Shown piece by piece: positions 1-64,000 of a stretch of DNA of 64,000 nt. The stretch's first letter is position 1. Every line of letters begins with the position of its first letter. The notes beneath the pieces are model-generated. The model saw only the letters and a program-made list of their open reading frames with translations. It was not told where the DNA came from and made no database searches. Source of the DNA: Buxus sempervirens (Eukaryota > Streptophyta > Magnoliopsida > Buxales > Buxaceae); the NCBI GenBank assembly GCA_947561395.2, contig OX387182.1, positions 37,317,949-37,381,948 of the forward strand, given 5' to 3'. Position numbers and translations under genes: made by a program.

Positions 1-191
1 ATGATTTCGGGTTTATCGGGCTTGGTGGGCCCCGTTGGAAGGCCCACTAATGTCTCCAAACTGGACCGCGGTCCAGGTCCCATGTTGGGTTTCCGGGTCA
101 CCCGGAAACCCTGTTGGTTTACTTGGTTTGGTTCAAACCGTCATAGAATTCGGCAAGGAGCTCCAAAAAAGACATAAAATTGTATTTCTAT

Positions 192-259
192 GTGTATCCG
201 GCCTTAGTTGCCGGATACACATAGGCCATAGGTGATCCGGCCTGAGTTGCCGGATCACC
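192..259. repeat. Pair of phased palindromes
   Basis: Two palindromes centred at 206 and 245, exactly 39 bp apart. The first has arms GTGTATCCGG/CCGGATACAC. The second has GGTGATCCGG/CCGGATCACC. The 9-nt loops are nearly identical (CCTTAGTTG and CCTGAGTTG). The different outer arm bases change on both sides together. This resembles the leader arrays at 42456-42597 and 57089-57229, of which it may be a shortened version. Confidence 0.85.
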
Positions 260-1600
260 TCAAAAATGGCCTTTTTGAGCTTCGGCCATTGGGGTGGCTT
301 CCAGAGGCTTCCTAGGGCTTTCTACTAGTCATGTGGGCGCTTGGGCAGGCCCACACTGGTTCAGGTTTGGGGAGAGGCCTCATTTGGCTTTTCTTTGGGA
401 CTTTTCCAGCAAGGACACAAAGAAGAGGGGGCATGAGAGTTGCTGCCCCCATTGCTTTTCTCACCAGGGCAACAGCAGCAAGGTAGGGGTCTTTGCACCC
501 CTACCCGGGTGTTTTCCCTTCATCCACCGATGGCAAGCCGAAACCCAGCAACCGGGCACGCTTTTCCTAGGATACCCTAGCACAAACACCAAGGTGGGAG
601 GCCATGGGACAGCAAAGAATAATAAAAACACAGGAACATACAACAGCCTACATGAGCCGATTTAATCATGCTAAGCGAGTGGAGGATACATGGGGATTAA
701 AGATACTCTTGCATGGCACTTTGGGGACTGATTTGAAAGGGCAAGCAAATGGGAATTTGCTGGGACAGCGGCCCTTTGGAGGGGGTTAGTATGCTCTCAC
801 GGGACTGGAAATTATGGACCATGGGGTTGGGGAGCATGGCAGCAAGGTCTTATGCTCATGGTACACGAATTTAAGCATACATGCAAGTTAAACCCATTGG
901 GAACAAGGAAAAGTGAGGGGTACGGCTGCTGCCAACAGCAGCTCCAAAATTCTCTGCATGCTTACTAAGGCTTGAGATGAGGGGCAAAGGGGTGGGGAAG
1001 CATGAACATGGGGTCCTTCTTCCCTGGTTCGAGCACCACCGGCCTGGTGGGCAAATCAACTTCACTAAAAAAAGAGATGGGGTGCTGCTGCCACTACCAA
1101 CAGCAACCCCAAAACAAACTTCACATACCTATTAGCTTGACACAAAAAGATAGATCATGCTCATATTCGAAGGAATCATGCTCCACACTCAATCATCATA
1201 CCAAGACATGCAAACATAGACCTTTCACCATCATTGAGCATGTTCAAAACAGCAACCTATTTGATAGGAAAATAAACCAACAAGAAGGGTGGAGAAAGGG
1301 GGGGTTTACAGGGGGTACACTGGATGAAACAAGAGAGGAACAAGCTCCTCTTGAGTTGGCTTAAGCATAATCAAAACAGCAACTTAATGGGACTAAAAAT
1401 GAGGTGGATTCTCTCCCACTCCCTCATGGAACCAAACGTGGGGTCTCTCTTACCCTTAGAGACCTCCATAGTACCAAAAGAGAGGAGAATGCATGCAAGT
1501 AGACATCCTTACCAGATTTATGCTAGGGAGAAGACAAGCTTTGAAAGATTTCCAGAAAAATCCCATTTTAATATATGTGTAAACAAATATGCCAAGGGGT

Positions 1601-1610
1601 CTTACCTGGT
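1601..1610 (-). promoter_or_regulatory. Candidate LTR leader splice donor
   Basis: On the minus strand the sequence reads CCAG|GTAAGA, a near-consensus 5' splice site about 300 nt downstream of the TATA box. Equivalent donors sit at matching places in the other Tat LTRs (53939/53940 on plus; near 23526, 37752 and 45931 on minus). Splicing is inferred. Confidence 0.4.
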
Positions 1611-1885
1611 GGTTCTTGGGTCCTTGGGTAATGTGGAAACACTCCCTTGAGGCTGGACAGCAACTAGAGCTCCACCTTTCGCAGCACCAACAGCAGCCAA
1701 GCTTTTTCTTGGTTAGGTGAAGATGGAGAAGGATGGAGGAGAATGGAGGAAGGAGGGGTGGAGCTGCCTTGGGGTGGTGGTAGGAAGGTGGTGGAGGCCA
1801 ATGGGTGTAGGAGAGGGAAGGTTCGGATGAGACGAAGTGGGGCAAGGAGGTCCAAGAAGGGTGGAATCAACCAACCATTGGAAAG

Positions 1886-1910
1886 GGGGCTGCTGCCCCC
1901 TTTTATAAAA
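1886..1910 (-). promoter_or_regulatory. TATA box with adjacent GC-rich stem
   Basis: The minus strand reads TTTTATAAAA, immediately followed by GGGGGC-AGCA-GCCCCC, a perfect 6-bp inverted repeat. The TATA box lies just downstream of the palindrome cluster in transcription order, so this is the likely LTR core promoter. Confidence 0.55.
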
Positions 1911-1918
1911 AAACTTAA

Positions 1919-2165
1919 TGTATCCGGACTTGGAGTCCGGATACACTATATATCATGTGTATCCGGACTTGGAGTCCGGATACACTAAGCTTCCTTTGTA
2001 TCCGGACTCGGAGTCCGGATACAAAACATAATAATTGGCAAAATTGAATTCCGCCGCGAATTTGTCGGAGAATCGACGCGAATCTCGCCGAGCAAATCTT
2101 CGTATCCGGCCTTGGAGTCCGGATATACATACGGGTACGTGTATCCGGTATATTTGACCGGATAC
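1919..2165. repeat. Five phased palindromes in LTR U3 (3+2)
   Basis: Three long-armed palindromes, with arms of about 12-14 bp and loops of 3 nt, are centred at 1932, 1971 and 2010. Two of the usual 8-9 bp arm type are centred at 2114 and 2153. Within each group the centres are 39 bp apart. The core is TATCCGG...CCGGATA throughout. The outer bases of the long arms differ between copies (GTG/CAC against TTT/AAA) but stay paired. Confidence 0.9.
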
Positions 2166-2320
2166 AAATCGAAAAATTACGGATTTGCCCTTCGACTTGA
2201 CCGATTCGACCGATTTGACACTTTTGGATATCTACGGATTGCCCCGCACGAATTTTTGTTTAGTCCTCGAGATTTTTGGATATTCAAGATTTAGTCCCCG
2301 AGATATTTTGCTGCGTTGGC

Positions 2321-2356
2321 AGCCACGTGTGCAGTTCTTGCGCCACGTGTGCAGTT
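2321..2356. promoter_or_regulatory. Duplicated G-box
   Basis: The word GCCACGTGTGCAGTT occurs twice within about 36 bp, giving two CACGTG cores. CACGTG is the classic plant bZIP/bHLH target. In the minus orientation of the LTR this lies upstream of the palindromes and the TATA box, as a U3 enhancer would. Binding is inferred. Confidence 0.45.
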
Positions 2357-2738
2357 TCCGGCTTTTGCAGCCCGGAAACTTCGACAGCTCATATCTCTTT
2401 CATCTGATCTCCGATTTGAGCAAACTCAATTGCGTTGAACTCATATTGGAGCCCTCTATTCAATGACATATGGTTAAGCACTTGGCACGGGGTTCGAGGA
2501 AAAGTCAACTCTCGGCTCATCTTTAAGTTTGACCGCCCGCAGAACCCTCATCCGGACTCTGATTCCAGCAAACTCAGTTGCGTTGGAACCGTGTCGAGAT
2601 TCTCTATCCATTGAGATAAAGTAATGCGGCCAAATTTTATTTGATTAAAAGATCAACTTTCCACCCCTCAGGGTTTGACTTTTTAGCCGGATTCTGCATT
2701 TTTGGCTTTTTTGGGAGCGCAAAAATGAGGTGCTTACA

Positions 2739-3139
2739 GGGCCCACCCATGCAAACTCACCTCACTTTAAACTAAAAGGATAAAATCAAGTAAAGGGACC
2801 CACACCACTTTGGCGGTCCTGCCAGACTTAATCAAAATTGCATGCTGGAATAGGAATCGGGCGAGTGAGAGACCAACTGAATTGACTCAAACCAGGGAAA
2901 CTTATGGGACGCGTCACTTGACGGGGTGGACTGGGGTGTCTACGGACTTCCCCAGACCGCAACCGAGAACCTACTTAGAATCTCAAACCGCAGACCAAGC
3001 CTTAGTAGAAGAACTTAGGCACCCAGGTGTCTGCCTGCACCCCATCAGGCAGTGGCGACTCCAAACAAACCCCTAGGCACGCATCGTTTTGCGTGCGCCT
3101 CGTCGTGCGACCGAAATCGGGTGTGCACACACGCCACAC
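2739..3139. other. Unassigned junction between two elements
   Basis: I see no gene. It lies between the LTR edge at 2738 and the first coding-like sequence of element 1. It contains TGGCGACTCC near 3053-3062, the first ten bases of the primer-binding site used by elements 2 and 3. It also contains a small GC-rich stem near 3076-3100 (GCACGCA/TGCGTGC). It does not match the 3' LTR of element 1 (15231-16340), so it is not that element's 5' LTR. It may be a scrap of another Tat family. Confidence 0.35.
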
Positions 3140-3474
3140 TCAGGGGGGCAAGCGACCATTATACTTAACTTCTGGAAGACTAGTAGGCTCGCCGACAAGG
3201 ACGGCAGCCACATATAGCTCAGCTTGGGAAAGCGGCTATATGACCCACGAACAATATAGGATGGTAAATAGGGTTAAACCCAGGATGGTAAAACCCCCTA
3301 TTATTCGAGATGGTCACTGGAAAAGATTGACTCATCCTAAATTTCCTTTCCATGCGCAGGGAAATGTCGCAGAATTGACCAGAACGTAGAAGCGACGCTG
3401 ATAGCGATAGCAAGCTAAGAGACGATACCAGGAACAGAGTACTGGATCCTCCGAACCATATTGGTCTTCTAGGT

Positions 3475-4630
3475 TTGTCGCCAAAAAGGTGCATTCCAAA
3501 ACCACAAAAGCTCGTAAGGAGCCCATTACCCAATTCATCAGTTGTTCCAGATACTACACCTGAACATAGTTCCAATGCAGTAACCGAAAGGCTGGTTTCT
3601 GGCGAAGAACTGACGGACAATTTCTCCGAAGGGGAAGGAGAACAGTTGTTAGTTGAACAATTGTTAACTGAATATAGCAGGATGTCAACTCACTCTACAA
3701 TAGAAATAACGGAGGAATTGATGCTCGAAACTCCGAAAGATGAGATCAGCGAATCACTGGGTCAACCCCCTTTGAGTGCTGATGCATCAATAGCCGAAAT
3801 TTGTTTCGGCTGGATGCCCCCGATACCACTTGACTGTCATATGGTCCTCACGTTACCCATGACTTTCGGGGAGAGCGTGGATTTACCACGGTTAGAAGAG
3901 ATCAATAAGGAAGAGGACCCAGTAGCTTTGTATGTGATCGATCCGGAACACCTTGAGGAAGAGAAAAAAGACCAGAAATTGGCCAATGGTGACAAAATCG
4001 GTCCGGTTGGAGAGGTATGTTTTGTTGAACCATCCTTAGCCATGACTCAACATCTGAAACCTTTATTTATAAAGGCGCACATGAACGAGATCCCTATCAA
4101 TAGAATTCTAATTGATAATGGGGCAGCAATAAATTTCATCCCGATCTCCACATTAAAGAAGTTAGGTAAGTCTTATTCGGATTTAATTCCTTCCGAAATC
4201 ACTGTTACTAACTTTGCAGGGGTATTACAGGAACTAGAGGAATCCTCCAAATCGAACTAACGGTTGGGGCGCGGCAATCTCTCACCGCATTCTTCGTGAT
4301 TGAATCATCGGCCGGATACAACGCATTGCTGGGAAGAGATTGGATCCATTCGAATAGATGTGTACCATCTTCTTTACACCAATCGTTGCTATTTTGGAAA
4401 GATGGCAAGATCGAAGAGGTAAAAGCCGACCAGCGGCCATTTGCCGTAAATTCCAATGCCGCACATGCATCCTTTTATAACGAAGGGGTAAAACCTATTT
4501 CATTTAGTGGATATGACAAGAATGGGCAGCCGATCGCTTCAATTTCGGCTATATTACAAACGGCGCAACAACGACTTATAGCGGTAGCCGCAGTCGCCAA
4601 ACTCAAAGAACTACCAAATGATGGTTGAAC
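3475..4630 (+). CDS. Element 1 gag-end and aspartic protease region
   Basis: The start of this stretch is acidic and low in complexity, as is usual between gag and protease in Tat elements. It then contains LIDNGAAINF (near 4111-4140), the protease active-site motif in the DNG form used by Tat elements, followed by LLGRDWIH (near 4326-4350), the second conserved protease block. The role in the family is cleavage of the gag-pol polyprotein. This is a fossil fragment. gag itself, upstream, is hardly recognisable. Confidence 0.7.
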
Positions 4631-4737
4631 CATCAGAAGTTGCAGAAGCCATCTTAAGAAAGATGACATCTTACATGCAGGAAGAAAAGGTATGGAAATT
4701 GCAATAGGATCAGGAATGGCTGGAAAAAGGCGAGATA

Positions 4738-6780
4738 ATGGTAAACTCGGCCGAATTCATCAATGAACAAGATGATGAAAGGATACAAGATCGAGATGAG
4801 ATTACTCTCGCCGATCTGCAAGCAGCACCAGCCAAGCTAGAAGACCTGAAGGTAGATACCCAAGATCCATTAGAAGAAATCAACCTGGGGATAGAAGCGG
4901 AACGAAAGCCTGTTTTCATAAGCAAGTTACTACCACATTCGGTCAGACAAGAAATGAAACAATTGTTGACCGAATATTTGGATTGTTTTGCATGGACTTA
5001 CCAAGAGATGCCAGGGTTGGATCGAAAAATGATAGAACACAGGCTCCCTATCAAGCCAGAATTTAAACCATTCAGACAGCCTTCAAGAAGGATGGGTGAC
5101 GATGCGATATGTAAAGTAAAGGTTGAAATAGAACGGCTTTTATCAGCCAGGTTCATTAGGCCAATACGATATGCCGACTGGTTTTCAAATGTTGTGCCTG
5201 TAATAAAAAAGAATGGTCAAATTAGGGTATGTATTGACTTCCGCAATCTGAATTCTGCAACACCCAAGGACGAATACCCAATGCCGATCGCGGATCTCTT
5301 AGTTGATAACGCATTACGGCATAAGTTTTTGTCATTTATGGATGGCCACTCCGGTTATAATCAAATTTTTATTGCCGAAGATGATGTAGCTAAAACAGCA
5401 TTTCGTTGTCTTGGAGCATTAGGAACTTATTGTTGGGTAGTTATGCCCTTCGGATTGAAAAATGCTGGTGTGACGTATCAGAGGGCAATGAATCTTATCT
5501 TCCATGATATGATCGGTCAAATACTTGAGGTATATATTGACGATGTGGTGATAAAATCTCAGACCGAAATGGACCATTTGCAACATTTAAAGCGGGTTTT
5601 TGAGCGACTTCGAAAGTACAGTTTGAAAATGAATCCATTAAAATGTGCTTTTGGTGCATCGGCCGGAAATTTCCTAGGCTTTCTCGTACACCAAAGAGGA
5701 ATAGAGGTCGACAAAAATAAGGCAAAGTCGGTCATAGAAGCCAAGCCACCGGTCAATAAGAAACAGCTACAAAGATTGCTCGGCCAAGTGAATTTCTTCA
5801 GGAGATTCATTTCAAACTTGGCCGGAAAGATCAGGGTCTTATCTCCATTACTAAAGATCAAAGATACTGAAGAATTTATTTGGAATGAGGAACACCAAGC
5901 CGCTTTTGAAAGCATTAAGCAATATTTGGCAACACCACCGGTCTTAGTGCCACCTTCAAAAGAACGGCCACTAGAGCTTTACATAGCGGCTGCGAACGAT
6001 TCAATTGGAGTCTTGCTGGCCCAAGAGAACGATCAAGGGTTTGAGCAGGCCATTTATTATCTTAGCAGGTTCCTTACTCCAGTGGAAGAAAGGTACACTA
6101 ATCTGGAGAAGTTGTGTCTCACACTTTACTACGCGGCTACCAAATTGCAACATTACCTCCTTTCAGCCAGAGAGATTTTTGTCATAGTAGCCACTGACGT
6201 GGTCAAATATATGCTCACTCGACCCACAGTGAGTGGCAGAATCGGGAAATGGACTCTAACTCCGATGGAGTTTGACTTCAAATATGTACCACAGAAAGCG
6301 GTAAAAGGACAAGCATTGGCCGATTTTCTAGCCGATCATCCATCTAGTGTGCAAGAAAAAGAACTAGATATCCCAGTATTTCATGCCAGTTTTTGCAATG
6401 CCGAATTCCAGCCATGGACACTGGAATTTGATTGCTCAAAAACAGAATTTGCTTCTGGGATCGGAGTAGTAATAACTTCACCAACCGGCGATAAGCACGA
6501 ACATGCATTTCAGCTCGAAGAATTGTCTACGAATAACCAAGCAGAGTTTGAAGCTACGATTATAGGGTTGGAAATTTTATGGGAAATGGGTGCTCGAGCG
6601 GTCAATATTGTTGGGGATTCCCAGCTCGTATTGAAGCAAATGGAGGGCATATATAACTGCAATAGCGAGTTGTTAGTACTCTTACTGCGAAGAGCGAGAT
6701 TCTTGGCCCAGCAGTTCAATAGAATTGAATTTGAACATCGGCCAAGGAAGGAAAATTACCAAGCTAATGAATTGGCCTAG
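4738..6780 (+). CDS. Element 1 reverse transcriptase and double RNase H
   Basis: About 680 codons read as one frame. The pre-RT motif FAWTYQEMPGLD lies near residue 83. The RT fingers and palm follow (IRVCIDFRNLN, MPFGLKNAG), and the catalytic YIDD is at about residue 265 (near 5533). A gypsy-type RNase H covers about residues 395-540. A second, archaeal-type RNase H starts near residue 560 with LEFD, followed by NNQAEFEATIIGL, VGDSQLV and a final NELA block, so its acidic residues are recognisable. The second RNase H assigns the element to Tat. The integrase region follows directly. This is the best preserved part of element 1. Confidence 0.9.
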   Translation: MVNSAEFINEQDDERIQDRDEITLADLQAAPAKLEDLKVDTQDPLEEINLGIEAERKPVFISKLLPHSVRQEMKQLLTEYLDCFAWTYQEMPGLDRKMIEHRLPIKPEFKPFRQPSRRMGDDAICKVKVEIERLLSARFIRPIRYADWFSNVVPVIKKNGQIRVCIDFRNLNSATPKDEYPMPIADLLVDNALRHKFLSFMDGHSGYNQIFIAEDDVAKTAFRCLGALGTYCWVVMPFGLKNAGVTYQRAMNLIFHDMIGQILEVYIDDVVIKSQTEMDHLQHLKRVFERLRKYSLKMNPLKCAFGASAGNFLGFLVHQRGIEVDKNKAKSVIEAKPPVNKKQLQRLLGQVNFFRRFISNLAGKIRVLSPLLKIKDTEEFIWNEEHQAAFESIKQYLATPPVLVPPSKERPLELYIAAANDSIGVLLAQENDQGFEQAIYYLSRFLTPVEERYTNLEKLCLTLYYAATKLQHYLLSAREIFVIVATDVVKYMLTRPTVSGRIGKWTLTPMEFDFKYVPQKAVKGQALADFLADHPSSVQEKELDIPVFHASFCNAEFQPWTLEFDCSKTEFASGIGVVITSPTGDKHEHAFQLEELSTNNQAEFEATIIGLEILWEMGARAVNIVGDSQLVLKQMEGIYNCNSELLVLLLRRARFLAQQFNRIEFEHRPRKENYQANELA

Positions 6781-8150
6781 TTGGCATCCGAACTTAGGCT
6801 GCGCGATTCAGTCAGAACGGTGACTGTACAATCTCTCCCCAATTCCGAGAAAAGACCATTTTTGGTGGATTCACTGGCATGTTGTAATCAGACAATACGA
6901 CAGGATTGGAGAGGTGAAATCTGGGGATATCTTAAAGATCTTACTGTGAAGACTAGCAGATCAACCAAAAGAAAAGCCGCCAACTATTTCATTCTGGGCG
7001 GTGAATTATACAAAAAGAGTATTGATGACATCCCACTTAGATGTGTCAACCCTACAGAAGCTATGTTAGTAATGGCCGAAGTACATGAAGGGGTCTGTGG
7101 CGCACACCAAGCTGGAATCAAGATGCGATGGTTATTACATCGGCATGGTTATTACTGGCCTTCAATCTTGAAAGATTGCCAAACGTTCGCCACAGGGTGT
7201 CAAGAATGTCAAAAACATGGACCAGTTCAAAGGGTACCAGCATTCGAATTGCAACCAATAGTCAAACCATGGCCCTTCAGAGGATGGGCAATGGATTTAA
7301 TTGGAAAGGTGTATCCTCTTTCGTCTGGGCTACATAATTTCATCATAGTAGCTACCGATTACTTCACCAAATGGGTGGAAGCCAAACCTTTGAAAAAGGT
7401 GAAACAATCGGATGTGATTGAGTTTATCAGGGAACAGATAATTCACAGATACGGAATCCCAGAAACCATCACGACCGATTCCGGCACTGTTTTTGTGGGA
7501 CAGGAAATGATTGAATTTGCCAAAACATATGGCATCAGAATGATTCAATCTACACCTTATTACGCACAGGCAAATGGACAAGCCGAAGGAACCAATAAGG
7601 TATTGAAAAATATTCTGAGAAAGATGATTGAAGATAAGCCAAGAAGTTGGCATAAACTTCTATCTGAAGCATTGTGGGCATATCGAATGTCTTACAAGAC
7701 GTCTATTGGAACTACCCCTTTTGCCTTAACCTTCGGTCATGAGGCAGTTATTCCAGTGGAGATCACGGTCAAATCTTTGAGGGTGGCTATTCAAAATAAT
7801 TTCACTCCCAAGGATTACATGGAAGCAATGTTAGTTGAGTTAGAAGACTTGGGAGAAATGAGGAGACTAGCCCTAGACCGACAGAAGGCGCTTAAACAAA
7901 GAATTGCTAGATCGTATAACCGCCGAGTGAAACACAAATCATTTGCTCAAGGAGACTTAGTGTGGAAGACCCTTCTGCCAATAGGGAAAAAGGATTCTTT
8001 ATATGGAAAGTGGTCACCTACATGGGAAGGACCATTACAAGTCAGCAAGGTATTGCCCGAGGGGGGGGGGGGGGGGGGGCGCATACCATTTACAGTCATT
8101 AGATGGCCAAGAAAAGAAGATTATTAACGGCCAGTTTTTGAAACTGTATT
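6781..8150 (+). CDS. Element 1 integrase
   Basis: The zinc-binding H2C2 module lies near 7085-7220 (HEGVCGAHQAG...CQECQKHG). The catalytic core has its aspartate in WAMDLIG (near 7290), a second in TTDSGTVF and the glutamate in AEGTNKVL, fitting the D,D-35-E pattern. The C-terminal part (GDLVWK...GKWSPTWEGPLQV) matches the GPY/F-type end of gypsy integrases. Its role in the family is insertion of the element's cDNA. No chromodomain is seen, as expected for Tat. The far end runs into a long G homopolymer. Confidence 0.85.
8061..8079 (+). repeat. G19 homopolymer
   Basis: An unbroken run of 19 G lies near the end of the integrase region. Pure G runs of this length are unusual in plant DNA. A similar run lies at 14080-14105 in the same element. 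It could be a real slippage product or a sequencing or assembly error. Confidence 0.95.
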
Positions 8151-8334
8151 TTCCCACTCTATGGGAAAGCCACGAAATCGATAACCAACCTGAGGAAAAT
8201 CAGGAATAAAATAAATGCTTACTGCTCGGTACTCGCAACGCCAAATAAATGGCATTGTCTAATCAAAGCGCCGACAGTATATGGTGCGGATTAGACTGAA
8301 ATAGAAGATCTCTTTGAGATCTGCTCAAACCCAT

Positions 8335-8870
8335 CGATCGTCCTATGAACGATCGGTCTATAAATACTGAAGGTAAGGCTCGCCATTCTTTCAAGAAAGG
8401 GAAGCTGAGTAGTATGAAGGAAAAGAAATGGCGAGTGATCAAAAGCCGACTGCGGACTAAGCAGATGATCGAAGAAGAAGAAGTCGACAAAGCCGATTAC
8501 TTCATAGGAATGGGCGGAATCGAAAAAGGCGACTCTACTCTCGCTGACCCCATCACGGTAGGTCTTCTACCACCAAGGTCTGCGCAGAGACAAGAGTTCT
8601 CTTCTCCGACCAACATTTACGCCGGTTGGAGTAGTCGTCATTCCCCCATCTTTCCTCTTGTCCCTTTGATTGAACTGCCCCTCGCTCACGCCATCCATAT
8701 TGGCGTATGGAGCAATTTCAGGGACATACCGGCCTCGGCTGAATTATCTGGCCCCGGCTGAAACATCTGGCCTTGGTTGTATGAAAGAGCCAGAAGAGCT
8801 CAGCTTTGGTTGTATGAAAGATCAATGTTGAAATAAAGACATTTTAATTGTTCTTGTTTCAAGTTCTAGT
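8335..8870 (+). other. Candidate small sense transcription unit downstream of integrase
   Basis: A possible promoter has the inverted repeat CGATCGT/ACGATCG (8335-8355) just upstream of TATAAATA (8359-8366). A strong splice-donor match (GAAG|GTAAGG) follows near 8370. The plus frame 8345-8761 encodes up to 138 aa, lysine- and arginine-rich at first and proline- and serine-containing later. I recognise no family. A GTTGTATGAAAG word is repeated near 8777 and 8807. AATAAAG (near 8833) could be a poly(A) signal. That this is transcribed is inference, and it may simply be element 3' UTR. Confidence 0.3.
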
Positions 8871-9117
8871 CTTTCTGTAACGAGCAGTTGATATGAAATA
8901 AAACGAGTATGTTACGCATCTAAAAATATGCAAAAAAACTACCGTTTAAATAAAGAAGCCGAGAAACCGGCTAAATAAGTTTAAAATGCCAACCACATGG
9001 CATTATCATCGAAAAGTTAATACCGAACAAACGGTATACTGTTTTAAAATCTTACCCTTCAAACCAAGTTTTAAATCGGGCATGATCATACTTCGCCCGC
9101 TCCAACAAGAACTACAT
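8871..9117. other. Intergenic stretch within element 1
   Basis: I see no gene. It separates the possible plus-strand unit from the convergent antisense gene whose end lies at 9118. Several AATAAA-like words occur on the plus strand (for example near 8898 and 8950). Confidence 0.4.
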
Positions 9118-11510
9118 CTAAGCCCGGCGTACCTCTACCTCCCTTTCATCTCTCATGTGCTCCTCCAAACGATGATGGCTCGATTCGATCATCATCAACT
9201 GAGTCTTGATAGATTCTTTAAGACTTTGTTCCTCAGATTGAAGCCGAGATAATTCGGCCAGAGCAGCCTCCGATGGACTACCAGCAATAGAGGCCTGGTT
9301 GAGAGAATTGTTACGTAGAGTCCGCCTCAAAGATTCCAGCTGACAATTATGACCGAATACATCACGAACTTCTCGACGAAAATCAGAGCATCTCACATTG
9401 ACAGAACGAAGAAAGTCCATGGCTTCCCTTAGCTGCTGCACGGCACTGTAAAATCCGAGCATAGACATCAGCCGACCTTCGGCCGTAGGATCCCCGTGAG
9501 AATTCGTCACCACGGCTCGACATATTAGCAATCGGATTTCGGATAGTTCATCATCAGAAAGTTCTTCAGGCCGACGAAGAACAAAAGAGCGGAGTTTGTC
9601 CCTACTGTCAAAACCTGAAAGAAATGATGGACGAAGATCATGGAATTCTGGAGATGCAAGACAACGGTCTACCTCCATGAAACAGAATCTGACGAATCCA
9701 AAGCAAGTGCCAGGAAGAGGCCTAATGTTTTCTTCATGGGCCATAGGGATTTTTGGCTCAGAAGGTAATTCGCTAGAAGAGGAACCCGATGAAGCAGCAC
9801 CAGGGAAAGTGGACGGACCGGCTTCATCAAGGCCGGGACAAGGAAATAAAGGAATATGCCTAGACGCACTAGGCGATGGATCGGCCAGAGAGGTGACAAA
9901 GTGCGTTGAGGGACGTGATGGGGGACTAACATAATGAAATTCACGGGGAGGGGTCGGCATGGGAGATGATCGACCATTACTTCCAGAACCAACGGGAGGC
10001 CCATGCTGAGGGCGAGATAAATCAATATCCTCTTCATCGCCCGAAGGATCATCAGCCACGATGATATGTTCATCTGGATGCTGAACCCGAAGTCGCAAGC
10101 TAGAGCGAGTGACATAAGCACGGCTACTCGATATTTCTCCAATCTTCCGCCTTTTCAACGGCGATTTCTTGGAAGAAGGGTTACTCTGGCTGGCAGTAGT
10201 CTTCGAAGGTCGCCTCTAACAGAGTGTGATCATCGGCGTCATCTCGGCTTTCTTTGTCTTGCCTTTTCCATTAGATGACCGGCGATCATCTAATGGATGA
10301 TAAAAAGGTCAGATTCAAATGAATATGTAAAAGTCAATTCGCAAAAGGGTAAAAGAGAATTACCTGGGTAGCGAGCCTTATAATACCCACGGAGTTTTCC
10401 TATACTCACAACATCGGCCGCAGTCGGTCGAAAAAGCGCAGTATACGACTCCGCATTGAGAAAAGTAGCCATAGCACGTTGACGAGCCTCAGGAGAAGAA
10501 TTGATGGCAGAATAGAGAGGGGACCCATGGAATTGCTCTAAGGAGAAGCAATGAAATAAGGGTAGATGTGCTTCCTGTATACCCACAAGAAAGAAATCAA
10601 GAATAGCTCTAAAAGACAATTGCCTGGGCGTCGCGGTAAGCCAACGACGACCGGCATAGTAATAATCTGGAAAAGGATTGTCTACAGCTTCACAGAAGAA
10701 GCCGGGAAAGTATTCATAGAACCAAAATTGTAAAAACCAGAGAGGGCCACTAGCGACCCCTAATCGGCCGGAAGATAGACTGTGTAGACCACGATAGACC
10801 TGGCTGAGAAAGAAGGGAGCTAAAGCCAGACGGCGACCCTGAGCGAGGGCCACCGCAATACCGGCGAACTCCTTTACCATCTGAGCAGATGGACCACAAC
10901 AGAAAAATTGGCGAAGGAGGAACAGAAAAAAAGAACAATGCTCCTAAAAGGAAGGAGGAGTATCATCATCTGAAACATACTCGGCATGAACAAAGGTGCC
11001 AAAAGCAGAAGAAGCATGAACGGTGCTAAAAACAGAAGATGAGAAAAGGGATAGACTGGAATCTATTTCCTCTCCAAGAACCGAAAGGCCAGTAATACAA
11101 CACACGTCCAGAAGTGTGGGAGTCATAGGACCATGATGGAAAGAGAAGGTATTGGAGCCCCGACACCAGAAAAAAGAGGCTACCTCAAGCAAGAAGGGAT
11201 TGAAGGGAATGTAGAAAGTGGAGTAAAAGATTATCTCCGCCAACCCAAGCCTAACCCAGGCTTCCATATGATAAGGCCGTAGCCTATCAACCCATTTGTT
11301 CCACTCAGGAGAACACTTAGGCCAAGAACGAGGAAGCAGAATCAGAGAACCCCACCTCACGTTGTCATGAGCATCGATTAAATGATAAGAAGAATGCATG
11401 ATAGTGGGGGCCTCTGCCGTCTCTTCATCAGTGCATGGACCGAGAACAGGTCCATCTTCACCGTCGCCAAACAGATTCAAGTCGTTAGGGTTATCGTCCG
11501 CCATGATCAA
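9118..11510 (-). CDS. Antisense PMD gene B of element 1 (three exon blocks)
   Basis: Three blocks of one minus-strand gene. The first (11510-10944) starts MADDNPNDLN and holds the plant-mobile-domain core: WNKWVDRL, FFWCRGSNTFSFHHGPMTP and the ITGL block. The second (10880-10290) continues the domain with PLWFLQFWFYEYFP. The third (10158-9118) opens with a basic, serine-rich segment and ends in a probable coiled coil (EAALAELSRLQSEEQSLK). The gaps between blocks are short and look like introns. PMD proteins such as MAIN and MAIL1 are nuclear plant proteins linked to silencing of repeats. Related antisense genes are known from Tat elements. It resembles gene A next door, so a tandem duplication is likely. 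Function here is unknown. Confidence 0.7.
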
Positions 11511-11847
11511 TATCAGGAACTAGACAGAGGAAGCTCGCAGAGAGAAGGAAGACGAAGCGCAGCAGGAAAACGTCTGCCGGTAGAGAAAATTGGTAATGAT
11601 TCAAACTATCGGGAAGGGCATTGATAAGACCGTTGTCTTCCCGAAAAAAGTGTTGATGGTACGATCGCCTTCCCGAAGAGATCGAAACGACGGTTGAATA
11701 TCTTCTCGAATAAAGCGTTTTTAAAAGTAAAGATCATACGGACGAATCAAATTGAAAAGATAAGCTTTGTCGAAAAAGGGGCCGATTCTGACGGCTTTGA
11801 CAGTTGGCACATGGATTTCAAAAAAGGATTTGAATTCATTAAACACT
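11511..11847 (-). promoter_or_regulatory. Upstream region of antisense gene B
   Basis: A noncoding spacer between the two antisense genes. It contains two CTTCCCGA/TCGGGAAG words in inverted order (near 11608 and 11669) and ACGATCGCC at 11661-11669, a word also found near the other promoters of element 1. I see no clear TATA box. Confidence 0.35.
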
Positions 11848-14800
11848 TTACAAAGATGTGTTCAAAATGTCAGAACATATATGGTCAAAAGACTCTTGGG
11901 CAGATTGTTTTTCTTCTTCCAGAATGGGCCGAAGCAGAAAAGAACCTCGAGCCAATTCTATTTCCATTTCCAGCTCACGGGCAATTTCGTTGCACTGATG
12001 GGTCTTTTCCCTCATGGCATCATCAGCAACTTCATTAGTACGGAGGAGTTCCTCCCGTTGATTTACGAGTTCAAACCTCTTGGACTGCAACTCTGCAATA
12101 TGACGGTCAAGATCCGCAATATTACCATTTATGGTGTTCACACGGTGGACCGTTTCCATGTACTGATGATGACAAGCCTCACGTGCATCCTTCAGTTGTT
12201 GCAAAAGTTGATATCGGCCATTAACAGAATCGGCTGCATTGGTAATTTCATGGATCTTAGCCAAATGATGGTCAAAAACAACTTTATGAGAATAAAGAAG
12301 AGAAAGTCAGGAGAACACCGATTTTACGTCAGAAGACACCGAAGGAATGTCATTAAGCTTTGTTGCCAATGCCACCAAACGAGTAAGAGTTTCCTCTGAA
12401 ATACCGACTATGCCTGAAGCAAGAAGGCAGATAATCTCTGATCGAATGCGTCTGGAAGATAAAGAGGAAGGATCAAGAGAACTGCCCGACAGAAAATTGG
12501 ACCGAATGTCATTTAACATCACACCAAATCGCCCTCGCCCATCATCAGAAGGAAGCCCCACGTCAGGAACAGATGCGAGAGCAAGAGATGAACTGGTACT
12601 CCGTAATTCAATGAGTGCTTGCTTCGGCCGGTCAAAATCATCTCCCACCCTTATGACACAAGAACCTGGGGGGATGTCGGTCACAGCAGAAGGACCTGGG
12701 GGAATGTAAGTCCCAATAGAGGCAGTAAACGTAGTGGTTTCAGCTATCGGAGGGGCAGCCTCTTGTTCATACCCTGGAGGCAGTTCCGAAGAAGAACCCC
12801 TCTCTGAAGAGTCTTGTGGAGAAGAAAAATGCTCCTGACCTTCAGGAAGTGCCAAAGGAACTTCACCAATGGCACTACCAAGAGAACCCATTGGTTAGAT
12901 AGGATCGACGAACTTGGCCGGGTCCAAAACAAACATAGGATCAACAACCGGATCCAAAGAAGATTCCATAACATTGGAAGAAAGAGTGACTGGACCCGAG
13001 GAACTTGAAGCCTAGAGAAATAGCGTGTCAAAAGGAAAGACAAAAAGAGATGAATGAACAATGAGAAATCTATAAGATTCAACACCTTCCTAGAACGCCG
13101 TCGTAATCGGACGTCATCGGGATCTTCATCTGGAACAATCGGCGAAACAGGGCATTCTGGCGACAAAACATCATCCTTGGCCAATTCCCTTGGAGGGGAA
13201 GTATAAGCCTCCAAAGCTAGAGACGGTACTTCACCTGGTGACCGAATAACTGAATTAGTATCACATAAATCAGGAACAAGGAAGAGGAGAATATACCTTA
13301 TTGGATCGGTGCAGGCAAAGACTCAAGCAGACCATCCTCCAAAGCTAGAGGCGGTATTTCACCTGGTGATAACTGAATTAGTATCACGTAAATCAGAAAC
13401 AAGGAAGATAAGAATATACCTTCTTGGCTTGGTGCAGGCAAAGACTCAAGCAGACCCAATCTTTCGAGATAATAATCGGCCGGATGGCAACAGATTTTAT
13501 TCCATAAAGAACTCCACCAAACATGGAAATTAGAGCGGCAATTTTGATGACGAGGAAGAAAGGGAAGACGAAAATCAATAGCAATTGCCCTATAACTATC
13601 TTCCATTTGGGCAGCGTCAGCCGCAGTGACAGACGGCCGATCAATAGAACTGGTATCAATTGTAAACAGACCATCCTCATCGAGTAAGGGGATCCTCTGG
13701 TCACATTGAAATTGCCGGCTTACACAATTCGGCAAGTAGACTTCAAACCCCGGTTTCTTGTTGATTGAATTCACAGCATAATTCAAATTTCGAGTCATCA
13801 GAAAACTGGCCCAGATAAGATGTTGCTCATCAGTTATGTCATCAACCATAGAAAGGAAACCGGGAGCATTTGCGGAAACTCCAAAAGGAGGAGTGGGGAA
13901 ATGACGAAGACCAAAAAAGAAACGGAAACATTCAGGAAAAGAAAGAACAGCAGGAGTAGCAGCCAAACAGGCATAGCCACCAAACTCAGGAGGCACATTG
14001 GGAGGATTCGGCACCCGAGCATAAAACTGGGATGGAAAGTAGTGATAAGCCCAAAATTGAAGAAACCACAATGGCCGCGCCCCCCCCCCCCCCCCCCCCC
14101 CCCCCGGCGGGATTTTGAAGGGTGCCATGGACAAACTCATGAAGTGAACGGTACAAGACCGACAAAAAATAAGGAGCAAGGGCAACTTCATACTCACCTA
14201 GAATAAGCTTAACCAGTGAATAGTATTCTCTGGTAACCGCTTGAGCTTTGGAGCAGAATACGAAGTTACAGAAGAAGTAAAGGAGGAAGTAGAAGTTTTC
14301 CACATTATCTTCGTAAGATGGAGGTTGGAACTTGGCACAGTCCTTGATGTAGGACCGATAAGAGGTACGGATCGAATCAATCGGCGGAGGTTTGCTCTCT
14401 GACAGAACAATCCCTTTCTGCCGCAAAGATCCTGCCTTCTTAGAAGGTTTTTTCTCCTTCATGGGGGGTTGTTTCCTTTTCTTTACCACCTCTTTTCCCT
14501 TATCACCTACTTCCACCGGAGGCAAATGCTGGTAATTCTCAAGATCTGCCATGCTGACCCGGATCTCATGACCAGTCGCGAGGAAGCCGGTAATAAAGCA
14601 AACATCCATGACAGTGGGGGTCATCGGCCCGCAAGGGAAATTGAAGGTATTAGTCTGAGCATTCCAGAATAGACTCATGGCGCAGAGAAGTTCATGATTC
14701 AAGGGAATAGAATGACAAGAAAAATTAAACATGTCATAAATACCAGTTCTACGCCAAATAACTGCAAAAGGCTCTTTCATCCTGTTAACCCAAGCTACCC

Positions 14801-15008
14801 ATTTAGGATAGACGGTCGGCCAACTTAAAAAATGAGAAGGTAGATTGAGACTGCGGTCGTCAGTGAAAAGTAAGGGACCCCTCACTTTCTCAGTTGGGGC
14901 CTCCAAAGGAGTATTGCTAGCACAAAGGAAGGGACCTACAGATATCGAGTCGTCGAAAACTTCGATCGTAGAAGTATAGCGTATGAGATTGCCCGCCATT
15001 GAAGACAA
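11848..15008 (-). CDS. Antisense PMD gene A of element 1 (multi-exon)
   Basis: A minus-strand gene with several exon blocks. The first starts MAGNLIRYTS at about 14999 and contains WVAWVNRM, LFWNAQTNTFNFPCGPMTP and the FITGF block, the same PMD signature as gene B. A lysine-rich linker follows (KKRKQPPMKEKKPSKKAG). The next blocks continue with PLWFLQFWAYHYFP (near 14060) and acidic, serine-rich sequence (13214-12307). The end is a probable coiled coil (12264-11848). The gene is longer than gene B but has the same order of parts. A TATA box lies about 70 bp upstream. Exon edges are approximate and the gene looks partly decayed. Confidence 0.65.
14080..14105 (+). repeat. C26 homopolymer
   Basis: A run of 26 C on the plus strand (G on the coding strand of antisense gene A), placed just before the conserved PLWFLQFW block. 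At the same place gene B has a normal short glycine-containing stretch. With the G19 run at 8061 this gives two long G tracts in one element, both with G on the coding strand. Confidence 0.95.
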
Positions 15009-15066
15009 AGAAGAAGAAAAGACAATAGCCGAAAGAGAAAAGTAAAGTAAAATCTCGGCTGCAGTA

Positions 15067-15120
15067 TTTTATAAGCGAGATGGGAGATGAAGTCCGAAAA
15101 GTCTCATCATTGCGATCGTG
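15067..15120 (-). promoter_or_regulatory. Promoter of antisense gene A
   Basis: The minus strand reads CTTATAAAATAC (15067-15076), a good TATA box about 70 bp upstream of the first methionine. GCGATCGT lies about 40 bp further upstream (15112-15119). It is only about 110 bp from the 3' LTR, so the antisense promoter and the LTR U3 lie nearly back to back. Confidence 0.5.
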
Positions 15121-15215
15121 GGAAAGTGATGCAATCTTTTCACATCAAGCAACGGACATTTTTTGAAAAAACCAAAATACTTACTCATCACACTGGCCGA
15201 TGACGGTGTAACAAG

Positions 15216-15230
15216 TAAGTAGGGGGGAAA
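15216..15230 (+). other. Polypurine tract of element 1
   Basis: TAAGTAGGGGGGAAA lies directly before the LTR start TGTTTACACC. This is the place and composition expected for the plus-strand primer of reverse transcription. Confidence 0.8.
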
Positions 15231-16340
15231 TGTTTACACCCTATATGACCAACGAATAAGAAAAGGGCACGTGGTGCCTATGTGGCTTATTTAGGCCATG
15301 GCATCAAAGCACGTAGGCCTTGCGCAGTGGGGTAGGCCACGTCAGCATGCACACAGAACCAAGAATACAGTTCGAGCCACACAAGCCAAAGCGACAAAAC
15401 CACATTTATAACTGTTAGAAGATCGTGCCATCGGTCGTTCAAGAGTAACCTATTTTAAGATTGTGGCAGAGCAGTAATCTTCCTGGAACAGAAGACTGAA
15501 GACGGCCAACCGCCATGAAGATCGTGCAAGAGTAGGACGTTGAGCAACCGTCAAGGATCGGCTATAAAAGGCACAACTTCGAAGAACTCGTGGACACAAT
15601 CCATCTAACCGCAACCAGTTATTATATTATTTTGATCATCCGTGATCTTTTATCCCCTCTAATACAGAAGGATAAACTAGGACCTCTCTCACTGCTTCCA
15701 GTCGTAGTGACATCTTCGACCCCTCTTTACTCCGATTAACACCAGAACCCTGCCACTGGAGAGTAAGTTGAGGCCGCCCCTGACTCGCAGTTCTGTGTTT
15801 ACAGAATCCCGAGCAGCCGGTCCCGAGACTCGCTCTGATCACGCCAGGTGACTTGTGTATTTTAGGGTAAGCAGCAATCCAAGGTGAACCCCCTGAATTG
15901 ACTTTGTTAGCAGCCGCCCCTTTCCTCCTGCGCTTATACCCGATTACGGCTATAAGACCAGGACAGGCCGGTCCTGCAAGCCCTGTCAGTTTTCTTTTTA
16001 CTTTTTGTTTCCCTTTTGAGGAATATCTGTTGTCGCTTTCGGCTCGTCGGCCGATTTTATAATAAAGGATTTGTGTGCCATTAGTTGCTTTCACTTTCAA
16101 ACACTTACAAGAACCCAAACGAAGACCGAACCCCTAGTCTTCATATCATCGCCTGACCGATTTTCTTACAGGTGACTTGCAGTACAACTGAACCGATCCC
16201 GGTTCAGATTCGGAACAGGTGCCCGGGGTCAGGAATCGACCCGAAATCATTGTATCAAACAATATTGGCACGCCTGCGTAGAGACACATCATCAACACCG
16301 ACACGTGTCCACACCGGCCCAATTTCGGAGCAACAAAACA
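15231..16340 (+). mobile_element. 3' LTR of element 1
   Basis: About 1.11 kb, from TGTTTACACC to ...CAACAAAACA. The ends form the short inverted repeat TGTTT/AAACA. A TATA box (CTATAAAAGG) lies at 15562-15571, preceded by a repeated AAGATCGTGC...AAGAGTA word (near 15420 and 15518). The flank on the right is ACTAC (16341-16345), the expected target-duplication copy. Its partner at the 5' end is not in the window. Confidence 0.75.
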
Positions 16341-17421
16341 ACTACATTAAAATGAAGGTTTTTTTTTCCTCTTCTTTTCTTCGTTTTATTTGATTTTATT
16401 TTAAATGATGATTTGATTTCTGATGAGCTCCTTAAGCCTAGTATCCTATATCTGGGATATCATCAGAAATATTTCATCTAGCTTTATGAAAATTATTTTC
16501 GGCTTTAGGAGCCCCATTATTCTTCATTGTTAGATGCCACTATAGGAAACCTTGACTTGTGTGGTTGGATGTTGGGATGCATGCCCTATCTCCCTGCACA
16601 CCTTCATCATGGCTGAAGTACTTTCTAACAATGAAGCTGCTGAGAATAAAGATGTAATCTGAAGGCTCTAACCCAATCTTCATGGGGACGGATGTTACGT
16701 GGTTATTACAATTTTTGTCATTTTGTTTAGAGTGTGAACTTGGTAGTTTTGCCAATTTGAAATAATTCCTCTCAATAAGCTCTGACTTGATTGCCGAAGG
16801 TTTGCACAACATCTTTCATCATCTTGCTAGGAGTGTGATCATGGTACTCATGCCATTTCGAAAGTAGCATCAGCAATCTAAGGGTTAGGACCATGGATAT
16901 TTGAATCCGTGGGTGATGGCGTGATCTCAATGCAACCGTTATCATCGGAAGCGTGTACCTCCAATGATGAAAACCGATTAAAACTAAGTATGATATGTTT
17001 TTGGGATCAAATTTGAGCTCACAATGATGAAAACCGATTAAAACTAAACCAATCTTTTCGGTTCAGTTCGGTTTGGTTTCGATTTTAGGAAAACATAAAT
17101 TAATCAATTTCAGTTTTTAGGTTACTAAACTGTAATGGTTTCGGTTCAATTTCAGTTTTTATTACAAACTTGACGGTTCGGTTTCAGTTTTTCTCAAAAC
17201 CAAACTGTTGCCATCCCTAGTCACACACGACAAGGTTTCCTATGGTGGCATCTAACGATGAAGAAGCTGAAAATAATTTTGGTAAGTCTAGATGAAATAT
17301 TTGTGATGATATCCTAGATTTGGGCTGCTAGGCTCAAGGAGCTCATTAGAAATCAAATCATCATAAGAAAAGAAAGAAGAAAAGAAGAGAAAAGAAAAAA
17401 AAAACTTCATTCTGATGTAGT
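16341..17421. mobile_element. Foldback-type element with inverted arms of about 200 bp
   Basis: The left arm (16341-16564) and right arm (17221-17421) are imperfect reverse complements of each other along their whole length. Both contain, for example, GATGATTTGATTTCT, GGATATCATCA and TAGGAAACCTTG in opposite directions. The 656-bp interior has no coding signal but repeats GATGAAAACCGATTAAAACTA twice (near 16963 and 17024). It ends in a run of AAACCGAAC-like words and GTTGCCATCCCTAG. Long arms and no transposase suggest a non-autonomous Mutator-like or foldback element. The left flank was replaced by element 1, so the target duplication cannot be read. Confidence 0.6.
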
Positions 17422-18232
17422 TATTCCCAAAACGCTCGCTTGCAATCACAAATAAAAAAGAAAGGGAATCTAAATTTCCTAGGGATCCATCATGACTTTA
17501 TATAGACTCCCTTGAATAAAAGTTTGATCAAATTTGAATTTCAATTTCACAAGAGGAAGAGAGAGAGAGGAAAAAAATGAATTAGAAAAAAAAGAATTAG
17601 AAACATTTAATATTAAGGGGGTCATATCAAGAGATGGTCAATTCTATAGTTTCGAGAGCATCGTAGTCGCAAGCGTGTACCTCCAATGCTCAAGGGGGCA
17701 CTGTTGAAACGACTTTATTAAATAATAATAATAATAATTAAAAAAAGAGAGAGCAACATATTAAAAAAATTAAAAAGATAAAAAAAAGAAAAGAAAACGT
17801 AGGGTTAAGTTGGTTGTATCCACCTGATTGCATGAGGTAGTTATGCAACTACCCTACGTCTATATGAAAAGAAACAAAATGAAGGGGAGGGGGACGGAGA
17901 GATAAACACACAGATAGACAGAGAGAAAGAAGAGATAGAGACTGAAGAGACAGAGATAAAAAAGACTTCCTACGTTAAGTTTGTTTTGGGGTGAAATAGC
18001 TTTTGTTTTAGATCGCTCGTCCAATTTTTGGACATAAAAAAAGAAGATAAGAACCTCTTTTCCGAGGTCACATAAAAGGGAGAAGTTCATTCAATTATTT
18101 GAATATCTCGGAGTACCAGATTTGTTATCTACTCAGATGCAACAGACTATAGAGTCCAAGACTCTTTTTCCAATTATTCCAGATATGCTACAAAATCCAG
18201 ACTTCTCATCCAATGATGGAATATAAAGTTAT
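17422..18232. other. Unassigned AT- and purine-rich spacer
   Basis: I see no gene. It contains an AAT microsatellite (near 17717-17740), A-rich and GAGA-rich stretches (17550-17610, 17870-17960), and a second copy of the phrase AAGCGTGTACCTCCAATG (near 17671) that also occurs inside the foldback element (near 16952). Confidence 0.5.
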
Positions 18233-18445
18233 AGGTTGCGTTTGGGATTGTTTATTAAAGTGCTTAAATCCTCTTATAATTTATTAAAGTATTTTTTTAA
18301 GTTAATAAAGTGTTTGGTTATGTAAAATGGGTAAGTGATTACCCATAAGTAATAGAGGAAGGGGACCCGTAAGGAGAAGCTCTTGAGAATAGCTTCTTCT
18401 TCCTCTGTTACGACAAGCTCGTCTCTTTTCGGATCTCGATCGAGC

Positions 18446-18841
18446 TCAACGAGAAAACTTTTCCCCCACCCCTCCACCACCAAGGGTCGACAAAAGAAAA
18501 CCTAGACCACCGAAGAAATCGGTGGTCATAGATAAACTCCTGAAATGATTAGTTCCTGCAAACTTCCCCTTCCTTGTCTCACCATTGGATTCCTCCGACT
18601 TCCTCGAATCGACGGTCATCGGGACATTGTCGTTGCGGCTACAGTCGTTTTCTTCGGACATCGAAGGGATATATAAAGACGTGAGATTGAAATCGGCATC
18701 AGTGTCGAAAAGAAAGTCATCCGAGAACCTGAAGTGTCGGAATGGGCATGCCGGCGGTGAGATCCCCGCTGAGGGGTTTCTGGCATTTGATCGGCCACAA
18801 AAACTGCTCAGAAAAGGATTCCCGGCGAACTGCGGTTCCAT
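18446..18841 (-). pseudogene. Probable captured N-terminal piece of a bZIP gene
   Basis: The minus frame starts MEPQFAGNPF and contains a DDFLFDTDADFNLTS segment, MSEENDCS, a serine-rich SRKSEESNGE stretch and NHFRSLSMTTDFF. A neighbouring minus frame (18798-18616) contains RGSHRRHAHSD. This combination resembles the regulatory N-terminus of group I plant bZIP factors (VIP1/RF2-like), where an HHRRAHS box is followed by acidic FDxD segments and an FRSLS-type phosphosite. No basic region or zipper is present. The conserved parts fall in two frames, so at least one frameshift separates them. The identification is tentative and from memory of the family. Confidence 0.4.
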
Positions 18842-18881
18842 GGTGGAATTCTTTGCCGGTGGTTGGGTGGTTGGGGATTAG

Positions 18882-19700
18882 GTGTCTTGTGGATTATTGA
18901 CGACGGCATTGAATCTTTGTAGGTCGAGAGTTGAAACTTTGAGAGAGATAGAGAGAAGGTTCCGAATAAAAATAAAATACAAGGCTTTGATCACTGATCC
19001 TTGTTTCGTTCGCAATTTCCGACTGAAGTACAAGTCTCTGCGCGCTTTCTACAATTGCAACTATGGCTCTGAATCCATAAGCTACTTCCCGGTTTCTGAG
19101 AATCGAAATGGAACAAATCCTGTTGAGCAGAGTTTGATAAGAAAAATCTTCCCACACAATGGTCATAGCGTTACCCATCTGAGCTCCTGCAATGGCCTTT
19201 TCCTGAGTCACATATACAAAACTTCATCTCCCAATGCGGGAAAAAGGGCTACATTGTGTCCAGCCCTCTTATATAGGAAAACATCCGACTCCCTCCACCG
19301 CCCACTCTAGCCGACGAGCCGCGGTTCTTTCTTGTCCATGGTTTCGCCTTCGACACATCTGGTAGAACTCCATGGTTCAAGGTGATACGAGTGCTGAATT
19401 CGGGAAAAAAGGTTTTGGTAGTTATGACCTTTTCATCTGAGACTGTGAGATGGAAATCAGTGAAGCATGATGGGAGTTTCTTGATCCAGTGGCAGGAAGA
19501 ATCAAGCAGGGTGGGAACCTTGTGCAATGGATCCCTCCATTGGTTGTGTTTACCATTAGGCAATGTAGCCTACAATGTACGCGGAGAGCAATTCTCATTG
19601 ATAAGGATCCCTGAAGAGGAAGGAAGGTTGTTAGGGGAAACAGAAGGGCAGCTTCTCTATTTTGAGATAGAGAGAAGGTTCCGGATTATTGCGTTTGGGA
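18882..19700 (+). pseudogene. Captured F-box gene piece (F-box associated region)
   Basis: On the plus strand, KYKALITDPCFVRNFRLKYK (near 18975-19035) matches the end of an F-box, where kinases and adaptors would bind SKP1 through the preceding helices. VTHLSSCNGLFL (near 19172-19207) matches the start of the F-box-associated domain. In another frame, from 19382, come VLVVMTFSSETVRWK, GTLCNGSLHWLC and EGQLLYFEI, which follow in the right order for At5g03970/At5g49610-type F-box proteins. The two halves are in different frames, separated by stop codons near 19308. The N-terminal half of the F-box is missing. It is a non-functional fragment inside the hAT-like element. Confidence 0.6.
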
Positions 19701-19997
19701 TTATTTTCCTTTTTTTTTTAATTTTTATTTTTTATAAGGATCCAAATAAAATACAAGAATTTAATATGGTTAATTTGTATAAAATAAAAAATCAAGTGCT
19801 TTAATATATATGTTTACCAAACACTTTTTTTTAACTAAGAAGCACTTACTAAATGCTTAATACATGTGGTTACCAAACACCAATTTTTTCAGATGAGCAC
19901 TTTTTTATAGCTACGGATAAACACTTAAATAAGCCAATTTATCTATTAAGTGCTTATCCATAAGCACTAGCAATCCCAAACGCCACCTAATTGTTAT

Positions 19998-21458
19998 GTT
20001 GGATAAATTTATTGTATTTTATGGAGCTATAGAATGTTTTGAGCCATGAAACATATTTTGTTGCATATATTGGTACATTTTTTTTATTTTTTGTCTAAAT
20101 GATATGATGAAACTATTGAATAAATATTGTTAACATTCCAGTCGTCCTGTTTTGAGGGGTTTACCTCTGTTCATACCATTTATTCCCTACCCTTGACATT
20201 TGCTTACATGCAAATTCAGGAGGAACATCCAAATTTGAAACATTATTTGAACTGCTTCTTTCTAGGATCCTGCCTAACTTTCTGTTCCAATTCATAGTCC
20301 TATCTTTTGTGCTTAAAATCTCTCAACAAGTGGAATGTTATTCCTCCTTATTACCATTTAGTATCAGAATTTCTGGAGTTAAATTTTATGCTTATGAAAA
20401 TCCACGAATCCATAAGGGATCTAACTTTATTACTTACAATTAATCTCATTTGCTAAGAAATCCTTTTTCCACACTTTTTTGTTGGCCATATACAGGGTCG
20501 ATTGTTCCAGTACCAGCAAGAATGGTGCATTAGCAGGACATATCATTTCCTTGGGGATGAGATTTTTTACGCAACTCTGTCAAACTGGCTGGATCGCTCA
20601 CCAAGGACATAGTTGGGTTTTAAACCCCTTGGTTCAAGTTTGGGTTGAGATGTCTAAACTTTCTGATAAACAGTTAGTGTCCACTTTGGGGCTTTGTGTG
20701 CATGTATATAGGCATGTGTGTATGCAGGGATGTATGTATATTGTTATACGGGTCCCCCATCTCTGTTTGGTAGTTTTGCTAAGCCAAAGTCTACGTTCAA
20801 ATATGACCCAACATTACTCTAACTCTCTCCGTAGCCATTCAAGAATTTGTTTATTTTACTTGAAAACTTATATTATTCTCATAATATATGTTAAAATATA
20901 TATCATGCTCATCACCTATAGGAGTGGGTTTGGAATAGTTTAGACTCCTATGGGTTTAGGTTAGGGTCTGTCAATACCTTCCTGGAAGCTATTCCTAACT
21001 AAGGTTTGTATCATTTTATTACATTGTTAATTATGTATTGCATGTCCCTAAGAACCATCATAATATAGCATATGTTTATTCGATCGAGTTAAATTGAGAA
21101 CCGAACAGGTTAGGCTGGTGGAGGAGGATGAAGAGGTTATAAATGGCTTGGGTTTGCTAGTTTCAGCCCAAACAATAAATTGATGGGTTTGAATTTAGCA
21201 TGGGCACCTTACTGTCGCTGCTTGATTTGACCCAGAACCAAATCATTTTGTCCAAATTCAAGAAATTGCATTCTTCTGGATAACCAGAAAGAAGCTACTA
21301 TCAAATATGGCATTTACCTGCATCAAATTTGGCATGGGCACCTTACTCATCCATTGTTTTGTACTCATCTCCATTGCATGTGCTTCTATAATAATAGTAA
21401 ACTGCATTCTTGGACAATAGCTTACCTGGATGTTATTACATATGGTTCTTGCTATTGT
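19998..21458. other. Unassigned AT-rich stretch
   Basis: I recognise no gene. A plus frame at 20479-20943 follows a good splice-acceptor-like site (TTGTTGGCCATATACAG near 20496) but has no recognisable domain and ends in low-complexity sequence. The phrase GCATGGGCACCTTACT occurs twice (near 21199 and 21331). This may be the decayed 5' portion of the LTR that is clear from 21459 onward. Confidence 0.4.
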
Positions 21459-21714
21459 CTTCCTAAGAATAATTCTACATCTTATTCATGATTCCATAAT
21501 ATTCCCTTTTTAACAGTTCACATTAAATTATAGCAATTTTGTTCAATTATGACATTTAATTATTTCCTTTTTAATAAACAATCAATCAGCCAACCAATCA
21601 TTGTATCAGAAATAAACCAACCTTCAGGTAGTAGCCTACCTTTACTGCAGGACGTAAACACAAAGTATCCACACATGCTCCGCAGGAGAATGTACATCTC
21701 TAAGACTATAGGTA

Positions 21715-21719
21715 CCCCC
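21715..21719. repeat. Target-site duplication of element 2, left copy
   Basis: CCCCC directly before the LTR start TGTGAGAC. The matching CCCCC follows the other LTR at 46457-46461. The empty paralogue at 53103-53107 shows a single CCCCC. Confidence 0.85.
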
Positions 21720-24039
21720 TGTGAGACACGGGAAAAAATCACCGGAATGATCATCCCTCCGTCAACACACGGGCCTCAATGTAAAAATTGGGAGAGTCGC
21801 CACCATTCAGATTTTGGGTGTGAATGGACACCAAAAGTTTAAAAATAAGCAAAAATAGCTAAAAGACAAATTCTAGGGTAAAAATAACCCTATTTGAAAA
21901 TCGAATCCAGAGATGGGTAAGGGGATTAGATTATGAACGGGGGAAGGTGTTAAGCACCCCCATTCATCCACACGAAGTGGTTGCCAAGTGTTTGTTCATG
22001 CTAAAAGAAAATAGAAAGCTTGCTAAAAAATCATGAAAACCTTGAAAAAGGACAAATATATGATATCTTCACATGAAAATCCAAATGAATTCCAGATCTT
22101 CTTTTATGTTAATATCACTTCTGGAATATCACAAAAAGATGGAAATCACAGCAAAAGTTGCACAAAACGAAGTTGAGGCAAATCCGGGAAATTTGGTAAA
22201 AAGTAAGGCTATTTCTCTTGAAATTAATCAAATCCAATTTTAAATTAAATCAAACCAAATCCATTTGAAAGATTAGGGTAAACAATAGTCTCATGCAAAA
22301 TTTCAATTAATTCCGGTTGAAATCCTAAGAGTTATGGCTCTTTTAAAGTTGCTGCCGGAGAAAATCAAAAGTAGCAAGTAGGCAAGTTCGGAAAATCACC
22401 TAGAAAAATCTACTCCATAGAAATCCGTGAAATTTGGTGTCAATGAAGTCTGTATGGCCATATTTCAAAAGAAACTAGCCTCATACAAAAACTCATTCGG
22501 ATGTGCCTTGGGTGGTCTCTCGAACAGGCCCCGAAGATCACACATTTACCCAGAAAAGTATTGATGAACAGTTCTAAGTAAATCCGTTACCAATAATTCA
22601 AATGGAGTTAAAAAATTATGAAACCAACTGGATTTGAAAATAGACTCATAAAGGAGTGATCAGAAACAAAAATCATTCGAATCGGACTTAAAACGAACAC
22701 ATGGCGCTCCGTCGAAGTGACAAGTTCTGTATTTAAACCTGAACTGTCCAATCAAATTCGACAGAGAGGTGTCAAAAATATGCTTGATAGAAATTAATGA
22801 AATTTGGTGGACATAAACTAGACAGCCTCACCTTTCCCATGGTTCTAGAATCGCTCCAAAATTCATCCGGACGATGAAGTTATGAGCGTCCGACGTAAGG
22901 GTACAGTTGCTGTCAAGCTAAGCCATTTTTGAGTAAAACCAAAGCAAAACTGTGACCAAGTGTGTGTAATTCGTGCAAAATGAACACAAAACCTTTAAAA
23001 ATCATTTAACAACATTCCAGAATTGATTGAGGCCATTTATTTGTGATTTATCACAATGAATGTAATAAATCCCCAAATGTGAGCCTATCTCGCCAAAATT
23101 GTGCTATGTATGTGCAAGTGTGAAAAATCATACAAGATCAATATAACAAGATAGCATGCATACATATTCATCAAAATAAGGTTTTAAAACAACCTAGGGT
23201 TCCGTTCCATTATTGTTTCCCTTTGTTCTCTCTCCCCGTTAAACACGGTTCTTCAAGATAATCATGGGGTACTTTGAATATGAAACGGTTTTCAGTCATT
23301 CAAAAAGGCTTTATGCTACATAGGTTCTAGCACTAGGGTCAATCCCCAGTCTCGTTTCTCCTAGATCCTGCCTTCACGTTTTACGGCTAGAGGGAGTCTC
23401 GAGATACTTTGAGCCGGGGAAGGATTTTCAGACACACAAAAAGGCCTTATTCTACAGAAAGGTAGAAGAAGAGATCTAGATCTAGAAATGTAAAGACAAA
23501 AATTAAAAAAGAGGTTTGAGGTTTACCTGGATTCTTGAAGCACTTCTGCAGCGGTTTCCCTCTTCTCTTGGAGCTCTTCTTGGCAAGAGTTAATGGCCAT
23601 TTGCTTAAGGAGGAGCCTCCTATTTATAGGCAAAGGTTAGGGTTAGGGTTGGTGAGAATGGTAAACATAACATAATGTCTATAGCCCACCAACCTTAATC
23701 CTAAGGCTATTTCCGAGATTTCCTCTCATTTAATGAGGGATATGATGGTAAAAGTGAAAAGCTCTCGGAAAACCCTAATTTTGAGCAAAACTTGTGTATC
23801 CGGTATATCAGGCCAGATACACAAGGACCTTAAGGTATCTGGCATAGAATACCGGATACGCTAAAGCTTTCTTGTATCCGGTATTTTGTACCAGATACAA
23901 AGAGGGGTACTTGTATCCGGACTGAGTTGCCGGATACAGGTAAAAACTTATTTTCTCCAATTTTTGTGCTGGCTTTCAAGGAGATAATGATTTTTGATGA
24001 TTATTGATCATTTTGACAGTGCAATTTGGGATGTCTACA
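21720..24039 (-). mobile_element. 3' LTR of element 2
   Basis: 2320 bp from TGTGAGAC to GTCTACA on the plus strand. It matches 44126-46456 closely. It contains the palindrome quartet (23795-23938), a TATA box in CCTATTTATAGG (near 23618-23629; minus strand) and the conserved splice donor (near 23526). Confidence 0.95.
23795..23938. repeat. Palindrome quartet in 3' LTR of element 2
   Basis: Centres at 23808, 23847, 23886 and 23925, exactly 39 bp apart. Arms are GTATCCGG/CCGGATAC with a few single differences, loops are 9 nt. The last loop is ACTGAGTTG, the CTGAGTTG type found at the same end of most arrays. Confidence 0.95.
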
Positions 24040-24056
24040 ATTGCCCCTCTTTGCGG
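24040..24056 (-). other. Polypurine tract of element 2
   Basis: The minus strand reads CCGCAAAGAGGGGCAAT directly before the LTR start TGTAGACA. Position and purine content fit a PPT. Confidence 0.7.
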
Positions 24057-24598
24057 GAACTGCGAAGCAGTGAGCTGCAAAGATTAGACAAGCCCAAATT
24101 GCACTCCCTTAAGCATGATTTGCTTGATTCAATTCAATTTTGTAAAAAACAATTTTTGGGTGAAGATTTGCCAAAAAGCCCTAACTTTAAGGGGGCATTT
24201 CTCCAAGAATTCTTAAATTCCACTGAGCTCTCGTGGCTATGAAGTGGATTTTAAGCCCGAAAATAGGATTTCTTGAAAACTGATTTTTTTATCAAACCAA
24301 GTTGAAAATTGAGTGGATATCTTCCCTTTTGACCAACACATTTCCCAGAGTTGTCCTAAATTCCACTGAGCTCTCGTGGCTGTGAGGTGGATTTTAAGGC
24401 AAAAATAGGATTTTGTGAGAAAATAGTGGACTTTGTATCACATTTTTGCTCTTTTCCTTTTTTTTCTCTTCCTTTTTCCCTTTTTTTTTCTTCTTCTTCT
24501 TTTTTTTCTTTTTCTTTCTTTTTTTTTTTCTTCTTTTTTCCTTTTTTCATTTCTTTTTCTCTTTTTTCCTTTTTTTTCTCTTCTTTTTTACTTTGCGT
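24057..24598. other. 3' UTR of element 2 with polypyrimidine block
   Basis: I see no gene. The phrase CCACTGAGCTCTCGTGGCT occurs twice (near 24220 and 24364) as part of a direct repeat of about 45 bp. Positions 24445-24590 are an almost pure C/T tract on the plus strand. It ends at the promoter palindrome of the antisense gene. Confidence 0.6.
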
Positions 24599-24659
24599 GT
24601 ATCCAGCCTGATTCACCGGATACACTTGCTTATAAAAGTCGCGCGCGGCCGCGACTTTT
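24599..24659 (+). promoter_or_regulatory. Promoter of antisense PMD gene 1
   Basis: One copy of the GTATCC(A/G)G...CCGGATAC palindrome (24599-24623, centre 24611) lies 7 bp before TATAAAA (24631-24637). A second inverted repeat starts within the TATA box: AAAAGTCGCG (24634-24643) and CGCGACTTTT (24650-24659). This promoter faces against the element, and its palindrome is the one used in the sense LTR promoter. Confidence 0.65.
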
Positions 24660-27600
24660 CCTCTTCTTTTCTCCTTCTCCGTTTACTCAGACCGGCTACA
24701 GACCTTCGTCCCCGACGATCCTTTTTCTTCTTCGACCATCTCCGACGAGTCCGACGTCTTCCATTGTTGTCGGCAACAGTCCTTAACTCCGGCAACACTT
24801 AGTGATCGCTCATTTACGGTAGTAGTCGAGCCCTAGCCCCATTTTCTCCTGATTTCCGGCGATTCCTCACCTTGGCATTGGAGCGACGACCTTCTGCGAT
24901 TTCTTCTGAGGTCGGCCGACTTCTCCATCGACAAGTTCCTCTTTGGTGCTCGAATCCAAGTTCCCGCTGGTGGAGGTCAGTGAATAACGAATTTTCGTTT
25001 CTTATTGACAATTATCTGTGATGCATTCTTTCTTGTTTGTTGACAATTTTTGAAATCTTGCATTGCCGAATCCATATTTGCAAAAATGTTGACTTGCATC
25101 CTGTTGGTGGTAAAATTTTAATGCTATTTTGCTGTTTTTTCCTTGTAATATGCTTCACCAAATCTGTCCCATCCAAGCATGCCTTTTCTCATGCTTTGAT
25201 TTTGTCTATCATGCTGGATTGTTGATACTCGCAATTAGTTCTGACTTCAGTAATGCGATATTCTATATGCCTTGTTCTCGACCACATATTGCACAATCAT
25301 CTCGATGTTGTTTAGGTTGTAGGGACCTCTGAATTGCAGATATCGCACTACCACTCACTTTGGCTCTTTCTTGACCTCAAATGCTATTAGTCCTGTCAGT
25401 CCCAAATACCATGCTGTGTTTTTTTTTTTCTGCAACCTGCTTGGTCTTTTTCCTTTTGGCCTTTTTCCAATAGAGGCTGTGCATCTATGATTTGTTCTTG
25501 AATGGTCTTTGCTATGCACATTGTCTTCTAGCAACCCTGAAAGCAAATTAAGAAAATATCAAGCTTCATAGAAATACTTTAGGACAACATTTGGAAATGT
25601 CTTAGAGACCAAATTTCTGATAAGTAACTTGGCACAAGATTGTTAATTAGATAGAAATACCAAACACTTTCTGAAAACTTTGAACTGAACCAGATAAAAT
25701 ACCCTCGAGACACAATTCACGATAATTTGGAAAAAAAATCCTGCAAATGTGAACTGTAACCTTAACCGGAAGCAAAGCAAAATTTCTGAAATTCATAAAA
25801 CACTTCCCTGTGTAGATGGCTAAGAGTCGTTCTCGAGTTCGAGAGGAGGCTGACCCTGCTGATCAGCCCTCCACTTCGCGGGCTCGGACAGAGGCGAGTT
25901 CCAGCGCCACCCTGTCGGAGCCGCTAGATGTCTCCGGGGAGAGCTCTGCTGAGGGCTCTGCTGAGGCAGGCTTTCAAATTCTTCTTCTTCTCCCTTCTAT
26001 TCTCTTCCTATACCAATCTTCACACTTTTCCTTTGAATTTTAGCCCGTTGTTGCTCCTGCTCGGGGTCGAGGCAGAGTTCAGGATCAGGCCCTTGAGGGC
26101 GAGAGAGGCCGTGGCAGAGGCCGAGGCAGAGCCAGAGGTGCGGCTCAGGATGGTGTTGCCGTAGCCTTGTTAAGGGTCTCTGAGGAGCTGAGAGCTGTTC
26201 ATGATACAGAGCTCCTCAGTGGCTTGGATAGCCACCCATCCATGTGCATCAGGGCAGATGTGCCTCTTCTGTATCATTCCTTCCACTTGCGAGGCAGTTG
26301 GGGGAGATTCAGTGAGTTGGCTCAGTCGCTTTCTCCGGCCCTCAGGCGCGAGTTTGGGAGGTGCCATTTGGATCATTTTCTTAGCATTCTATCGTTCAGA
26401 GCTGACCGTCCACTCATTTTTGCTATGATGGAGAGATATTTCTTGGAGACACAGTCCTTCCATCTACTGGACGTGAAGCTAGGGATCCGCCCCTCCGATT
26501 TTGTGATGATTACCGGTATTCCTTTGACGGGGCGGACCATCGTCTTGGATCGACCTTCTGCGGAGGATATTGGCCTCCTCCTGGGATATCCGGCCCTGTC
26601 TCCCGCTGCTTGGGATGGGCGGAGTGGTCGTCTCTCCATTAGTTGGTTGCGGGAGAGCCTGGCTCGTCATTATGAGGGGAGACATGCGACCGTCTCTGTG
26701 GAGGATGCAGCTTTTGTTCCTATCTTCCGACACGTATTGCTGCTGATGCTCGGGAGTTGCTTCTTCCCGGAGGATACTACCAGTGTCAGCCCGCTCTTTT
26801 TGGACGCTTTGAGAGATTTTCATCAGACCCGCCAGCTAGCATGGGGTCGACTCATCTATGGGACCATCTTAGCCGGGTTGTGCCGAGCGGTTCGAGGCCT
26901 GGCATCCCCGAGAGGTGATGGAGTCAGCAGCCGGTTCTTCTGGCAGATTCTACAGGTATTGAATTCATCTGTCTGGTTTACTTCCTTAGGCTTTATCTTC
27001 TTTATTTCTTGACTGATTTTCTTTTGCCAGGTGTTTATGTACACCTATATGACTTTCTTCCGCCCATCCCCGATACTTGAGGTCGCGGATTTCCCTGTTG
27101 CTTTACGCTGGTCGGTCCAGGTCCGAGATGCTGATAGGAGTCAGCCTCGCACTGCTCGGGTTCACTTGGACCGCGCCCGACGATCCGATGTAAATTCTTT
27201 GCCTTTTTCTTTTTGTTTCTTTTCCTGCACCTTGACTGTGTCTGACTATTTTTTCTTCTTTGCAGCTCCTCCTGGCACGCTTTGATGACGTGGATGTCGG
27301 AGTGGCCCGTGAGATGATAGTACAGGATGCTTTTGATAGAGACCTCCGACGTTAGCCCTACCAGTGCTTCCTTGGGAGGCTTGGTAGGGTGATGTATTTG
27401 GGAGAGCGCCTGTACTATTAGCACACAGGCACACTTCGTATTCCCATTCCCCCTCCTCCTGTGGGTCTCGACACACTCCTCCCGGGCTTTGATGTGGATC
27501 AGTTTGATCATTTCCTGGATGTAGAAGGGCTCACAGTAGCTGGGGATTACGACGAGTGGATCCAGAGAGTATCCATTGGGTGCTTGATGGATCGGCCCAC

Positions 27601-28463
27601 TCGTGCCGGGGTGACCGAGATTGGTGGGATCTATGTCCGGATCCACGATGATACGGTGAGTCTTGTAATCTTCATATTTTCATCCACTTTTCTTCCCTTC
27701 TGTATTTCTGACCCCAATTCTGTTGTTGCTGGCAGGTATACGAGCTGAATATTATCCGGGACCGGTTCGAGAGCCAGCGGGCCGCGATCGATGATATGAT
27801 CGCCGAGCATGATGCGGTCGTGGCCCAGAGGGATGCTAGGATCAGAGAGCTGGAGGCTCTGGTTGCTGAGCTCCAGGCTAGACAGCTATCTGGTCTTCTT
27901 ATAATTTCACATCTTTAATTTTCCTGTTTCTGCTATTCTGATATGCTTGTTTGACTTGTGTAGGGCCTGGTCCCGGATGACGCTGCTTACGAGCCAGCTC
28001 CTGATCTATCTCCGGTTCAGGCTGCTGATCCTGTGGATGTCCCCGTTGCTGACCCAGTTGAGCTGGATCCTCCTGTTCCTGCTGCAGATATTCCTGGTAC
28101 GTTCTATTTTAATTTTTCCCTCTTTGGTTCCTCTTTATATCTCAATTTTCTGATTTTTTTCCTATTGACCCAGATACTTATGCTCCTGGCCCTTCCTCTA
28201 ATGCTGCTGGGCCTTCTGGATCTGCGGGTCCAGTCGAGCCTGCTCGTGTTGAGCCCGAGGCATCCTTTCCAGATTCTGCTCCTGCTCCGCCCCCAGACAT
28301 CGAGGAGTATTGCTTGGAGTATCAGATCCAGCAAGTGGTGGGTCGGCTTCCTCGTCACGCTGCCGAGCGTATTCTGGCATATTCTAGGGGCCGATCACTT
28401 CGAGGGAGAGGCCGTAGAGGTGGACACGGCCGAGGACGCGGGGATGATCCTGCACAGGAGTAG
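24660..28463 (+). CDS. Antisense PMD gene 1 of element 2 (multi-exon)
   Basis: The transcript would start near 24660. A 5' UTR intron probably runs from about 24977 to 25815, ending TGTAG just before the start codon at 25816. The first coding exon is polar and serine-rich. The next (26044-26955) starts with an RGRG-rich segment and then carries the PMD core (MMERYFLETQSFHLLDVKLG, ITGIPLTGR). Further exons begin at about 27031, 27266, 27736, 27963 and 28172, each with good GT...AG edges. A coiled coil (DARIRELEALVAELQARQL), a Pro/Ala-rich linker and an RGRGRRGG tail follow. The stop is at 28461-28463. The domain order fits a nuclear, possibly RNA- or DNA-binding PMD protein. The gene shows some decay. 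Function is unknown. Confidence 0.7.
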
Positions 28464-28656
28464 TAGATTAGGATTTTTTCCATGCATTTATACCACACCT
28501 TGTATAGAAAAACTTGCATATATATAAGAAAATATTTTTATTCATTCTCTCTTGTGTTGCACTTCTTTTCTTTTCAATTTTATGCAATTATGACTTGTAC
28601 ACAGGTAAAAAATTCGGATTTTCTATCCTTTGCTCTTTTTTTTGCTGTTTTTCTTT
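28464..28656. other. Spacer between the two antisense genes of element 2
   Basis: I see no gene. It is T-rich on the plus strand and is probably the 3' UTR of gene 1 (TATATATAAG near 28521). It leads into the palindrome quartet of gene 2. Confidence 0.4.
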
Positions 28657-28817
28657 GTATCCGGCATATCAAACCGGATACATTGAGTTTTATTTGTATC
28701 CGGTATATTATGCCGGATACACTAAAAAGCCTTTTTATCCGGCATTATTCACTGGATATGAAGAGAATGCCTTGTATCCGGTCTGATATGCCGGATACTT
28801 TAAAACATGCTATAAAT
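28657..28817 (+). promoter_or_regulatory. Palindrome quartet and TATA box of antisense gene 2
   Basis: Four GTATCCGG...CCGGATAC palindromes are centred at 28669, 28708, 28747 and 28786, exactly 39 bp apart. TATAAAT follows at 28811-28817, 12 bp after the last arm. ATGC-CACCA-GCAT forms a small stem at 28816-28828. This is the same four-palindrome module as in the LTR U3, placed even closer to the TATA box. Confidence 0.8.
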
Positions 28818-28926
28818 GCCACCAGCATCGGGATTTGCACATTTTTACGAGTTTTTGAGTTTAGAAAACCCCTTTTGCGCCTTTTTCTTCCTCCCCTTGA
28901 GTTCTAGCTTGCTCCCATCAACTCCA

Positions 28927-30700
28927 ATGGAATCCGGATCATCTTCTGCCCCATTATTGTCTGTCCACACTGCCTTCCCTGCAAAACAACCTTTTAGATC
29001 AAAACCACCAAATCTCACTAGGTACAACCCGGTGGATTCCTTTTACACAAGATGGGTTAACTCTATGACTCTTGATGAGGAGAGGAGATGGGATTCCACC
29101 AATCTAGGCCACACCCTGCTCATTCTAAAGGTTCCCTTCAAGTGGGAGATTATAGAGGCCATGATCGGTCACTGGGTTCCCGACCTTAACTTGTTCCGTT
29201 TTGGGAACCATGAGATGACCCCAACCATTGAAGAGGTGGAAACCATCCTGGGCTTGAGGTTTGATGAGAAGGTGGTGAATCCACCTCTTAGGCCCAGCTA
29301 CAAAAAGGAGGCTTCTACTTTTCTGGGCATAGGGAAGAAGGACTTAGGAGATTCTAATACCATATTGACCTTGTCTAAGTCTTTTTTGACTGAGAAGCTT
29401 TTGAGAGGGGAAAATAAGGAAGCCCGGTTCAACGCCTTGACCCTGATAGTGGTCAACCAGCTACTTTTCCCACGAGATGATGACGAGGTGGACTTGGCCC
29501 TGATCTCAGTGATATGCCAGGTTAGGGAGCGGGAGAGGTTGGCCCCTATGATTTTGGCTGGGATGTATCAGGCCTTGACTGATTGCTACAATAGGAAGTC
29601 GAAACGCTTCCTAGCATGTGCCCAGATCCTGCAGGTAAAAACATTTTTTTTATTATTATTTTTATTTTTGCTTCTTTGCTTTCTTTTTTGCTTTTTTGCT
29701 TTCTTTTTGCTTTTTTTTTCTTTTTTTTTGCTTTTTTCTTGCTTTTTTGCTTTTTTATTTTTTCTTTTTTCTTACAATGTGCTGATATATCTCTCTTCCT
29801 TTGCAGCTTTGGCTACTTGATCATCTGAGTCAAATTGAGGAAATCAATCGACACTTCTTCCCGAGCTTAAAAGTCCCCATTTTGATGAGCAACCGGGGGT
29901 GTCCCGATATTCCAGGGGGCAAACAGGGTTGGTTCACTTTCTTGGGTTCACTCCAGGATGACCAGGTGAGATGGCCTGGTACTTATCAACCCAATGCGGA
30001 GACAGTGATTAGCTTTCGAGACCGCAACTTTCTGGTTCTGGCTGGCCTGAGACATGCAGTGCTGTATCTTCCTTTGCAGGTCCTTTGTCAGTTCAGAGCG
30101 ACCCAGGGGATTATAGTCCCAAATGGGTATGAGGATCATGTTGGGCCCCTTTCTCCAGCTACCATGAAGCTGAATGCTTGGTTGATGAGGGAGTGGTCCT
30201 ATGTTCGCTTCATGCATGGCCCCGTCTTCTCAGAAGCCCATGTGAAGGACTATCTCTTATGGATCAAGGAGCAGATACAAAATCAGGCCCCAGTACCCGA
30301 AGATCCTCCTGCAGTCTTGGCTCCCACTTATGACGATATTGTAGAGTCTGAGAGAGCTTCCCACAAGCGACTTCAGTAGATATGGGTACGAGAGGCTCAG
30401 GAGCTTAGGATACGGGGCCTTGACATGGAAAGGCAACTTGCAGAGCAGGTATCTCGCCGTCTGGCTATGGAGAAGCAACTTGAGGAACATAGGTAGGCCC
30501 GCTGTCTTGAAGTTCGAGCACTGAGGCAGAAGCACCAGGATGCTTTAGCCGACCTTAGGAGCATGCGGATTAGGCAGACTCTTTCAGATGAGGTTATTTC
30601 CTTTTTGAGTGATCCTGCTGCGGAGGGGGCTTCTGGAGTTATTGCAGCTCGGATTCGGGAGCTTGAGGAGCGGCTAGGAGACAGAGATTATCCTTATTTC
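28927..30700 (+). CDS. Antisense PMD/DUF7745-like gene 2 of element 2
   Basis: The start at 28927 (MESGSSSAPL) is preferred over the in-frame ATG at 28816 because the latter overlaps the TATA box. Exon 1 (28927-29634) contains YTRWVNSM, FKWEIIEAMIGHWVPDLNLF, RFGNHEMTPTIEEVETILGL, the pattern of PMD/DUF7745-type proteins (W...F.F....TPTIEE). A T-rich intron (29635-29806) separates exon 2, which continues LWLLDHLSQIEEINRHFF and FLVLAGLRHAVLYLP. Beyond about 30380 an arginine- and glutamate-rich coiled coil follows (ERQLAEQVSRR, ARIRELEERLGDRD). It is not a recent copy of gene 1. The coding sequence looks partly decayed near its end. Such antisense ORFs are known from Tat elements, but their role is not. 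Confidence 0.65.
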
Positions 30701-31622
30701 CTGCACACATTTTTTTCTTTTTTTTTCTACCTTTGTACAAAAGCAAACTCCAATAGTGGAAAGACAAAGGATTTAATTCAAAATAAAATTTTTATATTAT
30801 TGGCCTCAGAATGCTCAAATGCTTGTAAAAACAAAGGTTTTATGAAAAGTATTTGATTTATCATCACTGGCCAAAGTATAGTTTTTCCTTTTTATATATA
30901 TATTTTTTATTTTTTTGAAATTTGGTCCATGCACTTAATCACCTACAATTAAAGGAATTAGAACCAGGTTAAATAATGAAAAGGGTAGTCCAAGTAATAA
31001 TGAGGGATCAAAACCATCCATCTTAGGACCTTTAGAGTCATCCCCAAATGCCAAAACTGACCCCATTCTGCTCATGCCGATTTTGCTTCAAGCTTAAATC
31101 TCTATGATCAACTCAACCTCTGATTTTTTTTATTCTTTCTTACCAATATTGCCCCTAGCGCCAGTTACGGTTTTCACTAGGGCCGGCTTCTGCATTCCGT
31201 CATCACCAATTTTACTCTAAAATTTGAATGAACATACTAAGATCCCCGAGGGCTTAGAAATAGGACGAAACAAAGGCTAGGCTTGGTTTATGAAAGAAAA
31301 GGTATTAAAGGCTCAAAAATTTTCAAATGTGGAAATAGGTCAACCGGACTTACAGTCATGATGAATTTAACCCCATTTCCCCAAATTGCCTTCTTTGCCT
31401 CTCTTTTCACACTTGGCTTTCATTTGCCATTTTTCATTGCTTTTCCTTTTTTTTTTTTCTTTTTTCCTCAACTTTGCCCCAATTGATTTTGCCCCAATTT
31501 GACTGTAAATCCGGTTTGGGTTTATCAAAGAAACGAACCGGCTCAATTTGGCTAGACTAGGGATTCAAAATTTGAAGGAAATAAAGAAAAATGGCCTCGG
31601 ATCATTTCCTAGTAATGTTCAC
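30701..31622. other. Spacer between antisense gene 2 and integrase end
   Basis: I see no gene. It is AT-rich with T tracts (near 30710, 30900, 31450). The 3' ends of the antisense gene and of the sense pol region converge here, so overlapping 3' ends are possible. Confidence 0.5.
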
Positions 31623-34600
31623 TCAAGGAAAATACCTTTTTACTGCATCAGAGTTAATTGGCTCAGGAAAATCTGTCCCATCCATTTCTGCTAAGATGAG
31701 TGCACCCCCTAACAGGACCTTCTTGACAACATAAGGCCCTTCCCAATTCGGCTTGAACTTACCACGAGGATCTTCCAAAAATGGTAAGATTTTCTTTAGC
31801 ACTAAGTTTCCTTCTTGGAAAGTTCTGGGTCTCACTTTCTTATTGTAAGCCCGGGCCATTCTCCTCTGGTACAATTGGCCATGACATAGTGCTTTCAATC
31901 GCTTCTCTTCTATTAGGTTGAGTTGATCATGTCTTGACTGTATCCATTCGGCTTCTTCCAGTTCTGCTTCCATGAGCACTCTGAGTGATGGGATTTCTAC
32001 TTCCACTGGCAAGACTGCTTCCATTCCATAGATTAGGGAATACGGGGTTGCCCCAGTTGAAATCCGGATTGAGGTTCTGTAGGCATGTAGAGCAAGTGGC
32101 AGCATTTCGTGCCAATCCTTGTAGCTTACTACCACCTTTTGAATGATTTTCTTTATATTTTTGTTTGCTGCTTCTACTGCCCCATTCATCTTTGGCCTGT
32201 ATGGAGCTGACTTGTGGTGGGTGAACTGAAACTGCTCACACATCTTCTTCATGTCCTTGTTCTTAATATTTGAAGCATTGTCTGATACTATGGCACTTGG
32301 CAGTCTATAGCGACAAATGATATTGTGCTTCAAAAACTTAATAACATGGTTGCTTGTGATGTTTGCATATGATGCTGCTTCTACCCATTTAGTGAAGTAA
32401 TCAATCGCCACCAGGATGAATCTGTGCCTGTTCGATGCCTTAGGGGAGATCATGCCAATAACATCTATGCCCCACATAGAGAAGGGCCATGGTGATGTCA
32501 TGTTGTGCAACTCACCTGGGGGTGCATGCTTGTTATCCACATATATCTGACATTGGTGGCACCTCCTGACATGTATACAGCAATCATGTTCCATGGTCGA
32601 CAAGTAATAGCCCAACCTCAAGATCTTCTTTGCCAACATATGCCCATTCATACGGGGCCCACAAACTCCTCCATGTACGGTCTTAATCAGCCTTTTCGAT
32701 TCAGCCTTGGCAACACATCTGAGCAGAATGTCGTTATGTGACCTCTTGTACACATGTCCACCACTTAGCAGAAATTGACCGGCCAATCTCTGTATTGTCC
32801 TCTTCTCAGTAGCAGTGGCATTTTCTGGCAGACTCCGATTGTTCAAGAAATTTTTGATATCTTGAAACCATGGTGTTTCTTCTTCTGGTGCTCCCTCTAG
32901 AACGAGACAGTAAGCCAGTTCATCTCGGACCTCAATTTCTAGTGGTCTGATGTCTATCCCTTCTGGTATGCTGACCATTGAAGCTAATGTTGCTAGAGCA
33001 TCCGCAAACTGATTCTTGGCCCTTGGCATATACTTGAAGGAAATTCGAGTGAAATTTGTGCTTATTTCTTCCAAATACTGGTGATAGGGGATCAATTTGT
33101 GATCCTTGGTTTTCCATTCATCAGTTGTTTGGAAGATGATAAGACTCGAATCCCCGTATACGTCAAGTTCCTCTACTTCATGATCTATGGCGGCTTGCAA
33201 CCCAATTATGCATGCCTCATATTCTGCAATATTATTGGTGCACTGGAATCTCAACTTTACTGCAATTGGGATATGTGAACCATTTGGTTTAACCAAGACT
33301 GCCCCTATTCCATTTCCATTCGTGTTGGCGTCCCCATCAAAGAACATCTGCCAAGAACTCTTACTTTCCTCCTCTTCAGTGTACAGAATTGCCTCATCTG
33401 GGAAGTTGGTCTTCAAGGGTTGGTATTCTGGCAGAGGATGTGCAGCCAGGTGATCAGCTATGGCTTGACCCTTGATCGCCTTCTGGGTGATGTACGTGAG
33501 ATCAAATTCGGACAGTAGTAGTTGCCACTTCGCCGTCCTGCCAGTCAGTGCCGGTTTCTCAAATAGATACTTCAGCGGGTCCATCCGGGATATCAATAGT
33601 ATGGAGTGACTAAGGAAGTAATGCCTTAGCCTTTGAGTTGCCCATACTAGAGCACAACAAGTCTTTTCCAATGGTGAGTACTTGGCTTCATATTCTGTGA
33701 ATTTTTTACTCAGATAGTAAATTGCCCTTTCTTTTCTACCAGTCTCATTATGCTGCCCCAAGACACATCCCATCGACGTTTCCAACACTGACAAGTACAG
33801 GATCAGTGGTCTTCCTGGAGTTGGTGGCACTAGCACAGGTGGGTTCAGAAAATACCTCTTAATTGTATCAAATGCCTGTTGGCAATCCTCATTCCAGACT
33901 GTCGGGTTATCCTTCCTCAGAAGTTTGAAAATTAGTTCACAGATAGCCGTGAGTTGTGCTATGAACTGGCTTATGTATTGGATTCTTCCAAGAAAACCAC
34001 GAACCTCCTTCTCGGTTCTGGGTGCTGGCATTTCAATGATGGCCTTGGCTTTTGCTGGGTCAATTTCAATTCCTCTTCGGCTTACTATAAACCCCAGTAA
34101 CTTCCCTGATGTAGCCCCAAAGACGCACTTAGCCGGGTTAAGCCGTAGACTGTACTTCCTGAGCCGATCAAACACTTTCTTCAGATTGATCAAGTGGTCC
34201 TCCTCTTTGCATGATTTGGCAATCATATCGTCCACATAGACCTCCATCTCCTTGTGGATCATGTCATGGAATAGTGCAGTCATGACCCGCTGGTATGTTG
34301 CCCCAGCGTTCTTGAGCCCAAATGGCATGACTGTATAGTGGAATGTGCCCCAAGGTGTGATAAATGCTGTTTTTTCTTGATCTTCCTTAGCCATCTTGAT
34401 TTGATTATATCCCGAGAAACCATCCATGAAGGAGAATAGACTATGTACCGCAGTATTGTCCACCAAGATGTCTATGTGTGGAAGTGGAAAATCATCCTTT
34501 GGGCTTGCCTTATTCAGATCTCTGTAGTCCACGCACATTCTGACTTTCCTGTCCTTCTTTGGTACCGGCACTATGTTTGCGAGCCACTCAGGGTACGTAG

Positions 34601-35210
34601 AGACTGCCAAAAATCCGGCTTGAAATTGTTTGAAGACTTCGTCCTTAACCTTCAAGGTCCATTCCGGCTTCAATCTTCTCAGCTTCTGCTTAATCGGCTT
34701 AACCCCTGGCAAAATTGGCAACTTGTGCACCACCATGTCCATGTCCAACCCTGGCATGTCCCGATACGACCAAGCAAACACATCCTTGTAATCTGCCAAG
34801 AATCGTGACATTTCATTTTGCTGCACATTAGACAAGCATGCCCCGATTTTCACTATTTTTAGGTCCTCTTCGGTCCCAAGATTTATGGATATGGTCTCCT
34901 CAATATTAGGTTGGACCCCCTTTTCATGACGTTCCAATTGGTATTCAATTTCTTTTGGAACGTCTTCTCCTTCGACCTCGATCTCTTCTTCGATCCCCAT
35001 GAGGTCAAAGTTGAGCTCGAAGTCGAAGTCATATTCAACTTGGTCCAATTCAGTTTGATTATATGGTTCATAAGTGGTTTGGACCCTTTTGAAAAAATTA
35101 AATTTCCTAGAAAAAATAGAAAAATCTTTTTGGGTTTTTTGTGAGCCTTCTAAACATAATTCCCTTGAAGATGAAGGCCCATTAGAACCTTCAGGGAAAT
35201 GGCAATCCAC
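31623..35210 (-). CDS. Element 2 RT, double RNase H and integrase
   Basis: A single frame of 1195 codons. FAWSYRDMPGLD lies near residue 143. RT motifs (VRMCVDYRDLN, MPFGLKNAGATYQR) are followed by YVDD at about residue 325. The gypsy-type RNase H covers about 440-570. The archaeal-type RNase H begins near 619 with MFFDGDAN, then NIAEYEACIIGL, YGDSSLI and FADALATL. Integrase covers about 800-1180: the H2C2 module (VHGGVCG...CHQCQIY), then GIDVIG, SDNAS and AVEAANK for the D,D,E triad, and GNLVLKK...NWEGPYVV at the end. No chromodomain. Protein matches at 63000-64000 in element 3 are very close. Confidence 0.93.
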   Translation of the reverse strand: MDCHFPEGSNGPSSSRELCLEGSQKTQKDFSIFSRKFNFFKRVQTTYEPYNQTELDQVEYDFDFELNFDLMGIEEEIEVEGEDVPKEIEYQLERHEKGVQPNIEETISINLGTEEDLKIVKIGACLSNVQQNEMSRFLADYKDVFAWSYRDMPGLDMDMVVHKLPILPGVKPIKQKLRRLKPEWTLKVKDEVFKQFQAGFLAVSTYPEWLANIVPVPKKDRKVRMCVDYRDLNKASPKDDFPLPHIDILVDNTAVHSLFSFMDGFSGYNQIKMAKEDQEKTAFITPWGTFHYTVMPFGLKNAGATYQRVMTALFHDMIHKEMEVYVDDMIAKSCKEEDHLINLKKVFDRLRKYSLRLNPAKCVFGATSGKLLGFIVSRRGIEIDPAKAKAIIEMPAPRTEKEVRGFLGRIQYISQFIAQLTAICELIFKLLRKDNPTVWNEDCQQAFDTIKRYFLNPPVLVPPTPGRPLILYLSVLETSMGCVLGQHNETGRKERAIYYLSKKFTEYEAKYSPLEKTCCALVWATQRLRHYFLSHSILLISRMDPLKYLFEKPALTGRTAKWQLLLSEFDLTYITQKAIKGQAIADHLAAHPLPEYQPLKTNFPDEAILYTEEEESKSSWQMFFDGDANTNGNGIGAVLVKPNGSHIPIAVKLRFQCTNNIAEYEACIIGLQAAIDHEVEELDVYGDSSLIIFQTTDEWKTKDHKLIPYHQYLEEISTNFTRISFKYMPRAKNQFADALATLASMVSIPEGIDIRPLEIEVRDELAYCLVLEGAPEEETPWFQDIKNFLNNRSLPENATATEKRTIQRLAGQFLLSGGHVYKRSHNDILLRCVAKAESKRLIKTVHGGVCGPRMNGHMLAKKILRLGYYLSTMEHDCCIHVRRCHQCQIYVDNKHAPPGELHNMTSPWPFSMWGIDVIGMISPKASNRHRFILVAIDYFTKWVEAASYANITSNHVIKFLKHNIICRYRLPSAIVSDNASNIKNKDMKKMCEQFQFTHHKSAPYRPKMNGAVEAANKNIKKIIQKVVVSYKDWHEMLPLALHAYRTSIRISTGATPYSLIYGMEAVLPVEVEIPSLRVLMEAELEEAEWIQSRHDQLNLIEEKRLKALCHGQLYQRRMARAYNKKVRPRTFQEGNLVLKKILPFLEDPRGKFKPNWEGPYVVKKVLLGGALILAEMDGTDFPEPINSDAVKRYFP

Positions 35211-35956
35211 TATTGGAGTTTTTTTTTGGAAGCCGTGTTAGTTTGCAGAACAAACACTGCTTCAAAGGTAAGGGGAGTTTCCTCCCAATTGTTCAGTACA
35301 AATTTTTCTGGAGCAGGGGAAATAGGGAAATCCTGCTCCTCAAACCCAGAATCTGATGCCATCATCACCGGGTGGGTACTGCCCTTTTCTGCTACGGGGC
35401 CCAGTCCAGATATGACCTCATCTGGAATCTTTACTGCGGCCCAGTCAATGAATGGTAGCTCGTTGTCACTACCAGTTTTCTCGCCTTCAGTCATGGCGAA
35501 GAAAGCCCCCACATCTTCAGAGAAGTCTGTCCGCCGCTCTGGTTGTGGCCCAGGCCCATTTGATGCTTCCAGTATTGGAGATGGGTTGTATGGTTGCAAG
35601 GCCGAAACAAAAGGCTTTTGAAATGGGTTGATGTTGTAGTAGGGAGGCTTAGACTGGTCTATGGGAGGAGATATTTGGATTGTATAAGAGGGTTTTGGGA
35701 AGCTTTCCCTTAAATGAGGGAGTTTTCCTTTGCTTCTTTCCTCTCCTTCTTCATGCTTCATCCTCCTCCACCCTCTGGGCTTGAAGCCCAACCCTACTTT
35801 AGGGATCAGTTTCTTAGCCGTGATTGGCTCCACCATCCCCTGCAAATTGATTCCCAGGCCTTTCCCCTGGTGAAAGTGGTATTTTTCATCACTTTCTTCA
35901 CCATTTTCTCAGTAGTTGTTCATTTCCTTTCTTTTCTCTCACACCCCCCCAGGTAT
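35211..35956 (-). CDS. Element 2 protease-RT linker region
   Basis: The minus strand encodes the stretch found at 61900-62660 in element 3. GLGFKPRGWRRMKHEEGE is a basic G-patch-like segment. An acidic linker follows (FFAMTEGEKTG, LPFIDWAAVK, NNWEETPLTFEA). The family function of this linker is unknown. The region ends where the solo LTR has inserted. Confidence 0.7.
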
Positions 35957-38263
35957 GTAATTGTGAGACATGGGAAAATCACCGGTGTGATCATCCCTCC
36001 GTCAACACACGGGGCTCGAAATAAAAATGGGAGAGTCGCCACCATTCATGATTTTGGGGTGAGAATGGACACCAAAGAATTCAAAATAAGCAAAAAGAGC
36101 TAAAAAGCACATTCTAGGATAAAAATAACCCTACTTGAAAATCGAATCCAGAGATGGGTAAGGGGATTAGATTATGAACGGGGGAAGGTGTTAGGCACCC
36201 CCATTCATCCACACGAAGTGGTTGCCAAGTGAATGTTCATGCTAAAAAGAAAATAAGAAGCTTGCTAAAAATCATGGAAAAGCCTTAAAAAAGGAACAAG
36301 TGTATGATATATTCACATGAAGATCCAAATGGATTTTAGATCTTCTCTTATGTCAATATCACTTCTGGAATATCTCAAAAAATGGAAATCAAAACTCAAG
36401 TTGCTCAAAACCAAGTTAAATCAAATTCGGTAAAAAGTATGCCATTTGCCTTGAAATCATTCAAATCCAATTCTAAATTGAACCAAACCAAATCCATTTG
36501 AGAGATTAGGGTAAATAAGAGTCTCATGCAAAATTTCACTTCATTCCGATGAAAAATCTAAGAGTTATGCTTCTTTGAAGTTGCTGCTGGGGAGTTTTAA
36601 AAGTGGTAAGTGGGCAACTTTGGAAAATTGTCTAGAAAAATCCACTACATAAAAGTCCACGAAATTTGGTGTGATTGACGTTTGTATGGCCATCTTTCAA
36701 AAGAAACTAGCCTCATACAAAAATCCCTTCGGATGTGCCTTGGGTGGTCTCCCGAACAGGCCCCGAAGATCACATATTTACCCAGAAAAGTACAAATGAA
36801 CAGTTCTGAGTAAATCGGCTACCAATAATTCAAATGGAATCTAAAAATTATGAAACTAACTGGATTTGAAAATAGACTCATAAAGGAGTACTCAGAAACA
36901 AAAATCACTCGAATCGGACTTAAAACGAACACATGGCGGTCCGTCGAAGTGACAAGTTCTGTATTTGAACCTGAACTGTTCACTTAACTTCGACAGAGAG
37001 GTGTCAAAAATCCGTTTGATGGAACTTTATGAAATTTGGTGGAAATAAATTAGACAGAATCACCTTTCCCATGGTTCTAGAATCGCTCCAAAATTCATCC
37101 GGACGATGAAGTTATGAGCGTCCGAAGTAAGGGTACAGGTGCTGTCCAGTTAGGCCACTTTTGAAGAAAATCAAATCCGAAAATTTATAAAGTGTGTGAG
37201 ACTCGTGTGAGATGAATCCAAAACCTTTGAAAAACATTTAAAACACTCCAGAATTTGATTGAGGCCATTTATTGGAGATTTATCACAATGAATGTAATAA
37301 ATCCCCAAATGTGAGCCTATTCACCAAAAAAGTGTAATATGTGTGCAAGAGTGAAAAACCAAGCAAGATTAATACAACAACAGATCATGCATATAGATTC
37401 AACAGGATAGGTTCTAGCATAGCCTAGGGTTCCGTTCCATTATCGTTTCCCTCTGTTCTCTTTCCCCGTTAAACACGGTTCTTCAAGATAATCAAGGGTA
37501 CTTTGAATATGGAACGGTTTACAATCAATCAAAAAGGCCTTATGCTACATGGGTTCTAGCACTAGGGTCAATCCCCAGTCTCGTTTCTCCTAGATCCGCC
37601 TTCACGTTTTACGGCTAGGGGAGTCTTGAGATACTTTGAGCCGGGGAAGGATTTCCACGCATACAAACAAGGCTTTACACTACAGAAAGGTAAAAGAAGA
37701 GATCTAGATCTAGGAATGTAAAGACAGAAAATAAAAATAAAAGTTGAGGCTTACCTGAGTTCTGGAGGCGATTCCGCAGCGGTTTTCTTCTTCTCTTGGA
37801 GTTCTTCTTTGCGAGAATTCAAAACAAGAGTTGAGTTCCCTTTGCTTGAGGAGGAGCCTCCTATTTATAGGCAAAGACTAAGGTCATTGGTAGACACAAC
37901 TTAATGTCTAGAACCCCCCCAACCTTAACCCTAAGGTTATTTCCGCGATTTCCCCTCATTTAATGAGGGACATGATGGTAAAAGTGAAAAGCTCTCGGAA
38001 AACCCTAATTTTGAGCAAACTTAAAGGTATCCGGTATGTCAGACCGGATACACAAAGGCTTTAAGGTATCCGGTACATGGTACCGGATACATTAAGCACT
38101 GCTTGTATCCGGTACTTGTTACCGGATACGAAAAGGCCTGCTTGTATCCGGCCTGAGTTACCGGATACAGGTAAAAATTCATTTTTTTCCATTTCTGTGC
38201 TGGCTTTCAAGGAGATAGTGATTTTTGATGATTGTTTGTGCAATTTGGGGTGTTTACAGTAAT
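35957..38263 (-). mobile_element. Solo LTR nested in element 2, with 5-bp target duplications
   Basis: The LTR itself is 35962-38258 (TGTGAGACAT...GTTTACA), 2297 bp, flanked by GTAAT at 35957-35961 and 38259-38263. It has no internal region, so it is the product of LTR-LTR recombination. In several diagnostic words (for example GATTTTGGGGTGAGAATGG) it is closer to the LTR of element 3 than to the LTRs of its host element 2. It has its own palindrome quartet, TATA box and splice donor. Confidence 0.93.
38027..38168. repeat. Palindrome quartet in the solo LTR
   Basis: Centres at 38039, 38078, 38117 and 38156, exactly 39 bp apart. All four have perfect GTATCCGG/CCGGATAC arms. The last loop is CCTGAGTTA. 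This is the cleanest array in the window. Confidence 0.97.
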
Positions 38264-38816
38264 TGACTGTTTCGAATTGAAACGAGTGAAACGCAATCTT
38301 GTCAACAGTCAAGTCTACATTTATTAAGGGTACATCAGGTGACACGATGGGAGGCACCAAGTTTTCAGCTAGGACTGTTATCACCCTTTGCCCTCTTACA
38401 TATTTCACCCTCTGGTGGAGCGTGGATGGTATTGCCCTAGCCGAATGTATCCACGACCTCCTTAGGAGCAGATTGAAGGTTGTGGGTATATCCATCACCT
38501 CAAATGTGATGTTGAAGATATTCGGCCCAATTGTGACCGGCAGTTCAATCTCCCCGAGGGAGTGGGTCTTGGAGCTATCAAAAGCCCTCACTATCCTCCC
38601 ATTCTGCTTGATCTTTGACTGGTCCAGACCAAGCTTGGTAAAAGTGATTAACGGGCAAATGTTTAACGCCGACTCGTTGTCAATTAGTACTCGTGCAATC
38701 ATGCAGCCCTTACAAAGCACTGTGATGTGCAAATGGTCAACATGATAACACCCACCTGGGCTGATCTCACCCTCAGAGAAACTTATCACATTATGTGACA
38801 AGATTTGACCAACCAT
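38264..38816 (-). CDS. Element 2 aspartic protease region
   Basis: The minus strand encodes VLIDNESALNICP (active-site block, Tat DNG type with a change), then RIVRAFDSSKTHSLGEIELP and FNLLLRRSWIHSARAIPST, the second protease block. The same order occurs in element 3 at 61460-61860. The role in the family is polyprotein cleavage. Confidence 0.8.
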
Positions 38817-41240
38817 TTTGCCAAGTTGGTCTGGATCGATTGTCTAGGATACGTGTGCACTTTGTAGCACCCTTAACAATGCATCCCTGTGCTTTTCAGA
38901 ATTCAGCAAAAAGCCCAGTATTGAAATTTGGGCCGGGACCTTGTTCAGCTAATCCACAAGATTGAATTCACTTTTTTTTGATTATTTTTATGAGGTCTGC
39001 TGCCTCATTTTCTGCACCCTGGGGGGTGTCTTCTCCTATTTTTGCCTTTCCTTTATGTTTTCTTTTTTCTTCATTTTCTTTTTTTTCCTTTTCTACTTTT
39101 GTCTCCTTCTCTTTCTCTTCACTCCCTGCACATCTCCCTGACCTCGTCATGAGGTTCACCTCCTCCTGGTTCTGGTTCCTAACCACTGGAACCGTAGCCG
39201 TGATTCCCTCGCTGTAATTCCACGGTACAGCGGCCTCAGAATAGGCTAGTTTGGGGATGTTAACCACTAATGGCTGGAGTTTGGACCGGGATGTATGGGC
39301 CGGTTTAGGGATAGTGTGGGCTAGCTGAACATTTACAACAAAGGGCTGGAGCTTGGATTTTGTGGGGACAGAAGAAGTGATGGAAGCAGTAGTGGGGTCG
39401 AGGTTGACGACCAATGGAGCCTTGGACGGCTTGGATGGTGAATAAATGGGTGGACTGCAATTGAAGACCAATGGAGGCCTTGCAGTATTCATCTGGGCCA
39501 TAAGAGAGGAGACTCGGTTTAAAGAGGAGCTTATGTCCTCAGCAGCAGGATTATTTTTCTGGGAGACCATGTTGATCTCCTCTTCTTCCTTTTCTTGGAA
39601 AAATCGGACCTGGATCGTGGTCCCTACTGGAGCTATGAGTTGAGATGGGTCAAAGGCCCTTCTGGTAGTGGATATGGCAGTGATGGAGTTGGATGGGCCT
39701 GCCCCATTATGGTACGGCAGAGGGTTCTGCCCAATATCATTCCCGGACGGGGCTGGTGCAGCAGTGTTAAACACCAAGGCCTTCTGGTCCAACAAGTCCT
39801 GGACCGCGTGTTTCAACACCCAGCAGGCATCTGTAGAATGCCCCAGTGCACCCATGTGGAAGTCACAGGTGACCGCTGAGTCAAAATTCCTCCCCCTGGT
39901 GGCATTCGGGTTGGGCTCTTTCAGAGTCAAATACTCCCCTTTCAGCAGGGTTGGCAGCAGCTGGGACAGAGATATCGGGAGAGGCGTAAAGGCACGGTTC
40001 CTTCTTGTTGCTAACCAGGCCTCCCTCTCTTCCTTGGTAAAAGCCCTCCTTGGGTTTGCTGGTATGGAGTGGGAGAAATTGACATTCAGTGGGGGTCTGA
40101 TAAGACTGCTGGGCCTGTTGGGGTGTAGAGATGTTGACGTGGAGCGGCTTCTTGGCTGGAGGAGCCTGGACTAGATTTAATTCTTCTTTTCGGGCCCCGT
40201 TCTTCTTGAACCCGGTTCCCTTCTTCTGGGCCATGGATGTAGAGGAATCAGACTGCCCAGTCAGAGTAGAGTAGTCTATCAGCCTTCCTGACCTGACCCC
40301 TTCCTCGATCCGGTCCGCTACCTGTACCAGGGCTGCAAAGTTGGTGGTGATCTGGTCCACCAGATGGTTGTAGAAAGGCTGCCCCAGTGTGCTCATGAAT
40401 GTTGAAATCATTTCCGGCTCCTGCATAAGCGGCCTGACCTGGGAGGCGGCCTCTCTCCACCTCTTGGCATATTGCCGTACCGGCTCATCTTTCCCTTTAC
40501 TCATCCTCATCATGCCGTACCGGTCTAGCACGATCTCAAAGTTAAACTTGTATTGATCCAGGAACGCGTCAGCCAAGTCCTTCCACCTCCTGATCCTTCC
40601 ATGGTCCACTGTCGCGAACCACCTAAGAGCTGACCCGGTCAAACTCCTCTGGAAGAATTGGATTAATATGCCGTCATCCCGGCCAAACTGGCATAGGGCC
40701 CCGCAGTATAATTTTAAGTGGCTCATAGGGCAGCCTGTGCCGTCGAATTTGTCGAAGTCCGGGCACTTGAACTTGGCCGGTAGGCATATGTCTGGATACA
40801 TGCATAGATCCTCGAAAGTGGTGCCTCCATAGCTGTTTCCCCCTTTACTTCCTTCAGCTCTTCCTGGATCCTTTCTATCCTGAGTAGCATCTTCTTTTCC
40901 ATCTCTTCTCTGGCCTTTTCCTTCTCCAGTTCGTTCTCGGATTCTGCTGTATTTTCCCTGATAAGAATGGGTTCAGGGACTGGTTCAGACATGGGCTCAG
41001 GCATGGGTTGAGCCGGAGGCGGCATGTAGGCCTGAGGTGGTGGTGCCTGATGGGAGGTTGACGCTTGATTTTGGGCTTGAGCCTATTGGGCTTGAGCCGC
41101 CAGTAGGTCTCCCAGCATCTTGGCCAGACCAGCCACCTGCTCTTGCAGCTGAGCAAAGTCCTGAGCAGGGATAGTAGCTTGGGCTTGGTTCTCTTCAGAG
41201 TTCATGGCTTTGGCTTTGGATCTGGTCATGGGAGCAATGG
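38817..41240 (-). CDS. Element 2 gag region
   Basis: Read from the right, a Pro/Gln-rich start (QLQEQVAGLAKML, then PAQPMPEPMSEPVPEP) is followed by a charged coiled coil (EKEKAREEMEKKMLLRIERI). The retrotransposon-gag capsid domain comes next: FKCPDFDKFDGTGCPMSHLK, LTGSALRWFATVDHG, DAFLDQYKFN, YAKRWREAASQV. A zinc-knuckle-like CDFHMGALGHSTDACW lies near 39860. A lysine/glutamate-rich tail ends near 38970. The role is the virus-like particle shell. It is broken in a few places. Confidence 0.8.
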
Positions 41241-41300
41241 CTACAAATAATTGTACCTGGGTTGCAAGTAAATGTACCTGGGAAAAAAAATTAACAGAAC
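41241..41300 (-). promoter_or_regulatory. Candidate splice acceptor before gag of element 2
   Basis: The minus strand reads GTTAATTTTTTTTCCCAG|G, a pyrimidine tract and AG shortly upstream of the gag start. Element 3 has ATTTTTGTCACTCAG|G at the equivalent place (58881). With the LTR donor this would remove the whole leader. Confidence 0.45.
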
Positions 41301-41372
41301 ATGTTAGCTTCCATTTAACTTGAGTCATACCCCTGTAGACAAGTAGGTTAGGTGAACACCAATCTAGATTTG

Positions 41373-42170
41373 TTTTTTTTTTTTTTTTTTTTTTTTGTGT
41401 TGGAATATTTTAGGGCTTCCAAGGGTCCCAAAAATTTTTTTGATTTGATTGGTACGAAAAAGACCAACCAAGGGTTTTTTATGGAATATTTTAGGGCTTC
41501 CAAAGGTCCCACTTTTTTTTGACTTCATTGGTACGAAAAAGACCAACCAAGGGGTTTTATGGAATATTTTAGGGCTTCCAAAGGTCCCACTTTTTTTGAC
41601 TTGATTGGTACGAAAAAGACCAACCAAGGGTTTTTATGGAATATTTAGGGCTTCCAAAGGTCCCACAATTTTTTGATTTGATTGGTACGAAAAAGACCAT
41701 CCAAGGTTTTTTATGGAATATTTTAGGGCTTCCAAAGGTCCCACTTTTTTTGACTTGATTGGTACGAAAAAGACCAACCAAGGGTTTTTTATGGAATATT
41801 TTAGGGCTTCCAAAGGTCCCACAATTTTTTGATTTGATTGGTACGAAAAAAACCAACCAAGGGTTCATGGAATATTTTAGGGCTTCCAAGGGTCCCAAAA
41901 TTTTTTTGATTTGATTGGTACGAAAAAGACCAACCAAGAGTTTTTTATGGAATATTTTAGGGCTTCCAAAGGTCCCACTTTTTTTGATTTGATTGGTACG
42001 AAAAAGACCAACCAAGGGTTTTTATGGAATATTTTAGGGCTTCTAAAGGTCCCACAATTTTTTGATTTGATTGGTACGAAAAAGACCAACCAAGGGTTCA
42101 TGGAATATTTTAGGGCTTCCAGAGGTCCCACTTTTTTTGGATTTGATTGATAAAAATAATCAACCAAGGT
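41373..42170 (-). repeat. Leader tandem repeat of element 2, about 78-bp unit
   Basis: A T24 run (41373-41396) leads into about nine to ten copies of a roughly 78-bp unit. Each unit contains GATTGGTACGAAAAAGACCA, GGAATATTTTAGGGCTTCCA and a T tract of variable length. Copies differ mainly in T-tract length and a few bases. The array lies between the leader palindromes and gag. Frames that run through it are an effect of the repeat. Confidence 0.9.
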
Positions 42171-42455
42171 TTTTTCTTATTTTTTTTTTCAAATTTGCTG
42201 AATTTTCTCAGTTTTCAAGTTCAAAAGTTGATTGACACATGTTTGAATTGAATTGATATAAAAAAATATGACACCTTAGCTTGTTCTTTGAGTTTCAACA
42301 TTATGTTTAATCTTAAAGGAATATATATTTTTTTATTTTTATTTTTTTTAGACATTTTTATATTTTCTTTGGGGTGCCTAAGGATTATCCACAGTGTTTA
42401 AGCATTTTATTTTGAAAATTCGGGCTGAAAAAGCCAATTTATTCATTTTCTGCAT

Positions 42456-42597
42456 GTATCCGGCATTAAGTGCCGGATAAGCATATGTCTTATCGTATCC
42501 GGCAACAATGACCGGATACACACATAAGCCTTTGTATCCGGCAATATATACCGGATATGAAGAAAATTATTCTTAACCGGCCTGAGTTGCCGGTTAA
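42456..42597. repeat. Palindrome quartet in the leader of element 2
   Basis: Centres at 42468, 42507, 42546 and 42585, exactly 39 bp apart. The first three have TATCCGG-type arms. The fourth has TTAACCGG/CCGGTTAA with the loop CCTGAGTTG, so both arms changed together. Confidence 0.95.
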
Positions 42598-44104
42598 TGC
42601 CGAAATGGCCATTTTGACTCATTTTTTCACCAGATTAGGTTTTCTTCATTCTCACTTGATGTTCACCTTAACTTGACCTTCAAAACTTGCCCCAAATTGG
42701 GCTTGGACATCATACTTGCAAAATTCCCCAAATTCATGAAAAGAACATGGCTTTACTCTGCCACCTTGTATTACCTTCATTCAATATGGTATTCACATTA
42801 TACCTTAGCCTGTAAAACATGCAAACGGCCTTCCCTCATTTACACCCAATTCCCCAAACGCAATTGTGTGCTTTTAGCTGAAAACGTGTTTCTCCACCTT
42901 CAAGCGTATGGTTTTTGGGTTTTGGCTTAATTGGCAACTTAGAACTCAAGTCTAGTGATGCCCGGAATTGAATCACAGATCCCATTGTCATCATATCATT
43001 GACTCAAATTCTAAGGTAAATATTTTCACTTTCGCTTTCCGAAGTCACGACCTCGGTGCGCCAAGCTACACACATTCATGGTTCAACTTCCTATAGGTAA
43101 TGGGTAGGCTGTGCAAATAGTTTAAAGTGCTCAAGTGCAATTTAAAATTGAGGTAACATTCACAACGTCCCAGCCCCTTGCTACTCTTTTTCGTAGCCAT
43201 GCATTCAATTTCAAGCCAAGGCACATATGACAATATAATGAAGCTAAATACAAGCAAGCAAGAGAACCAAAGCAACCAAATATGCACAAAAATATTACAT
43301 GCCCAAAAAGTGGTATACGAACATGTTATTTGGTGCAAACAACAATTAAACCATGGAAGCATGCTTGAAACCCAAAAGCATTCCCTAAAATTCCAGATTT
43401 TCATGCTCTTTTTTATGCTCAAAGTGTACCATTTCTACCCAAGTTGAAGCCTAAAAATTTTAGCAACTACTTGACATGGTCCAAAAGTGTTTCAATTAGG
43501 TAAAACATACTTGAAATCTCCCCCGAAATACACTCAAATTTCCAGATTTTTCATGCTCAAAAGTGCATCACTCATACCCCAAATTAATGGCTAAAAATTT
43601 AGCAACTACTTGACATGGTATAAGGAGAGTTTTGATGGTAAAAACATGCTTGAAAACCTCCAAATTAACTACTGAATTCCAGATTTCATGCTCATGGTTT
43701 TCATGCTCAACTCATGTCCTCCTATACCCCCAAATCAAAGGCATGGCATAATAAAAAATTTAAGCACAAGAAAGCATGCTTCATGGGAATCATGTTTGAA
43801 TACCCCAAAAATTCTGAACTCCTAGATTTCATGCTTCTAATTCTCATGTTCAAACCATGGTATTAAAAATTCAAATTAGAGCATGTTACACCAAATGCAT
43901 CAAAATCATGCTTCAAGATAGGCTTTTCTTAAATCAATCTCTAGGCAACATCAAACAACACATACATGCCTTTGTCCATAGAAATTCCAAAGCATCCTAA
44001 TCAGATTTAAAATACCACAATATGCACAATAAAATAAGCAAAATAGCAAGTATTCAAAAATAAGTAAAAGGCATGAATATACTCAAAATGGCTTAAATCC
44101 ACAA
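42598..44104 (-). other. Leader of element 2 between PBS and palindromes
   Basis: About 1.5 kb that aligns with 55730-57085 of element 3. It is AT-rich. Words such as AGCAACTACTTGACATGGT and GCATGCTTGAAA recur several times (43440-43870), so this part is built of degenerate internal repeats. It contains the small conserved frame at 43066-43197. No gag-type protein is encoded. Confidence 0.7.
43066..43197 (-). CDS. Small conserved leader frame of element 2
   Basis: A frame of 43 codons from MATKKSSKGLGR to RKLNHECV and stop. Element 3 has the same start, the same basic KKS(S/G)KGLGR segment and the same KLNHECV end at 56481-56618, although the middle differs in length. No domain is recognised. 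Some Ogre elements carry an extra ORF upstream of gag. Whether this is its remnant is unknown. It could also be conserved only at the DNA level. Confidence 0.35.
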   Translation of the reverse strand, partial: ATKKSSKGLGRCECYLNFKLHLSTLNYLHSLPITYRKLNHECV

Positions 44105-44123
44105 GTCCCCAGCAGAGTCGCCA
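44105..44123 (-). other. Primer-binding site of element 2
   Basis: The minus strand reads TGGCGACTCTGCTGGGGAC two bases after the LTR end. The leading TGG fits pairing with a tRNA CCA end. From memory, Ogre-type elements use a tRNA-Arg primer with such a site. The tRNA identity was not checked. Confidence 0.8.
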
Positions 44124-44125
44124 GT

Positions 44126-46456
44126 TGTGAGACACGGGAAAAAATCACCGGAATGATCATCCCTCTGTCAACACACGGGGCTCAATGTAAAAATTGGGAG
44201 AGTCGCCACCATTCAGATTTTGGGTGTGAATGGACACCAAAAGTTTAAAAATAAGCAAAAATAGCTAAAAGACAAATTCTAGGGTAAAAATAACCCTACT
44301 TGAAAATCGAATCCAGAGATGGGTAAGGGGATTAGATTATGAACGGGGGAAGGTGTTAAGCACCCCCATTCATCCACACGAAGTGGTTGCCAAGTGTTTG
44401 TTCATGCTAAAAGAAAATAGAAAGCTTGCTAAAAAATCATGAAAACCTTGAAAAAGGACAAATATATGATATCTTCACATGAAAATCCAAATGAATTCCA
44501 GATCTTCTTTTATGTTAATATCACTTCTGGAATATCACAAAAAGATGTAAATCACAACAAAAGTTGCACAAAACCAAGTTGAGGCAAATCCGAGAAATTT
44601 GGTAAAAAGTAAGGCCATTTCTCTTGAAATTAATCAAATCCAATTTTAAATTAAATCAAACCAAATCCATTTGGAAGATTAGGGTAAACAATAGTCTCAT
44701 GCAAAATTTCAATTAATTCCGGTTGAAATCCTAAGAGTTATGGCTCTTTTAAAGTTGCTGCCGGAGAAAATCAAAAGTAGCAAGTAGGCAAGTTCGGAAA
44801 ATCACCTAGAAAAATCTACTACATAGAAATCCGTGAAATTTGGTGTCAATGAAGTCTGTATGGTCATATTTCAAAAAAAACTAGCCTCATACAAAAACTC
44901 ATTCGGATGTGCTTTGGGTGGTCTCCCGAATAGGCCCCGAAGATCACACATTTACCCAGAAAAGTACTGATGAACAGTTCTGAGTAAATCCGTTACCAAT
45001 AATTCAAATGGAGTCAAAAAATTATGAAACCAACTGGATTTAAAAATAGACTCATAAAGGAGTGCCCAGAAACAAAAATCATTTGAATCGGACTTAAAAC
45101 GAACACATGGCGCTCCGTCGAAGTGACAAGTTCTGTATTTAAACCTTAACTGTCCAATCAACTTCGACAGAGAAGTGTCAAAAATCTGCTTGATAGAAAT
45201 TAATGAAATTTGGTGGACATAAACTAGACAGCCTCACCTTTCCCGTGGTTCTAGAATTGTTCTAAAATTCATCCGGACGATGAAGTTATGAGCGTCCGAC
45301 GTAAGGGTACAGTTGCTGTCAAGCTAAGCCATTTTTGAGTAAAACCAATGCAAAACTGTGACAAAGTGTGTGTAATTCGTACAAAATGAACACAAAACCT
45401 TTAAAAATCATTTAACAACATTCCAGAATTGATTGAGGCCATTTATTTGTGATTTATCACAATGAATGTAATAAATTCCCAAATGTGAGCCTATCCCGCC
45501 AAAATTGTGCTATGTATGTGCAAGTGTGAAAAAACATACAAGATCAATATAACAAGATAGCATGCATACATATTCATCAAAATAAGGTTTTAAAACAACC
45601 TAGGGTTCCGTTCCATTATCGTTTCCCTTTGTTCTCTCTCCCTGTTAAACACGGTTCTTCAAGATACTCATGGGGTACTTTGAATATGAAACGGTTTTCA
45701 GTCATTCAAAAAGGCTTTATGCTACATAGGTTTTAGCACTAGGGTCAATCCCCAGTCTCGTTTCTCCTAGATCCCGCCTTCACGTTTTACGGCTAGAGGG
45801 AGTCTCGAGATACTTTGAGCCAGGGAAGGATTTTCATACACACAAAAAGGCCTTATTCTACAGAAAGGTAGAATAAGAGATCTAGATCTAGAAATGTAAA
45901 GACAAAAATTAAAAAAGAGGTTTGAGGTTTACCTGGATTCTAAAAGCACTTCCGCAGCGGTTTCCCTCTTCTCTTGGAGCTCTTCTTGGCAAGAATTCAA
46001 GGCAAGAGTTAATGGCCATTTGCTTAAGGAGGAGCCTCCTATTTATAGGCAAAGGTTAGGGTTAGGGTTAGTGAGAATGGTAGACACAACATAATGTCTA
46101 TAGCCCACCAACCTTAATCCTAAGGCTATTTCCGAGATTTCCCCTCATTTAATGAGGGATATGATGGTAAAAGTGAAAAGCTCTCGGAAACCCTAATTTT
46201 GAGCAAAACTTGTGTATCCGGTATATCAGGCCGGATACAGAAGGACCTTAAGGTATTCGGCATAGAATACCGGATACGCTAAAGCTTTCTTGTATCCGGT
46301 ATTTTGTACCGGATACAAAGAGGAGTACTTGTATCGGGTCTGAGTTGCCGAATACAGGTAAAAACTTATTTTCTCGAATTTTGTGCTGGCTTTCAAGGAG
46401 ATAATGATTTTTTATGATTATTGATCATTTTGACAGTGCAATTTGGGGTGTCTACA
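44126..46456 (-). mobile_element. 5' LTR of element 2
   Basis: 2331 bp, the partner of 21720-24039. In transcription order it has U3 with the palindrome quartet, then the TATA box (GCCTATAAATAGG, near 46030-46042) followed by AGGAGCCTCCT, then the splice donor CCAG|GTAAAC near 45931, and then about 1.8 kb to the LTR end. The expected start of the element RNA is about 30 bp after the TATA box. Confidence 0.95.
46214..46355. repeat. Palindrome quartet in 5' LTR of element 2
   Basis: Centres at 46226, 46265, 46304 and 46343, exactly 39 bp apart. A few arm bases have diverged from the consensus, but spacing and 9-nt loops are unchanged compared with the 3' LTR copy. Confidence 0.95.
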
Positions 46457-46461
46457 CCCCC
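46457..46461. repeat. Target-site duplication of element 2, right copy
   Basis: CCCCC directly after GTCTACA, matching 21715-21719. The next bases (TGCAGGAGACAG) continue the older LTR exactly as in the uninterrupted paralogue at 53108. Confidence 0.85.
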
Positions 46462-46689
46462 TGCAGGAGACAGAATAACTCTACCACAGGATGTGAACAC
46501 TTAGAATCTACCTCTACCATAGGAGATAGCTTCCTTACCTTCCAGTAGTATCTCATACACCCATCTTCCATGTGGGATGCAATCATGCATAATCACATCT
46601 CCCTCACATGAGGCACCTCTCCTGTAGGATGCAATCCATCGGAATTACATCTGCCCCATAGGAGGTAATGAATTTCTCTCGCAGGAGGT

Positions 46690-47010
46690 AATGTCTCCGC
46701 TACCAAGCGGGTAATGTCTCCACCACCAAGCGGGTAATCTCTGCCACCAAACAGGTTGGGTCTCTGCCACCAAGAGGGTTATTTCTACCACTAAGCATGT
46801 TGGGTCTCCGTCACCAAACGTGTTATCTCTGCCACCAAGCAGGTTGGGTCTTAGTCACCAAATGGGTTAGGGTCTCCGCCACCAAGCGGGTTATAATCTC
46901 TGTCACCAAGCAGGTAATAATTTTTGCCACCAAGCAGGTAATATACAATACATCTTTGCCACCAAGCATGTTATTGATAAAACTGGCCACCAAGCCATTG
47001 TACAAATCAT
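46690..47010. repeat. Minisatellite of about 20-bp CCACCAAGCGGGT units
   Basis: About a dozen degenerate copies of CTCCGCCACCAAGCGGGTAAT-like units in tandem. The same minisatellite is at 53335-53436 in the paralogous LTR. It is part of the older LTR. In the minus frame it gives a repetitive hydrophobic peptide that I do not regard as a gene. Confidence 0.8.
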
Positions 47011-47036
47011 TCACATTCCAATATTGTCTATGATCA

Positions 47037-48436
47037 TAGTTCTTTCATGTTCAATCGGTAATCTAAAGTCTTGTTCCATAACTAGTTCATTAGTGTGTAC
47101 TCATATTGATTATGGGATTATCTTAATAATGGAAGACTCAAGTGGTTAATGGTAGTGGTGGGATCGATTAAGGTAATTTAAAGGTTATTTAAAGTTTAAA
47201 TGTGGTCACATAAAGCAATATGATACTTGTCATTTAGTGGAGGGAAATTAGGTTAGTCCAATTTAAATTAACCAATGAGACCTAAAGGTATATAGGGTCC
47301 TTTCGCCAATGTTTATAAGGTAGTTTTTGATTTAAAGTCTCTATTTGTAGAAATCTGGTTATTGATATATAAATTAATGTCTCTTAATTAATTAATCTAA
47401 TTTATAAAGGTTTATCTGCATTAGACTTAGAATTTCTTATTTAAGATCAAGTTAGGCAACTAATTACCTAAAATAATTCCCTATTTATTTCTCTGCCCAA
47501 AAAGGGTATTTGATAATTTATTTTGGTCTTAAAACTTCTTAATTATTGATTATAATTGATTAAAAATAGTTCAGAATTGAATCAGGGATTTAATACATGA
47601 AAAATTGCATTTTCTGGTTAGAGCGCCTAAGATCGCTCAGGATCGCCTGGGCGGTCAAAGGTCGGCGGTAGTGCAATTTAGATTGTCGATGATAAGTCGT
47701 CACGCGATCTTGGGTGGTCTCATATTTTGGTCTAGCGCATAAGAGCTCCAAGGATCGCCGAGCACAGTCAAGGTCGGCGGTCCCCAAAAAGAACAGAAAC
47801 AGTTTCAAAACGTGATTTTTCCTATTCTAAGCAATTCCACAATACTTATAACGATTATATCATGCTTCATACATATATCTACATCATAAAAACATGGTTT
47901 GAAGATTAAACACACGTAAATACAAAACAATCGATCAAACGGTGTCACCTACCTCTGATCGTGCGTTCTCCTCTTCCTTCTCTAAACAGCAACACTATTT
48001 ACAGACACAAGACACTCTAGATGGTTAAGAACACAAGACCAAAGTCCTTCCTTTCTCCTCCTCCTTCTTCTTCTTCGGTCGCTCTCAGCAGTTCTCTCTT
48101 GCGGCTGAAGGATACCAATACGATTAGAATACTCTTTGTATTCTATTAGGTTATTTCATCTTATTATATACCTTCTATCCCATGCAACTCACGCACAGCA
48201 AACACAACGCACATCGCCAGCAAACACAACGCACATCGCCCAATCAAAATAAATTAGCTTTAAAATATTAATCCTACCGCAATAACTAGCGATCAGACGC
48301 TCCGATCTGCGCCAAACTCCTGATCTCCACTAATAACGATATTCTCTACAATAATAAATTATTTCCATCCATAATAATCCTCAAGAATATTAATTATTAT
48401 TTTATTTTAATATTTGGGAAAATTCGGGGTTTTACA
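47037..48436 (-). mobile_element. Right part of the older LTR (promoter portion)
   Basis: No gene. In minus orientation the LTR starts TGTAAAACCCCGAATTTTCCC-like at 48436 and has a TATA-like TATATAATA near 48174. A purine-rich leader and a donor-like AGAG|GTAGGT near 47951 follow. A 23-bp word, CAGCAAACACAACGCACATCG, is tandemly duplicated at about 48194-48238. Positions 47620-47790 are rich in GATCGC/GCGATC words. Confidence 0.55.
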
Positions 48437-50219
48437 CTCAGATTTCCAACACTTATATATCCTTCAAGACACCTTACCTACAAATATGTAAATTATCTAA
48501 GAGTTAAGTCTTTAATTGGAATTAATAACCACCATACAATCTAAAATAAAATAGTGCTGCGAATATTTCAGCAATCAAAGAATTCGGATATCATGTCATA
48601 ACAGAATTCTTTCTGTACATTATTTGGAACCCCAGCATGTTCCTTCACACTCTTTATATAACCCCAATTATTACTAAGTTGATCTCTTACATGAATTTCC
48701 CAATTAGATTTTAGAACACTTTAAGTACACTAATGGAACAGGCTGGTGCCAACTCTTGAGAAAATAGGCCTACCTAGCTGCACCCAACAGCGCCAACCAT
48801 TCACCTATCAGGCTTAGATAAACTTGCTGCTTTGTCAATCTTAGCACCTGTAAAGTACTCACCAAATCAGACCTCTCTTCTTTACCAATATTCCTTAATA
48901 CTCTAGGCTAACTCCTAGGTTACTCCCACACCATTTAACCATCCAACAATTTAAAACAGAATGAGCAAGAGCTGGGTGCCAACCTCTGGAAAGGTAGGCA
49001 GCATCCAGTGCATGCTCCACATCTCCCATAACACAGCCATTTTAATTAACCATCTTCCCACTGTATAACCAGCACTTAATTAGTTAATACAAACCACTAT
49101 TATAGACTTTAACATGTACTAAATAATCTACTCAACAGCAGCAGCTAAACTTCTAAAGAGGAATTGAATTGCTTCATGACTAAATTCTTAAATCAAGTAA
49201 AGCCTTAAAGGAACCAATCAAGTAAATTCTTCACAACTAAATTCTTAAAGGGGTTGCTTAATTTATGAAAGGAACTGAACTTGTTAGAGTTACGTTTAGC
49301 CCCAATCCAACAAGACATTAAGAAATTTAACATGTGCTGCAATGAACTGAAGTTCTTTCATTCACGTTCAAACAAGTGCTGATATCGAACAGGTACCGAA
49401 ATTAAACATGCCGTTTCCAAATTTTACTACCAACATCACATAGACTCAGTTGAAGCAAACCATCCAAACAAATATTCAAATCCTTAAGTCTGTTTACAGC
49501 AGATCGGAGAAACCAAACAATGATCGATTGAAAAACTGAGAAACCAAACAGTAATCAACAGGATTCGATCAGATCAGAACAGAAACAGAAATAACCAGAA
49601 ACCAAACAGTCATCAACAGGAAATTGATCAAAACAGGATTCCATCGAAAACTCAACAGTGGTCGATTGAGCAAACAGAAATCAGAAAAAAAACCCAACGA
49701 TCAATTGATTAAATCAAATAAACCATGCTACTTACAGATTTTCGCCAAAATCCACGCCCAATCGCCCAAACCCTCGTTTTCTCTTTCTCCTTTCTCCTCC
49801 ACGTTTTTCCCTTTTTCTTCTTCTTCTTCTTCTTCTCTTCCTCTCTTCCCACGAACGACCAAGAGGAATGAATCTCTCCCTTCCTCCTCTTCTTATTCTT
49901 CTTCTTCTCTTCTTCCCCAACGATTTCCCCTTCTCTTGTTTTCTTCTTCTAACCCTAACGACTCCAAGCACCAAAAACCCCCAAATGCCAAAAATTGTGG
50001 ATTCTTGAGTTTTTTTTTTAAACCATGGAACCAATGAGCCGGTTCATTAACTTGAACCAACCCCATTGAACCACTAAACTAATCAAACCCTTTTAATCCA
50101 CTAAACTAAATGAACCAATTCAACCAAATGATTTTTCTTTTTTCTTTTTTTCCTCTATTTGTTCTTATTTAATAATTTTAAATCTTAATTCCAATTTCTA
50201 AAAATTCAGGGGTTTTACA
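48437..50219 (-). mobile_element. 3' LTR of a chromovirus-like element
   Basis: The right edge is ...AGGGGTTTTACA at 50219, so on the minus strand the LTR begins TGTAAAACCCCTG. A PPT lies directly next to it. The interior holds an ACCAAACAG/CAGAAACC-type short repeat region (49500-49640) and a TTC/CTT-rich block (49780-49960), probably a transcribed leader. The left edge was not found. The older LTR ending at 48436 seems to have inserted into it. No gene is visible. Confidence 0.5.
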
Positions 50220-50238
50220 TCCTACCCTCCTACAAAAG
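50220..50238 (-). other. Polypurine tract of the chromovirus-like element
   Basis: The minus strand reads CTTTTGTAGGAGGGTAGGA just before TGTAAAACC. A GACGAAATTC word directly upstream is typical of the pol end of Tekay/Del-type elements. Confidence 0.65.
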
Positions 50239-50690
50239 AATTTCGTCATCGAAATTCACATCACACTTAGCAAGAAATCTGCAAAATAACTTAAAGAAAA
50301 TATTATAACTTTACTGTTCTCCTTCCATACACATAGACGCGTTCGCCCATGCGAAGGTTGAGAGAAAAAATCAAGAAATTCCATTGTTTTCTAACTTATA
50401 CAATACTTACGCAACAACTACTTAGTTTGGTATTATGATATCAAGATCAATATCCCATTTGTATAAAGTTAGGTATTTAGGTATTTGTCCAACATTGGCC
50501 GATGCTCTACAATACCCAAATAAAACTAAACACAACTGTCTCATCATCCATTAACAATCAATATAGAATACAATGGACATGCAGTGTAATTAACAAAGAA
50601 AAACTTTTTTTTCTTATGCATCCGACTATAATTGGTTATCCAGATCTATTGGTTACATCAAGACCAATTATCGTGAATTAAATCATAATA
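50239..50690. other. 3' UTR of the chromovirus-like element
   Basis: AT-rich and noncoding between the coding end and the PPT. I see nothing else in it. Confidence 0.4.
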
Positions 50691-50715
50691 ATTTAACTTC
50701 TATATTACCTCAAAG

Positions 50716-52190
50716 TCACCTGAAAAGTCCGGGGTATTTTTTCATCATCTCCTCCTTTCTTTCCCAAGTGTTAGCTCCATATGGCCAGATCACCTCTACT
50801 AAAGAAATTGTTTTATTCCGTAACATCTGATCTCTCCGACCCACAATTTGAACGGTTCGTGGAACATCTGGTGAATCCTCTGGTATGCAACCAGGTATCA
50901 AGAAAGGATTGTCACATAAAAATCTCTTTGCAAGACGTCCAGGGATATTAAAAGTCACGTGCCGTTGATAACAGTCTAGAACAACATGGTATTTAACCAT
51001 CAAATCCATTCCTAAGATCACCTTAAATTTGTCATACATCGGGATTTCCATTAAATCTACTGTCATTTGTATATCTCCCATCTGAACTCTGCAGTCGTGA
51101 AATGTCCTTCGAACTACCTCCAAATCTCCTCCAATCGTACTCCGACGTTCCATACCCTTAGTGATACTTGAATAAGAATGTATGGTACTTAAGAATTCAG
51201 GATCCGCTAGAGATGATTGGGCTCCTGTGTCAAAGAGACAAACTGCTGTGCTACCCCCAATCAGTAATGTACATCCTATGATTCCTTCATATACGAATCG
51301 TGCTTCAGACGATGCCTCCTCAGACGATGCCTCCTCAGACGATTCCTCTTGAGGTGTATCAGAATCTTCCTCAGGTGGATTCTCCTCACTAGGGTCCTCT
51401 TCCGTTGATGTGATCTCAATTTGTTCTATTTCTTTTGGTTCTTCACTACTCGAAGCTTGAGGTTCACCGAAATCTTTTTCCTCACTCAAGTGCTCACTGG
51501 GATCCTCTTCACTCCAGTGTTCACTGGGATCCTCTTCACTCATATGTGGTTCTTTAGAGGAATCTCCCTTTTTATCAACCATGCTGGTCTTTAATTGCAT
51601 AACAACACAATGAAATGTATTGTTATACAGCGTCACTATCTTACATAATATGTCACAGCAACTAACATAGTCATTCTCAGAATGGTCTGCTATAATCCTA
51701 GAGGATCTGGTTTCACAACTCACTCAGGTCTCAACAAGTCACCTTGGTAAAGATTTAAACAATACCATAAGTCAAAAATATAATTAAAATAATGCACACA
51801 CGCAATATCACAATTAAAATAAAGAGAAATGCAGGTACATGAATTAAACGCAGGTACATGAATTAAACAACAATTAAAGGATATATTAGAAATGGTACCC
51901 TCAGTTAAGCTTGGATTCTCAAACTCTGGTTTTTCCTCAGTGTATATGGTAAACATCCTGGCTCGTGGATTTTGGGGCACAGGCACGGCGGATTGCTTCT
52001 TGGTTTCAGTTCTTTGTTGTCCCCCTCTCCCTGAAGAACTTCCTATGTTTTGATTTTTCCTTTGGGGCCCAGCAAATGAAACTCCAGTAGGAAATGTCCT
52101 TGTTTATGGTACAGGCTGTTTCTGAAGCATCCGATAGACTGGAGATTTAGGACATTGGGCTATACGGTGACCGTACTGCCCACATCGATA
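50716..52190 (-). CDS. Chromovirus-like non-autonomous element: gag knuckle, protease, integrase tail
   Basis: Read from the right: a CCHC zinc knuckle CYRCGQYGHRIAQC (about 52190-52140); a basic, glutamine-rich stretch; an acidic segment with repeated SEEDPSEH and SSEEAS words (near 51550-51310); an aspartic protease (LFDTGAQSSLADPEF near 51235 and ILGMDLMVKYHVVLDCYQRHVTF near 51000); and finally LRNKTISLVEVIW...TWE..EEM.KKYPGLFR, which matches the very end of Tekay/Del-type integrase. RT and RNase H were not recognised, so the element looks non-autonomous. It is a fossil with more than one interruption. A short intron-like gap may separate the gag part from the rest. Confidence 0.65.
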
Positions 52191-53436
52191 ACAGGTGTAA
52201 CGCCCCGAATCCGGGGTCATTTTTTTTTCTCATTTTGACTCGGATCAAGGAATTAACTTGTGGTACATTACAATCAGTTCAAATATAAGGAAATAAAGAA
52301 CTAAGATTTATTAGAGTGCTAGGAAGCTTAAATTATTCATTGGAACTAAATCTTCCTATTACATCAATTTATCAAATGAAAGGCAACTACAAATTAACTA
52401 ATTCTTAATATCCTACCAAATCATCTATTATGATTCCAATAAAATAAATACAACTATATAAAATTATCCTACTCTTTTCATATGGAATTTCTAGACTTCA
52501 ACCCACTATTTGTCTAACCCGTGGCGTCCTCTCTAAGATGACCTGAAAAATAGAATATAAAGTAGGAGTGAGATACGAATATCTCAATAGGTAACACATG
52601 CATGAGGAAAACAGTTTATATATATAGAAAATAACAGTGGTTTCATGCACGGTAAAATAGGCGAGTAATTACAGTCAATAAGATAAACGAATAATCACGA
52701 TACAAAACTAACACTGAACCAGTACCCAAATTAAAGGAAGTTAATCATGTACATTTCATTTCAATTTAAAGGACCATGTATTATAATCCACATTCCCATG
52801 GTTTCTGGTATATTTCAATTAGTTTCTTCCCAAGAACAGTTCCACATTTTATTCATGATTCTATAATATTCCATTTTAACAGTTCTCATTAAATCATAGC
52901 AATTCTATTCAATTATGACATTTCAATATTTCCTTTTAAATAAGCAATCTTATCAAATACGTCCAAATCAATTCATCAATTTAAGAATCAATCAATAATA
53001 AAAGCCAACCTTCAGGTAGTAGCCTATTTTTACCACAGAACGCAAATACATAGTATCCATACAAGCTCTGCAGGAGAATGCACATCTCTAAGACTACAAG
53101 TACCCCCTGCAGGAGACAGCATAACTCTACCACAGGATGTGAACACCTAGCATCTACCTCTACCGTAAGAGATAGCTTCCTCACCTTCCAGTGGTAACTC
53201 ACACACCCATCCTCCATGTGGGATGCAATCACGCATAATCACATCTCCCCCACATGAGGTATCTCTCCTGTAGGATGCAATCCATCCGAAATACATCTGC
53301 CCCATAGGAGGTAATGAATCTCTCCTGTAGGAGGTAATGTCTCCGCCACCAAGCGGGTAATGTCTCCGCCACCAAGCAGGTAATCTCTGCCACCAAGCAG
53401 GTTGGGTCTCCGCCACCAAGTGGGTTGTCCTGCCAC
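52191..53436 (-). mobile_element. LTR fragment inserted in the gag region, paralogue of the older LTR
   Basis: Starts TGTAACGCCCCG at 52196 directly after ACAGG (52191-52195), the likely left target duplication, inside the zinc-knuckle region of the neighbouring element. From about 52835 it matches 21459-21719 and then 46462 onward, including the minisatellite. It is cut off at 53436 by element 3. No gene is visible. A minus frame near 53000-53470 is only the minisatellite. Confidence 0.6.
53103..53107. other. Empty paralogue of the element 2 insertion site
   Basis: A single CCCCC lies between TCTCTAAGACTACAAGTA and TGCAGGAGACAGCATAACT. The same two flanks are found on the two sides of element 2 (21715 and 46461), where CCCCC is doubled. 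Confidence 0.85.
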
Positions 53437-53526
53437 TGTAGACACCCCAAATTGCACAAACAATCATCAAAAATCATTATCTCCTGGAAAGCCAGCACAG
53501 AATTTGAAGAAAATAAACTTTTACCT

Positions 53527-53668
53527 GTATCCGGATTGAGTATCCGGATACAAGTACCCTTTCCCGTATCCGGATAGTCATACCGGATACGTGTGAGCCT
53601 TAGCGTATCCGGTACCATGTACCGGATACCTTAAGGCCCTTTGTTATCCGGTCTGATATACCGGATAC
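53527..53668. repeat. Palindrome quartet in 5' LTR of element 3
   Basis: Centres at 53539, 53578, 53617 and 53656, exactly 39 bp apart, arms GTATCCGG/CCGGATAC (TTATCCGG in the fourth). It lies about 160-290 bp upstream of the TATA box. Confidence 0.97.
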
Positions 53669-53824
53669 CTTAAGTTTGCTCAAAATTAGGGTTTTCCGAG
53701 AGCTTTTCACTTTTACCATCATGTCCCTCATTAAATGAGGGGAAATCGCGGAAATAACCTTAGGGTTTAGGTTTGAGGGGTTCTAGACATTAATTTGTGT
53801 CTACCAATGACCTTAGCCCTTGCC

Positions 53825-53842
53825 TATAAATAGGAGCCTCCT
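53825..53842 (+). promoter_or_regulatory. TATA box and stem of element 3 LTR
   Basis: TATAAAT (53825-53831) is followed at once by AGGAG-C-CTCCT (53832-53842). The same layout is found in all four 2.3-kb LTRs. Confidence 0.75.
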
Positions 53843-53930
53843 CCTTGAGCAAATGGGACACAACTCTTGTTTTGAATTCTCGCAAAGAAGAACTCCAAGA
53901 GAAGAAGGAAACCGCTGTGGAATCGTCTCC

Positions 53931-53947
53931 AGAATTCAGGTAAGCCT
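53931..53947 (+). promoter_or_regulatory. Candidate leader splice donor of element 3
   Basis: GAATTCAG|GTAAGCCTC with the exon edge at 53939. About 110 bp after the TATA box, so the first exon would be roughly 80 nt. The donor core is conserved in the other LTRs. Pairing with the acceptor at 58881 would give an intron of about 4.9 kb. Confidence 0.5.
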
Positions 53948-55708
53948 CAACTTTTCTCTTTATTTTCTGTCTTTACATTCCTAGATCTAGATCTCTTCTT
54001 CTACCTTTCTGTAGTGTAAAGCCTTGTTTGTATGTGTGGAAATCCTTCCCTGGCTCAAAGTATCTCAAGACTCCCCTAGCCGTAAAACGTGAAGGCGGAT
54101 CTAGGAGAAACGAGACTGGGGATTGACCCTAGTGCTAGAACCTATGTAGCGTAAGGCTTTGTGATTGATTGTAAACCGTTCCATATTCAAAGTACCCTTG
54201 ATTATCTTAAAGAGAACAGAGGGAAACGATAATGGAACGGAACCTTAGGCTATGCTAGAACCTATTTTGTTGAATCTATATGCATGTGTATGGATCTTGC
54301 TTGGTTTTTTTCACTTTTGCACACATATCACTATTTTGGCGGGATAGGCTCATATTTGGGGTTTATTGCATTTATTGTGATAAAACTCAAATAAATGACC
54401 TCAATCAAATTCTGAAATGCCTTTCGGATGATTTTAAAGTATTTGTGTTCATCTTGCACGAATTTCATTTTTATCAATTTTCGGACTTGGTTTTACTCAA
54501 AAGTGGCTTAGCTTGACAGCACCTGTACCCCTACTTCGGACGTCCGTAACTTCATCATCCGGATGAATTTTGGGGCGATTCCAGAACCATGGGAAAGGTG
54601 AGGCTGTCTAGTTTATGTCCACCAAATTTCATGAATTTCTATCTAGCCGATTTTTGACACTTCTCTGTCGAAGTTAAGTGGACAGTTCAGGTCCAAGTAC
54701 AGAACTTGTCACTTCGACGGACCGCCATGTGTTTGTTTTAAGTCCGATTCGAGTGATTTTTGTTTCTGAGTACTCCTTTATGAGTCTATTTTCAAATCCA
54801 GTTGGTTTCATAATTTTTGGATTCCATTTGAATTATTGGTAGCCGATTTACTCAGAAATGCTCATTTGCATTTTTCTGGGTAAATCTGTGATCTTCGGGG
54901 CCTGTTCGGGAGACCACCCAAGGCACGTCCGAAGGGATTTTTGTATGAGGCTAGTTTCTGTTGAAAGATGGCCATACAGACTTCAATCACACCAAATTTC
55001 ACGGATTTCTATGTAGTGGATTTTTCTAGACAATTTTCCAAAGTTGCCCACTTACCACTTTTAAAAATCCCCAACAGCAACTTCAAAGGAGCATAACTCC
55101 TAGATTTTTCATCGGAATGAAGTGAAATTTTGCATGAGACTCTTGTTTACCCTAATATTTCAAATGGATTTGGTTTGGGTCAATTTAGAATTGGATTTGA
55201 ATGATTTCAAGGCAAATGGTATACTTTTTACCAAATTTTCCGAATTTGATTTAACTTGGTTTTGAGCAATTTGTGCTTTGATTTCCATCTTTTGAGATAT
55301 TCCAGAAGTGATATTGACATAAGAGAGGATCTAAAATCCATTTAGATCTTAATGTGAAAATATAACACATTAATCCTTTTTCAAGGTTTTCTATGATTTT
55401 AGCAAGCTTTCTTACTTTATTTTTGCATGAACATACACTTGGCAACCACTTCGTGTGGATGAATGGGGGTGCCTAACACCTTCCCCCGTTCATAATCTAA
55501 TCCCCTTACCCATCTCTGGATTTGATTTTCAAGTAGGGTTATTTTTACCCTAGAATGTTTCTTTTGGCTATTTTTGCCTACTTTTGAATCTTTGGTGTCC
55601 ATTCTCACCCCAAAATCATGAATGGTGGCGACTCTCCCGTTTTTGCGTTGAGCCCGTGTGTTGACGGAGGGATGATCACTCCGGTGATTTTTTCCCATGT
55701 CTCACAAC

Positions 55709-55727
55709 TGGCGACTCTGCTGGGGAC
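55709..55727 (+). other. Primer-binding site of element 3
   Basis: TGGCGACTCTGCTGGGGAC, two bases after the LTR end. Identical to the site of element 2. Confidence 0.85.
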
Positions 55728-57088
55728 TTGTGGATTTAAGCCTATTTGTGTATATTCATGCTTTTTCATCACTTTTGAATGCTTGCTATTTTGTTTACTT
55801 TATTGGTGTATATTGGTGTATTCTAAATCTGATTGGGATACTTTTAAATTCTACATTGATGAAGGCATGTGTGTATGCTTGGATATGCTAAGGATCATGT
55901 TTAGGGCCTTACCTTGTTGTGCATGCCTACTTGTTTTTGTTTGCCTTGGGTTAGGAGGTTTTTAGTGCCATGATTTGAGCATGAAAACATTGAGCAAAAA
56001 TCTGTAAATACAGTAGCCATTAGGATGGTTTTCAAGCATGTTTTATCTCATTAAAACACTTTTGTATCATGTCAAGTAGTGGCTAAATTTTTAGGCATTA
56101 ATTTGGGGTATAAGGGAAGCACTTTTGAGCATGAAAATTCTAGAAATTTCAGTGTATATTTGAGGGTTTTCAAACATGTTTTACCTCATTAAAACACTTT
56201 TGAACCATGTCAAGTAGTGCTAAAATTTTAGGCTCCAATTTGGGTAGAAATGGTACACTTTGAGCATGAAAAAGAGCATGAAATCTGGGATTTTAGGGAA
56301 TGCTTTTGAGTTTCAAGCATGCTTACATGATTTGATGGTTGTTTGTACAAATGACATGTTTTGTATAACACTTTTTGGGCATGTAATATTTTTTGTGCAT
56401 ATTTAGTTGTTTTGGTGCTTGCTTGCTTGTATTTAGCTTCATTATCTTTGTCATTTGTACCTTGGCTTGAAATTGAATGCATGGCTACGAAAAAGAGTGG
56501 CAAGGGGCTGGGACGCTATGAATGTTACCACAATTTTAAAATTGCACTTGAGCACTTGAAACAATTTGCACAGCCTACCCTTTTACCTATTAGGAAGTTG
56601 AACCATGAATGTGTGTAGCTTGGCGCACCGAGGTCGTGACTTCGGAAAGCGAAAGTGAAAACATTTACCTTAGAATTTGAGTCAATGATGTGATGACAAT
56701 GGGATCTGTGATTCGATTCCGGGCATCACTAGACTTGAGTTCTAAGTTGCCAATTAAGCCAAAACCCAAAAACCATACGCTTGAAGGTGGAGAAACACGT
56801 TTTCAGCTAAAAGCACACAATTGCGTTTGGGGAATTGGGTGTAAATGTGGGAAGGCCGTTTGCATGTTTTACAGGCCAAGGTATAGTGTGAATACCATAT
56901 TGAATGAAGGTAATACAAGGTGGCAAGGTAAAGCCATGTTCTTTTCCTAAATTTGGGGAATTTTGCAAGTATGATGTCCAAGCCCAATTTGGGGCAAGTT
57001 TTGAAGGTCAAATTAAGGTGAACATCAATTGGGAATGAAAAAAATCAAATCTGGTGAAAAAATGAGTCAAAAAGGGCCATTTCGGCAA
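55728..57088 (+). other. Leader of element 3 between PBS and palindromes
   Basis: Aligns with 42598-44104 of element 2 in the opposite direction. It has repeated GACATGGT/TCAAGTAGTG and AAACATGTTTTA words (56030-56230). It is noncoding except for the small frame at 56481-56618. Confidence 0.7.
56481..56618 (+). CDS. Small conserved leader frame of element 3
   Basis: 45 codons, MATKKSGKGLGRYECY...RKLNHECV. The counterpart of 43066-43197 in element 2: both ends are the same in protein, the middle is different, and the overall length differs by a multiple of three. An upstream in-frame ATG (56361) would lengthen it with a hydrophobic segment. No domain is recognised. Confidence 0.35.
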   Translation: MATKKSGKGLGRYECYHNFKIALEHLKQFAQPTLLPIRKLNHECV

Positions 57089-57229
57089 TAACCGGCAACT
57101 CAGGCCGGTTAATAACAGCTCTAATCATATCCGGTACATATTTCCGGATACAAAGACATATGCGGATATCCGGTTAGATTGACCGGATACAATAAGGCAT
57201 ATTCTTATCCGGAATAATATACCGGATAC
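57089..57229. repeat. Palindrome quartet in the leader of element 3
   Basis: Centres at 57100, 57139, 57178 and 57217, exactly 39 bp apart. The first has TAACCGG/CCGGTTA arms with the loop CAACTCAGG, the reverse complement of the CCTGAGTTG loop in element 2. The others have (A/T)TATCCGG arms. Confidence 0.95.
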
Positions 57230-57339
57230 GTTCAAAAATGCACAAATTGGCTTTTCAGCCCAAGTTTTCAGAATAAAATGCCTAAAACACTGTGGATAAT
57301 CCTTAGGCACCCCGAAAAGAACATAAGAAATGTTCCCAA

Positions 57340-57600
57340 AAATACAAAAAAAAAAAAGAAAAAAAAAAGAAAAACAAAAAAAGAATAAAATAAAATATTC
57401 TTTCAGGATTTAACCTAAGTTTGAAAATCAAAGAGGAAACCAAGGTGTCATATTTTTTGACACCAACTCAACTCAAACATATGTCAATCCAGCTTTAGAA
57501 CTTGAAAATCTTCTAAAATGCGTCAGATTTCAAATAACAAAAAAAAAAAAGTGGGACACTTGGAAGCCCTAGAATATTCCATGAGAACCTTGGTTGGTTA
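57340..57600 (+). other. A-rich leader stretch
   Basis: A-rich runs (57345-57390, 57540-57550) around ordinary leader sequence. No gene. It corresponds to the T-rich stretch near 42180-42360 in element 2. Confidence 0.5.
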
Positions 57601-58745
57601 TTTTTATCAATCAAATAAAAAAAAAAATGAAAACCTTTGGTTGGTTATTTTTATCAATCAAATCAAAACATTTGTGGGATACTTGGATAGAGTAGTCCAA
57701 GACACCTTTGGTTGGTTATTTTTATCAATCAAATCAAAAAAAAATGAAAACCTTTGGTTGGTTATTTTTATCAATCAAATCAAAACATTTGTGGGATACT
57801 TGGATAGAGTAGTCCAAGACACCTTTGGTTGGTTATTTTTATCAATCAAATCAAAACATTTGTGGGATACTTGGAGGCCCTAGAATATTCCAAGACACCT
57901 TTGGTTGGTTATTTTTATCAATCAAATCAAAACATTTGTGGGATACTTGGATAGAGTAGTCCAAGACACCTTTGGTTGGTTATTTTTATCAATCAAATCA
58001 AAACATTTGTGGGATACTTGGATAGAGTAGTCCAAGACACCTTTGGTTGGTTATTTTTATCAATCAAATCAAAACATTTGTGGGATACTTGGATAGAGTA
58101 GTCCAAGACACCTTTGGTTGGTTATTTTTATCAATCAAATCAAAACATTTGTGGGATACTTGGATAGAGTAGTCCAAGACACCTTTGGTTGGTTATTTTT
58201 ATCAATCAAATCAAAACATTTGTGGGATACTTGGATAGAGTAGTCCAAGACACCTTTGGTTGGTTATTTTTACCAATCAAATCAAAACATTTGTGGGATA
58301 CTTGGAAGCCCTAGAATATTCCAAGACACCTTTGGTTGGTTATTTTTATCAATCAAATCAAAACATTTGTGGGATACTTGGATAGAGTAGTCCAAGACAC
58401 CTTTGGTTGGTTATTTTTATCAATCAAATCAAAACATTTGGGGGATACTTGGATAGAGTAGTCCAAGACACCTTTGGTTGGTTATTTTTATCAATCAAAT
58501 CAAAACATTTGTGGGATACTTGGATAGAGTAGTCCAAGACACCTTTGGTTGATTATTTTTATCAATCAAATCAAAAAAAAAAAATGGGACACTTGGAAGC
58601 CCTAGAATATTCCAAGATGCCTTTGGTTGGTTATTTTTATCAATCAAATCAAAAAAAAAAAAAATAAAAACCTTGGTTGGTTATTTTTATCAATCAAATC
58701 AAAAAAAATTGGGACCCTTGGAAGCCCTAGAATATTCCAACTCAA
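57590..58745 (+). repeat. Leader tandem repeat of element 3, 71-bp unit
   Basis: About 15 copies. The main unit is 71 bp and contains TTTGGTTGGTTATTTTTATC, AATCAAATCAAAACATTTG and GGGATACTTGGATAGAGTAG. A second variant has GAAGCCCTAGAATATTCCAAG in place of the GATAGAGTAG part and is interspersed at about 57870, 58306, 58595 and 58720. That variant matches the unit of element 2 (reverse complement), so the GATAGAGTAG form has expanded within this lineage. Confidence 0.9.
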
Positions 58746-58860
58746 AACAAAAAAAAAAAACAAAAACAAAAACAAAAAAATTTTTCTGGCTGGTGTTCAC
58801 CTAACCTACTGGTTTACATATATAAGGGTGTGACTCAAGTTAAGTGGAAGCTAACATGTT

Positions 58861-58885
58861 CTATTCATTTTTGTCACTCAGGTAC
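58861..58885 (+). promoter_or_regulatory. Candidate splice acceptor before gag of element 3
   Basis: CTATTCATTTTTGTCACTCAG|G with the AG ending at 58881, about 60 bp before the gag start. A further CCCAG|G follows at about 58896. The layout is the same in element 2. Confidence 0.5.
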
Positions 58886-58943
58886 ATTCAACCCAGGTAC
58901 ACTTGCAATCATTGCTCCAGTAACTAGATCCAAAGCCAGAACA

Positions 58944-61350
58944 ATGAATACTGAAGAGAACCAAGCCCAAGCTACCGTCCCTGCTCAGGACTTTACTCAA
59001 CTGCAGGAGCAAGTGGCCGGTCTGGCCAAAATGCTGGGGGACCTACTGGCGGCTCAGGCCCAACAGGCCCAAGCCCCGAACCAGGCATCTACTTCTCATC
59101 CGGCACCGCCACCTCATGCCTATATTCCTCCTCCGGCTCAGCCCATGCCTGAGCCCATTTCTGAACCAGTACCTGAACCCATTCTGATCAGGGAAAATAT
59201 GGCGGAGTCTGGGAAAGAGCTGGAAAAAGAAAAGGCGAGGGATGAGATGGAAAAGAAAATGCTGCTGAGGATAGAAAGAATCCAGGCAGAGCTGAAAGAG
59301 GTGAAGGGGGGAGGCAGCCATGTAGGCACCACCTTCGAGGACTTGTGCATGTACCCGGACGTCTGTCTACCGGCTAAGTTCAGGTGCCCGGATTTTGACA
59401 AGTTTGATGGCACGGGCTGCCCATTAAGCCATCTCAAATTATACTGCGGGGCCCTGTGCCAGTTTGGCCGGGATGATGGCATACTGATCCAGCTCTTCCA
59501 GAGGAGTCTGACCGGGTCAGCCCTTCGGTGGTTCGCTACAGTGGACCATGGAAGGATTAGGAGGTGGAAGGACCTAGCAGACGCTTTCTTGGACCAGTAC
59601 AAGTTCAACTCTGAGATCGTGCCAGACCGGTACGACATGATGAGGATGACCAAGGGCAAAGATGAGCCGGTACGGCAGTACGCCAAGAGATGGAGAGAGG
59701 CCGCCTCCCAGGTCAGGCCACCTATGCAAGAGCCGGAGATGATCTCCACATTTATGGGCACACTGGGGCAGCCCTTTTACAACCATCTGGTGGGCCAGAT
59801 TACCACCAACTTTGCAGCCCTGGTACAGGTAGCGGACCGGATCGAGGAGGGGGTCAGGTCAGGACGGCTGATAGACTACTCTACTCTGACTGGGCAGTCT
59901 GATTCCTCGGCCTCCATGGCCCAAAAGAAAGGGGCCGGATTTAAAAAGACAGGGGCCCGAAAAGAAGGGGAGGTGAACCTAGTCCAGGCTCCTCCAGCCA
60001 AGAAGCCACTGCACGTCAACATCTCTGCACCCCAACAGGCCCAGCAGGCCCAGCAGTCGTACCAGACCCCGCTGAATGTCAACTTCCCTCCCTCTGTGCC
60101 AGCTAACACAAGGAGGACTTTTTCTAAGGAGGAGCGGGATGCCTGGTTCGTAGCGAGAAAGAACCGGGTTTTCACCCCTCTACCCATATCTCTGTCCCAA
60201 CTACTGCCAACCCTGCTGAAAGGGGAATACTTGACTCTGAAGGAGCCTAACCCGAATGCCACCAGGGGAAGAAATTTTGACACATTGGTCACCTGTGATT
60301 TCCACATGGGTGCACCGGGGCACTCTACTGATACCTGCTGGGTATTGAAGCATGCAGTCCAGGATTTGTTGGACCAGAAGGCCTTGGTGTTCAACACTGC
60401 TGCACCCGCCCCGTCGGGAAATGATATTGGGCAGAACCCTCTGCCGTACCACAATGGGGCAGGCCCATCCAACTCCATCACGGCCATATCCACCACCAGA
60501 AGGGCCTTTGACCCATCACAGCTCATAGCCCCTGTGGGGACCACAGTCCAGGTCCGATTTTTCCCAGAAGAGGAAGAGGAGGAGATCAACATGGTCTCTC
60601 AAAAAAATAATAATCTTGCTGCTGAGGATATAAGTTCCTCTCTAAACCGGGTCTCTTCACTCATGGCCCAGATGAATACTGCAAGGCCCGCATTGGTCTT
60701 CAATTGCAGTCCACCCACTTATTCTCCATCCAAGCCGTCTAAGGCTCCACTGGTCATCAATTTTGACCCCACCACTGCTTCCATCACTTCTTCTGTCCCC
60801 ACCAAATCCAAACTTCAACCCCTGGTTGTAAATGTGCAGCCAGCCCATACTATCCCTAAACCGGCCCATACATCCCGGTCCAGACTCCAGCCACTAGTGG
60901 TTGACATCCCTAAATTAGCCTATTCAGAGGCCGCTGTACCATGGAACTACAGCGAGGGAATCACGGCTACGGTTCCAATGGTCAGGAACCAGAACCAGGA
61001 GGAGGTGAACCTCATGACGAGGTCAGGGAGATGTGCAGGGGGTGAAGAGAAAGAAAAAGAGACAGAAGTGGAAAAAGAAAAAATAGAAAAAGAAAATGAA
61101 AAAAGAAAACAGAAGGGAAAAAATAAAGTGGGAGAAGACACCCCCCAGGGTGCAGAAAATGAGGCAGCCGACCTCATAAAAATAATCAAGAAAAGTGAAT
61201 TCAATCTTGTGGATCAGCTGAACAAGGTCCCGGCCCAGATTTCAATACTGGGCCTTTTGCTGAATTCCGAAAAGCATAGGGATGCATTGTTAAGGGTGCT
61301 ACAGAGTGCACACGTATCCCAGACAATTGATCCAGACCAGCTTGGTAAAA
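58944..61350 (+). CDS. Element 3 gag region
   Basis: Starts MNTEENQAQATVPAQDF at 58944. A coiled coil (LQEQVAGLAKMLGDLLAAQ), a proline-rich stretch and a charged helix (KELEKEKARDEMEKKML) precede the capsid domain (CPDFDKFDGTGCPLSHLK, LTGSALRWFATVDHGRIRR, YAKRWREAASQV). A CDFHMGAPGHSTDTCW zinc-knuckle-like motif lies near 60294. A lysine/glutamate-rich tail ends near 61200. The frame continues without a break into protease and RT, so gag and pol look like one polyprotein. Confidence 0.9.
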
Positions 61351-62660
61351 TGGTTGGTCAAATCTTGTCACATAATGTGATAAGTTTCTCAGAGGGTGAG
61401 ATCAGCCCAGGTGGGTGTTATCATGTAGACCCTTTGCACATCACTGTGCTTTGTAAGGGCTGCATGGTTGCACGGGTTTTAATCGACAACGGGTCAGCGT
61501 TAAACGTTTGCCCGTTAATCACTTTTACCAAGCTGGGTCTGGACCAGTCAAGGATCAAGCAAAATGGGCGGATAGTAAGGGCTTTTGATAGCTCCAAGAC
61601 CCACTCCCTAGGGGAGATTGAACTGCCGGTCACAATTGGGCCGAATATCTTTAACATCACATTTGAGGTGATGGATATACCCGCAGCCTTCAATCTGCTC
61701 TTAGGAAGGCCGTGGATACATTCGGCTAGGGCAATACCATCCACGCTCCACCAGAGGGTGAAATACATAAGAGGGCAAAGGGTGATAACAGTCCTAGCTG
61801 AAAACTTGGTGCCGCCCATTGTGTCACCTGATGTACCCTTGATCAATGTGGACCTAACTGTCGACAAGATTGCATTCCACTCATTTCAATTTGAGGCGGT
61901 AAATTACATACCTGGGGGGTGTGAGAAAAAGAAAGAAAAGGGAACCACTGCAGAAAAGATGGTCAAGAAAGTGATGGAGAAATACCGCTTTCACCCAGGG
62001 AAAGGCCTGGGGATTAATCTGCAGGGGATGGTGGAGCCAATCATGGCTAAGAAACTGATCCCCAAAGTAGGGTTGGGCTTCAAGCCCAGAGGCTGGAGAA
62101 GAATGAAACATGAAGAAGGGGAGAGCAGAAGCAGAGGAAAACTCCCGCATCTGAGGGTGAACTTTCCAAAACCCTCCTACATAATCCAAATTTCTCCTCC
62201 TATGGACCAATCAAAACCTCCCTACTACAATGTCAACCCATTTCAAAAGCCTTCTGTTTCGGCCTTACAACCCTATAACCCATCTCCAATACTGGGAGCA
62301 GTGGATGGGCCTGGACCACAGCCCGAGCAGCAGGTGGACTTTTCGGAAGATGTTGGTGCATTCTTCGCCATGACTGAGGGCGAAAAGACAGGGGCAGACA
62401 TGGAACTGCCATTCATTGATTGGGCCGCAGTAAAAGTTCCGGAAGAGGTCATTTCTGGATTGGGCCCCGCAGCAGAAAAGGGCAGTACCCACCCGGTGAT
62501 GATGGCATCGGATGCTGGGCTTGAAGAGCAGGCTTTCCCTATTTCCCCTGCTCCCCAAAATTTTGTACTGAACAATTGGGAGGAAACTCCCCTTACTTTT
62601 GAAGCAGCGTCTGTGTGGCAAACTGACGCGGCTTCCAAAAAAAAAACTCCAATAGTGGAA
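61351..62660 (+). CDS. Element 3 protease and linker
   Basis: VLIDNGSALNVCPLITFTKLG (near 61477-61540) is the protease active site in the DNG form, and FNLLLGRPWIHSARAIPST (near 61690) is the second block. GKGLGINLQGM and GLGFKPRGWRRMKHEEGE (62000-62120) resemble a G-patch. An acidic linker (FFAMTEGEKTG, LPFIDWAAVK) leads to RT. Same frame as gag. Confidence 0.88.
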
Positions 62661-64000
62661 TGCCATTTCCCTGAAGGTTCTAATGGGCCTTCGTCTTCAG
62701 GGGAATTATGTTTAGAAGGCCCACAAAAAACCCAAAAAGATTTTTCTATTTTTTCTAAGAAATTTAAATTTTTCAAAAAGGTCCAAACCACTTATGAACC
62801 ATATAATCAGACCGAATTGGACCAGGTTGAATATGACTTCGACCTTGAGCTCGACTTTGATCTCATGGGGGTCGAAGAAGAGACCGAGGTCGAAGAAGAT
62901 GATGTTCCAAAAGAAATTGAATACCAATTAGAACGTCATGAAAAGGGGGTCCAACCTAATATTGAGGAGACCATATCCATAAATCTTGGGACCAAAGATG
63001 ACCCAAAAATTGTAAAAATCGGGTCATGTTTGTCTGATGTGCAGAAAAATGAAATGTCACAGTTCTTGGCAGATTACAAGGATGTGTTTGCTTGGTCGTA
63101 TCGGGACATGCCGGGGTTAGACACTGACATGGTGGTGCACAAGTTGCCAATTTTGCCAGGGGTTAAGCCGATTAAGCAGAAGCTGAGAAGATTGAAACCT
63201 GAATGGACTCTGAAGGTCAAGGACGAAGTGGTCAAACAGTTTCAAGCCGGATTTTTGGCAGTCTCTACGTACCCGGAATGGCTCGCAAACATAGTGCCGG
63301 TACCAAAGAAGGACGGGAAAGTCCGAATGTGCGTGGATTATAGAGACTTAAACAGGGCAAGCCCAAAGGACGATTTTCCGCTTCCACACATCGACATTCT
63401 TGTCGATAATACTGCGGTACATAGCCTGTTCTCCTTCTTGGATGGTTTCTCAGGATATAATCAGATCAAGATGGCTAAGGAGGATCAAGAGAAAACAGCA
63501 TTTATCACACCTTGGGGCACATTCCACTATACAGTCATGCCATTTGGGCTTAAGAACGCTGGGGCAACATACCAGCGGGCCATGACTGCACTATTCCATG
63601 ACATGATCCACAAGGAGATGGAGGTCTATGTGGACGATATGATTGCCAAATCATGCAAAGAGGAGGACCACTTGATCAATCTGAAGAAAGTGTTTGATCG
63701 GCTCAGGAAGTACAGTCTACGGCTTAACCCGGCTAAGTGCGTCTTTGGGGCTACATCAGGGAAGTTACTGGGGTTTATAGTGAGCCGAAGAGGAATTGAA
63801 ATTGACCCGGCTAAAGCCAAGGCCATAATTGAAATGCCAGCACCCAGAACCGAGAAGGAGGTCAGGGGCTTTCTTGGAAGGATTCAATACATAAGCCGGT
63901 TCATAGCACAGCTCACTGCTATCTGTGAACCAATTTTCAAACTTTTGAGAAAAGATAACCCAATGGTCTGGAATGAGGACTGCCAGCAGGCATTTGACAC
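62661..64000 (+). CDS. Element 3 reverse transcriptase (continues beyond window)
   Basis: FAWSYRDMPGLD near 63089, VRMCVDYRDLN near 63322, MPFGLKNAGATYQR near 63538 and the catalytic YVDD at about 63628. The connection domain (KCVFGATSGKLLGFIVSRRG) follows and the window ends at the start of RNase H. About 1685 codons are open from the gag start to position 64000. Close to the RT of element 2 (31623-35210). Confidence 0.92.

What the first reader, a model, noticed from the sequence alone, without database searches (positions are those of the whole stretch)
192..57229. Palindromes phased at exactly 39 bp, in quartets, at ten places
I count 36 copies of a palindrome with 8-bp arms (GTATCCGG/CCGGATAC) and mostly 9-nt loops. 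Centres are 206, 245; 1932, 1971, 2010; 2114, 2153; 23808, 23847, 23886, 23925; 24611; 28669, 28708, 28747, 28786; 38039, 38078, 38117, 38156; 42468, 42507, 42546, 42585; 46226, 46265, 46304, 46343; 53539, 53578, 53617, 53656; 57100, 57139, 57178, 57217. Every neighbouring pair within a group is 39 bp apart, and seven groups have exactly four members. Loops and 14-bp spacers vary while arms and spacing do not, so this is not a simple recent tandem repeat. Each palindrome is two inverted TATCC boxes. TATCC/GGATA is a known target of plant one-repeat MYB proteins, so a phased multi-dimer binding platform is one idea. A hairpin in RNA is another. I know of no description of such an array.
Basis: partly seen in the sequence, partly recalled or inferred. 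Interest (0 to 1): 0.88.

Follow-up and report, generated by a model that had tools for sequence, protein, structure and literature searches.

The report
Phased palindrome arrays in plant retrotransposons
Large plant jumping genes in this stretch carry sets of evenly spaced mirror-image DNA sites, several of them next to sense and antisense promoters; they are probably docking sites for a paired regulatory protein and offer a way to ask how these elements switch their genes on.

Summary
In detail: 36 palindromes at the stated centres, all with 9-nt loops, and 25 of 25 within-group intervals exactly 39 bp. They belong to Tat-type Ty3/gypsy retrotransposons with antisense plant-mobile-domain (PMD) ORFs: one complete element (21720-46456), a solo LTR nested in it, and parts of two more. 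The "ten places" are mostly copies by descent of a few positions: LTR U3, leader, antisense promoters.

Three of 11 arrays end 8-13 bp before a TATA box; four homologous LTR arrays end 157-168 bp before one; leader arrays have none close by. Between lineages the arms hardly change, while loops and spacers change faster than fourfold-degenerate codon sites. Between the two LTRs of one insertion the arms instead changed fastest, mostly C-to-T. So the arms were probably selected while elements were active. The half-site occurs almost only paired (51 of 52).

Best reading (0.62): a phased platform for a symmetric DNA-binding protein co-regulating sense and antisense promoters. The protein is unknown; a self-encoded, VANC-like regulator is the boldest reading not excluded. 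RNA hairpins are the main rival, with some covariation in their favour. No plant genome was searchable, so nothing was tested beyond this window.

The parts
194..257 (.). two palindromes, leader-like position of left-edge element E4 (limits of E4 inferred)
1920..2022 (.). three palindromes in the presumed LTR of E4; nearly identical loops
1902..1907 (-). TATA box 13 bp from the edge of the E4 array
2102..2165 (.). two palindromes in the presumed LTR of E4
21720..46456 (-). element 1 (E1), complete Tat-type element; LTRs 21720-24039 (3') and 44126-46456 (5'), CCCCC on both outer sides
23796..23937 (.). quartet in the 3' LTR of E1
24599..24623 (.). single palindrome before antisense ORF2
24631..24636 (+). 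TATA box 8 bp from the single palindrome
26044..27012 (+). antisense ORF2 region, PMD (PF10536)
28657..28798 (.). quartet before antisense ORF1
28811..28816 (+). TATA box 13 bp from the antisense ORF1 quartet
28816..29820 (+). antisense ORF1 region, DUF7745/PMD
35962..38258 (-). solo LTR of a relative inside E1, GTAAT on both sides
38027..38168 (.). quartet in the solo LTR; TATA 158 bp from its left edge
42456..42597 (.). quartet in the leader of E1
46214..46355 (.). quartet in the 5' LTR of E1; TATA 167 bp from its left edge
53437..55706 (+). 5' LTR of element 2 (E2); E2 runs past the right edge of the window
53527..53668 (.). quartet in the 5' LTR of E2
53825..53830 (+). TATA box 157 bp from the E2 LTR quartet
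57088..57229 (.). quartet in the leader of E2

Best explanation
The arrays are cis-acting DNA platforms of plant Tat-type retrotransposons. Each palindrome offers two inverted GTATCCGG half-sites to a symmetric, probably dimeric, DNA-binding protein. Usually two to four such sites at 39-bp pitch form one operator or enhancer. The same platform stands before the sense promoter in the LTR, before the promoters of the antisense PMD genes, and inside the leader, so one factor could set the element's sense and antisense transcription together. Shown: positions, pitch, pairing of half-sites, closeness of three arrays to TATA boxes, and the pattern of conservation. Inferred: that a protein binds, that it is a dimer, and that the effect is on transcription (activation or de-silencing rather than repression is a guess). 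Unknown: whether the protein is the host's or the element's own.
For: Half-sites occur as pairs: 51 of 52 exact copies. 25 of 25 spacings are 39 bp. TATAWA boxes, in the direction that reads away from the array, lie 8, 13 and 13 bp from the edge in 3 of 11 arrays; chance per array 0.019, P for 3 or more of 11 = 0.001. Between lineages arms change less than the rest (E1, with changes found in only one of its LTRs left out, against E2, plus leaders: 3/128 against 455/3517, p = 6e-5), and loops plus spacers change more than fourfold sites (35/78 against 104/516, p = 6e-6; leaders 28/78, p = 0.003). Between the two LTRs of E1 arms changed more than the rest (6/64 against 54/2175, p = 0.006), 5 of 6 changes being C-T or G-A, with the other LTR and both relatives at consensus each time: the arms are mutable, yet kept between lineages.
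Against: The leader arrays (3 of 11) have no close TATA box: 94 and 129 bp in E1, none within 250 bp in E2 and E4. Seven of the arrays are related by descent, so lineages are few. Single LTR pairs, arms against whole-LTR background, give only p = 0.06 and 0.09. Lack of gaps in arrays is not significant in single pairs (chance 0.18-0.36). Other LTR patches also diverge strongly (up to 0.32 in 40-column windows near alignment column 1260; arrays reach 0.34). Changes on both arms together in three units are not what independent half-sites predict. No binding protein, expression or methylation data.
Confidence: 0.62

Rival explanations
1. Hairpins in RNA or single-stranded cDNA: the palindromes work as stem-loops in the element's genomic RNA or leader, for example in packaging, dimerisation, translation or strand transfer.
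For: Both-side changes that keep pairing: 5 cells at 3 of 8 pairs, 0 of 500 shuffles reach the cell count and 6 of 500 the pair count; pairs kept 96.3% against 93.3%. Five arrays folded are far more stable than shuffles (z -7.7 to -11.9). By position all arrays of E1 would lie in its full-length RNA (inferred). The quartets keep one strand orientation within the element although promoters face both ways.
Against: The both-side changes come from three units (245, 42585, 57100), two of them homologous, and could arise by copying one arm from the other. Five of 36 units do not pair at the outermost position. In the five predicted folds many arms pair with arms of other units and differently in each array. 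The 8-13 bp distance to antisense TATA boxes and the constant 39-bp pitch have no ready reason in RNA. The z-scores follow from palindromy itself.
Confidence: 0.2
2. No function: arrays are old tandem repeats inherited with LTRs and leaders, and palindromes are kept perfect by copying of one arm from the other or by exchange among units.
For: The quartets are homologous across copies; 1920-2022 looks like recent tandem duplication; LTR and internal quartets look related by unit; symmetric arm changes occur.
Against: Arms 1/64 against loops plus spacers 35/78 in the same units (solo against E2, p = 2e-10). Exchange of whole units would not leave arms alone unchanged unless they are also selected. 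Repair of one arm by the other did not keep arms intact in E1 after insertion (6/64).
Confidence: 0.1
3. A version of the best explanation in which the binder is a host one-repeat MYB that reads TATCC.
For: TATCC is present in 60 of 72 half-sites. That such MYBs bind TATCC or GGATA is recalled.
Against: The conserved unit is GTATCCGG, CCGG being kept in 64 of 72 and G7 and G8 in 70 and 72 of 72; leader units 42585 and 57100 have TTAACCGG or its near form in place of TATCC.
Confidence: 0.08

Closest known systems
VANC-target motif arrays of Arabidopsis VANDAL transposons (PMC5735166, passages; PMC10398659, abstract)
   Same: Many copies of a short site in non-coding parts of a plant transposable element; target regions that diverge rapidly while the motif is kept; several places per element.
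   Different: VANC21 motif is YAGTATTAY, arrayed in one orientation in tandem repeats of a DNA transposon; here inverted pairs of GTATCCGG at fixed pitch in an LTR retrotransposon, and no binding protein is known.
Antisense accessory genes of Retand and Grande elements (PMC11963269, abstract and passages; PMC7264820, passages)
   Same: Antisense genes between pol and the 3' LTR; Grande gene23 is transcribed from its own promoter; Retand TRP28 is predicted to bind DNA and suggested to regulate.
   Different: Here the antisense ORFs match PMD and DUF7745. In the passages seen, those papers describe tandem repeats but no phased palindromes at promoters.
Arabidopsis PMD proteins MAIN and MAIL1 and the DOWN motif (PMC7156037, passages)
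   Same: PMD proteins linked to a promoter motif and to transposon silencing.
   Different: Host genes; direct DNA binding is not stated in the passages seen; the motif's letters were not seen, so no comparison was made.
Tnt1-family U3 regions of Solanaceae (PMC1838419, passages)
   Same: Fast-evolving regulatory U3 of a plant LTR retrotransposon.
   Different: Copia type; no palindromes or phasing in the passages seen (the terms palindrom and tandem do not occur in its text).
TnpA sites at the ends of maize En/Spm (recalled, no call)
   Same: Repeated short sites in both orientations bound by an element-encoded regulator.
   Different: DNA transposon ends; other site and spacing.

Membership tests
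Tat-type plant Ty3/gypsy retrotransposons (carriers of the arrays) | Reverse transcriptase, a second RNase H-type domain and integrase in one pol | tested here: met
   RVT_1, RT_RNaseH/RT_RNaseH_2, RVT_3 and rve in 31623-35237
Tat-type plant Ty3/gypsy retrotransposons (carriers of the arrays) | Antisense ORFs between pol and 3' LTR | tested here: met
   PMD and DUF7745 ORFs on the strand opposite to pol in E1
Tat-type plant Ty3/gypsy retrotransposons (carriers of the arrays) | Position in a reverse-transcriptase tree | not tested
   no tree built
VANC-like anti-silencing target array | Motifs arrayed in one orientation at high density | tested here: not met
   half-sites are inverted pairs
VANC-like anti-silencing target array | Motif kept while the surrounding target region diverges rapidly | tested here: met
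   arms against loops and spacers
VANC-like anti-silencing target array | Bound by an element-encoded protein that removes DNA methylation | not testable with these tools
   needs binding and methylation data
Functional RNA hairpins | Covariation that keeps pairing, beyond relatedness | tested here: inconclusive
   excess over shuffles from three units, two homologous
One-repeat MYB (TATCC) sites | Conservation centred on TATCC | tested here: not met
   whole GTATCCGG conserved; TATCC 60/72, CCGG 64/72

The most novel reading that the evidence does not exclude
A plant LTR retrotransposon runs its own regulatory circuit: an antisense PMD gene encodes a symmetric DNA-binding factor whose phased palindromic operators stand before the sense LTR promoter, before the antisense promoters and in the leader. 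It would be a retrotransposon counterpart of VANC anti-silencing, with loops and spacers turning over fast, perhaps to escape RNA-directed silencing, while the arms stay fixed.
Probability: 0.22. Interest if true: 0.88.

Novelty: new variant of a known kind. Interest (0 to 1): 0.66.

Why it matters
The job of the antisense genes in these giant plant retrotransposons is open: the two papers seen offer only a possible regulatory role (PMC11963269, PMC7264820). A shared array before the LTR promoter and before the antisense genes gives a concrete bait for finding the binding protein and asking whether the element encodes it. Arms that stay fixed while loops and spacers outrun fourfold sites are an unusual signature that can be tested in any plant genome that carries the family.

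Tried and rejected
Own-genome scan: no genome is held for the window. Viral-contig scan for the single palindrome: 8 loci, one exact site each; in the stretches held, none has a second unit (up to 5 mismatches) 39 bp away. Genome contigs (prokaryotes) scan for two exact units at 39-bp pitch: 0. No plant collection was available.

Structure of the antisense ORF1 stretch 28927-29640 from a 4-sequence alignment: mean pLDDT 41.9, not used and not searched. PDB sequence search with it: 0 matches up to E = 1.

Loop inversion as the cause of fast loops: in 4 of 16 homologous loop pairs the inverted match is better than the direct one (two involve unit 4 of the E2 LTR, 5 of 9 against 0 of 9); too few to claim. 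Pairing inside loops: p 0.08 to 0.72. Palindromy of spacers: p 0.054 at best of seven pairs. Escape from small RNAs: the longest run shared by three LTRs is 11 bp in the array and up to 49 bp elsewhere, but 11% of equally long windows elsewhere also have no longer run; kept as an idea. The fourfold yardstick (E1 against E2) is not apt for solo against E2, though one search printed it. The bacterial promoter and terminator scan does not apply to a plant and was not used.

Literature: eight searches were answered. I saw no description of such arrays in their listings, which were capped (15 of 674 papers, 8 of 1,086, 15 of 46, 12 of 33, 8 of 10); the library holds open-licence papers only.
Full report
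OBSERVATION. Searches recover the 36 palindromes at the listed centres, all with 9-nt loops. 19 of 36 have both arms exact, and 100 shuffles of the window give none (recount). 25 of 25 intervals within groups are 39 bp. The half-site is almost never alone: of 52 exact copies 51 are in these palindromes, one is at 4312, and about 1.3 are expected from base composition.

WHERE THEY ARE. Self-comparison, flanks and domain searches give this anatomy. Element 1 (E1) is complete, 21720-46456, in minus orientation. Its LTRs are 96.7% identical and CCCCC stands on both outer sides. It has gag (39881-40972), pol with reverse transcriptase, two RNase H-type domains and integrase (31623-35237), and antisense ORFs matching the plant mobile domain (PMD) or DUF7745 (26044-27012; 28816-29820). 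A solo LTR of a relative with GTAAT on both sides sits inside it (35962-38258). Element 2 (E2) starts with its LTR at 53437-55706 and runs in plus orientation past the right edge. A fourth element (E4) lies at the left edge; its limits are inferred from resemblance only. Another Tat-type fragment (ORFs from 3379 to 15068) has pol and PMD antisense ORFs but no palindrome of this family with fewer than 4 arm mismatches; its antisense promoter region (15000-16000) was also read by eye. The name Tat is recalled and rests on domain content; no tree was built.

The seven quartets therefore stand for three positions: LTR U3 (E1 twice, solo, E2), leader (E1, E2) and antisense ORF1 promoter (E1). A single unit stands before antisense ORF2, and E4 has three plus two units in its presumed LTR and two in a leader-like place.

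PROMOTERS. TATAWA boxes that read away from the array lie 13 bp (antisense ORF1), 8 bp (antisense ORF2) and 13 bp (E4) from the array edge, and 157, 158, 167 and 168 bp in the four homologous LTRs. A box within 15 bp on either side has chance 0.019 per array; three or more of 11 has P = 0.001 (arrays are not all independent). Leader arrays lack a close box: in E1 the nearest are 94 and 129 bp away on the sense strand; in E2 and E4 there is none within 250 bp. That these boxes are used is inferred.

EVOLUTION. Homologous LTRs and leaders were aligned and split into arms, loops, spacers and the rest. E1 5' LTR against E2: arms 4/64, loops 21/36, spacers 14/42, rest 288/2120. Solo against E2: 1/64, 16/36, 19/42, 177/2113. 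Leaders: 2/64, 14/36, 14/42, 167/1397. No gap falls inside an array in the seven comparisons, against 4-26 gap openings in the rest; for the six between-lineage comparisons zero gaps in 142 columns has a chance of 0.18-0.36 each, so this is weak alone. Fourfold sites between E1 and E2 differ at 50/263 in the part of pol compared and 54/253 in gag. Loops plus spacers exceed them (35/78 against 104/516, p = 6e-6; leaders 28/78, p = 0.003). Arms fall below the rest (pooled 3/128 against 455/3517, p = 6e-5; three changes seen in only one LTR of E1 are left out of the 3). Single LTR pairs, arms against rest, give only p = 0.06 and 0.09. In 40-column windows the array reaches 0.34 mean difference, but another patch of the LTR reaches 0.32, so the array is not the only fast stretch.

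The two LTRs of E1 should have been identical at insertion (general knowledge). Between them arms are the faster class, 6/64 against 54/2175 (p = 0.006). Five of the six changes are C-T or G-A, and each time the other LTR, the solo LTR and E2 keep the consensus. Arms with CCGG thus mutate readily in a resident copy, as methylated cytosines would (inferred), and yet are kept between lineages. This is the best sign here that the arms were selected while elements were active. It rests on six changes in one pair.

RECOGNITION. In 72 half-sites A3 and G8 are invariant and the other arm bases are at 57-70 of 72; outside, the fifth base before the arm is T in 54/72, and the loop side prefers T or C, then A, then T (59, 41 and 44 of 72). 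Half-site centres are 17 bp apart within and 22 bp apart between palindromes (arithmetic). The variant GTTTCCGG occurs twice, both times as a palindrome with CCGGAAAC, in E4 at 87-111 and 2353-2380. Comparing three LTR quartets with three internal quartets, loops match best at the same unit at the two ends (unit 1 4.78 of 9, unit 4 5.0; unlike units 2.3-4.4), but not at units 2 and 3 (3.67 and 4.00). The quartets may thus descend from one, kept on the same strand of the element although LTR and antisense promoters face opposite ways.

RNA ALTERNATIVE. Changes on both arms that keep pairing occur in 5 cells at 3 of 8 pairs; no shuffle of 500 reaches the cell count. They come from units 245, 42585 and 57100, the last two homologous. 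Five of 11 arrays were folded: all are far more stable than shuffles (z -7.7 to -11.9), as palindromes must be, but many arms pair with other units and differently in each array. I rank RNA or cDNA hairpins second (0.2).

KNOWN SYSTEMS. VANC21 of VANDAL transposons binds a nine-base motif arrayed in one orientation (PMC5735166, passages); VANC-target regions diverge rapidly (PMC10398659, abstract). Retand elements have antisense genes whose TRP28 domain is predicted to bind DNA (PMC11963269, abstract and passages), and Grande gene23 has its own antisense promoter (PMC7264820, passages). Genes lowered in main and mail1 mutants share a promoter motif (PMC7156037, passages). Tnt1-family U3 evolves fast (PMC1838419, passages). 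In eight answered searches (several listings capped) I saw no description of phased palindromes in Tat elements.

VERDICT. A phased platform for a symmetric DNA-binding protein that ties together sense and antisense promoters is the most likely reading (0.62). The self-encoded version (0.22) and the MYB version (0.08) are special cases of it, not additions to it. It resembles VANC targets in fast turnover around a kept motif but fails their same-orientation feature and is not claimed as a member.

Noticed in passing
87-111 and 2353-2380: Two more palindromes with the variant half-site GTTTCCGG (11- and 9-bp arms), one in each part of the left-edge element; the only copies of that 8-mer in the window.
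   Followed up: partly
24634-24659 and 1882-1903: GC-rich palindromes directly after, and overlapping, the TATA boxes of antisense ORF2 and of the E4 LTR.
   Followed up: no
41401-42175 and 57750-58654: Related tandem arrays of about 77-bp and 71-bp units in the leaders of E1 and E2.
   Followed up: no
21458-21721, 46456-46780 and 52825-53426: The DNA on both sides of E1 resembles the DNA just left of E2 (80% and 92%), so E1 sits in a second copy of that sequence.
   Followed up: no
14080-14105: A run of 26 C inside the antisense PMD ORF region of the left Tat-type fragment, where open frames overlap.
   Followed up: no
46694-46939 and 53332-53420: Short tandem units of about 23 bp containing CCACCAAGC in the flanking non-element DNA.
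   Followed up: no
35210-35908: The ORF before pol in E1 has a weak G-patch match (E = 6e-5).
   Followed up: no
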